DNA of 64,000 nucleotides from Ianthella basta (lineage: Eukaryota > Porifera > Demospongiae > Verongiida > Ianthellidae): contig OZ025876.1 in NCBI GenBank assembly GCA_964019415.1, positions 4,958,793 to 5,022,792 of the forward strand. Reading direction: 5' to 3'. Both the position numbers and the translations under genes were made by a program. Shown here one piece after another: positions 1 through 64,000 of this stretch. The notes beneath the pieces are model-generated. The model saw only the letters and a list, made by a program, of their open reading frames with translations. It was not told the origin of the DNA and did not search any database. The stretch's first letter is position 1. Each line of letters starts with the position of its first letter.

Positions 1-560
1 ATAAATTGTCAGATGCATGAGAAATTATATTATATGAATCAAATCAACATTTGACTAATTACACACATATTCACAATGGTAACATGCTTAAATTGAAGGT
101 ATTAAGCTATCCACGAGTTAATTATGTTTTCATAACTACTGTTACACAACATTTGAATATTATGGCCACTTTGTGTGCAGTTGCCAAATTTCTGTAGCTA
201 AGCATAATTTAATTACATAGCAACCATGTAATCCGCACTCACACACGCAGATGTACTAATATATCTTAACATATATCTTAACATCTTTGGAGGCACCTAA
301 CTCTTATATATGCCTTAGCTTGCATGAGGCAATACCCAGCCATCTCCCTGGGCCAGTAGCCAGGTCAACACATCATGAGAAGAATGCATGCATGTATGAG
401 TCACACTCCATGGATGGAAATAGATGTGTCAAGCTGGAGTGTGTTTGCATGTTGGTGTGTGACTCAGGGCAGGACGCATTGGCTGACTTGCAATTGATTG
501 CTTGCTTTGATTGTTATGCGTCCAGAACACTGTCAGTATCTATTATGAGATTTGCTATGG
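1..560 (+). repeat. Segmental duplication, left copy (partner at 15266-15972)
   Basis: This stretch aligns along its length with 15266-15972. Both begin with an AAATTGTCAGATGCAT block, continue through the same AT-rich spacer (TTCACAATGG, AAGGTATTAAGCTAT, ACATCTTTGGAGGCACCTA) and end in the same decayed exon-6 fragment. Both copies lie upstream of a ZSWIM-like gene (A here, B at the partner), so the gene and its 5' flank probably duplicated together. Divergence and indels show that the event is not recent. Confidence 0.75.
326..535 (+). pseudogene. Decayed exon-6 fragment of a ZSWIM-like paralogue
   Basis: The block CCAGTAGCCAGGTCAACACA, followed by a stretch ending GTGTGTGACTCAGGGCAGGA and then GCATTGGCTGACTTG, matches the middle of exon 6 in genes A to D (for example 13202-13345 in A). 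Small insertions disrupt the frame, and no other exon sits nearby, so this is a relic rather than an active exon. It is not part of gene A, whose own intact exon 6 lies at 12109-13784. It is evidence for an older gene copy that has been lost or has moved. Confidence 0.7.
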
Positions 561-1285
561 TACTGTCAAGCTTGCTAGAGTACCCTTAATTGTAATCTAT
601 TATGCCAGTTGCATAGCCTACACGTGCAACTATATACACTGTCAATCTACCATGTGACCCAAGCAGTGTGATCCACTAATCTCGAACCCAGACCCATTAT
701 AAAATGGCGGAATGGGTCTGGGTTCAGGACTATAGTGATCCACATTTACAAAGTTTTAACTAGCTACCCGGCCCATGGTTATAAAGCAATCCACTTTCAC
801 AATGTGACCTTGCCGATGTAGTCAAATGATGCCCTGTCTGACAAGTCACAATGTGTACATACATAGCTAGCTAGCTACATCATTGCATGCTCACATAGCT
901 ACATGTTCGATTCCTAAAAAGATGCAGCAAGGAATGATAGCAACACTATAATGCCATCTAGCTCTCATCGCACTAGCTATTTGGCATGAAGCCCAAGGCC
1001 AACACACAATATTTCCATATCCAATTAATGCATCAAGTTTGTGTCTAGCTAGTAGCTAGCTACCTCTGGACCAATAGGCTGCAAGAAATGTGAACAGCAT
1101 AATAATAATAAAATGTGTCCTCCTCCTAATCTATGTACCAGTACAGCTGCTAGGAGGAATGTACTGCTCATTTTACAGGCCACAACAACAGCGGATCCTC
1201 CTCTTAAGCTCTTCCTTGCAAAATTCCCGCGCTTTAGGATCACGCGCGCGCACATGCCTGTTAACTGTTGGATCTACAATAAAGT
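561..1285. other. Intergenic spacer upstream of gene A
   Basis: AT-rich spacer with short AGCT-type runs and a small inverted pair around 684-726 (GAACCCAGACCCATT and AATGGGTCTGGGTTC). I see no coding exon. Short reading frames at 1049-1325 overlap on both strands and resemble nothing I recognise. Confidence 0.5.
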
Positions 1286-1291
1286 CACGTG
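1286..1291. promoter_or_regulatory. CACGTG E-box upstream of gene A
   Basis: A palindromic CACGTG lies 107 bases before the gene A start codon, in the context GTCACGTGTTCTTCC. Genes D and E have the closely matching contexts CACGTGATCTTCC, and C also has CACGTG within 100 bases of its ATG, so the motif is probably part of the shared promoter. CACGTG is the core bound by bHLH-ZIP factors such as the MITF/TFE and MYC/USF groups. Function here is inferred only from position and conservation. Confidence 0.4.
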
Positions 1292-1397
1292 TTCTTCCCA
1301 GAAGAGTGCTAGCTTAAGCCTCTAGGAATCAACCGAGTCTTGAGCGATAGGCCGGTCGACTCACTGTACCTTTGAGGTAGCGGCAGAGAGATCGATC

Positions 1398-4300
1398 ATG
1401 TACTCACCTGGCAGTTCTCGAGATTCCCCCTTAGGCTTCTACGACGACGAATTCGACGAGTATCCTGTTTACTACCCAGATGAAGGCCCTTATGCACATG
1501 ATAACTTTGTCCATTCTGTCGAGTTTGTCCGTAGAGAAAGCTCCGAGTCAAGTTTAGAACTCGAGAAACGTTTTGAAGAAGAGCAGCCTGAGAAGAAGTT
1601 ACTTCCATTGAAGGAGCTCTGTTGTCGGTTCGTGGGACAGAACTTCCCTTTCGGAGTTGTACAGCTGTATCCCTCACGAGTCCCTGAAGACGTGCAACGA
1701 AGAGTCGCGTTCTGGTCCTTCCCCACTGATGAGAAGAAGCTCCTCGATTACGCCAAGGTCATGGGCGGAGCTACAGAGAACGACATACAGTGTGCAAGAA
1801 GAACCAAAGTAACAGGCATGGTACAATCAGGTGAGAGTGACGTGAACTGATGATCTTGATGTGTTACAGCTAGCTGGCTATCATTTGATAGTTGTGGCTG
1901 TCATGATAATTCTGCAGGAATGTACCTTACGGGAACTGTCTCACAACCTCACAACCTGGATTACTACAGAGGCTACTCAAGAGAGAAAGAGAGCTTCAGA
2001 GCATACGTCCAGTTTGACAGAGGGTGTATTACAGCAACAAAGTGCTCATGCGGTGAGCAGAACTGGTGCAGGCATGTCTTGGCCCTCTGCCTGGCACGGC
2101 TGGATGAGAGTGTTCCTCTCCAGCTCCACCCCCCGATATCAGAGACTCTGACCAACTTGGACCGAGACCAGCTCCAGAAGCTAGTTCAGTACTTTCTTGA
2201 GAAGCTGCCCCTTGAAGGTGTGGCTGCTGTCCAAGAGATTGTGAGCAACCTCCTTGATAAAGGATCAGAGATCAACCAAACTCCAGGAGCACCTGGTGAG
2301 TAATCTCTGTAGGTCTATTCACACTTGATGCACCTTTAACAGGCCTTTGATGCGCATTGGCATCTGCTTCTTATATATTCATTTTTAAATCATATTACAG
2401 AAATAACCCCTCCTTTTTGAGTACTATCTATATATGAATAATAATAATAATATAATACAAATAGCAGTCCATACAAGCACATTAAGTTTTTTCTGGTTCC
2501 ATAGCAGATCAAAATGGCCTTGATCTATTCTAAAATTATAACATGAATAATAAAGTAATGGTCATGCTTCACTGTTGGCTAGTTAGCTAGTTAAAAAAGG
2601 AAGTCCTGACCAGGCAGCTGGCCAGTGGTCCCCAGCACTGATGCCGAGTTCCCTCTCTGAACAGCCACAGACAGCCTTTGGAAGAGGTAGGTGGTGGACC
2701 TCTCATCTCCAGATGCTTGAGCTAACCGCTGACCCAACTCCTTCAGGAATGCCATGGTCTGTGGCCCAAAGACTCCAGATGTCTATATATTATTGTCAAA
2801 TTTCCTTTCCATATTTCATTAACTATGGCACACACTATGTTGCAAGTGTTTCACTGTTGATTTTTTGACATTGTACTGCATTTGGTGTGTTGAAATTCAG
2901 TATTCACCTACTTTTTTTAACATATGGTTGCAGATTTGACAGCAGGTGGATGCCCTGGTGATAAGCCTGTCTGGCAGATGGACAAGAATGTCATCATCAG
3001 AAAGCTGAACTCAGCCTATGAGACAAAGTTGGATAAAAGATACCGTGGTTACTATGAGTGTACTTCTGCTCTGCAGGAGTATACAGCTACACTTGTAGGA
3101 TTCAAGGAGTTCACCTCAGACTCCAATTCTGGCACTCCCTCGGACTTGCACACTCTTTTGCTGTATGAAGATGACAACTTGTCCATTGCTTTGAAGTGGG
3201 CTATAGAGAAGTTATTAACAGAGATTCCGAAGAAAATGCACCAGTATGTATATTCACAACGTGATTCTATGACCAATGACCAAAAGTGGTAAGTGTCATG
3301 CAGCTAAAGTGTACTAGACCACTTCTGGTTTTGACATGGCACACCTGCATTGTTGTATGAGATTATCCCTTTAAATGTATTGTTTTAATACTACTAATGT
3401 GGCGCTCCCCATTTCTGAATACAATTGTAAGGAATTTCACAACCTAATTGGAATGGCACCCTATTTCTATTCTGTCCTTTCTCTTGTGTAGGATAGAGTG
3501 GTGCTTCTGCCGGATGCTACTCCCTGTGATGCAGATTTTCTTTACCAGCCCAGCCATTAGTAGCAGTGCCAAGGAAGATGTGACTGAGTGCCTAGCTCAG
3601 TGCTTGCAGCAGGACCTGCCCAGCCCAATTGTTGAGCTACTCAACTGCTTTAAGCAAATTGCTACTAGCGGAGTGTTAGCAGACACAAATGGTTGCCACC
3701 TATTACTTACTTGTCTTCAGCAAACACTGTTAAAAGGCATTCAGCATGACAGCAACACTGGAGTGATTGCAGTCAGTGATCCTGCCCTTCTGCACTGTGC
3801 CGTAGCTGTTGTGCAGTACATGGATTTTTACAACCGTGGGCGTGCCCCAGAGATGGAAGATGTCATTGTCACTATTTGCGGCTTTCTCTTCTCGGCAAAC
3901 CTCACTGATGCAGCATCTCTACAAGAGTTAGTAGCCATCCGTGTTGACCATGGTTTGCAAGGAGTAAGCCTTCCCTTGCTGCTGGAGTATGGTACCACAC
4001 TGCTGCATTACACGTCCAACCCTGATCTGGCCGCTGAGTTGGTCTTCAAGCTAATGGGGAACCAGCTGCCTGTCAGCAATTGCAGTAATCAAGTTCTGGT
4101 TAGTATACAGACATTGAAATTCATTGCGTTTTGTGCCTTACCTGCATATATGTATAAGTTTTTAGCCCAGGGACGAGGACAGTAGCCAGAATATACTACA
4201 GGACCGAGGGGAGGCTGAGGCCAAGTTATTATATTCTGGCATAAGTCTGAGTCCATAGGTTATAACTTATTAATACACCATTGCCATGGCAATCAAGCTA

Positions 4301-7300
4301 GAACCCAACCAAGCCTGACAAATGTAGAGAGAATGGCGATGACAACCAACTTTGCTCCTGATTCAGAGTCGAGACCAAGCTTTATCCATGCGGCATGACT
4401 CTTCCAGAACGTTCAATCATGGTAGATAGCATGTACGCTCTCTGTGCTGGTGCTGAAGACACTTTCGGACGTGTTTAACTGGGATTGTAGCAATAGTTAG
4501 ACTGAGGTAGCTACGTAGCTACCCTTGAAGCTCCCAAGGTGACTGAATCTTTGTGTGATGCTCTTGGCTAGAGAGTGTCATTGTGCGCACAGCCCAAACA
4601 GCATGTCCTGTCTGTGACTATGCAAGTGTTTCAAGGGAGGTAGCTGCGCATTTTTCCCATTGCAGTATACAGTGTGTGACGATATAACGTTAGCATTTCG
4701 TTTTGGATATACTGAACAACTTCTTCCTTTTGTATGGTAAAATATGAAACGGACAGACAAATCAAGCGGCCAATGAAATGATTGAGTCAATTTGGTGGCA
4801 GATGATGAAGTGGCTACGAATGGTTGGGTGCTAGTGGGAGACACAGTTTTGAACTTTTGGGCCGATGATCAAGACTACAGGTGTGCACAAATCTCTCTGT
4901 GGACTATGCCTGATTGTTCTGTACTACACCTCGAACAGTTTTGTCTCACATTTGTTCTAGTCTAAAGTGGAACAAAACAGACAGACTGTACAATTTACAG
5001 TTAACCCTTCTGTAAAAACATATGAAAAACATTAAGGTTATATTGTCACATACTGTAGCTATCGCATGTGGGACATGTCCACTTTGTTTACATAAGGTGA
5101 ACTTTGAGGTATTCACACCTTGAGGCGTGAAATTCCTATGATGCCATGGCTACGCTTGCGCTGCATGTGATGTGCATGTGATTTGTGAGGCCAAAGAAAT
5201 CAAACATCATATCCAGCGATGGCAAGGAACAAATTTCAGAGGACTGGAAAGAGTTCTGGTAAGAAGGAAACAGCTGATGTCTTTGCCGTTCTCAAACTTC
5301 GAAACGATTGACGTTTCATTCCTTTATACGAAGAAATCTCGCACTTGGAACATGGTGAACGTTAAATGACATCATATAATTACTTCCGTTGTGTACTCCA
5401 TATATGGGAGGTCGCAAGATTGTCACGGGTCCTGACCATCAGGGAAGGCTGGAACGAGAGCCCTCACAAGAACGCCATGTGGCATGCGAGACATTCAGTT
5501 AGAGGCGCATTGAAGGATACTTCCAAAAGCTCAGGATTGTTATCTAGGATTTCACCGCATGCATAGTATGAAGTCGGTTCCTGTGTGGAGTAACAAGGCA
5601 TGAAACTTGTCACGCAAGAAATGAAAGTAGATATTCTCCATATAACTTTTGTTAGGATTGGTTTAGTAACTATGCATGCAATGAAAACTTGGAGTGGGTG
5701 CATAGAAACAAAGCTATGCTTTTTGTTTCTTCCTCAAAGTTTCCGTCAATCACCACATCGAAGTTTTCTGCTTTTTGGAAGGCTTCGTAACCGGTGACAT
5801 TTCTTCATGCAGAAAGGCTTCATTAACAGAAAAATCATGCATACATTTAGAGAGCAGTGTTTGGTCTTCCTCTTGGGACTTGTTTGACTCCGAACCAACA
5901 AAGTCCATAAAGAGGTACAAGCAAATATATGAAGGTCAAAATCAGCCCACATTGTTTACATAGGGCATGTCCCACGTGCAATAGCTGCGTGCTTGTTGAT
6001 TTTTAGAGTGCTTGCTGTATGTGTATTGCACATGTCTATAAACTGGAATGACTTTTTCTTTTCATGCATTGCACAGTAGTGCAAAGGTGTCTACCGTGAA
6101 TGCTTTAACTTTCACGGGGTTAATCTTTTGCGTTTTTTGTGGATCAGCAGCCATCTGAATTTTCACCGTGCAGAAACATACACAAGGCTTTCGTTATCCT
6201 ACTTGAGACTCTGCCCTGCGAAAGTAAATTCGCGAACTGCGAAAGTTTAACCCTGCAAATGTTGAACCATATACAGTAATTGATTCACATCCCAATCTAC
6301 TCTTCTTGGGGTAAATCCAGAATATACCTACCATTAACCAACCTGTTGCCATAGCATTGGGGTAATAGTGCATATTTTGATCAGGTAGACATTTTAGTCA
6401 ACTCTAGTTTATTTCTGCTGACTTAGCCACAATATCTAATGCGCGGAAATGTTCACAAGACGAAACTTTTGCATTTTCGCGAATGACATCACATTCACGA
6501 ACATTTCCCATCTCTGCATATCTTATAGTACAGAAATCCATAGTATTATACCACTGTCTTATCTCCTATCGTACTTTCAGAGAGTCATGTCAAAGACGGT
6601 ACAGCACTTTTCAAACCTGTTCGCGGTGATTGCTCAACAGCAGTACCAGCAAAAGCCGTCCTGGCAGTACAGAAGGAATTGGCTAAGGAAATGTGAATAG
6701 TTGCAAGAGCTGGATAGAATTGCGGAACCTATGCTACGATTGGTAAATCACTCGAGTGCTGCCTTTTTCCAGTAATGCGACAGGCCATTCTCGCTGCAAG
6801 AGTACATGCAAGACAAAGACCGAAGGACGTGTCCAACAACTTTGCCATTCTTCAACACAGCAACGGCAAAGGGATCCTCTCTGTTTTGTATTTCCCTGCT
6901 TCAAATCAGCGTTTCTCCCTCTACTGCAATTCAGACTTCTTGATACACATGGTGTCCGCGCACGCAGCTTGCACAACCAATCGACTCCGCCATCTTCTTG
7001 CACTTCCAACAATGTGGCCTTAATACTATACTAATACATATGCTATATAATTATATAAATAATCATGCACACATTCGCAAAATAAAATGCAAAATTTTAG
7101 TTCAGCTCACAATTCACAAACATTTTGTCTCATGAGCATTTCAACACATACAGTATACATCTAAATATCTACAGGTCCACATACTTACATGATTTCATTT
7201 GCTATTCTCACTTTGGCACTTGCACAATTTATTACTCAGGTTCATCACAACTGGGCAATGAAGGCTATGATCACATCTGTGGATGAAGCTGAGATCTTCA

Positions 7301-10300
7301 CCAAGGCATGTTGTGACGTTAAGTCTAAGCTGGCTGGCCTGACCATTAAATGGCTGCAAGAAAATTGCCTTGCTCTAGAAAGCTGTCCAAATCTTACTGC
7401 TGTGCTGACAGGGATGTGGAATATGATGAGATTGGTATGCCGCTGTGGAACAGGTGACTGTCTGAAGGTGGTCAAGCTGATGACTCAGGAGCTCATTGGT
7501 AGGTTGGTGCTCTATAGAATGTTATCTGGGGATAGTGCGCCTATACTTAGGTACGTATGTAGTCTCACGTAGCCAAACCACTTTCCAAGAGAAAAGGACT
7601 GGTGTGCCTATGTCAGGGCCATAGCAAAATATGGAACATAATGAGTAAAATGTTCGCCTATTTTAAACTGGACTTGCTCTGTGCCTCAAGAACGTAAGGG
7701 TGTCTGCTTCATTTGTTGCTCCCCCCGTGGCAAGTTCTTCTCTGTACAACAATTGGTATACTTCTGGAATGTTTTTATTTCATCTGCTTTACACTAGCAA
7801 GAATAATCTGGCTGAATAATGGCAAACATGAGTCAATGCAATGCAAAGGCAACAACAGGAATTGTTGGTGTTCATTTATGCAGTTGTGCAACACTTCAGT
7901 CAAAACAGTGGATTTAAATATTGTGTGGATGGTTTCTAAAATCATGAAACTGCAAACGTTCCCTGCAATTAATGGTATCCGCTTGTTCATGTATGCAGTA
8001 AAACTATACAGTAATACTGATATAGAGTCAATTCATCTGATTTCAGCCTTGTAGCCACAACCAATGCACTATAGCCACAGCCAATGCACTATAGTCCTTT
8101 ACATTGCCGAGAAGCATCTAGACGTACAACAGGCCATGCAGGATTTTCTGATGGGAGAATGGTGAAAGGAATAATGGGAATAGGGTTGTCATAGTGACTA
8201 CATCAGAATGTTGTCGGATGTAGGGTTGATGATGAAAAGGCGGCCAAATACATCCCTGCAGTGCTGAGCACTGCACTGTCCTTCCTTGTTTCTTGACTGT
8301 TTATGTCAGCATATGTGAGAGTCGCCAGTAGAAATCGAAGATTAGCGCACTTTAGCAATTTTGAGATACTCCCGGATTTAGGTGGCCACATGTCTCCTTA
8401 GAACATTTCGCAAGTTTGAGGTGCACCTGAGCTTCCGTTGCCGAGAAATCGTCAGTTGAATGTAGCTTAATCGCCATTTTATTTATACACGTATGATACA
8501 AAATGGCAATTATAAATGACCGCTCCGCCTTAACTGCTGACTAATTCGGTCTCATTTTGTACCGTATTGATGTTTAATAGACCTATAACTGTGAAAATCA
8601 TCCACTCTAATGAGAATGAAGCCTTCAGCAGAGTGAAGCTCGTGTTACAGTGGCAGAATGTTCCAGTCAGCAAGTGGTCTTCGAAAATATGAATCTAAGG
8701 GCGAATTTTGAAGCCAAAAGGTATGAACTGTAGTTTACATAATGCTGAAGGCATGCCGTATCCAAGCGTATTCACTCAAAGGGTTGGAAAATGCCATTCA
8801 GCGGTACTTTCCGCCTCTTCAATGTTGCCAATTTTCGGTGGCCATTTTCGAATTATATGGATTTGCACTAATCATCGATTTCTACTGGCGACTCTCACAT
8901 ATACAGTATATGACAATCTAACTTTAACCCTTTAGTGTCGAATGTCACATTTACGTGTCATAAAATGCAATGTCGTTAATGCCAAATGACAAAGAGGCCT
9001 GTAAACTGACGCATTTTCTCAGGCCACAAGTCTACAACGCAGACAGCTGTTTAGCAAGACATGTACCAAAAATGGAGCCTTCCCTCAGTATGCCTACCTT
9101 GTCTCCTGGTCGCACAAGCTGCGTGCAAGCAGCTGATTTAGTTTGAGCGGAATTACACAACGTCTTTCTTATCCGTAGTTGAAGTCAAAGAACACGTGCT
9201 GCGTCACAAATTGGTGAGTGATGGACACTACATCTTCCCGTGGTACTACGCCAGCAGTTCATTTACATCATCACGTTTCAGGGCCATGAACAGACCTGGA
9301 GAGTAGCAGTGTGCAATGTCTTGCTGTGTGGCAACACGCACTCCTGCGAAGAGTTCAAGCTGCGTCCAAATAGACTGTCGAACATAATGGAGTGCATCAC
9401 ACTACACTGCCTTCCTCTTACCAGAAAGCACAAAAAACACAGTGCCTGATATTCTTCATATGCACAGCCATTTAACTTGTGCATTGGGGGGTGTGGCACG
9501 AATTATAAACTTCGGTGCTATAGGGTTAATGTTTCATTCTCTTATTAGGAAGAGCCTAAACGTTCTATAGTCTGTCTGTTTCATTTTGCTTAGAATAGAA
9601 CAGTTGCGAGACGAACACACAGCAAAGGGTATACAGCAGCAGCCCAACCATAGAAATTGTCTCCCTCCCGCCTGCACCTGACCATTCATAGTCACTTCAT
9701 TCACTGGATGCCGAATTGTCTCAATTGCTCTATTGCCCATTTTATCCATCTGTCCATTTCATACTTTACCATACAACTGAAAGGGAAACTTCATACTTTC
9801 AAAACAAAATGTTAACATTATATTGTCACATTCCGTAGGGTGCTATATGTTTCTGGATACATAGTACAATCTCTACATCTCTTCCTGATCTCCAGAAAAA
9901 GCTTTTATGTACCCCTAGTATTTGTACGTTTTATGGAGTGTAAGCTACACATAATTGGCATAAATTATAGATGCACTTACAAAGACGTGCACACACAGTT
10001 CAGTATCAACTGCATAGCTACCGACGGAAGCATGCACTCTTGTTATTGTAGCAATTTTCTTCGATTCCAGCCCAAATCTATATATATAAAGAAGGAGTTG
10101 AGCAGAACGGTTGTTCGCGAACTCCTCCCGCGAGCAACGGCGCATGGACACCAAACTTTCCCAGACTATGGACACCACACCCGGTCTCAATCTAAGGGGG
10201 GCGACGTGCGCGAAGAAGTCCCTGCCGAGGAGTGCGCGGCAGAAAGCCTCCAAACGACCGTCCGCCATATTGGATTTACGGAGAAAATATATGGTTTTCC

Positions 10301-13300
10301 GCGCACGTTCCTATGCTGCCAATACAAAAGAAGAACTCCAACCGTTGTTCGCGAAATCCTCCCGCGAACATCGACGAAACGTGCCCAAACATTCCCAGCT
10401 GTCGCACACTGTACCTCACATCAATATATGGTGGTAGACGTGCTAACATAAGCTGCTACCAAGGAGCGCACGGCGATAACCCAGGATGAACCAACCGTCA
10501 GCCATCTTGGATCTTGGAAGAAAGTATCCCGTATCCTAGGCATTCGCGCAGGTTCGAGGATTACACCCAAGCTAGCGCTATGCCGAAGCTGAGAAAAAGG
10601 AAAGGGGGGTTGTCTCACACACAGAAACCATTGGCTTCTTACAATTATCCGTTGTTTGTCTACAGTGATCTTCCATGTAAATTGCATGCACACATGGTAG
10701 GTCAGTCACACTGACATCACCAGGCCAGCCTGGACTATCCTTTGCCAGAGCATGCATGACCAGCCAGTGCATTACTAGCTGGGGCCTGAGTAGCAATGGC
10801 ATTACCAGCCTGTGTCCGACCAGCTGGCATATGCCGAGCACGCGGAGGCAGGTCTGTCCGCTAGTCTATATATATAAAGAAGGAGTTGAGCAGAACGGTT
10901 GTCTGCGAATTCCTCCCGCGAGCAACGACACATCGACACCAAACTTTCCCAGATTATGGACGCCAGACACAGTCTCGATCTAAGGGGGGCGACGTGCGTG
11001 AAGAAGCCCCTGCCGAGGAGTGCGCGGCAAAAAACCTCCAAACGACCGTCAGCCATCTTGGATTTACGGTGAAAATATACGGTTTTCCGGGCACGCTCCT
11101 ATGCTGCCAATACAAAGTAAGAACCCCAACCGTTGTTCGCAAACTCCTCCCACGAACGTTGACAAAACGCGCCCAAACGTTCCCAGCCGTCGTACGCTGT
11201 ACCTCACATCAAAATTAAAGTGGTAGACGTGCTAAAATAAGCTGCTGCCGAGGAGCGCGGGGCGAAAACCCAGGATGAACCGACCGTCGGCCATCTTGGA
11301 TCTGCGATAAACATACAGGACCCCTCTACAGGACCACTAGACCCCCACAGGAAGCACTCGACCACTTTACAGTTTACCCTCCTATATACAGGGCCTGCCA
11401 AAGGCGGGGGCCTTGCATCTAGTATTTTATAATAATGGATCTTTATTAATGTTTCGGCCATAATGCTGTGGCCTTTATTAGAGTACACACTGAGCCAAAA
11501 ATCAATAGGGCTTGTCACTAAATAGTACATCAGAAGTGTATGTACTTGTATAATTTGACATGTGCAGCTACAGAGTCCGTATGATTTGCGCTCTGTTTAC
11601 TACCCTAATCTCAGGGTAGTAAACTGGCCATGCACCCCTTTATCATAGTCACGATTCGAAAGGTCACAAGAATCAGTTAAGTAAACTACAAATGCAATGG
11701 GTAAACATGCCAGAACACCATGGCAGACATGGAGAAATGCAGGCGACTCTTATAGAGCTGGGCCAGGCCAGATTTTGGTGTATTCCAAGAAATGAAGTGC
11801 CCGCAAACATTCTGAGCCGACAGACGATCATCCATAGCTTGTGAAGTGGCTTGCCAGTTCCTCACGGAAGCGTTGCAGTTGCACTTTGAAATTTGTCATT
11901 AAAATTGCAGCAAGCCCATTATAGTATGCATGCCTACTTGGGCACATAGCTCTTGTATGGCCTTCATGGCCCTGTTATTACTATAATTCTTAGCAATTGC
12001 AATTAACACTAAGGTATATTAAGAGGTTATTTAGAGTTAATGTTATTATTGAAAGCTACATATTGAAACCTGACTTTAGTAGTTGTATTTTGTTGTGCAC
12101 ACATCCAGGTCTGCTGTCTTCGACTCTCCCCATCAGCAATTCAGCACATGGAAGAGAAGGTGCTGACAGCGAAGAGAGTAACTTGCCTGTGGACATTATG
12201 GCAGACTCCTTCACTGGTCTTCTAGTAGACCTGTTCACTATGCTGCCAACAGTTGATGGCCAAGAGCTCTTTGGTACACTCCACAAAGCTTACCCTACAC
12301 CAGTGGATGCTAAGAGATCCTTAGAAATGAGTCGTTATGGCTACAACGATTGGCAGCAATGCTTACTGGATGGAGCCACTGTACTTTCACAGACTCAGAA
12401 TGCAACTTTCTTTCCCAGCAAACCACCAATGGAAGGCTTTGAATGTCAGCTAGAAGAGGCCATCCAAAGGTATAGCTATGCTGGTAGGTACCATCAGGCC
12501 AATGCTGCATTGACATCTCAAGACGACAGTGAACAAGCCGAAATTCTCCAGGTCTGCCGCACTCAGTGCTCCGTGTCTGACAGCCATGTCTCCTTTCTGA
12601 AACAGCTACACAAGTGCCTACTAGAAGCCCATGCACCCCTTCAATTGCAAATGCAGTTTCTCGTTGATCAGGTTTCCAACTGTCTTCATTATAATTGGGC
12701 ACGCAGGGGCCGTGGGCATGCCTACTACGAGTATAGACGTGGTAATAGAGGTCACGGTCGTGATCAATCTGTACTTGCCTGTAATGAAATTGGAGCCTTT
12801 CTACAGGTACTCAATGACATGTGGAAGTATTCAATATCGCCAGAGAATGCCATTGACTTGCTGGAATCTGTGCAGGATGATGCAACTCCACAAGTCTCTG
12901 ATGTCATGTGTGACATCCTGATATCGGTACTTGATTGTGAGGCATCTCTTCATCTACGCATCTTTAAACTCATTAGCAAGATTAGCTTGAAGCCACAGCA
13001 CATTCTCAATGCTGTGTCTGTAGTTAGTTACAACATGTCTGGTGAGGCTCAGAGCAGTGATGAATGCAGGACCACATTCATACGGTGTGCTGAAACTCTT
13101 GGAAAGGCTTACAAACAATATAAGGATTCCGGTACTGCCGAGGAAGCATTGTTACCGTGCAGAGTGAAAGCTGTGGGTCTTCTACATCAGGCAAGATCCA
13201 TCCCAGTAGCCAGGTCAACACATCAACTTGAATTCATGTACCAGTCAAGTGGAGTAGATGTGTCGAGTGTGATGCATGTTGTGTGTGACTCAGGGCAGGA

Positions 13301-13784
13301 CGCATTGACTGACTTGCTTGCTTTGATGGTGATGCTTCCAGGACCCTTGCTTTTGCAATCCCTGGAGACATTGAATGAAGTATGCAAGTACTACTTCAAA
13401 GACAGTTATCTGTCAAACTCTTTGCAGGTGCCTCCTTTTAAAGACCCAGTCATGGCCTTGCTAGAAAAGAGGATGAACGAGATTAAAACATTTGCAGGTT
13501 CACATGGAGAATCTGGGACAATGAGAGAATTCATTGATGATCTCAAAGCTTGTTTTCAGCTTTTGGGAGATGAAGCCACCTTCAATACCTTTCAGCAAGA
13601 TCTTGCAGCTGTTGTGCAGAATGCTGATAAACAAGTTTACAGACATGTTTACAGGCAATTGCCATGGGGCATGGTGTATGACGGAGATGACGATGAGGAG
13701 GATGTGCAACCACTTGCATTTGCTTCATTGCAGCGAATGCTGCAGTTAGCCCATGCTGGGAGGGATATGTCATACTTTTGGTGA
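1398..13784 (+). CDS. Gene A: SWIM zinc-finger (ZSWIM8/EBAX-like) protein, six exons
   Basis: Exons 1398-1830, 1918-2295, 2934-3288, 3492-4098, 7240-7498 and 12109-13784 all have GT-AG borders and join in frame to 1235 residues. The ATG at 1398 is the start shared by the paralogues. The first 65 residues are acidic and variable. PLKELCCRFV (70-79) fits the elongin BC-box pattern, and a VPEDVQRR...AFWSFP segment follows (95-109). The SWIM finger uses C187, C189, C195 and H197 and is followed by PISETL and DRDQLQKLVQY, typical of ZSWIM4/5/6/8. GAPDLTAGG spans the exon 2-3 junction, as GAPDPTAG does in that family. Exons 4-6 are helical with no motif I can name. Family members act as cullin-RING ligase substrate receptors, so that role is inferred. 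Introns 4 and 5 (3.1 and 4.6 kb) are transposon-rich. A possible ATTAAA polyadenylation signal is at 13999. I cannot separate ZSWIM8 from ZSWIM4-6 orthology. Confidence 0.88.
2296..2933 (+). other. Intron 2 of gene A
   Basis: A phase-1 intron, GTGAGT at the donor and TTGCAG at the acceptor. It is AT-rich with an AATAATAATA run near 2437. No mobile element or conserved RNA was recognised. The 75-residue reading frame inside it (2641-2868) resembles nothing known to me. Confidence 0.7.
4099..7239 (+). other. Intron 4 of gene A, repeat-rich
   Basis: A phase-0 intron of 3.1 kb. It holds the inverted-repeat element at 5057-5986. It also has stretches of the GCGAAA/TTTCGCG type, around 6100-6260 and 6430-6500, that resemble small foldback elements. 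Overlapping frames at 6734-7034 on both strands were not recognised as protein. Confidence 0.6.
5057..5986. mobile_element. Inverted-repeat element with GTGGGACATG ends
   Basis: The left end 5057-5077 (AGCTATCGCATGTGGGACATG) is the near-exact reverse complement of 5966-5986. Both ends are followed inward by a TTGTTTACATA block. A related left end occurs at about 62350 (GCATGTGGGACATGG, then TTTGTTTACATAA), so this is a dispersed family. No transposase was recognised inside. I could not fix the target-site duplication, so the class is open. Confidence 0.4.
8312..8901. mobile_element. Short TIR element (MITE), TATGTGAGAGTCGCC ends
   Basis: The left arm 8312-8350 reads TATGTGAGAGTCGCCAGTAG and continues AAATCG. 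The right arm 8864-8901 is its reverse complement with few changes. The element is about 590 bp, has no recognisable transposase and abuts the next element at 8928. A TA-type target site is possible from the flanks (GCA before, TACAG after), which would point to a Tc1/mariner-type parent. This assignment is an inference. Confidence 0.6.
8928..9525. mobile_element. piggyBac-like non-autonomous element with TTAA target sites
   Basis: TTAA at 8924-8927 and again at 9526-9529 directly flanks inverted ends. The left end starts CCCTTTAGTGTCGAA and the right end, read inward, CCCTATAGCACCGAA. TTAA duplication with CCC-type ends is the hallmark of the piggyBac superfamily. The 598-bp interior has no long open frame, so it is a non-autonomous (MITE-type) copy. 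Confidence 0.7.
10077..10514 (+). repeat. Direct repeat, copy 1 (partner 10865-11303)
   Basis: This 438-bp unit begins TCTATATATATAAAGAAGGA and ends GCCATCTTGGATCT. It is repeated at 10865-11303 with roughly one change per ten to fifteen bases. Each unit is itself a degenerate dimer: CGGTTGTTCGCGAACTCCTC near 10106 recurs as CCGTTGTTCGCGAAATCCTC near 10342. The open frames crossing it on both strands are not conserved as protein between the copies. Confidence 0.85.
10865..11303 (+). repeat. Direct repeat, copy 2 (partner 10077-10514)
   Basis: The second unit of the pair, with the same start motif and the same internal half-repeats. It differs by point changes such as TTGTCTGCGAATTCC for TTGTTCGCGAACTCC. 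The pair has a period of 788 bases, with an unrelated spacer between (10515-10864). Confidence 0.85.
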
Positions 13785-15265
13785 CACTGCAGTCAGAATA
13801 CTTGTTTCAGAGACTGTAGTCTTTCATGTCACTCACCCATGCTATAACATGGTGCTTTTTCAATTTGCTGCATCTCTTTCTTTGTATCCTTCACAATATA
13901 TTTTAGTCAGCACATCTCTTGCTTTGATTTGGGTATACTGTTTATACTACGTAGTTGAATAATTGTAGGGTGTTGCTTATAACTGTACATTGTTTGCTAT
14001 TAAAATGATCATGCATTATATTGGTCTGTATAATTTTGCAGTTAACACTTATCCATGTTATATTGTATATTATTATAATGTCACATGTCCTTAGGCGCAT
14101 GCAAGGGACAAACTGCCCTGTGAGATGACAATGGAACAACAAAGTATATGTCATAATGTGCACATAATCAGTGTCAGCTCAGCAGCAATTAGTCAAGCCA
14201 TGGTACTTAGGAGGGGCATTAGCTACTAGAATCGAGCAGTCCACGTCTTCGTGATGGCTTTCAATATACTAGTACTGATGCATGCATGCTGGCATCCCTT
14301 AAGCTTGTCCAATATGCAAATCAGCTTGCAATTGTCATCACACCAAAACTATCAAAATCATCGATCATTTGCCTCATGCGCTGCAGGAGAGACTGTCGTT
14401 TTGTGCACTACGCATCACACTCCAACAACCAACGGGGCACATCCTCAATCATCCCCGATTAACACTCCCGACACCTTATCTCCTACCTTGGGAGCCCTCG
14501 CAATCATCCACTCTCAATCATAAGGGGGGCTGTTCCTCCTCTCAACATCATCATCATTCATCTCATAGTCTTACTATAGCTATATACATCCAAGCATTGT
14601 GGTTCAATACCTTTTCTTTTAATTTTAGTAGCTGCAAAGTTGCTAACTTAGTTTGGATCTGAGCTCACATGCATGTCCATTCATCCTCAATCAACTTCTT
14701 TGCATAAGTCTCTAATATAACTTTGATTTCTACACTGGACAGGCCCCGTACCTCCTCAGCTCCAACACCACACTACCCAAATGACTTAAGACACCCTGCA
14801 GTTTCATAACCCATGGCCCTCCACACTCTATAGCTTCCATTGCAGCTACTCTCAAAATTTTTCCCTCATACAATGGGTTAGACAGTATTCTAAACCAAAA
14901 TGCAGCACATCTGACCCTTGCCAGCCAGGCAACTGGCACATATATCTGCTTCCATCAGCAATGATGCCTTAGGATGACATAGTCCCACACCAAGAAAAAT
15001 GCGCAAAGCCGCGGGCAGTAGCTGGATCTGGTTCAAACCCTCTAGCTTGTGGTGGCAGCCCCAAACCTCAGCTCCATACATTAACACAGATTCCACCAAA
15101 GACTGCAAAGTTATATATGGCAATGGAGCAGAAGTTATAATATATCATTTTATCATATGTACACATAAGAAGATGTAAGATTAGTTTTGTAGCTTGGGGG
15201 GGCTAGCCGGCCTATATCACAATCATGGGATGTCAAATGTTTGCTTTGAGTCGTTGTTGTACAGT
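13785..15265. other. Spacer between genes A and B
   Basis: The 3' flank of gene A, with an ATTAAA at 13999-14004 as a possible polyadenylation signal. AT-rich unique-looking sequence follows, then the minus-strand LINE fragment 14730-15123. No further gene was recognised. Confidence 0.6.
14730..15123 (-). mobile_element. LINE reverse-transcriptase C-terminal fragment
   Basis: On the minus strand the frames read SLVESVLMYGAEVWG, then FLGVGLCHPKASLLMEAD, then after a frame break near 14930 PVAWLARVRCAAFW. This order is typical of the region behind the reverse-transcriptase domain of jockey/CR1-type non-LTR elements. It is 5' truncated and frame-broken, so it is a dead fragment. Confidence 0.65.
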
Positions 15266-15972
15266 GCACAAATTGTCAGATGCATCAGAAATTATATTCT
15301 ATGACTCAAATATACATTTAACCAATTGGAAAACATATTCACAATGGCAACATGCATAAAATGAAGGTATTAAGCTATACATGAGTTAATTATGACTTCA
15401 TAATTCTATATAATTTATATGAAGTTATGACTTAGGGTTAGGCAATAGATGAATGTTTGTCTAAGGCCTGAGGACAGATTGGCAGTGCAGGGATTGGTAC
15501 ATGCACAAAGAGTGAGACAAACATGGATATAATTATAGGTGCATCATAAACTGGTAAATCACTCTACATATTTTGTGATGATCACTGTCTACTGTCACAC
15601 AATATTTGAATATTATGGCCACTTTGCATGCAGTTGCCAAATTCCTGTAGCTAAGCATAATTTACATAACAACCATGCAATTTGTACTCATGCACACACC
15701 CCTAATAGATGTACTGATATATAACATCTTTTGGAGGCACCTAGCTCTTATGCCTTAATTACATGAGGCAATACATGACCATCTCCCTGGGCCAGTAGCC
15801 AGGTCAACACATCATGAGAAAGAATGCATGCAGGCATGTATGAGTCACGCTCCATGGATGGAAATAGATGTGTCAAGCTGGAGTGTGTTTGCATGTTGTA
15901 TGCGACTCAGGGCAGGAGACATTGGCTGACTTGATTGCTTGCTTTGATTGTTAAGCGTCCAGGACACTGTCC
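15266..15972 (+). repeat. Segmental duplication, right copy (partner at 1-560)
   Basis: This copy matches 1-560 in order, with an extra insertion near 15400-15540 (TATAATTTATATGAAGTTAT and following). It ends in the second copy of the decayed exon-6 fragment. Its place just upstream of gene B mirrors the first copy upstream of gene A. Confidence 0.75.
15764..15972 (+). pseudogene. Second decayed exon-6 fragment of a ZSWIM-like paralogue
   Basis: The same relic as at 326-535: GCCAGTAGCCAGGTCAACAC, ATAGATGTGTCAAGCTGGAG, then GCGACTCAGGGCAGGAGACA. It shares the small insertions of the first relic, so the fragment was already broken before the segment duplicated. It lies downstream of gene A's intact last exon and cannot belong to A. 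Confidence 0.7.
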
Positions 15973-16160
15973 TTTACACTTGGTTGCATGAGCTATTGCA
16001 CTGCAGTTATCCTATGTGCGTGTAGAGAGCCGAATAGCCTGTTCCCGCTTGCAAGCTTAGGCCGTCCCACGCTAACGCACTCGGCGCTTGTTTGGATGCA
16101 TGGTCTAGCTGGCCAGACTAAGATAAAACTACTTATGCATCCCTGGCATATGGGTTAATC

Positions 16161-19100
16161 ATGTCTTTGTCGTCCTATGACAGTTTACAAGATTCGCCTT
16201 ACTATGATGACGACGATCGCGAATACGCTCATCACTACTCAGATGACGACTCCTCTGGTGACTTTGCCCATTCTGCCAGACGTGTCCATAGAGAAGGATC
16301 AGAGTCAAGTCTAGAACTCGAGAAGTTCTTCGTAGACGATCAGTCCACCAAGAGGTTGCTCCCTTTAAAGGAGCTCTGTTCTCGGTTTGTTGGACAGAAC
16401 TTTCCTTTTGGAGTTGTACAGCTGTACCCCACACGTGTCCCTGAGGACGTACAACGAAGAGTCGCGTTCTGGTCCTTTCCCACTGACGAGAAGAAGCTCC
16501 TTGAGTACGCCAGGTTAATGGGCGGAGCTACGGAGCACGATGTTGAGAGAGCAAGAAAAACCAAAGTAAACAACGTGACACAGTCAGGTGAGATCATTGA
16601 CTGAGATATTCTACTGTTAAACAGCTGCCATTTGTGACTGGTATTTCACCATCATGATGGCCATTTCTGTAGGAATGTACCTTACAGGGACTGTCGCACC
16701 CTCTCCAAGCACAGACCACTACAAAAGCTACTTGGGTGAGGGAAGGAAGGAGAGCTTCAGAGCATATGTCCAGTTTGATAGAGGATGTATCACAGCAACA
16801 AAGTGCTCTTGTGGTGAGCAGAACTGGTGCAGGCATGTCTTGGCCCTCTGCCTGGCACGGCTGGATGAGAGGGCTCCTCTCCAGCTCCACCCCCCAATAT
16901 CAGAGACCCTGACCAACTTGGACCGAGACCAGCTCCAGAAACTAGTTCAGTATTCCCTTGAGAAGTTGCCCCTTGAAGGTGTGGCTGCTGTCCAGGAGAT
17001 TGCCAACAAACTGCTTGATAAAGGGTCAGAGATCAACCAAACTCCAGGAGCACCAGGTGAATATGTATATAGCTAGCATATAAATATGTGTGATGCTATG
17101 TGCCCTTTACACATTTGTATGTAATGGCCTACCAGCCATTACATACATTATGATCTTACACCCATGTCCACTTCCATAAAATGGCTTAGCTATGCCACAT
17201 AAAAGCGAATCTGAAACATGTGCACTTTGTAACATTTCTTGATCTTGCTGACACATAGCCTTGGATTTCCCATCAGTTTTCTAACAAACTGATCATGAAG
17301 TGCTGAACAACTGATCCCTTTACAAGGTATCTTGCCATCAGATTTGACTTTTATTTAAGCTCTTTACCATTGCAAATGGCCCCGTGGCAAATTCCACTAC
17401 ACTATGGACTAGGTCAAGATACACGACTAAACACTAGATTTTGTACCTTACGTGGCAAGGTTTGGGAGCCTAACCTTCTGTTGGCAATCAGGGATCACCT
17501 CCCTTTGTCATCAATAGTATGTGGTATGTGTGAGGATGTGTAATGATCTGTTGTGCAAGCTTGATGCTTCTAAGGCAAGTGGGCCTGATGATGTCCCTGC
17601 CCGGCTACTGAAGGAAGGTGCACCATGGCTTGCCATGTCCTTGGCCTGTCATGCTCTTGGCAAAACTATTCACCTTGTCATTGAATCTGGGTCATCTCCC
17701 TAGCAACTGGACTTCCGCCAATGTCACCGGTCCCTGTCTTTAAGAAAAACAAGCACCTCGTCGCCAACTATAGACCCATTAGTCTCACCTGCACCGTGGT
17801 GAAACCTCTGGAGTGGCTAGTACACAACCAGCTGTCAGTGTTCTTAGAGAGTAACAACAAGCTCACAAGCTCTCAACATGGATTTTGGAAGGGCCACTCA
17901 TGCCAGATGCAACTACTGGAGACTGTGCACCAATGGACCCGCTGTTTAGACAGCGCTAGCAGTTCTCATGTGGTGTTCACCGACTTCTCCAAGGCTTTTG
18001 ACACTGTGCTCCATAAGCGCCTATTGCTCGAGCTTCAACACATAGGCATTAGAAGGAAACTTCTGGATTGGATCAGCAGCTTTCTCCAGAATCATAGACA
18101 ACGTGTACAAATAGATGGTGCATCCTCTGAATGGTGTAGTGTTGCATCTGGTGTACCACAGGGCTCCATCCTAGGTCCCTTACTATTTATCATCTATATC
18201 AATGACATCGGCAAAGACTTATCCTCCCATACTGGTCTCTTTGCTGATGACTGTACATTCTCCAGGGAGGTATCATCTCGCCAAGATTGCTTGTCCCTCC
18301 AGGAAGATCTTAACCGTCTCCTCAAGTGGGCGAGTAAGTGGCAGCTAGCATTGAATACCAACAAATGCAAGGTAATGTGTATCTCTCGCAAATGGAACAT
18401 TCCCACCTTCCAGTACCACATCAACAACAACAACCTCGAGTGGGTGGAATCGTTGAAATACCTAGGTTTAAAGCTTAACACCAAACTTACCTGGGATGAC
18501 CACACTCTTGAGGCAACATCCAAAGCACAGCGCATACTGAACTTATTGCGGAGATCAATGTATGGTTGTCAGCGTGATGCTAAGGTCAGAGCATACACTG
18601 CCCTTGTGTGCCCCCCTCCCCCCACTTAGAATATTGTGCTCCAGTATGGGAGCCTCACCAGCAGAAGCTTAGCCACACCATGGAAAAAGTACAGAAGTGA
18701 GCTGGAAGATGGGTATGTGGTGTCACCTGGAGACCAAATGGGCACGGATGGTCTCGCTCCTATTTCGACTTATGTAATGAATTACAATGGTTGACGCTGG
18801 AGAAGAAGAGACAATTACTTGTTTATTGTCAAATGTACAAATTTCTGCACAATTTGGACTGTATTAAGTTTACTGACTATTTTACCACCAAGAATAGACC
18901 TCTACGTTCTCAACCCTATTATGTAATCATTCCTCATTCTTGTATAAAGGTCTTCAAATATTCATTTTTGTCAATGCTTCCCATCTCTGGCACACCTTAC
19001 CATCTAACCTTGTTCAGTCATCATCCTTTAGTACATTTAGATCCAATTTACTCAAATTCTTAACAACATAATCACTAGTTGTCCTTTTCTCCATTAACTT

Positions 19101-22100
19101 TACGACTGTAATCCAACTCTCACTTATTACCCTGCACGTATGTGTGTATATATACATGTATGTATTAAGGGTCGAACAAATACTCTATATTAAGTTCGAA
19201 TATTCGTGGCTATCGAACGAATATTCGATTATTTGGTTATTCGTTCGACCCCTAGTATGTATGTATGTCCTGGGGATCACTATTATAGGATTACCTTTTG
19301 TGCAACCCTGTCCATATGTCTATATGGACAAAATTAATTCAATTCAATTCAATTCAATAGGTGGAAGGGGCCACATTGTGCTGTGTACCAAGTCTGATAG
19401 GGATTAGGATGACCGAGTGGCTTCTGCCGTGAATGCCACAATTATAGGCCAAACCATGGTGGTTTCAACTTGGTTTAGATTGATAGTTTGGCCTTTATGC
19501 ATGGATAATGGGCTACCAGCTGTATTCTCTAGTATGTCATTGACACAAAATTATTCACAAGAATTTACTCTGCACTTGATGTTGCTTGCTTTAGTGATTA
19601 TTTATCTTATAATATTTTGGAATTTAGGATTGTCGGTGTTCACCTAATGTGCATGTGACTTTTGTGCAGATTTGACAGCAGGAGGAAGCCCTGATGATAA
19701 ACCTGTCTGGCAGATGGATACGAATGTCATCATCGGACGCCTGAACTCAGCCTATGACACAAAACTGGACCGATCCTCGCATGCAGTGGACCACTCCACT
19801 TCCACCCTCCAACGTCGTAAGGTTACACTTCTGGGAATTAAGGATTTCACCTCAGACATCGCGCACAACACTCCCTCTGAATTGACCACTCTATTATTCT
19901 ACGAGGATGACAACTTGGCGATTGCTTTGAAATGGGCCCTGGAGAAGTTGGCCAAAGAACTTTCAAAGGCAGCATATCCTGTAGGATCACATTTGCAGCA
20001 AGATACAGAGGCTGACACCAAGTGGTAAGTGGCATACAAGCTGAAGTGTATAATTATAGAGTGTATCTACATATACAGCTGTCATTGCCAAGCTGTTGTA
20101 AGTACTAGAAGTATAGGTATCATGCATTACGTAGGTAATAAGTGAGCTCTGACCTACGTATATAAATGGTGCACTTTCACTCTCTTGTTTGTAGGGTGGA
20201 GTGGTGCTTCTGCCGGATGCTACTCCCTGTGATGCAGATATTCTGTGTCAGCTCAGCCATTAGTGACCAAGCCAGGGAAGATGTGACTGAGTGCCTAGCT
20301 CAGTGCTTGCAGCAGGACCTGCCCAGCCCAATTGTCGAGTTACTCAGCTGCTTTAAGGAAATTGCTACTGGCAGAGTGTTAGCTGACACAAATGGCTGCC
20401 GCCATTTACTTTCTCGTCTTCAGCAGGCTGTGTCAAAGTGCCCTCCTCTGCCTGCTCTTCATGACAGCAACGTAGAAGAGCCGTCATTCAATTATCCTGC
20501 CCTTCTCCACTGTGCCATGGCAGTTGTGCGGCACATAGATTTTCGCAATGATACTTGTTCCCCAAATATCGAAGATATTCTCGTCAACGTTTGCAACTTG
20601 GTCTTCTCAGCAAACCTCACTGATGCAGCATCTCTACAAGAGTTAGTAGCCATCCGTGTTGACCATGGTTTGCAAGAAATAAGCCTTCCCTTGCTGCTGG
20701 AGTATGGTACCACACTGCTGCATTGCATGTCTAATCCTGATCTGGCTGCTGAGTTGGTCTTCAGATTTTTGGGCAGTCAGTTGACTAGGATCTCAAGTAC
20801 AGATGATCTGGTTAGCGGCAATTCACTGCATATTACCCTACCTGGGTGCATGCACTTATGGTGTAGGCCAAGAATTACCTTTCTCTGAAAGGTTTAATTG
20901 CTGCTGCTTTCGTCTTGACACGCATGTATATGCATATTTATCAGCATGCATGACAAGGTTAATTTATGATCATGAGAAGGAAAGAATAATAAGTGTAAGC
21001 ACAGCAAGGCCCGATGGAAGGAGTTACGTCCGAAGACCTTAAAGGCAACCTTATCCTTTCCTTCTCAACCATTTCTGCGCAGTAATTATCCTTTAATCCA
21101 GCAACAATCACCATGGTTTATATGGGCTGTGGAGCGCGTGGTTTCCAGCGGGGCATCGTAGCTCAGTGGCTAGAACACTGGCAGCTAAAGCCAGATGTCA
21201 TGGGTTCGATTCCCAGCGGTGCCACTTTCTTTGCAGCACTAAGTTGTTTCAAAGGTCTACGGACAGTACCGACGCCGATCGTGACTTGTTTCGACAGATT
21301 TCTTTTAAGGTCTTCGGACGTAGCTCCTTCCATCGGGCCTTGCCGTGCTTACACTTATTATTCTTTCCTTCTCAACCATTTCTACCCAGCAATTATCCTT
21401 TAATCTAGCAAGGTTAATTGATTTTATAGCTTTGCATGCTTTTTTTACATATTCAACAATGTATTATTCAGGTTTACTGGAACTGGGCAGAGAATGCAAT
21501 CATCAGAGCAGTGGATGAAGCTGAGACCTTCAACAAAGCATGTCCTGAAGTGAAGTCCAAGTTAGGTGAACTGGCCTTAAAGTGGTTGCAGCAGACCTCT
21601 CGTGCTCTGGAAAGGGACCCAAACCCCATTGCTACACTGACAGGGATGTGGAGCATGATGAGACTGGTGTGTCGCTGTGGAAGTGACTGTCTGAAAGTGG
21701 TCAGCCAGATGACACAGGAGCTTATTGGTAAGCTGGCATCTTAATACACTCATTCCGTGGGGTAGTTGGGTAAATTCTTTGGGATGACACATATGCAGTT
21801 AATCGTTTCTTGACTTCTATACCCTGTAAGGCTTTAATATCTATACATTTTGCAAAGTGTGTATGTGTTACAAGAAAGGCTGGCACGTGGTGCGTATATT
21901 ATATAACTGAGTACAAACAAATGAACATCGAACAGACAATGGAATGGGTCGGAACTGTATGCTATGTAGTCCTCTGTTAGGAAGTGACCAGAAGATGTAC
22001 TAGACTACGCAACGTCACATCGCATGTGTACAAACATTATTTCTACACCTTAGAAGTAGAAACGTGTTGGCATATCACAAGCTTGCGTGCACATGAGCCA

Positions 22101-24035
22101 TCATATAAACACGCCAACTCGCGCACTCTGTAAAGGCGCAGACTGCACTACTCCTTTGGCTTACATGACGGATGGCATCTGCAACATCATGCTCACCTCT
22201 TGGCATGTTTTGAGACAGACATATTACTGTGCTCTCCGTTTATTCGTGTTAGATAATTGTACAAATGGCACATACATGGCAGGTCCCATGCATGCAGGTC
22301 CCCTGTTGCACACAAGAGAGTTAATTTTCTCTGCCTAGTCCCTGCCTGTAATTAAACCATGTAAAGTCTGGGTGTGACATGTCCCACCACTTCCAGTGTG
22401 GACATGTCACACCTACATGTGTCTACTTTCCAATTGTGTTGTTTATCTATCTTCAGTGCCAGAGGTTATACTGTTATGTACACACATGTAGGTCTGATGT
22501 CAGCAACTCTCCCAAAAGCCACTCCCATGCATGAAATAGTGGCGGTTAGCAATGCTATGGATCCTAACCTGCCTCTGGATGTTATAGCAGATTGCTCGAC
22601 AGGTCTCCTAGTAGACCTATTTGTCAGGCTGCCAGCAGATAATTGTCAGGAGCTCTTCACCACTCTCCGCAGCGCATACCCTACGCCAGTGGATGTCAAG
22701 AGATCCTTGGAATTGGGCCGTCGTACATTTGATGACTGGCAGCATTGCTTACTGAATGGGGCCTACGTACTGACAACACGTCTAAGCTACACTTTCCTTC
22801 CGGAAGAATTGTCAATGAAAGACTTTGAGCTCCAGCTGGAAAGTGCTAGTCAAAACCACCATGGATTTGGCTTGCCTTCGCATCGCCAAACTAGTACAAG
22901 ACCTGAATTTCAATTGCAGAGTGACAGTGAACGAGCTGAACTTCTCCAAATTTGCCGCACCCGGTGTACATTGTCTGACAGGCATGTTTCTTTCCTGGAA
23001 CTTCTGCATAAGCGCCTGCAAGAGGCAGATGCACCCTTTCAGTTTCAGCTGCAGCTTCTTGTTGCACAGGTTTACAACTGTATGAACTATGATTGGGCAT
23101 GTAAAGATGGTTTCGGAGATCACAACCTGCGCGACTCTCTGCTAGCCTCCAATAACATCCGATTCAGCCTTCAAGCACTCAAAGATATGTGGAAGTTTTC
23201 GATTTCACCACAATGTACGCTAGACCTGGTAGCAGCTGTGCATGATCAAGCTCCTCCACAACTCTCTGATGTCATGAGTGACACCCTGACATCTGTGCTT
23301 GATTGTGGGACATGTCCATATCAGCGTATCTTTATGCTCATGCACATGATTGGTGCAAAGCCAGGACACATGCTCCAAGCTGTGGATGTAGCTATCTCCA
23401 GTGAGTCTGGTAAAGATAAGAGCAGCGATGAACGCAGGACCACTTTCATACAGTGTGCCGAGGCTCTTGGAAAGGCTTACAATCAACATAAGGATTCAGG
23501 TTCTGCTGAGGAGTCATTGTTACATTGCAGAGTGAAAGCTGTGGAGCTTCTGCATAAGGCAAGGTCCATCCCAGTAGCCAGGTCAACACATCAGCAAGAG
23601 CGTCTGTACCATGCAAGCTCCTCATATGCAATTGATGTACAGAATGTGATGCAAATTGTGCATGACTCAGGACAGCAAGCATTGAGTGACTTACTGCCTC
23701 TGCTGGTGATGCTTCCAGGAGAGTGCCTTTTACCATCCCTAGAGGCATTACATGAACTGTGCAATTCTTGCCACAAGGACAATGACCAGGCAGGGTTGTT
23801 GATGGTGTCCCCTTTTAAGGAAACTGTTGCTGCCATGCTGGAAAAAAGAAAGAATGAGATTAAATCACTTGCAGCTTCACAAGGACAGTCTAGCAGAGTA
23901 AAACGCTACCTCGATGACCTCAATGCTTCTTTTCAGTTTTTGGGAAATGAAGTGGCTTTCACCGCCTTCATGCAAAGTATTGCAGCCACTTTACACAATG
24001 CTGGCATTGAAGCTTATTACATACAGCATAGATGA
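16161..24035 (+). CDS. Gene B: SWIM zinc-finger (ZSWIM8/EBAX-like) protein, six exons
   Basis: Exons 16161-16587, 16673-17056, 19670-20024, 20195-20810, 21472-21727 and 22492-24035 join in frame to 1193 residues, with the same intron phases as gene A. PLKELCSRFV (68-77) is the BC-box-like motif. The SWIM finger is C187, C189, C195, H197. B is the most divergent copy in exon 3 and in the variable part of exon 4, which is three codons longer than in the other copies. Its exon-6 loop after DWA is shorter, and it ends in a short tail (IEAYYIQHR). It is the most compact full copy at 7.9 kb. Intron 2 carries a LINE and intron 4 a tRNA-containing element. No CACGTG box lies in the 150 bases before its ATG, unlike A, C, D and E. 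The likely role is ligase substrate receptor, inferred from the family. Confidence 0.88.
17521..19360 (+). mobile_element. 5'-truncated LINE (jockey/CR1-type) in intron 2 of gene B
   Basis: A reverse-transcriptase core runs 17721-18629 with the ordered family motifs: VANYRPISLT, SSQHGFWKGHSCQMQLLE, DFSKAFDTVLH, SGVPQGSILGPLLFIIYIND, LFADDCT (the FADD active site), then LKYLGLKLN. Upstream DASKASGPDDVPARLL (17521-17703) is in another frame. The C-terminal part (18791-19063, LEKKRQLLVYCQMYKFLHN) resumes after a stop at 18627-18629 and further stops. The copy is therefore dead. It ends near a short AATTC-type tail at about 19332-19358, a common 3' end in such elements. It lies in the same orientation as the host gene. 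Confidence 0.85.
19332..19358 (+). repeat. AATTC microsatellite tail
   Basis: About five tandem ATTCA/AATTC units. They lie at the 3' end of the LINE and probably represent its tail. Confidence 0.7.
20965..21408. mobile_element. Inverted-repeat element enclosing a tRNA-like gene
   Basis: Arms 20974-21042 and 21305-21373 are reverse complements (GAGAAGGAAAGAATAATAAG, then TGTAAGCAC...GGCCCGATGGAAGGAG...CCGAAGACCTTAA). CAAGGTTAATT flanks both sides (20954-20964 and 21409-21419), a probable 11-bp target-site duplication. A 50-bp direct repeat (ATTATCCTTTAATC and neighbours) occurs inside at about 21053-21103 and again at the right end at about 21361-21411, suggesting a nested or dimeric origin. 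The centre is the tRNA-like sequence. The element sits in intron 4 of gene B. Confidence 0.65.
21152..21224 (+). tRNA. tRNA-like gene or SINE head, loop would give anticodon CTA
   Basis: A cloverleaf can be drawn. The acceptor GGCATCG pairs with CGGTGCC (7 pairs, one G-U). The D arm GCTC/GAAC has one mismatch. The anticodon stem CTGGC/GCCAG is perfect with the 7-base loop AGCTAAA. The T arm TGGG-TTCGATT-CCCA is intact apart from its outermost pair. The A box (TAGCTCAGTGGCTAGAAC) and B box (GGTTCGATTCC) are near consensus, so RNA polymerase III could read it. Position 33 is G instead of the universal U, and the anticodon at 34-36 would be CTA (amber). A working tRNA is therefore unlikely. A tRNA-derived SINE head or pseudogene is the better reading. 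Confidence 0.6.
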
Positions 24036-25562
24036 CATTGGATAGAACCCACAGCAAGGTGTCATGTTTGGGCAGATGTTTGCCCATACTCAGACAATGA
24101 ACCTTAAAGTTTTTGGTGATAGCTAATTTAAAATCATAATTTTATACTGTCAGTGACTTTTGTGTGGTAAATTTATGGTCATTAGTTTATTGATTTAAAA
24201 GACAGTCCATGCATGCAGAGATTGCACACAATCCCATACTGTTTTATAATTGTTGCCATGCATGTAGCTGTCATGGTATTCATGATCATATAACTATGCA
24301 TCACAGCAACATATTGATTATTCTGATATGAGTAGTCCTATTATAGCTATCATCATTGTCAGTGACACAACTTTCTAGCGTATACGTATATTTGATATAA
24401 TGTGCTAATAAGTTTAGCTGTATCTAGGAAAGTTGCGGGCTGACAGCTCCAACCTTAGCTTATGACATACCATATATATCTAACCAATTTAACATATCAT
24501 GCTACAATAATAACATTCATATGGCATGCATGCACTTGTTAATTTCTCAGGAACAGTATTATAAATATTATTGTGCCAGTATAATAATTATAATAATAGT
24601 CTGATTCGAAATTTAGGCAGCTTTCATCATGCACAGGGAAAGAGGAACACACCATTATTGCCAAGCAAATGATAATTTTAGGGTGGCACATAATGGTATG
24701 ATATAAAACAGACCTTGGACTCAGGGATTTAAAAACACACATTGCATAAAGGGAGTTATATGCACAAAGTCATGATGATTGTGACCTGGCAAGGTGCAGT
24801 GAAGAACAAGCAATACATGAAGAAATGGGACAGTACATGCAATGGTTGCGTGGCACATGCATAATTAAGGATTAGGGCTATGTCAGAATCAAAGGCCTAT
24901 AGGTGAGCTGCCAGATACAAGTAGCAAAAATGATGTAGTAGCTGCCATGCAGAGATGGCAGTTGGCCTGCTGTCTCGAGAGCATCTCTCCTGCATGGCTT
25001 TCTTTGTGCTTCATGGGCAATTTCCTTGAGGAGGAAGTAGGCGTAATTTGTGTTTAGTGTCCCAAACAACATTAAACAATCTCAATAATCAGAAAGTGCA
25101 TTGAAAATCCACTATAGGATAAGATTGACATCAGGAGCTAGTATGACAGCTTAAGCTTGGTTCTGTTTCCTGATTTCACACAGCTGGCTGGTTGCTGAGT
25201 TCCAGGGGATTGTCAGCTCCAGGAGGGTCACCAGGTAAAAGACAATATCTGGCCTTGCTTTTGTGGTGGCAAGGTTGATGGAGACAGTTAAGGTTGCCAG
25301 TGGTGACTCACAGCCTAGAAGACTGAAGATGTCGGCATCATGATGCCGACATCTTAGCTAATCACAAAACATTTTAGCTAGCTACATTGTCGACATTTTA
25401 ATCATAAAAAAAACAAGCATATGATAATATTCAAGATCACACATGCATGCATATGGGCCTCGTATCCTAGCCTCGTACCCAGGCCATGGTATATGCGGGG
25501 CTAGCAGCTGAGCATGCACATTTAGGCATTGACATTTAAAAGACCCGCCTGTTGATCATGAT
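24036..25562. other. Spacer between genes B and C
   Basis: AT-rich 3' flank of gene B, then low-complexity sequence. The only structure I noted is the perfect palindrome at 25326-25355. No coding exon was recognised. Confidence 0.55.
25326..25355. repeat. Perfect 30-bp palindrome
   Basis: AAGATGTCGGCATCA is followed at once by its exact reverse complement TGATGCCGACATCTT. It lies about 310 bases before the gene C start codon. No function is assigned. Confidence 0.8.
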
Positions 25563-25604
25563 CACGTGCACGTTATTCTAAGAACGGGGAGCCGTGGGCA
25601 CGTG
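25563..25604. promoter_or_regulatory. Two CACGTG E-boxes upstream of gene C
   Basis: CACGTG occurs at 25563-25568 and 25599-25604, ending 95 and 59 bases before the ATG at 25663. It parallels the single box in A and E and the pair in D. Confidence 0.4.
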
Positions 25605-25662
25605 CAACACATTCGACCATATACGCACGTCTGTCCGTGGTACGACAGACGGCCGAGACCTC

Positions 25663-38963
<13,301 letters not shown>

Positions 38964-41419
38964 GACAATTCATCAATGATCTGACTTTAATCTCCTCACC
39001 ACCAACAGAGAACTTGTATTCATTCCTATTCTGTTTTTTGTAAAAGTTCATAACCACCTCATATGCACTGCTTTCCTTTTTTGTAGTATGTGTGTCTCAA
39101 TATTATAATACGTGCTTGCTCATTGTGTTGTCAAATGGCAGGTCGTGCATAGCCTGCTCAAGCTCATTACAACCATCAGGCTATGTACAATTGTGAATTT
39201 GCTGCAAAAAGCAACATAGAATTCAGCAGCATTGTCTGTTTGCACATTTCCTTGTGATTCGACCACTGTAAAGACATGTACTGGATAGGAGTAAATTAAT
39301 AAATTGCCAGTGGACAGTTTTCTTGAGGTGTCTCTGAAACGTGATTGTCTCCATCCTTGGAAACAAGATGGCCGTGGGCACCTCAAGCTCCACTCCATTC
39401 TGTAATTATAGTCATTTTGACCTAACCATTCTAGAGCAGGCAATATTGTATACTTAATTAAATTTCATGCAGCTTAAGGTGCATGTGTCCTTATCCATTT
39501 TATTGAACATGTGCATTGGGAAACTCAGAGTCAATTACTCTTAATTGAGAAGATCAGTCCACATTTATCCAGTCCATTTTTAAGTTATGCATTAATTAAA
39601 TGAGTTACAAATTAAATACACAATTTAATAATTTAGTAGAGGCTCATTGCTATGGCATAGCTAGGACTGGCAAATTCTTGAGCAGTCACGTAGCACAAAC
39701 AGATTAAATGTAAAGCATTTGGACCACAAAGGTCTTCATCTGATTCAGTTACAATACTGAAGAAAGATGAGTGATTGGCCTAATATATGTTGGAGGTTTG
39801 CGCAGGTTGGAGGTATGTGCGTAACATATATACAGCACCCTAGTGATGTCATATATTTTGTAAGAGCAGGATGTCTTGATGAAGGTGACAAGTGACAGGT
39901 CACGATCATGAGTAGTAACAATAATATTGATTAATGAATATTGATAACAGTAATGATGGGTGAGGTGTATGAGTCATGAAAATGGGAAGGTGAAGGGACA
40001 AAGCCTACTCGGACCCAATCTGAACAGTCCATGGGTTGGTCAGGGTGGGTTCAGGACTGGGTTCCACACTGTGGACAACTCTAGGCCACTGCCCAAGTTC
40101 ATGGTGTCCTCACTCAGCTTGATGTGGATGGCTTCACTTGTTCTTCTCTGCCAGTAATTGGTCATACCGCTTCTTTTCACTCTGGCGCCATCCCAGTCAG
40201 TCATGTGGTTCAACTCATGGGCATGGAGTGCATGCAATGTCGTTCTTTGGGTCTCCATGCTTGACCGGCTGCTTGTGTTCACCAAGTCTCACCATGAGCG
40301 TCCTCTTGGTTTCCCCGATATAGGTTTAACGGCATTCCTTACAGGGGACCTTGTAGACCACTTCTCTCTTCCTCTCCTCGAGAATGCAGGTCTTGACTCG
40401 CATCAGGGTCACATGATCTTCAGTGGGTCCTCACCTGTGGGTTCAGAGGGAGGGGGAGAGAGACGAGGTTGATGGGAGAGTGTCTTCCTTACCAGGTTTT
40501 CGGGAAGCTGTTGGCACACCACACACATAGGAAGTGTGCTTCATGTGCACACCTAAAAGAGTGTGCATATTGGGACAACTTGGCACACCTAATGTGGTGT
40601 GCTCAGGACACCAAACTTGTTCCAATGTAGTCTTGCGCCCATGCATGTCTGGCTTATGCCACATACAAAAATGCAGGAGCCTTATATACATCTTGTACTT
40701 ATAGAAGGTAATACCAAGGGTTGCAAGCAGATACCTAAACTAAAGATTTCAACCATACTCAGCTAGTAGAACTGCTTTCATGCATGATAATCTCCATAAT
40801 ATTATATGGACACTTATGCGGCCAATTCATGGTTACTAACAAATTAATTTAATAGATTCAGTTGCAACTATTGCATGATGTTTTAGCATCAATATCAGTG
40901 ACACAATTGTAGCTAAATACTTTAATGCAACATGCATAAATATCCAATGCCATGGTTACAATTGTAAACATTGCTTGATTGCTCTGTATATTATATTGTG
41001 AATTCTAATTATAATGCCCTACCTAATATTTGTTAATGAATACAATAATCCACTATACGTATTGCATGCACTCTGATGAATTATAATTGTGCAGTAGAAG
41101 CTACTTGATGGATTCTTCTACTAATTACATTATAATGTGGTTATACGCAACTTATCAGGTTTATATTACATGCACATGTTTTAATAATTTTTGTCATGAA
41201 TTTAATGTATCAGACAGCACAGTAGTGCTGCCTATGTAGAGATGGTCGTGGTTGTTTGTATGCTGTAATCAGGCAGCATACAAAAGAAAAATAGTACTAC
41301 TAAAGTAGTAATTATATAAAGTAGTGAGAATTTAACCAACAGTGTACCTTTTCAACCAAATAATACCACCAAACCAGTACAATTATACAACACTTCTGTG
41401 ATCAGCCTCCATTAGATGC
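38964..41419. other. Spacer between genes C and D
   Basis: The first 350 bases resemble the 3' flank of gene D: GCTATGTACA, GCAAAAA, AACAT, TTGTGATTC, ACCACTG and AAAGA occur in order near 39180-39270 and near 57350-57450. Next come the Penelope-like fragment 39690-40440 and an AT-rich stretch (40730-41390) with nothing recognised. Confidence 0.6.
39690..40440 (-). mobile_element. 3' end of a Penelope-like / GIY-YIG retroelement
   Basis: On the minus strand, frames read KTNKRTLMVRLGEHKQP, HMTDWDGARVK, then NYWQRRTSEAIHIKLSED and TMNLGSGLELSTVWNPVL, with stops and frame shifts between. This order is typical of the GIY-YIG-type C-terminus of Penelope-like and related retroelements. Downstream on the same strand GATGAAGACCTTTGTGGTCC (near 39730) looks like its 3' untranslated region. 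The copy is truncated and dead. Confidence 0.6.
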
Positions 41420-41506
41420 ATGAATGATACTATGCAGCATTCTAGTCCATCATGGATGCAAGGGGGCGGATCGAGCGAGTACGCGACAGAGGAGACGCCC
41501 ACGCGG

Positions 41507-41542
41507 CACGTGATCTTCCAGAAAGAGAGGGGTGGCCACGTG
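41507..41542. promoter_or_regulatory. Two CACGTG E-boxes upstream of gene D coding region
   Basis: CACGTG at 41507-41512 (followed by ATCTTCCA, as in gene E) and at 41537-41542. If transcription starts downstream of them, as spacing in A, C and E suggests, the ATG at 41420 cannot be used. Confidence 0.4.
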
Positions 41543-41681
41543 TATGCACGCTCGATCCAACTTGTCTATGCAGCAGCATTGACAGACGGCGAGAAAGAGC
41601 TCATTTACTCACCTGACAGTTCTCCAGCGGCACCGTACGACGCCTACCACTGCTATTACGAAGTGTGTGCTTACTTCCCGA

Positions 41682-44600
41682 ATGTCGGGATTGCCTACTC
41701 TGCCAGACCTGTCCGTAGGGGACAGCTCGAAGTCGAGCTTAGAACCCAAGAAGGTTTACGGAGATGAGCCACCAGCTGCATGTGAACAGCCTGCCAAGAG
41801 GTTGCTTCCCTTAAAGGAGCTCTGTTGTCGGTTCGTAGGACAGAACCTTCCCTTTGGAGTTGTACAGCTGTATCCCTCACGTGTCCCTGAGGACGTGCAA
41901 AGAAGAATCGCGTTCTGGTCCTTTCCTACTGACGAGAGGAAGCTCATGGACTGCGCCAAAGTCATGGGAGGAGCTACTGTGGACGATATTAAGTGCGCAA
42001 GAGTAACAAGAGTAGAAGGCATGGTGCAATCAGGTAAGACATGAGCTGATGGTCATGACATTTTGTGGGTAGCTTGCTCTATCGTTTGAATTGATACTAA
42101 TTGAGGCTGTCTCTTCATTATAATGACATTCTTGCATCAGGAATGTACCTTACAGGAACTGTCTCACGCTCTCCAAGCCTGGACCACAACAGAAGCTACC
42201 CAGGACAGAGTGCGAGTGAAGGCTTTAGAGCATACGTCCAGTTTGACAGAGGTTGTATTACAACAACAAAGTGCTCTTGTGGTGAGCAGAACTGGTGCAG
42301 GCATGTCTTGGCCCTCTGCCTGGCACGACTGGATGAGAGTGCTCCTCTCCAGCTCCACCCTCCAATATCAGAGACCCTGACCAACTTGGACCAAGACCAG
42401 CTCCAGAAGCTAGTTCAGTACTTCCTTGAGAAGTTGCCCCTTGAAGGTGTGGCTGCTGTCCAGGAGATTGCAAGCAATCTACTTGACAATGGGTCAGAAG
42501 CCAATCAATCTCCGGGAGCACCTGGTGAGTAGTCGAATTTTTATGCATTGTGTATGACAACCCTGTCTGTTACATTAGTCTTTCCAGCTGTGGTTTCTAT
42601 CAGCAAGTGTGGTAGCATTCTCTATGTAGGATTGGCACAGGTGTTATTGTGTTTCCTTTTATTGGTACAGAGATAATATCCTATAAAGTGTCAAGAACCT
42701 CCAGAACTAGGCTAGATATAGTTATGTACAGTATAGCAGGAAAATTTCACAGAAGAAAATTTCACGATTTTGCTCAAAATCAAACATTTCGCGTTTTTAA
42801 TTTCATGATTCCCAGTATTTTCACGATGTACAGCATTTCACGATTCCTAGCTATAAATCAGCCTTATGTTATTTGGAAAGACGACCAGAAGTGCTACTTT
42901 CACAGGTACACAGGGACTGTTGCACACGCTGATATGGCAAGACCTTCAAGAGCTACCTACACCACGGAAAGCTGCGTAAGAGGCTACCATGTCTACAAGG
43001 ATGTATAGACCGCTACAGTTGGAGAGGAGCTGCAGTGTGCCAGGGAGAGCAACATTTCTACAAATCGTTGTGCAGTAGCAATACCGGAAGACAATGAGGT
43101 GGTAGGACACATTCTGCGGAAGATCTCATGCGTGTGTGCCCTGTTATTCCCCAAATCCATTGCATAACTAGCAACTTCAGCACGCTGCTTCAGCATCAAC
43201 TTCTGACATGAGCTAGATGCTATTCCACACTTTAGATGTTCACACTTTTATTTTCACGAACGGCCCTTAACTTGCGAAATTCGCAAAAATACCGTCTTGC
43301 AAAACTCTGTACGCATGAGGTACTACTGGTAAATGCAAAGCATTGTGGGGCGAGCCTGAGGAAGTGCCGTGGCAGTGTTGGCTAGCATGTACTATCGGTT
43401 TCAACCTTCAAACACATCCATGCTTTTGCATGTGATGCTTTGCACGTGCATGGCCTGTATGCTTGAGTAGCAAAATAGCTATACGTACATGTGTATGTGC
43501 ATATATCATGTAAACTGGAGTAATTTTGTCACTAGGGTAATTCCGTCACTAGGGTTATGTGTTGACTCTTCTTCCTTTGTGGTGAAGTATTCACTCAGCA
43601 CAACACTGCTATTTTACAACCTATCTACTTTACTCTTGTATGTGGGTGTGAGTGCGCTCCTCAATATATACCCCATTGCCATGGCAACGCACTGGTGTGT
43701 GACTGCAATAAGAGGCCCATTCTGATGTTTAACTGCAATAGGAGCTCCAGGGCTCTTATATACCTTTACCAAATATGGTGATAGTGAGTTTAACAGAGCT
43801 GATGTATGTAAACACAAAGTCTTTCTGCTAGATTCTCAAGACAGTCCCATTTGAAAAGAAGTGGTAGCATTAACAACACAAATGCAGATTAGAAGCGTGC
43901 ACCTCTAGGCCTACACCTGAAATTAGCTGCTATTGCAAGGATGCAGTGAAAAGGTAGGGTAAAACATGACCTCCTTCTCACTACACCCAATGCACGCAAA
44001 CAAACAACGTAAGATGGTACATAACCAAGCCAGAGGATCCAGATCAACCAACACACTGAACGCACAGGCGAAGTACAGACAACATGTGATCTCGATTGTG
44101 AACACATGCATTCTGTTCCCTGCGCCAACAACAATGAACACACAAAACCATTACATCATTGTGAAGTGGTCTGTATGACAAATAGGAGTTTACAGTACAT
44201 CATACGATAGCTACAAACAGGCAAAATCACCGCACGCCTTATAGGAATAATGATTAGTCTCGCATGCCAGACCGCTGCAGGAGGGGCTGGTATCATTGCA
44301 TAGTCAACTTGTGTCCAGGACAAGATCCTGTACTGGCCAATCATATTTGCTGTGTACTATACATTGTCCTCCTAAATTTAGAGACATGGTGTCGGCTCAC
44401 TCTGAGGATAGATTACTGGAGCAAGAACGAGCCATACAAGCCAAAAGGTCCAATTTCAGGCAATCCATAATTTACTCTGCAGATTACTACACGTACTGCG
44501 ATGACACAAGAGTTTAACTGCTATTACACAACAGTGTTCATTCCTATGGACTAGTTGGCTTGTACACTACTGAAAGCGAAGCAAGTAGTCTTGATGCCCA

Positions 44601-47600
44601 AGGCGCCTTGGATTTGTTCTGTAGCATTCAATTCGGGACACTTCAATTTTGAAAGAGTTGCATAGGTGCCAATGTCCATGACATGCTCATCATCAGCAGT
44701 CCCCAGACATCTAATCAAAATAGCCACTGTACAATGCGTCTCACTCTTCATTATAATCATCCGTCACTGCTCCGTGCCACAATTGGCTGGCACAATACCA
44801 ATTTAATGACATTGCTTGCACAGCGTGGCCCAGGCCCTGTACACCGATCCCATGGGATCCGCGTTGCCCTTCAGGGCTACCACTATTCAAACTAGCTTTC
44901 AACCTCCTGCTTGTCAGTTGTCAGTTACACAACTCAGTCACAACATGCACAGATGATAGCTAACTATATTGCCCTAAATGCTCTTTGCATGCATGCTTTC
45001 ATTTTGTTTCAGTTCATGCAAGCTGTCCTGTATTACTCTTTTTGAGGCTGTTTGCATCTAATGTATAGCCTATTGTAATTTTCTATACAATACTATAAAA
45101 TACTCCACTGTTGGTCCCTTTGTTGATGTTGCTTGCTCTGCTGCATTTGGTGGAACTGATCTAAAGTGCTCGAATTGAGGATTGTCAGTGTTCTCTCATG
45201 CCTTGCTTTGGTTGCAGATTTAACAGCAGGAGGGTGCCCTGGTGATACACCTGTGTGGCAGATGGACAAGAATTATATCATTAGAAGGCTGAACTCAGCC
45301 TATGAGATAAAGCTGAATAGAAGATATCATAGATACTGTGAATCGTCTACTCTCCAGAATTGTACAGCTACACTTATAGGATTCAAGGAGTTCAAGTTAG
45401 ATTCCAGATTTAACAGTGCCCTACAAACCCTTCTGCTGTACGAAGATGACAACTTGTCCATTGCTTTGAAGTGGGCTTTAGAGAAGTTTTCACTCATTAA
45501 ATGCAAGGAAGTGCATGTGCATGAATATCCACAACAAGACGCTATGACGACAGACCTGAAATGGTAAGTGTCATGTAGATAATGAATACTAGGTATAGGG
45601 CACTTTTAGTTTGACATTCCACACCTGCTTTTCAGCAGTGTAAAGTAGCTGCATGTTATGTGTCATCTCAATTATGTTTGAAGAGGGGTGTCTAGGTAAT
45701 AGTTAAATGCTGACCAAGAGGTGTCGCTGAGATTTAGAGCACGAGGCAAGAGGGCGCGAAGTGCCCGAGTGCAGAGTGGTCTAAATCTTCAGAGACACCG
45801 ATTGGTCAGCATTTAAGTGTTATAGATCCCAACGATTGGGCAAGGAGCGGCAGCGAATCTGTTTCACTACTCGTACTTGCGTCATCCCGCGTCTTCCGGA
45901 AGTAGTTAGCAATTTCTGACAATGGCCGAGAAAACGTCGTTTGGTTATTGGGTTTGTCATCTCACAGCAGACGTTCCTAAAGGTCGGCAGTGGATGCAGC
46001 GCGTAAGCTAAACGTAAGCTTACTCACTGTCAGCCCCGTCAGCCACAGCATTTCCCAGAGCGGTGTCCTAAGCCTGTTCCCAGCTCGTAATCAGTTCCTT
46101 TCTCGGCTCTGGTTCGTAGGCCGCTGCATGCCGGATTGTTGCATTACCCTGTTTGTCGATGAAACAAGTAACCCGAGCGAACTGTGCATCGTATGTTGTG
46201 GAGTTAGCTACTATTGTTATCGCAGCTGCAGTTTCTCTGCTATAGACCACGGGCCCAAGCCACGCCCATGCTCTAAATCGCTATTTAGAGCATAGCACGA
46301 ACGACGCATATGCCACGCCCATGCTCTAAATTGTTATTTAGAGCTGCTCTAAATTGTTATTTAGAGCTGCTCTAAATTGTTATTTAGAGCATAGGCGCGA
46401 ACGCCACGCGTCGAATTAGAACACGGCTAGACGAAATAGACCACGGCGCGAAACAACACCCGGGGTGTCTACAATGTTTAGAAACATCGTTTAGATGCAC
46501 GTTACCATGGCAACGGGATCTATATTGCTATTTAGAGCATAGGCGCGAACGCCACGCATCGAATTAGAACACGGCTAGACGAAATAGACCACGGCGCGAA
46601 ACAACACCTGGGGTGTCTACAACGTTTAAAAACATTGTTTAGACGCATGTTACCATGGCAATGGGATCTATTAATGTAATAAGCTTCGCATTCTCTTGTA
46701 TTATCCTAAACAAGAAGCCAGCCATGAAGTTGACTGCTGGTAGAAAGGTTATTTGTCTCATTGTAGGGTAATAGACATAGACATATTCATAATAGACATA
46801 TTCCAGCGCCACACGTGCACAATACCTGGTGTAATGATTATTGGATAGCAGATACATAAGCAGACATCACACATCAGAAAATCATGGGGGTACAGGTATA
46901 GGAACCTGCCTTCCATCACTTCCAAGGCCTCTCTCTGATACTGTCAATCCCAGTGATGCAACCAATTGGTCGTCCCAGTAGAGTGGCCATGCCTGGGTCA
47001 ACTGAATGGAGGCAGAGGCAACAGAGAGCAATGCTTCTTTTGTGGTAGAGTTGATGCAGATTAGCTTGGACTTGTCGTGGTTGAGCTGGAGTCCCAAGTC
47101 AGCTGCTGCCCTATCAACCAGTTCCAGGTCATGGAGAACCTTTTCCACACTCCCTCCCAGAGTTCCATCATCAAAGTAGAAAACCTGGGAAGTTCACTGC
47201 TACTCCAGTGTCATGGACTGTGAGACAAAACAGTAGGGGGCCCAGAGGATCCCTTTGCTGGATGTCCTCTGCAGATTGTAGAGAGTCACCTCCGAAAAAG
47301 AGGGTGGAGGGTGTACTGTAAGCAAAGTGGGCCAAAGGGAAATCTCTGGAACCTTCTCATTCACAGCCATGAGCATCTTGTCACATCAGTGGAGTTAAAT
47401 GCATTCTTCATGTCAAGCTTAAGAAGAGGTTGTCTGACGGCAGGTTGCAGAGGAACATGCAAGCGACATGACTGCTGACAAGTAAAAAGGTACTTACCTC
47501 TGCATACAGGTTGACGAAAGTTGAAGTTTTGCCACTGTGCTGGGAGGCCTTTTCGGAGAATCCCACTCCTCATCAGCAGTACTGGGCAGCATCCAGATGT

Positions 47601-50600
47601 CACCAAGCAACCGCGTTGTACGCGATTGGTTGGTGCCATCCGTCTGTGTTGATGTTAAAAACGTCGTTTCACCCGAAAACAGAGAAAGCATCGTGGCATG
47701 GGTAAATAAATGGAAGCTGCCCAGTGCTGCTGATGAGGAGTGTGATTCTCCGAAAAGGCCTTCCAGCACAGTGGCAAAACTCCAACTTTTGTCAACCTGT
47801 ATGCAAAGGTAAGTACCTTTTTTCTTGTCATTTACCTACTCCAGCTAGATGGAGTCAATTCTCTTTTTGCTGACTGTTGCACCCTTCGTGGGACCAGACA
47901 GCTTTGCCTACTGTTGCGCCCTTCGTGGGACCAGATGGCAGTCATACACCTTCGTGGTGATGTTGTTACCCCTTACATCGCGGTGACATTCCGGCATGGT
48001 GTTAGTCTAGCCACGTCTTTTGTTACAGACATGACTGCTGCCTTAGCACCAAGTGGGGCCTGATAACCCAATTGGTGGGGTGCAAGGAGAGCACTCATTG
48101 CCTTCACCACGCGAGCGCCAGCACATTTGACAGCCAAACATCAAAGGGTGCACCACACAGCAATAGGCCTGACACTTCTGTTAGTCTTTTCTAGCGCAAC
48201 CGAGGATGCACCAAGAAGAAAGTGCAAACTGAAGGAGTAGTTGGTCCGCCAAGGACAAGGTTGACAAGGGCCCTCAACAAGCAGGGGGCACAGCTGCCGG
48301 CAGAGTGGAGCCTTGAGGTGCTGCGGCCAGTGGCCATCCAGCCCTCCGGCCAATCCACAAGGAAAGGTTTGATGGCCCTGGCCACCTCCTCACTGTCCTC
48401 ATGCAGGGCCTGGTCAGATTAGGGTTTCAGTGGAATAATGCATGGGGGAGTTCTGATGAGGAGCTGAATGGTTGCTCTTCAGGGCGACCAGAGGCTCACC
48501 ACTGTTAGGAGCAAAGGACTCTAATGAGCTAGCCATTTGGATAGCACCTTCTGAAGTCCCTTCTTCTAACTTTGCAGCTACCCTAGGTGCCATGGTTTGA
48601 AAGAATTGTCACTGGGCTGGGGCGGATAATTGTTGGAGGGAGAGTGGTAGTTGTCACTCTTTACAGAACCTTGGCAACAGTCCCTCACCAGTCCATGAAT
48701 GTGTATGTTTTTGTCTTATCTGAGAGGTATAACACAGTGGTAAATGGCGCAGACAGCTCTACAAGATGGATCAGAGTTGCTTGCTGGGGCCGCGGAAGAT
48801 GTGCAGGGGCTGGCGGAGATGCCGGACCCTACCAGTGCCATTGCGCTTTGACGAGCATTTCATGGCACCACGGTGCCACGGTAGGACTTCGAAGATCACG
48901 GACTTGCCGTGTCCTGTTGGAAGACAAACTACAGTGTCCTTCCCGTTCACAATGCAGAGTATAGCAGCCACCTGCTGCTGAGATAGGGTAATTCCGTCTC
49001 GCTTCAAGCTCGACAAAGAAAGCGCAATGGCACTGGCAGGGTCCGGCATCTCCGCCATCTTCCGCTCCAAAAAACATACTTGTCGATTGTCGGCTTACTA
49101 CACTCTATGAATACTATTGCCCCAATTTCTGGGCAGTAGCATCTCATTGGTCACAAGTCACGTGCAAGGTGTGAACTAATCGCTATGTTTGCTAGACCAT
49201 CCTTTCCCTTCCGCGCCTCCTGGCTGCTTGTTAGGACGGTCTAGCTGGCTAGACTAAAGAAAATTAGAGACCTCTCTAAGTTTTAGTTGCAAAATAGTGC
49301 AGTAGGTGACATTTTCTAAGCTGGATAGTCACCTAAAAGCCTCACTCTAGGTAACTACCCCACACATTGTATGCATATGTGTGATATCAGGCAGCTTGAA
49401 AACTTAAGCCATACGAAGCTGAAATTTAAATGGCATTGTTTTCAATCTCTCTATATAATTTTAGGGTAGAGTGGTGCTTCTGCCGGATGCTACTCCCTGT
49501 GATGCAGATATTCTTTGCCAGCCCAACCATTAGTAGCAGTGCCAAGGAAGATGTGACTGAGTGCCTAGCGCAGTGCTTGCAGCAGGACCTGCCCAGCCCA
49601 ATTGTTGAGCTACTCAACTGCTTCAAGGAAATTGCTACCAACACAGTGTTAGCAGACACGAAGGGCTGCAGCCAATTGCTTTCTCATCTTCGGCAAACAT
49701 TGTTGAGCCACTCTCAGCTTGACAGCAGCGCTGGAGGGCTTGCAGTCAGTGATCCTGCCCTTCTCCACTGTGCCATGGCAGTTGTGCAGTACATGGATTT
49801 TTACAATCACGGTTGTGCCCCAGAGATGGAAGGAATTCTTGTCACTATTTGCAACTTGGTCTTCCCAGCAATCCTCACTGATGCAGCGTCTCTAGAAGAG
49901 TTAACAGCCATCCGTGTTGACCATGGTTTGCAAAAAATGAGCCTTCCCTTACTGCTGGAGTATGGTATTACACTGCTGCATTGCATATCTAGTCCTGATC
50001 TGGCTGCTGAGTTGATCTTCAAGCTAATGGGAAACCAGCTGCTTGTCAAGAATTGCAGTAAAGAAATTCTGGTAAGTGGAGAATTCAATGGTTTATGTGC
50101 CTTGTATCAGCATGTACGTAATTGGGCCTCATTTCACACACTCTTTTCATATGGGTGATGTGAATCAGTGTGAGGTCATGCAGTTGCTTTAGAGGAGAAG
50201 CATGCCTAAGAGTGGTAACCACGCAGTGCTTGAACTTGCAGCCTTTGAATTCACCGCAGATACTGCTGTGGTAGTTGATGTATCACACATGCACCCACCA
50301 TGACCACACACTTTTGATTGCATTGTATTTGTGCAAGTATATGCACACTCATGCTCACCCCTGCAATTGTTCATGCATTTAGTTATGGTGCTTAGTCAGA
50401 CACTTCACTGGAGGATGTTTAGCAACACAAGTACATGCATATGTCCCTGCCAATAATTCCAGCTGTATACGGATTTTAGGTAGGCTCTGTTTCATGCAGG
50501 CTACATTACACTTATGATTGCAGTCGATATGGGCCTGAATATCTATAGGGTAAAGGATGCTCTAACGTGGCACTCTCCCAAAGAAGGTGGCAGAGCAAGT

Positions 50601-53600
50601 TGAGCTCTTGTTCTTGATGAGTAAGCAAACTTAGGTCGGAGAGAAGCACAGTGCTAGGCTAAATAGGCTGCACCACTGAAGAGAGAGAGTGACCCCTGAA
50701 AAGTGAACTAATATGGTGGAAGGCACACTGCTGAAATATCATGAAACCTGAGCCAACAGTCTGTCATTGTTGACATGTTCTGTGAATCTCCCAAGTTTTA
50801 AACCTGCTAATTTACTTTTGCGGCAAGTTTTGTGCCCGCCAATGTTTCCCACTATACAGTAATACCAAGAGTAGATAAGAGATGAGAGTACACAACCACG
50901 TACACCCGCCTGTAACAACATTTTTCTAAAATGGCACAGCAAAACGTCATGCATTGGCATGGCTGCGTATAATTTATTCTGACGTAATGGCAATGGCTGC
51001 GTAGCTACATAGAGTGACACCTACGCAATATGTTCACAAAGACAGAACGAGTTCTACCAAGAGTTCGAAGAGTTGACAAAGCATTCGATAGGAGATTTAG
51101 CAGGAGTGATCAGCACAGAGCTGCGTAATGCGATGCCAAGCACACACAGACCAGTGGATTGAGTTAATAGTATTCATCCATTACATCAGAATATTAGCAG
51201 CGTTACCATGCCCACATGTGATGTGCTGCTACGGCAATTTAGAAAAATGCTGTTATACACGCAGGGATACGCAGTTGCGTACTCTCATCTCTTATCTATT
51301 CTTGATAATACTTAACACCAGACCCTTTTACACATGGTGTGCACATGATATGGCTTGATTTTGATTGCTATGTATGTCTAATTTATGTTACCTTGCATAA
51401 TTTATTATTCAGATTTATCACAACTGGGCAAAAACGGCAATGATCACAACTGTGGATAAAGCTGAGATCTTCACAAAGGCATGTCCTGAGGTGATTTCTA
51501 AGCTAGCTGACCTCTCCATAAAGTGGTTGCAACAAACCTGCCTTGATCTGGGAAGTTTTCCTAATCCCACTATTGTGCTGACAGTGATGTGGAACATGAT
51601 GAGACTGGTGTGTCGTTGTGGAACAGGTGACTGTCTGAAGGTAGTCAGGCAGATGACTGAGAAGCTCATTTGTAAGTTCACACTCTATAGAATGTTCTAT
51701 GGGTGTAATGTTCCTTGTCTTGCATATGGTACAGTGCATGGAAAAGGTAATGGCGACCAAAAACTGGCAATAACTTTCGCCTTTTAATCAGTAATGAGTG
51801 GCAATCGGTGAAACAGTAACTGTTAGCATGCAATGGTTACCAGTTAATGTGACGGCATCGGAATTATATGCACAATGGTATGTTCCAGGTGTTCAGTGAT
51901 AGCGAACAGCAGGGAGGATGGTCTTAACTGCAAACAGCAGATCATGCAGCTTTACTTCAAGCCTGGAGATGTCCAGTTAGAGAATCATCAAAGTCCTAGT
52001 AAAAGATAGACTCAAAATCCCCAAGACGACTGATTGGACCACAATTTCCAGGTACAAGGTGTGCGTAATGTGTAACTCCATTTCATCTGCCAAGAAACGT
52101 TGGCTAGTCTCCTACCTAAACTACCACTCGTCTGTCAGCCATTGTGATGTGACATTATTTTACTATTCCTCGAAAACATGGAGGCTACGAAGCAGTTTGA
52201 GCTCTAGGTTTAGAGGCTGATTGGTTGACGCTGCAAGCTCACACTTGAAGTACTGGCTATCACTGAAACCATAGATACTCAGTTTAGGGTTGAGTATCTA
52301 TGCTGAAACACAAATGCAAGCCGCTACATACATACGTGTGTGCGAAACCGTTAACCATTAAACGGTAACCACCACTGGTTAACATGTTGTGACGATCAGT
52401 ACCTAACCCATTGGTGCCTAATGACCGGAAAACTGGTCAGTATTATGCAACCCCTATATGCCGAATGACTGGTTTTCTGTTCACTTCCAGTAGGGTCTAA
52501 AGTCGAGCCTCTTCTGAAGCCTAGAAGAAAAGTGCCGTCATTTTAACACTGCCACTGCAATGTATAGTATCTTGTTAGTTTACGTTGCCCAAAACAAGGC
52601 ATTTGCAAATAGCGAAGTATGCAAAGTTGCATGGTAATCGATACCATTTTACAACTTTTCCACAGAAAGGAGCCTTCTCCAAGCGCACTTCCGGAGATCC
52701 CCAAATATTTCCAAGAAGTGGTCCACAATCATGCATAGAGACTTCCTTGCAGATTTCAATTTCCAGCGCTGTCATTTGTGGGTAGATTTGACAAATGGGA
52801 CCCACTTGTTGCTATTTGTCGATTTTGAGTTAGCGGTACTGGGTGGAAGTACAGTAGATGAGCTCCAGATCTCCAGAATTTGTAAGTAGTATTTACACTT
52901 TGTATTTCACATCACCAATCACTTGCCCACTCACAACTACCGATGTTACACAAAATTTGTAATAGACCAGTTGCATGTAAGCGATGGTATGTTAGTTGAT
53001 GACAACTCATGTAGACTACTGCCTGGCCTGCATGGCCTGTATCTATGGCAGAGCACAGCCACAAGCTGTTCAAGTCCTTCCCCATTTGCAGCACATCACA
53101 TACAATCACAGAAACAATTTTTCAATGCACTTTAACTTTAATTTAACTATTTGTTCGAATGGTGACATAAGGAGCAAATAATGGTGACATAAGGATTTGC
53201 TCCTTATGTCACCATTCGAACAAATATGTTTGATAACAGGACCCCAATGATGACATCACTAGGAGTGAAATTCATCAAGACTTATACACAACTGGTCTGT
53301 TACTAATGGGTATTGCTGTCTCCCTCTTATGCTGGGGGTATTGTCCTTTATTAGTTTCTTCTCTGGCCTTTGTGGCTTTGCAGTTTATAGTGTTTGCATT
53401 TGTGTGTGTGTGTGATGGCCGGCATTGGCTTAAACTACAGTACACATCTTAAAATTGTACCATTACCCAAACTGGTACATAGCAACTTGTTAACTCATTA
53501 TGCCCAACTTCAACATTTGCACACGTGCTTCAAGGGCCCAAATTCAAAATGGCAGATGACATATTAAAATGAGCTTTGGAATTGGTCATACTGTTCCAAA

Positions 53601-56600
53601 AGTAGGCTGTGACATGATCTTGACCCACCTCGATACCCTTTGTAAGTGTGAGTAAGACAAGAAAGGAGAGTAGTCACTTATTGTCAACCTGCTGCCACTT
53701 CTGCAATACATGGAATGTACCCAAGGACCATTTTGATGTTGGTCTACTTGTTTGCAAGTGGCCTGCTTCTGTGTTAGTTGCTGGCACGCATTGCTGGTGG
53801 TTCAGTTACTGTTCTGTTCATGTAGAAGATCATGGCCACAGGACTGCCAGTTGCTGCAAATGACTCGAAGCTGTTGCTTTGGTTTTGGGCATGGACAGGA
53901 AGTGTTCTAAATTTTTGTCATAAGTGGCTGTAAATGGCTGCGCGCATGCTAAGAAAAAGTGAGGAAGTAAGCCAGATGCTCATTGCTGTCTTTGTTTCAT
54001 TCGGCTACAAGTCCTGTTGATGCTGTTCATTTTCATTCAGTTGGTGCCACAATGGACTTCAGTGATCACGAGTTGCAGTAGCCTTGACCTGCTGTTGCAT
54101 GGTCATTTCAAAAGCAGCAATTTCAATGAAGACACCCCTTGAGAGAGTGTGCTCTGATGATTTACCTTTGCTCTAATGTTTTGTCCTAAATTCTAACTAT
54201 TTAACTAACTAACACCTTCAACAGTTTTGTCCATTCCAGCTCCAATGGCACCAAATGCGAAATTTTCCCTAACGGTAGCTGTTAACTGTGGTGCAGATTC
54301 CACTTAACACTTAATGTTGGTATTCAGACTAAATGGCATCCAACATTGGTGAGAAGTAACGTAGAGGTGGTTTCAGTTGTGGTGTGTTATTTATACTACA
54401 ACTGATGCTGAATGGTAGAACAAATTGTTGTACTTCTGCCTTTATTTGTCATAGTTACTGTATAGTGTAGGCACACGGATGCAAATCAATTCCAGTACTC
54501 CACAATTACTCCTCTATTTTGAAGAAGATGCAGAGCAAGTGTTTATATAACTCTGTTCTCTTCAGCTGCACTTATCTCACTATATAGGCTCATTGTTGCG
54601 TCATATGTGAATGAAAGGCTTTTGAGCATTTTACACAGCATAAATGTCATACAACATTTTAGGACATTTCAACCTGTGTTTCCTTGTCAGCTGAACAACT
54701 GAAAAATGAGCGAGAGGGAGCTAATAAATACTAAGTAAACTAATGACGTCATAAAGAAGGATGAGTGAAAAGGCGGGAAGTTTAAACCTTTTAATTACCA
54801 ACGGCACATATATGCATCAAGGTATTGCATGCACTTAAGTGCCAATGACGCATATATGTGTCAAAGACAAGGCGCACACGTTTATGGTGTTTTTCATCTA
54901 CTATGAAAGGACAGCAGCTCAGAGTGGTTTGTAGAAAATTTACTAGTCCTCTGTGCGAAGTCTGCCACTGCGCAAGATAAGTAAACGCATGTTTGGTGGC
55001 GTGTTGTAAGTACACATGATCAATGTGGAAGCAAGTTAGATGACAAGGAGGTAATGCAATATGTGAATATCCTACATATTGAGCCAAAAGAGCAGTGAAT
55101 GTGGAAACTTTTCTTCCTTTTCGGCAAAGCATTCTTCAGACCTACTGTAACTTTGCTGCCCACATTTCGCATACTGCCTTATGGCAGATCTGAAAAAAAA
55201 TGTAAGTTTCTTGTGGCAAGTACTGTACCTGTATTCATCGTACATGCATAGAACAGTACATTTTTATGACACATATACTGTATGTATTGAAACCAGACCT
55301 TAGTTTACTAGTGGTATTTTGTTTTGCACACAGGTCTGCTGTCCTCAATTCTCCCCAGGCATAGTCCAACACATGGAACAGAAAGTGCTGACAGCAAAAC
55401 CAGTGACCTGCCTTTGGACATTATGGCAGACTCCTTCACTTCTCTGCTAGTAGACCTGTTCACAATGCTGCCAGCAGTTGATGGCCAAGAGCTCTTTGAT
55501 ACCCTTCACAAAGTTTACCCTACACCACTGGATGCCAAGAGATCCTTGGAAATGGTATATTATGAATACAGTGCATGGCGTCGGCGCTGCTTAGATGGAG
55601 CCACTGCATTTTCAATGACTCACCATACAACTTTCTTTCCAAGCGAACCGCCATTGGAAGGCTTTGAACATGAACTAGAAGAGGCCAGTCGAAGGTATGG
55701 ATATATATCAAGTCATCACCACTCTGCCGCAAGACCAGAACCTCATTGTGACTGTGAAAGAACTGAAATTCTGCAACTTTGTCGCACCCAGTGCTCAGTG
55801 TCTACCAGCCATATCTCTTTTCTGGAGAACCTACACAAGGCCCTACAAGAAGCCAATGGACCCTTTCAGTTTCAACTGCAGCTTCTCACTGCTCAAGTTT
55901 CCAACTGTTTTAGTTATGACTGGGCACATCCTGCCCCTGTTTTTATTTACAACCGGCGTAGATGTGGTTACGGTGGTTTCAATCCCAGGGAATCTGTACT
56001 TGCATGTAATGACATTGGATCTGCTCTTCAAGCACTCAAGGCTATGTGGATGTTTTCAATGACACCAGAGAGTGTCCTTAGCTTGCTAGAATCTCTGCAG
56101 GATCACGCATCTCCACAGATCTTCAATATCATGTATGATATCCTGATATCTGTACTTAATTGTGCGGCATATCTTCATATGCACATTTTTGAGCTCATCC
56201 ACAAGTTTACCTTGAAACCAGGATACATTCTCCATGCTGTGAATGTTGTTACCTGCGGTATATCTGGTAAGAATCAGGACAGTGATGAATGCAGAATCAC
56301 TTTCATACAGTGTGCTGAAGCTCTTGGAACATCATACAACCAGCATAAGGCACTAGGTGCTGATGAAGAAACATTGTTTAAGCTCAGATGTAATGCTGTC
56401 GACCTACTGCATCAGGCAGTATCCATCTCTGTAGCTATGTCACCACAGTTAGAATCTGTGTACCAGTCAAGCTCCATAGGAGTAGATGTACTGAGTCTGA
56501 TGCAGGTAGTGTGTGACTCAGGGGAGGATGCCTTGGCTGACTTGCTTGCTGTGGTGGTGATACATCCAGGAGGCTGCCTTTTGCAAACTCTGAAGAAAAT

Positions 56601-56922
56601 GGATCAACTTGGTGACTACTATTTCAAGGACGGTGGTCCATCAAAACCTTTGCAGGTGTATCCTTTCAAGAAAATGGTTTTATCCTTGCTGAAGAGGAGA
56701 AAGAACAAGATTCAGACACTTGCAGACTTGCATGGAGATTCTGGAAAAGTTAGAAAACGTATTGTTGACCTCCAGGCTTGTTTTAAGTTTGTGGGAGTGG
56801 AAGAAAACATCAGTACTTTCCTTTCACGGAAACGTTTACATCCCTATAGTAAAAAAGGAAAAATGACATCAAAACGCTTGCGGGTTCACATGGAGAAGCA
56901 GCCTGAGGAGAGTTGTCAATGA
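41682..56922 (+). CDS. Gene D: SWIM zinc-finger (ZSWIM8/EBAX-like) protein, damaged 5' end
   Basis: Exons 41682-42033 (start uncertain), 42141-42524, 45218-45563, 49465-50071, 51413-51671 and 55334-56922 join in frame to 1178 residues. Where A and C have the start codon within CATGTACTCAC, D has CATTTACTCAC (about 41602-41612). An extra G in the run at about 41716-41719 then shifts the frame, so the upstream ATG at 41420 ends at a stop near 41765. The first usable in-frame ATG is 41682, removing about 30 N-terminal residues but keeping PLKELCCRFV (43-52) and the SWIM finger (C162, C164, C170, H172). From there no stop or frame break occurs, so the gene may be alive with a shortened N-terminus. 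The C-terminal tail (KRLHPYSKKGKM and on) shares gene C's out-of-frame duplication. A possible ATTAAA lies at 57085. Confidence 0.82.
42525..45217 (+). other. Intron 2 of gene D
   Basis: A 2.7-kb phase-1 intron. It holds a TTTCACGA-type repeat around 42730-42860, the HIRAN-like remnant 42946-43190, and a TAGTCTCGCATGCC motif near 44253 related to the TIR family ends. Short frames at 43489-44900 were not recognised. Confidence 0.55.
42946..43190 (+). pseudogene. HIRAN-like domain remnant
   Basis: Across frames the plus strand reads CVRGYHVYKDV, then GEELQCARE, CAVAIPEDNEVVGHI and RKISCVCALLFPK. This order resembles a HIRAN-type domain that is abundant in invertebrate repeats (VRGYHVYKDVW, then VVGHxPRKxS). 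Stops and frame shifts show that it is dead. It is flanked by TTTCACGA-type repeat sequence. Confidence 0.45.
45699..45824. repeat. Palindromic element, family member 3
   Basis: Arms with TTAAATGCTGACCAA, GGTGTC and GATTTAGA are mirrored around GAGGGCGCGAAGTGCCCGAG, the reverse complement of the core seen at 35187 and 37054. Confidence 0.75.
46270..46390 (+). repeat. Array of short hairpins
   Basis: GCTCTAAATTGTTATTTAGAGC, itself a near-palindrome, occurs three times back to back (46323-46390), with a fourth variant at 46270-46291. Confidence 0.85.
46376..46672 (+). repeat. 148-bp tandem duplication
   Basis: ATAGGCGCGAACGCCACGC through TTACCATGGCAACGGGATCT recurs at a period of 148 with few changes. 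Its start continues the hairpin array. Confidence 0.85.
46880..48590 (-). mobile_element. LINE reverse-transcriptase remnant, interrupted
   Basis: Read on the minus strand from high to low coordinates: GGLDGHWPQHLK, FLLGASSVALEK, RPIAV (48350-48140); after the inserted foldback, LKLDMKNAFN (near 47390), QSAEDIQQRDPLGPLLFCLT, a DDGTLGGS active-site region (near 47170), then LELVDRAAADLGLQLNHDKS (47148-46882). Frame shifts and stops show that it is dead. Confidence 0.7.
47473..47831. mobile_element. Foldback MITE inserted in the LINE remnant
   Basis: Arms 47473-47596 and 47705-47831 are reverse complements (TGACAAG, GGTACTTACCT, GCATACAGGTTGAC, TTTTGCCACTGTGCTGG, AGGCCTTTTCGGAGAATC, CTCCTCATCAGCAG). 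They are about 120 bp each with a 110-bp centre. The element splits the LINE coding sequence, so it arrived later. Confidence 0.8.
48771..49070 (-). pseudogene. Second RecQ-like helicase N-terminal fragment
   Basis: The minus-strand frame reads LSQQQVAAILCIVNGKD, TVVCLPTGHGKSVIFEVLPW. This is again the Q-like motif and Walker A (GHGKS) of RecQ helicases, followed by loss of similarity. The first 55 bases of the reading frame (49013-49067) are repeated in inverted orientation at 48793-48850, making a foldback. A possible outer end pair is TTAGTCTAGCCA at 48002 and its mirror at about 49247-49256, but this is uncertain. Confidence 0.55.
50072..51412 (+). other. Intron 4 of gene D
   Basis: A phase-0 intron of 1.3 kb. 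Its middle is the inverted-repeat element 50858-51318. Nothing else was recognised. Confidence 0.65.
50858..51318. mobile_element. Short TIR element (MITE) in intron 4 of gene D
   Basis: AAGAGTAGATAAGAGATGAG, AGTAC, then AACA(A/G)CATTTTTCTAAA at 50868-50940 is mirrored at about 51232-51308. The arms are near 70-90 bp and there is no coding capacity. Confidence 0.7.
51672..55333 (+). other. Intron 5 of gene D
   Basis: A 3.7-kb phase-1 intron. It includes a small GTTAACC/GGTAACC palindromic stretch near 52350, a TTTTGAGTTAGCGGTACTG motif at 52813 shared with 63195, and the perfect hairpin 53148-53226. The minus-strand 113-residue frame at 54791-55132 was not recognised. Confidence 0.55.
53148..53226. 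repeat. Perfect 31-bp inverted repeat with 17-base loop
   Basis: The arm 53148-53178 (TATTTGTTCGAATGGTGACA, TAAGGAGCAAA) is exactly mirrored at 53196-53226. The loop repeats ATGGTGACATAAGGA once more. An RNA copy would fold into a strong stem. Confidence 0.9.
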
Positions 56923-59278
56923 CTTCAGTGTACTCAGGCATCCTTACCGTGCACCAGTGTAAAACTCCTATACAGTTCCCGTTCCAAATTCATAATAATG
57001 ATAGTTAATTTTAGAACAACGCAACTTTGCATTAATTTGCTTTCCTCATTCTGTAGGACTGTACGTATTTGTGCCTTTAGAATAATTAAATTAAATGCTA
57101 ATTGCTGCTGTGCTGTGTTTTCAGAACAGCCTAATGACAGACCATGCATAGTTTGCATTAGGAGCATACAATATGCATCATGCAAATGCATGTACTTGGC
57201 GATGCAGCACTTACAATTATCCCCTGCCATGTAACACTAGCAACAATTTGCTATTGCATCTCAGCTGTCTGTGATTATAAGCTTCAAATGATCAGACCTA
57301 GGTTTTCTCTGTGGCAGGCCAGCATGCATAGGTTGCTCGTATTAGGCTACTATGTACAGTGTGGATTAGCAGCAAAAACAACATGGAGAGCAGCAGTATT
57401 ATAATTGTATGTTTACAAATTTTGCTTGTGATTCCACCACTGCAAAGATACGTATGTTCTGGATGATAATACTTCAAATTCTTCAACTACTAGGCTGACC
57501 AGCTGAGTATTTGCAAATTGCTGATAGTGTCTGAAAAACTTTGCCCCATATACATACTGCAGTGGGATAATTATACACCTTCATCAATGCTAACATCTAA
57601 ACTGACATGCACATGACCCAATGAGAACATTTTGGTTCAAAGTTATTACATGTACTTGATGTAATGCAATTACAGACTGTGAATTACAAATTGTACAGTG
57701 TACACACACTATATACAATCTTGCATTAGAATCATCAGTGTATGCATTTAGGGTAATTATATAAGTTACTTCATGGACTGTTAGCTGTTTCATCATGAGC
57801 TGTCCTGCAGTGGCTGTGCAAGCTAGTGGTCCATTCACACCCTGCTATCAGTGCTTGATCCAGAATAGCCTGCAGGGCCTGGTCACGGTTCAGTATATGG
57901 TTCCAAAGAGATATGGCTGAGAGGAAATATACAAAGCACGATGGGGAACCTGGGCTACATACACAACACAGACTACACATGTACATGAACAAGTGTGTTT
58001 AGCTATAGAATGCATAACTGTATCACATTTGGTGGCTACCAAATAGCATGCAACATTTGATCCGACAAGTGGACTAGACTACCATCCCATGATCAATGGA
58101 CAATGGTTCGTGCATGCATTAATCAATGTGTAGAGGGAATGCAGCAAAGGTGCTCACTCATGTACACAAGTAGAGTACGCATGCATATAGGGTACATGAG
58201 ACTTTAATAATGAGATGAGATGGCACCTCTAGAGTGCCTTTACAACTGGATGTAATGGTCTGATATTACACACAATATGACACCTCACCCTGCTTCTTCC
58301 CTTCGCTCCAACTTCAACATTCATCCCACTCCCAGGGAGCACAGGTCACAGGCTTCGCCTACATGCATGTGCAGAAAACAGGAAAGGTGGATCTTGAACA
58401 TTACGGCCATACGTACCGACAATATTCTATACAGCATGCCACTGATCCCATAGTAACACCACACATGTGCATGCCTACCCTGCCTGCCCAAAGACCCATG
58501 CATAATTGCATACTGGTGCAAGACCTAACCCTCCACTTCTTAGTGCTGGTAACGTAATATCAACCAACAGGGTTGCATTAAACAGCCGAGTAGTGTTATC
58601 TATGTATGCTTGCATGTGTAGGGATGGCTTTTTAACTGTTTCTCTCAATTAAACCTTTTACAGGACAAGACAATTCACTGTAATTTCTGATGACTAAACT
58701 ATGTTGCTTCAAACGCAGTCTTTCACTCATGTAACAATGCCCTTCTATTAATTAAGAAGTATAGTAGCTACTTGTCACCTCTTTGCCTTTTGTATTCATT
58801 GTGTCATGGCGCCTCTGTATGCCTTTCCATTCTTACAAATTTCCCTTTAATCTTATCAAATTTTAATTTACCTCTTGTACATACATTCTGTTAATAATTT
58901 CCACCATGTTCCTTGCTTCCTGTATGTGCACACATGCCTCATATGATCACATCATCATCTGACTGTCCCTTTGTATGTAGATACGTTCTAGTGGCTGTAA
59001 TTATATTCATTGATAAAGCCAGATGTTCTTGTATAACTACAAGCAAGCTCATGGGAGTTGCAAATAATTGCTAATCATGATGGATTGTTCTGCTGTGCGG
59101 CCCTAAACCATTGCATGCATGCTCTTACTAGCTCACACTCCATGTCTCTAGCTCTGCATTGCAGTTAAAAGTATCAGTGCATGTGAGAAGGGGCTGTACT
59201 CAACCTAATCTCTTATGCAATATGCATATGGGCAAATAGGCAAATTTTGCTCATGCCCTTTCCCGCGTCGTCGTTAGT
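56923..59278. other. Spacer between genes D and E
   Basis: The 3' flank of gene D, with an ATTAAA at 57085-57090 and homology to the gene C flank near 57340-57470. From about 57500 to 59270 I see only AT-rich sequence with short frames and no gene or element I can support. Confidence 0.55.
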
Positions 59279-59284
59279 CACGTG
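59279..59284. promoter_or_regulatory. CACGTG E-box upstream of gene E
   Basis: In the context AGTCACGTGATCTTCCAAGA, ending 86 bases before the ATG. The flanks match those in A and D over about 14 bases. Confidence 0.45.
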
Positions 59285-59370
59285 ATCTTCCAAGAAGCCA
59301 ACCAGCTTCTTAGAATCGGTTGACTGTGTCCACTTTCGTGAGTTAGCTGAACGAGAGAGAGTCAGGCATC

Positions 59371-62300
59371 ATGTGCTCCCGTGGTAGTTCTCGAGATTTG
59401 TCTCACTACGGTGACGATGTGGACGAAGATGGATATGCTTACTACCCGGATGAAGACTCCGTTGGTGGCTTTGCCCATTCTGTCAGGCGTGTCCGTAGGG
59501 ATATCTTGGAGTCGAGCATAGAACTCGAGAAATGTTTCGGAGATGAGCCACCAGATGAACGGCCTGCCAAGAGGTTGCTCCCCTTAAAGGAGCTCTGTTG
59601 TCGGTTCGTAGGACAGAACTTCCCCTTTGGAGTGGTACAGTTGTATCCCTCACGTGTCCCAGAAGACATGCAACGAAGAATTGCGTTCTGGTCTTTCCCT
59701 GCTGACGAGAAGAAGCTCCTGGACTACGTCAAGGTCATGGGAGGAGCTACAGAGAATGACATTAAGTGTGCAAGAGGAACAAAAGTAAAAAGCATGATAC
59801 AATCAGGTGAGACGGTCAGCTAGCCATAGTTATATGTATAATTTGATTGTTTAATTATTGTTGTGACTGTCATTTCATCGTGACATCTTTTGCAGGAATG
59901 TACCTTACAGGAACAGTCTTATGCTCCCGGAGTACATGCAGTGGCTACTCAGGAGGGGAAGAAAAAGAGAGCTTCAGAGCATACGTCCAGTTTGACAGAG
60001 GGTGTATTACAACAACAAAGTGCTCTTGTGGTGAGCAGAACTGGTGCAGGCATGTCTTGGCCCTCTGCCTGGCACGGCTGGATGAGAGTGCTCCTCTCCA
60101 GCTCCACCCCCCGATATCAGAGACTCTGACCAACTTGAACCGAGACCAGCTCCAGAAGCTAGTTCAGTACTTCCTTGAGAAGTTGCCCCTTGAAGGTGTG
60201 GCTGCCATCCAGGAGATTGCAAGCGGCCTGCTTGACAAGGGGTCAGAGATCAATAAAATTCCAGGAGCACCAGGTGAGCATGTGCTTGCTTTTTGTTTGA
60301 CAACCCTGTCAGTTCATTTGCCTACCAACTGTGGCCTCTTACATGCAGTCATAATATGTATGAACATTCCTACTGCATGTCGTTTATGTCCACTACCAGC
60401 AAACATGTTGACACAAGATGAGCGTGTGGTTTTATCATTCTGTGTGTTACCATAGCTATGTCTGTGAATGTACATATTTTGTGTGTAATTTGAAGGCTGA
60501 ATTGTACACTGATTCATGCAAAACTCTATGCCAATCCACTTCTATTACCAAGAAGGCATTCCTATATATTTCCTGATGGACATCATGCTGTCCAAGGCTT
60601 GATGGAGGTTGTGGTGTCATTTCCATAGCTTTCCACTGTATGGCAAATGGGCTTATAAACTGCTTGCTCTGCTATGTTAAGTGTTAAAATTCAGTGTTCC
60701 ATTGCTTTGGCTGCAGATTTGACAGCAGGAGGGTGCCCTGGTGAGAAACCTGTGTGGCAGATGGACAAAAGTGTTATCATCAAAAGGCTGGACTCAGCCT
60801 ATGAGGTAAAGCTTGACAAAGTATATCGTGGATACTATGAGTCCTCTTCCGCTCTCCAGAGGTTTACAGCTACACTTGTAGGATTCAAGGAGTTTACCTC
60901 AGACTCTGGACCCAACACTCCGTCTGACCTGCACACCCTTCTACTGTATGAAGATGACAACTTGTCCATTGCTTTGAAGTGGGCTTTAGAGAAGTTATCG
61001 GCAGAGATTTCCACGAAAGTGTATCAACATCCATATTCACAGCTTGGTGTTATGAACAAGGACCAGAAGTGGTAAGTGCCAAGTAGATAACATATATGTG
61101 GCAGGCGCAGTTAAAAACGACGAATTAGGCATATCTTGGCGAATTTCACTTTTTTACATTTTCCGAAGGATCACACCTAGATCTAACTTTCCACCGAGTT
61201 TCAAGGTCATCTTGTACTTCTACGCGACGATTTGCGATGCTATTTGTCAATACGCATTTTGGACGAACGGCCATTTTAGAATACAGTATTTATATTATAG
61301 GGATACTTTGCAATACATATAAATAATGTATTGTGCAATAGGAGAGCTATTATCAATATACGTTATACCGCGTACAAATGAATGTACTAGAGTGTATACT
61401 TTTCGAGGAGTGGAAGTGCAACACTATGTTTTGACTGTTCCTTCGCTCTTGCTGCTCTTGCGCATCATTTTGAATGTGTACTGGCTTTATCTATTTCCTT
61501 GCGAAGTTCTGGTTGTGCTGTTTTGATGCAGCGTCGTGCATATGCTCCGACAGGGACTGTGCCCTTCTAAGTTTAACTTGCTGCTCATGAAGGCCTTTCT
61601 GTTGCACAAGGATAACAGGTGCTGAGGCCAGCCTGGCGCCCAACGATGAAGAAGCTCGTGAAATCTAGCGATATCGGCCGGGCAGACACTGAGAAGATGA
61701 CAAAGCAACTGCAACGAGAACTTCACAAGGTCCGTACGTACACAGTCTGCCCAGAATAGCAGCAAGAACGATAACAGCCAGCAATCAGCGACGAACGGTA
61801 CCTGCCAATGCTCTTGTCTCTTTCTCCATTCTGCACCCCGTCGGTCACAATCCACAGCCGTCTCCTGCATAGAGATCAGGTAGTCTTCTTCCAACAGTGC
61901 CTGCTTTTTTGCGCGGCTCCTGTTCAATCTCCTCTGTAAGTACATCAGTATCAGTGTGGATAGCAGCCTTGCTTGTGCCAGCGAGGCAGTTGTACAACTT
62001 ACATGCCCCGTAAGTGCTTCCAAAGTAGGCAGTGCTGCTGTTGAAGATACTGAGATACTCATTTTCGCGCGTCGTACTCAATCATGAGTGAACGTTCGCC
62101 CATAACTTTGCCAAACGAAGGACTTTTTCGACGGTTCCAACGTCGGCAGCAAGAACACACCTCGGTGCACAAAGTGGCCATGTTTCAACTTGATCGGACT
62201 AATAGCTTCCGAGTTACAAACGGAAATATACCGACAATTTTTGCCGACTTCCTGTGAAGAATTTTGGATCCGGAATAATTCGTCGTTTCTAAATGCGCCT

Positions 62301-64000
62301 GCCACATATACTAGGTTAATTCTGGTTTAACATGTCTCATCTACATTTCAGCATGTGGGACATGGCTGCTTTGTTTACATAATGGAATATGACATCTGAG
62401 AGGTGTTAATTCCTGTGTTGTCATGTGACATTCGCATGATTTCACAGAAAGGTCTGGACAAAATTGCCTTAAAGTTTACTATTTTGCTGCTACATATGTT
62501 CCCCAAGATGGGAGCAAGCCAAAATGTAAAGGTTTGATCGAATCATTCGAGTGGAACCGTCAAATTGCGGAAGCAACACAACATTGTCAGCCATTTTTCA
62601 AAATGTCACAAGAATACCACATGACATCACATGCAAATAGGCTTTCGCCTTTACTTTCAGGAAAACGTCGTGTCGTTGTCGATGAGAAGGCTTCTTGCCA
62701 AACTGAAGATTGAAATGGTTAGTCAAGTAAATTTTCTAGCTTTTTCATGAGGGATAATGCTGCGCATTTTCCTATCTAGAGTTATGTGACCCGAAGTTTT
62801 TAACACCAGCAAGTTGTGGTAGTTTTCTTGCTATAAGTTGTCAACGGATTGCTATAACAACTTATGCCTCATGCAAAAGTTGGATAATATGAATGCGCAT
62901 CTAATCATACCTTTCACTAGCGGCTGTGACTTTTCCTCAATAGCAACATTGGCATTTACTGCTGTGCCAGTGGCTTTGCAATTTTCAGTATAGCATGATG
63001 TACCAAAGTATTATTAACAACACTTATTCACAGGGTTACAGAGCAGTCCCTTGTCTTCCTTTTGGTGCTTCCCCCACTCTGATCCAGCAAAGCTGGTAGG
63101 AGATATTATCCAAAATACTTTGGTCACAATTGGCCGCGCATTGTTATATGTGAGCGGATTTGAGAAAAGGAACCATTTCACGCTAAAAATTAATTTTGAG
63201 TTAGTGGTACTGAGTCACAGCACAGTTGATGGACTCTCTGTTGCACTTTGTTGCGCTTCAATAGCTGCTCCCGTTCCCGAGTTACGCTCGCTCAAAGTAT
63301 GAAAATACGCTCGGTGCAATTACGAGAAAACGGCCCGTAACCCTTCCGTTTTTATATCCGTAAACATGGCGACGGCGTAATTAGTCTTCCTGGTTTGAAG
63401 CGCTGGAAAGGACTAGGCGTTTCAAACTTGGCCAGGATGTTGGGACTATACCACAGGTGCGTATGATGCAGTAATCCGACTTTACTGGAAACACGACTCG
63501 TTTGCGTGTTTTCGCCCGTACTGACACTTTATACATAGCGCGAAATGGTCCCTTTTCTCAAATCCGCTCACATATAGCCATGTCCCACATGCATCAGCAG
63601 TGGAAAGTAGCTGCATGCTATACCTCTTCTCAGCATTTGTTAGCAGATTTGAGGGTTGTGGGCACTTCACACTCTGTCAATTTTGACTTCGTAGTACTGT
63701 GTTTAAGTTAATGAGTTCTCTGTTGCACTTCATTGCACTTCAATATTGATAGCCCAATATACACTCACTCAAAATACGGAAATACTATTACTCTCGGTGC
63801 AATTTTGAGAATATGACCGTAACGCTTCTAGAAAAGGACTGCAGATTTCAAACTTAGCCAGTATGTTGGAACATTAGCACAATTGCAAACATCACTCAGT
63901 TACATGTTTTTGCCTGTAATGATATTTTATTCATATATAGCATGTCATTAAGTTCTCAAGAACATTTTTATTTGCTAGGAGACAAGAAAAAACTAGTAGA
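59371..64000 (+). CDS. Gene E: SWIM zinc-finger (ZSWIM8/EBAX-like) protein, cut by window end
   Basis: Exons 59371-59806, 59896-60273 and 60717-61071 encode the first 389 residues in frame. Exon 4 onward is not in the window, so intron 3 exceeds 2.9 kb because of inserted elements. PLKELCCRFV (71-80) is the BC-box-like motif. The SWIM finger is C188, C190, C196, H198. The N-terminus (MCSRGSSRD, acidic Y/D stretch) is closest to gene A, while the AKRLLPLK context matches C and D. Short intron 1 (89 bases) matches A, B and D. The gene appears intact as far as visible. Confidence 0.85.
61097..62306. mobile_element. TIR element with TATA target sites in intron 3 of gene E
   Basis: TATA at 61093-61096 and 62307-62310 flanks ends that begin TGTGGCAGGCGCA on both sides and pair for about 30 bases through AAACGACGAATTA. 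The 1210-bp body has a 191-residue minus-strand open frame (61487-62062) and a second shorter one (61845-62081), neither recognised. The superfamily is undetermined; TA or TATA target sites leave Tc1/mariner-type and other classes possible. Confidence 0.7.
61487..62062 (-). CDS. Unidentified open frame inside the 61-kb TIR element
   Basis: A 191-codon ATG-to-stop frame beginning MSISVSSTAALPTLEAL, with a basic central stretch (RRLNRSRAKKQALLEED) and a leucine-rich second half. I see no DDE/D or zinc-finger pattern and cannot assign a function. It may be the first exon of a transposon protein or a chance frame. Its place wholly inside the TIRs favours the former. Confidence 0.25.
   Translation of the reverse strand: MSISVSSTAALPTLEALTGHVSCTTASLAQARLLSTLILMYLQRRLNRSRAKKQALLEEDYLISMQETAVDCDRRGAEWRKRQEHWQVPFVADCWLLSFLLLFWADCVRTDLVKFSLQLLCHLLSVCPADIARFHELLHRWAPGWPQHLLSLCNRKAFMSSKLNLEGHSPCRSICTTLHQNSTTRTSQGNR
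62345..64000 (+). other. Right end of window, intron 3 of gene E, repeat-rich
   Basis: This stretch holds a GTGGGACATG end like that at 5057 (near 62353), an inverted pair TATGTGAGCGGATTTGAGAA (63147-63184) and its mirror (63538-63576), and a direct repeat. In the direct repeat, GAG(T/C)TCTCTGTTGCACTT and following at 63230-63350 recur at 63709-63825. No exon was recognised. Confidence 0.55.
63147..63576. repeat. Inverted repeat, arms of about 38 bp
   Basis: TATGTGAGCGGATTTGAGAA, then AAGG, then ACCATTTCACGC at 63147-63184, is mirrored at 63538-63576 with one or two changes. It is probably a foldback element of about 430 bp. Confidence 0.65.

Follow-up and report, generated by a model that had tools for sequence, protein, structure and literature searches.

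ZSWIM8 (EBAX-1, Dora) is the receptor that works with CUL3 and elongin BC in target-directed microRNA decay. Other animals usually carry few, dispersed copies of ZSWIM4/5/6/8, and few targets are known for other ZSWIM-type receptors. Two glutamates of human ZSWIM8, E91 and E94, hold the N-terminal tail of CUL3, and their mutation reduces AGO2 polyubiquitylation and abolishes microRNA decay in cells (PMC13083262). Among the open-licence PMC papers listed, none describes an expanded ZSWIM array, which is not proof of absence. The locus described here is, unlike ZSWIM8, a tandem multigene family; the window (the whole 64,000-nucleotide stretch of Ianthella basta DNA that was analysed) contains four complete six-exon genes (g1 to g4) and exons 1-3 of a fifth (g5), head to tail on the + strand, which bears out the array of at least five genes proposed in the earlier note. 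The features of the window are as follows:

353..490, +: exon 6 relic of another copy (presumed; tblastn)
1398..1830, +: g1 exon 1, with an acidic N-terminus, the BC-box PLKELCCRFV, the cullin-box and the WSFP segment
1918..2295, +: g1 exon 2, SWIM finger (about 2043-2075), D-domain and start of the SWIM belt (PF04434 21.1 bits; ZSWIM8 alignment)
2025..2204, +: g1 SWIM/D-domain block in which array copies hardly diverge at synonymous sites, a signature of gene conversion
2934..3288, +: g1 exon 3, where the belt ends and the divergent region begins
3492..4098, +: g1 exon 4, predicted helical segment (AlphaFold2 model, pLDDT 61); first ~90 bases with low synonymous divergence among copies
7240..7498, +: g1 exon 5
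12109..13784, +: g1 exon 6, predicted helical C-terminal region and stop codon (model pLDDT 54 overall)
16161..16587, +: g2 exon 1
16673..17056, +: g2 exon 2 (SWIM, D-domain)
19670..20024, +: g2 exon 3
20195..20810, +: g2 exon 4
21472..21727, +: g2 exon 5
22492..24035, +: g2 exon 6
25663..26065, +: g3 exon 1
26524..26907, +: g3 exon 2 (SWIM, D-domain)
30345..30702, +: g3 exon 3
31153..31759, +: g3 exon 4
32248..32503, +: g3 exon 5
37411..38963, +: g3 exon 6
41682..42033, +: g4 exon 1, from a downstream ATG; upstream start seemingly lost, frame shifted relative to other copies
42141..42524, +: g4 exon 2 (SWIM, D-domain)
45218..45563, +: g4 exon 3
49465..50071, +: g4 exon 4
51413..51671, +: g4 exon 5
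55334..56922, +: g4 exon 6
59371..59806, +: g5 exon 1
59896..60273, +: g5 exon 2 (SWIM, D-domain)
60717..61071, +: g5 exon 3

The exon boundaries of these predicted gene models were set from homology and splice consensus in genomic DNA. The modelled introns are GT-AG, the joined frames of the window genes have no internal stop, and the intron phases (1,1,2,0,1) are identical across the genes as previously claimed. Because the window end cuts g5, this gene shows two of the five introns; its exons 4-6 were not found inside the window, and an exon 6 open frame lies beyond the window (C9:5027420-5028889). The proteins of g1, g2, g3 and g4 measure 1235, 1193, 1186 and 1178 aa; in pairwise comparison the full copies are 57.6-68.7% identical to each other and 69.1-78.5% identical to g5. 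All five window genes carry, as the earlier note had it, a BC-box motif (PLKELCxxFV) and a SWIM finger (CSCGEQNWCRH). In g4, ATT occupies position 41603 where the neighbours have the start ATG; the original start seems to have been lost and the N-terminal frame shifted relative to the other copies, and the model of this gene begins at a downstream ATG. Both g3 and g4 have tails unlike those of the other copies, whose ends bear an out-of-frame, family-like motif. The presumed relic at 353-490 shows 50% identity to g1 exon 6 over 38 residues (E 3.7e-5).

Counting beyond the window showed that the number of genes seen within it was too low, since array A (C9: 4.850-5.029 Mb) comprises nine copies and further copies lie at three other genomic places, giving at least 18 SWIM exons and at least 19 BC-box exons genome-wide. 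The nine array copies have joined frames without internal stop, with u1 lacking an N-terminal start, g5 lacking exons 4-6 and u2 having a truncated exon 6. Open frames of 1159-1240 codons occur in seven copies (u1, with an incomplete N-terminus, u3, u4 and g1-g4), and the synonymous distance among six of them (u3, u4 and g1-g4; u1 is not in this list) is 0.38-0.66. When residues 71-377 of human ZSWIM8 were compared with the genome, 37 of the 38 rows fell in array A, array B, C5 or C13 and the remaining one at C3 (E 0.86); this comparison gave no better orthologue. Searches for distant relatives with the exon 2 alignment returned 142 pattern matches in genome contigs and 182 in viral contigs, none of which was confirmed. 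The silicatein hallmark of siliceous sponges gave 7 pattern hits in the genome, against 2 for the reversed pattern used as control, and none of the 7 fell at the cathepsin-like places.

The array profile matches human ZSWIM8 (PDB 9rwz) over the E3 superdomain with an E-value of 1.9e-40, which excludes chance resemblance, and residues 73-296 of ZSWIM8 are aligned with an hhalign probability of 99.7 and about 37% identity, the RDQLQK and GAPDxTAG blocks within this range indicating that the D-domain and SWIM belt are present. L76, L79, W111-S112-F113 and the zinc ligands C188, C190, C197 and H199 (CxCx(n)CxH) are found in all 18 genomic superdomains, as is a cysteine in place of the serine that ZSWIM8 has at BC-box position 80, and the BC-box consensus [APST]LxxxCxxx[AILV] fits 9/9 array A copies. 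At E<=10, Pfam SWIM (PF04434) is detected in 5/5 window proteins, with 8.7e-5 as the best E-value; exon 2 alone exceeds the curated cut-off of 19.6 bits in g1 (21.1) and g2 (22.2), and full-length g1 falls below it (16.8). A ZSWIM4-8-type BC-box/cullin-box/SWIM architecture is supported in the array proteins, which share with ZSWIM8/EBAX-1/Dora the order and sequence of the superdomain (BC-box, cullin-box, SWIM, D-domain and belt) and also a long C-terminal region predicted to be helical, and which share the superdomain with ZSWIM4/5/6 as well.

Homology to human ZSWIM8 ends where its Argonaute-sensing part begins. The C-terminal profile reaches an hhalign probability of 0.1 against ZSWIM8 297-1837, so the Argonaute-contact elements (311-325, RBE1 395-408, F1261 and 1302-1306) cannot be placed, and neither the TDMD sensor, the RBE nor an equivalent of F1261 is detectable in the array. 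At E<=10, the downstream Pfam domains TPR_ZSWIM8 (PF25572; human ZSWIM8 control 7.7e-79) and ZSWIM4-8_C (PF21055; control 2.4e-52; 255.8 bits in a provisional ZSWIM6 sequence) were not detected in any of the five window proteins, that of g5 being partial. Genome searches gave no match for TPR_ZSWIM8 and one for ZSWIM4-8_C (E 0.647), with none over the cut-off, and control genomes gave no match to either domain. Array copies with a complete start are also shorter (1066-1240 aa) than ZSWIM8 (1837 aa). Profile, hhalign and Pfam comparisons found no relative of the substrate part recognisable by sequence; matches in it to MRB1590_C (best E 0.0012; 21.1 bits for g2 exon 6, where the cut-off is 27), DUF7792 (0.01), ARM_ECM29_C (0.083) and PAN_1 (1.3) were not adopted. 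Structure models of g1 are helical except for two short strands in exon 4 (AlphaFold2, pLDDT 61) and almost wholly helical in exon 6 (pLDDT 54 overall, residues 243-513 better), and Foldseek returned no match at E<=0.001 for either, a weak test because of these pLDDT values; no fold comparison was decisive.

Divergence of the C-termini, noted earlier, is supported by the median dN, which is 0.31 for exon 6 and 0.09 for the E3 superdomain. Median dN/dS is lowest in the superdomain (0.25) and reaches 0.40 in exon 3 (36 pairs each) and 0.49, 0.30 and 0.44 in exons 4, 5 and 6 (28 pairs each), with overlapping ranges. No pair exceeds a dN/dS of 0.80 in any region, and the sliding scan has a single 30-codon window above 1, which reaches 1.06 and lies in the low-dS beginning of exon 4; positive selection is therefore not claimed, and diversifying selection is not shown. 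The putative substrate arms are fast-evolving and probably helical. Within array A, synonymous codons of the SWIM/D-domain core are 93-96% identical in four of five segments and 82% in the fifth, compared with 39-70% against the C5 pair, and this core looks homogenised by gene conversion; a fixed nucleotide constraint behind the low-dS block of exon 2 was rejected, given that comparison with the C5 pair shows no conservation of this block.

The array is best explained, with a probability of about 0.72, as a set of lineage-specific cullin-RING substrate receptors with a dimeric ZSWIM8-type superdomain and substrate arms, shaped by tandem growth and gene conversion. Gene structures, superdomain homology, conserved ligands, the selection contrast and the homogenised block form its sequence basis, from which we infer that the proteins dimerise, bind elongin and a cullin, have ligase activity, hold substrates with helical arms and differ in substrate from copy to copy. 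The BC-box, cullin-box, SWIM finger, D-domain and belt (~225 residues) probably fold into a dimeric ZSWIM8-type E3 superdomain, in which the BC-box would bind elongin C, the cullin-box would bind a cullin, with CUL3 a likelier partner than CUL2, and the D-domain would pair two protomers, and the remaining ~900 residues, helical where the model is usable, would form two arms holding the substrate for ubiquitylation. Tandem duplication would have enlarged the array, and gene conversion between copies may have kept the SWIM/D-domain core uniform while the arms drifted. Since the front part is ZSWIM8-like and the back part not recognisably related, one ligase chassis may serve many targets, and the many chassis copies with unrecognisable substrate arms suggest that the superdomain is a reusable module.

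That the genes are duplicated true ZSWIM8 orthologues that grip Argonaute in microRNA decay, possibly matched to several Argonaute genes, is very improbable. The ZSWIM8/EBAX identity and the microRNA-turnover role raised in the earlier note lack support, since the Argonaute segments are unalignable and ZSWIM8 is about as far from the array as ZSWIM6 is (SWIM-to-belt identity in 9/9 array copies 41-42% to human ZSWIM8 and, slightly higher, 43-45% to a provisional ZSWIM6 sequence, these two being 56% identical to each other); what stands of that proposal is the ZSWIM-type architecture. The tree, built with human ZSWIM8 (19 rows), places array A together with the C5 pair (93/91) and allows no clade claim because the human and C13 branches are long and the rooting is unsure. 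The array also cautions against taking a BC-box/SWIM gene in an early-branching animal as a sign of target-directed microRNA decay. It is also rather unlikely, if worth more weight, that the receptors use CUL2 or CUL5 like ordinary BC-box proteins. The cysteine-containing BC-boxes of array A fit the classic consensus, and the glutamates contacting the CUL3 tail are gone: E91 is G and E94 is Q in 9/9 array A copies, and among the 18 genomic superdomains the E91 position is E in six (array B), G in 11 and Q in one, and the E94 position is never E. CUL2 binding has been reported for ZSWIM4 (PMC10897318). Against this, the segment from BC-box to WSFP aligns to ZSWIM8 gap-free, VPE is kept in 9/9 array A copies, and the ZSWIM-specific CUL3-box clashes structurally with CUL2 (PMC13083262). 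CUL3 itself has a strong match at C22:5.703-5.709 Mb, with pieces 51-79% identical to human. Because E91 and E94 are important in human ZSWIM8, CUL3 use by the array may be weaker or differ, and the array offers natural variants for testing the superdomain, including receptors without these two glutamates.

A full cullin-RING repertoire on the chassis known to read microRNA-target complexes, in which a dimeric superdomain held uniform through gene conversion is combined in each copy with solenoid arms for a different substrate, such as foreign or selfish proteins or distinct Argonautes, is doubtful. Equally tentative is a decaying or neutral array of mostly redundant copies under relaxed constraint and without new functions, a reading consistent with the truncated u2 exon, the g4 gene without its original start, the presumed relic, the differing g3 and g4 tails with their out-of-frame motif and a dN/dS of ~0.3-0.5 outside the superdomain without sign of positive selection. 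Against it stand the seven copies with long open frames, the synonymous distances among six of them and the superdomain dN/dS of 0.25.

Nine copies of a six-exon ZSWIM-type gene stand in tandem on contig C9, at 4.850-5.029 Mb (array A), since four copies precede the window and an exon 6 frame for its last gene lies beyond it; the tandem array of at least five genes proposed in the earlier note is thereby confirmed and extended. The window contains four complete genes (g1-g4) and the beginning of a fifth (g5), all on the + strand. The complete copies share intron phases 1,1,2,0,1, all modelled introns are GT-AG, no internal stops occur in the modelled frames, and the g1-g4 proteins (1178-1235 aa) are mutually 58-69% identical. 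The four further six-exon copies (u1-u4), with the same phases, occupy the 110 kb upstream; the start of u1 falls outside this fetched stretch, and exon 6 of u2 is shortened. Divergence between copies is too large for haplotype duplicates, perhaps with the exception of u2/u3 (91%). Elsewhere in the genome, the g1 SWIM exon matches at least 18 places (9 in array A, 6 in array B, 2 on C5, and 1 on C13), and the BC-box exon at least 19, the additional match being another stretch of array B that resembles exon 1. The exon 6 search gave at least 20 rows, comprising 9 in array A, 2 on C5, 8 weak ones (22-43% identity) in the region of array B, and a single out-of-frame row overlapping the end of g3 exon 6.

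G000:C9:4958793-5022792, the window, in an assembly of 209 Mb and 96 contigs
C9:5027420-5028889, open frame of g5 exon 6, past the window end
C9:1.336-1.409 Mb, array B, a second cluster with six SWIM-exon matches
C22:5.703-5.709 Mb, CUL3 match

Searched against the PDB, a profile built from the five window proteins gave human ZSWIM8 as its only significant relative (9rwz_N, E 1.9e-40; next row, E 0.37), with profile positions 70-296 matching ZSWIM8 residues 73-295. The specific ZSWIM8 identity suggested earlier was not sustained, as SWIM-to-belt identity in all nine array A copies is 41-42% to ZSWIM8 and slightly higher, 43-45%, to a sequence taken as human ZSWIM6 (56% between the two human proteins). 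By bit score, six of the nine copies outside array A are nearer this ZSWIM6 and three (B3, B5, and C13) nearer ZSWIM8. A 19-row tree with human ZSWIM8, in which the human and C13 branches are long, cannot place the array, which by sequence seems to form a fast-evolving branch of its own within the ZSWIM4-8 superdomain class. No relatives were confirmed in the searched collections of genome contigs and viral contigs.

In the ZSWIM8-CUL3-AGO2 structure, the E3 superdomain parts cover residues 71-290; the 'TDMD sensor', which reads Argonaute, begins at residue 290 (PMC13083262). Since a profile of eight array copies matches ZSWIM8 with probability 99.7 across residues 73-296, detectable homology, as judged by profile alignment, stops where the ligase chassis gives way to the substrate module. 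The downstream parts of these eight copies alone gave no match to ZSWIM8 (profile-alignment probability 0.1) and only 0.2 to 0.4 against a profile built from the two sequences ZSWIM8 and ZSWIM6. The downstream Pfam domains of human ZSWIM8, TPR_ZSWIM8 (7.7e-79) and ZSWIM4-8_C (2.4e-52), were found at E<=10 in none of the five window proteins scanned (g5 being partial). Such comparison is able to reveal downstream homology between family members: the ZSWIM6 sequence, as a control, matched downstream ZSWIM8 over three stretches (3e-11, 2e-8, and 3e-7), while the best downstream value for any array protein was 0.23. A search of the genome with human ZSWIM8 suggests, short of proof because no control genome gave a match in the two genome-wide Pfam searches (TPR_ZSWIM8 and ZSWIM4-8_C), that a canonical ZSWIM8 is absent elsewhere.

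When the 18 genomic superdomains were aligned to ZSWIM8, all of them kept L76, L79, and W111-S112-F113 as well as the four zinc ligands, and BC-box position 80 was cysteine throughout versus serine in ZSWIM8. ZSWIM8 E91 and E94 touch the CUL3 tail, and mutating them abolished microRNA decay in cells (PMC13083262). E91 is G and E94 is Q in all nine array A copies, and in array B, E91 is kept in 6/6 and E94 in 0/6. Because array A has lost both residues while the genome holds a CUL3 match, the partner may be CUL3 or another cullin such as CUL2, with which ZSWIM4 is reported (PMC10897318).

The superdomain has a median dN/dS of 0.25 and exon 3 one of 0.40 (nine copies, 36 pairs for each); the medians are 0.49/0.30/0.44 in exons 4/5/6 (28 pairs, eight copies) and 0.46 in the N-terminus, with overlapping ranges. 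The C-termini have diverged, as had been noted, but diversification by selection is unsupported, because dN/dS exceeds 1 in no region of the array copies. In an uncorrected scan of seven copies (u2 and g5 dropped), synonymous divergence dips to 0.09-0.18 over the SWIM/D-domain core, against roughly 0.2-0.7 elsewhere, with a second low block at the exon 4 start (0.07-0.08). Within array A, 93-96% of synonymous codons are identical in four of five 15-column core segments (82% in the fifth, mostly gap) and 70-76% in adjoining segments. When array A is compared with the C5 pair, the core segments fall to 39-70%, a pattern that suggests gene conversion among the array copies, not a fixed nucleotide constraint.

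Several minor features accompany the genes (C-numbered coordinates are genomic, the others those of the window).

G000:C9:4862462-4903356, 41-kb gap between u1 and u2, with reverse-transcriptase-like (4867977, -) and transposase-like (4882801, +) open frames, assessed by eye only
17685-18629 (+), g2 intron 2, reverse transcriptase fragment (RVT_1 1e-38)
21152-21224 (+), g2 intron 4, tRNA-like element (44.7 bits vs Rfam tRNA), possibly a tRNA-derived repeat
29288-29375 and 29883-30025, g3 intron 2, two long CA microsatellites
46371-46671, g4 intron 3, 148-bp tandem repeat, two copies, 93%
47476-47595 / 47711-47830, g4 intron 3, 120-bp inverted repeat
48771-49094 (-), g4 intron 3, DEAD-box/helicase-like fragment (5.9e-5, under the curated cut-off)
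G000:C18:226312-250051 and C23:1113758-1121038, Piwi-domain matches in local clusters
C8:8063829-8065189, more Piwi-domain matches
41402-41767 (+), open frame overlapping the modelled g4 start, similar to the N-terminus of other copies
38846-38986 (+), end of g3 exon 6, out-of-frame second copy of the family C-terminal motif (NKIKTLADSHAETRKVRQFIND in g3)
about 56850-56920, end of g4 exon 6, also an out-of-frame second C-terminal motif, overlapping the modelled tail

From the Piwi-domain clusters, Argonaute/Piwi genes seem to be locally duplicated too. In the frame that overlaps the g4 start, ATT at 41603 replaces the start ATG and the frame changes, which suggests a gene decaying or re-started. 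The last residues of the modelled g3 and g4 tails are unlike those of other copies, and in the real genes these ends may be spliced or read in another way than modelled.
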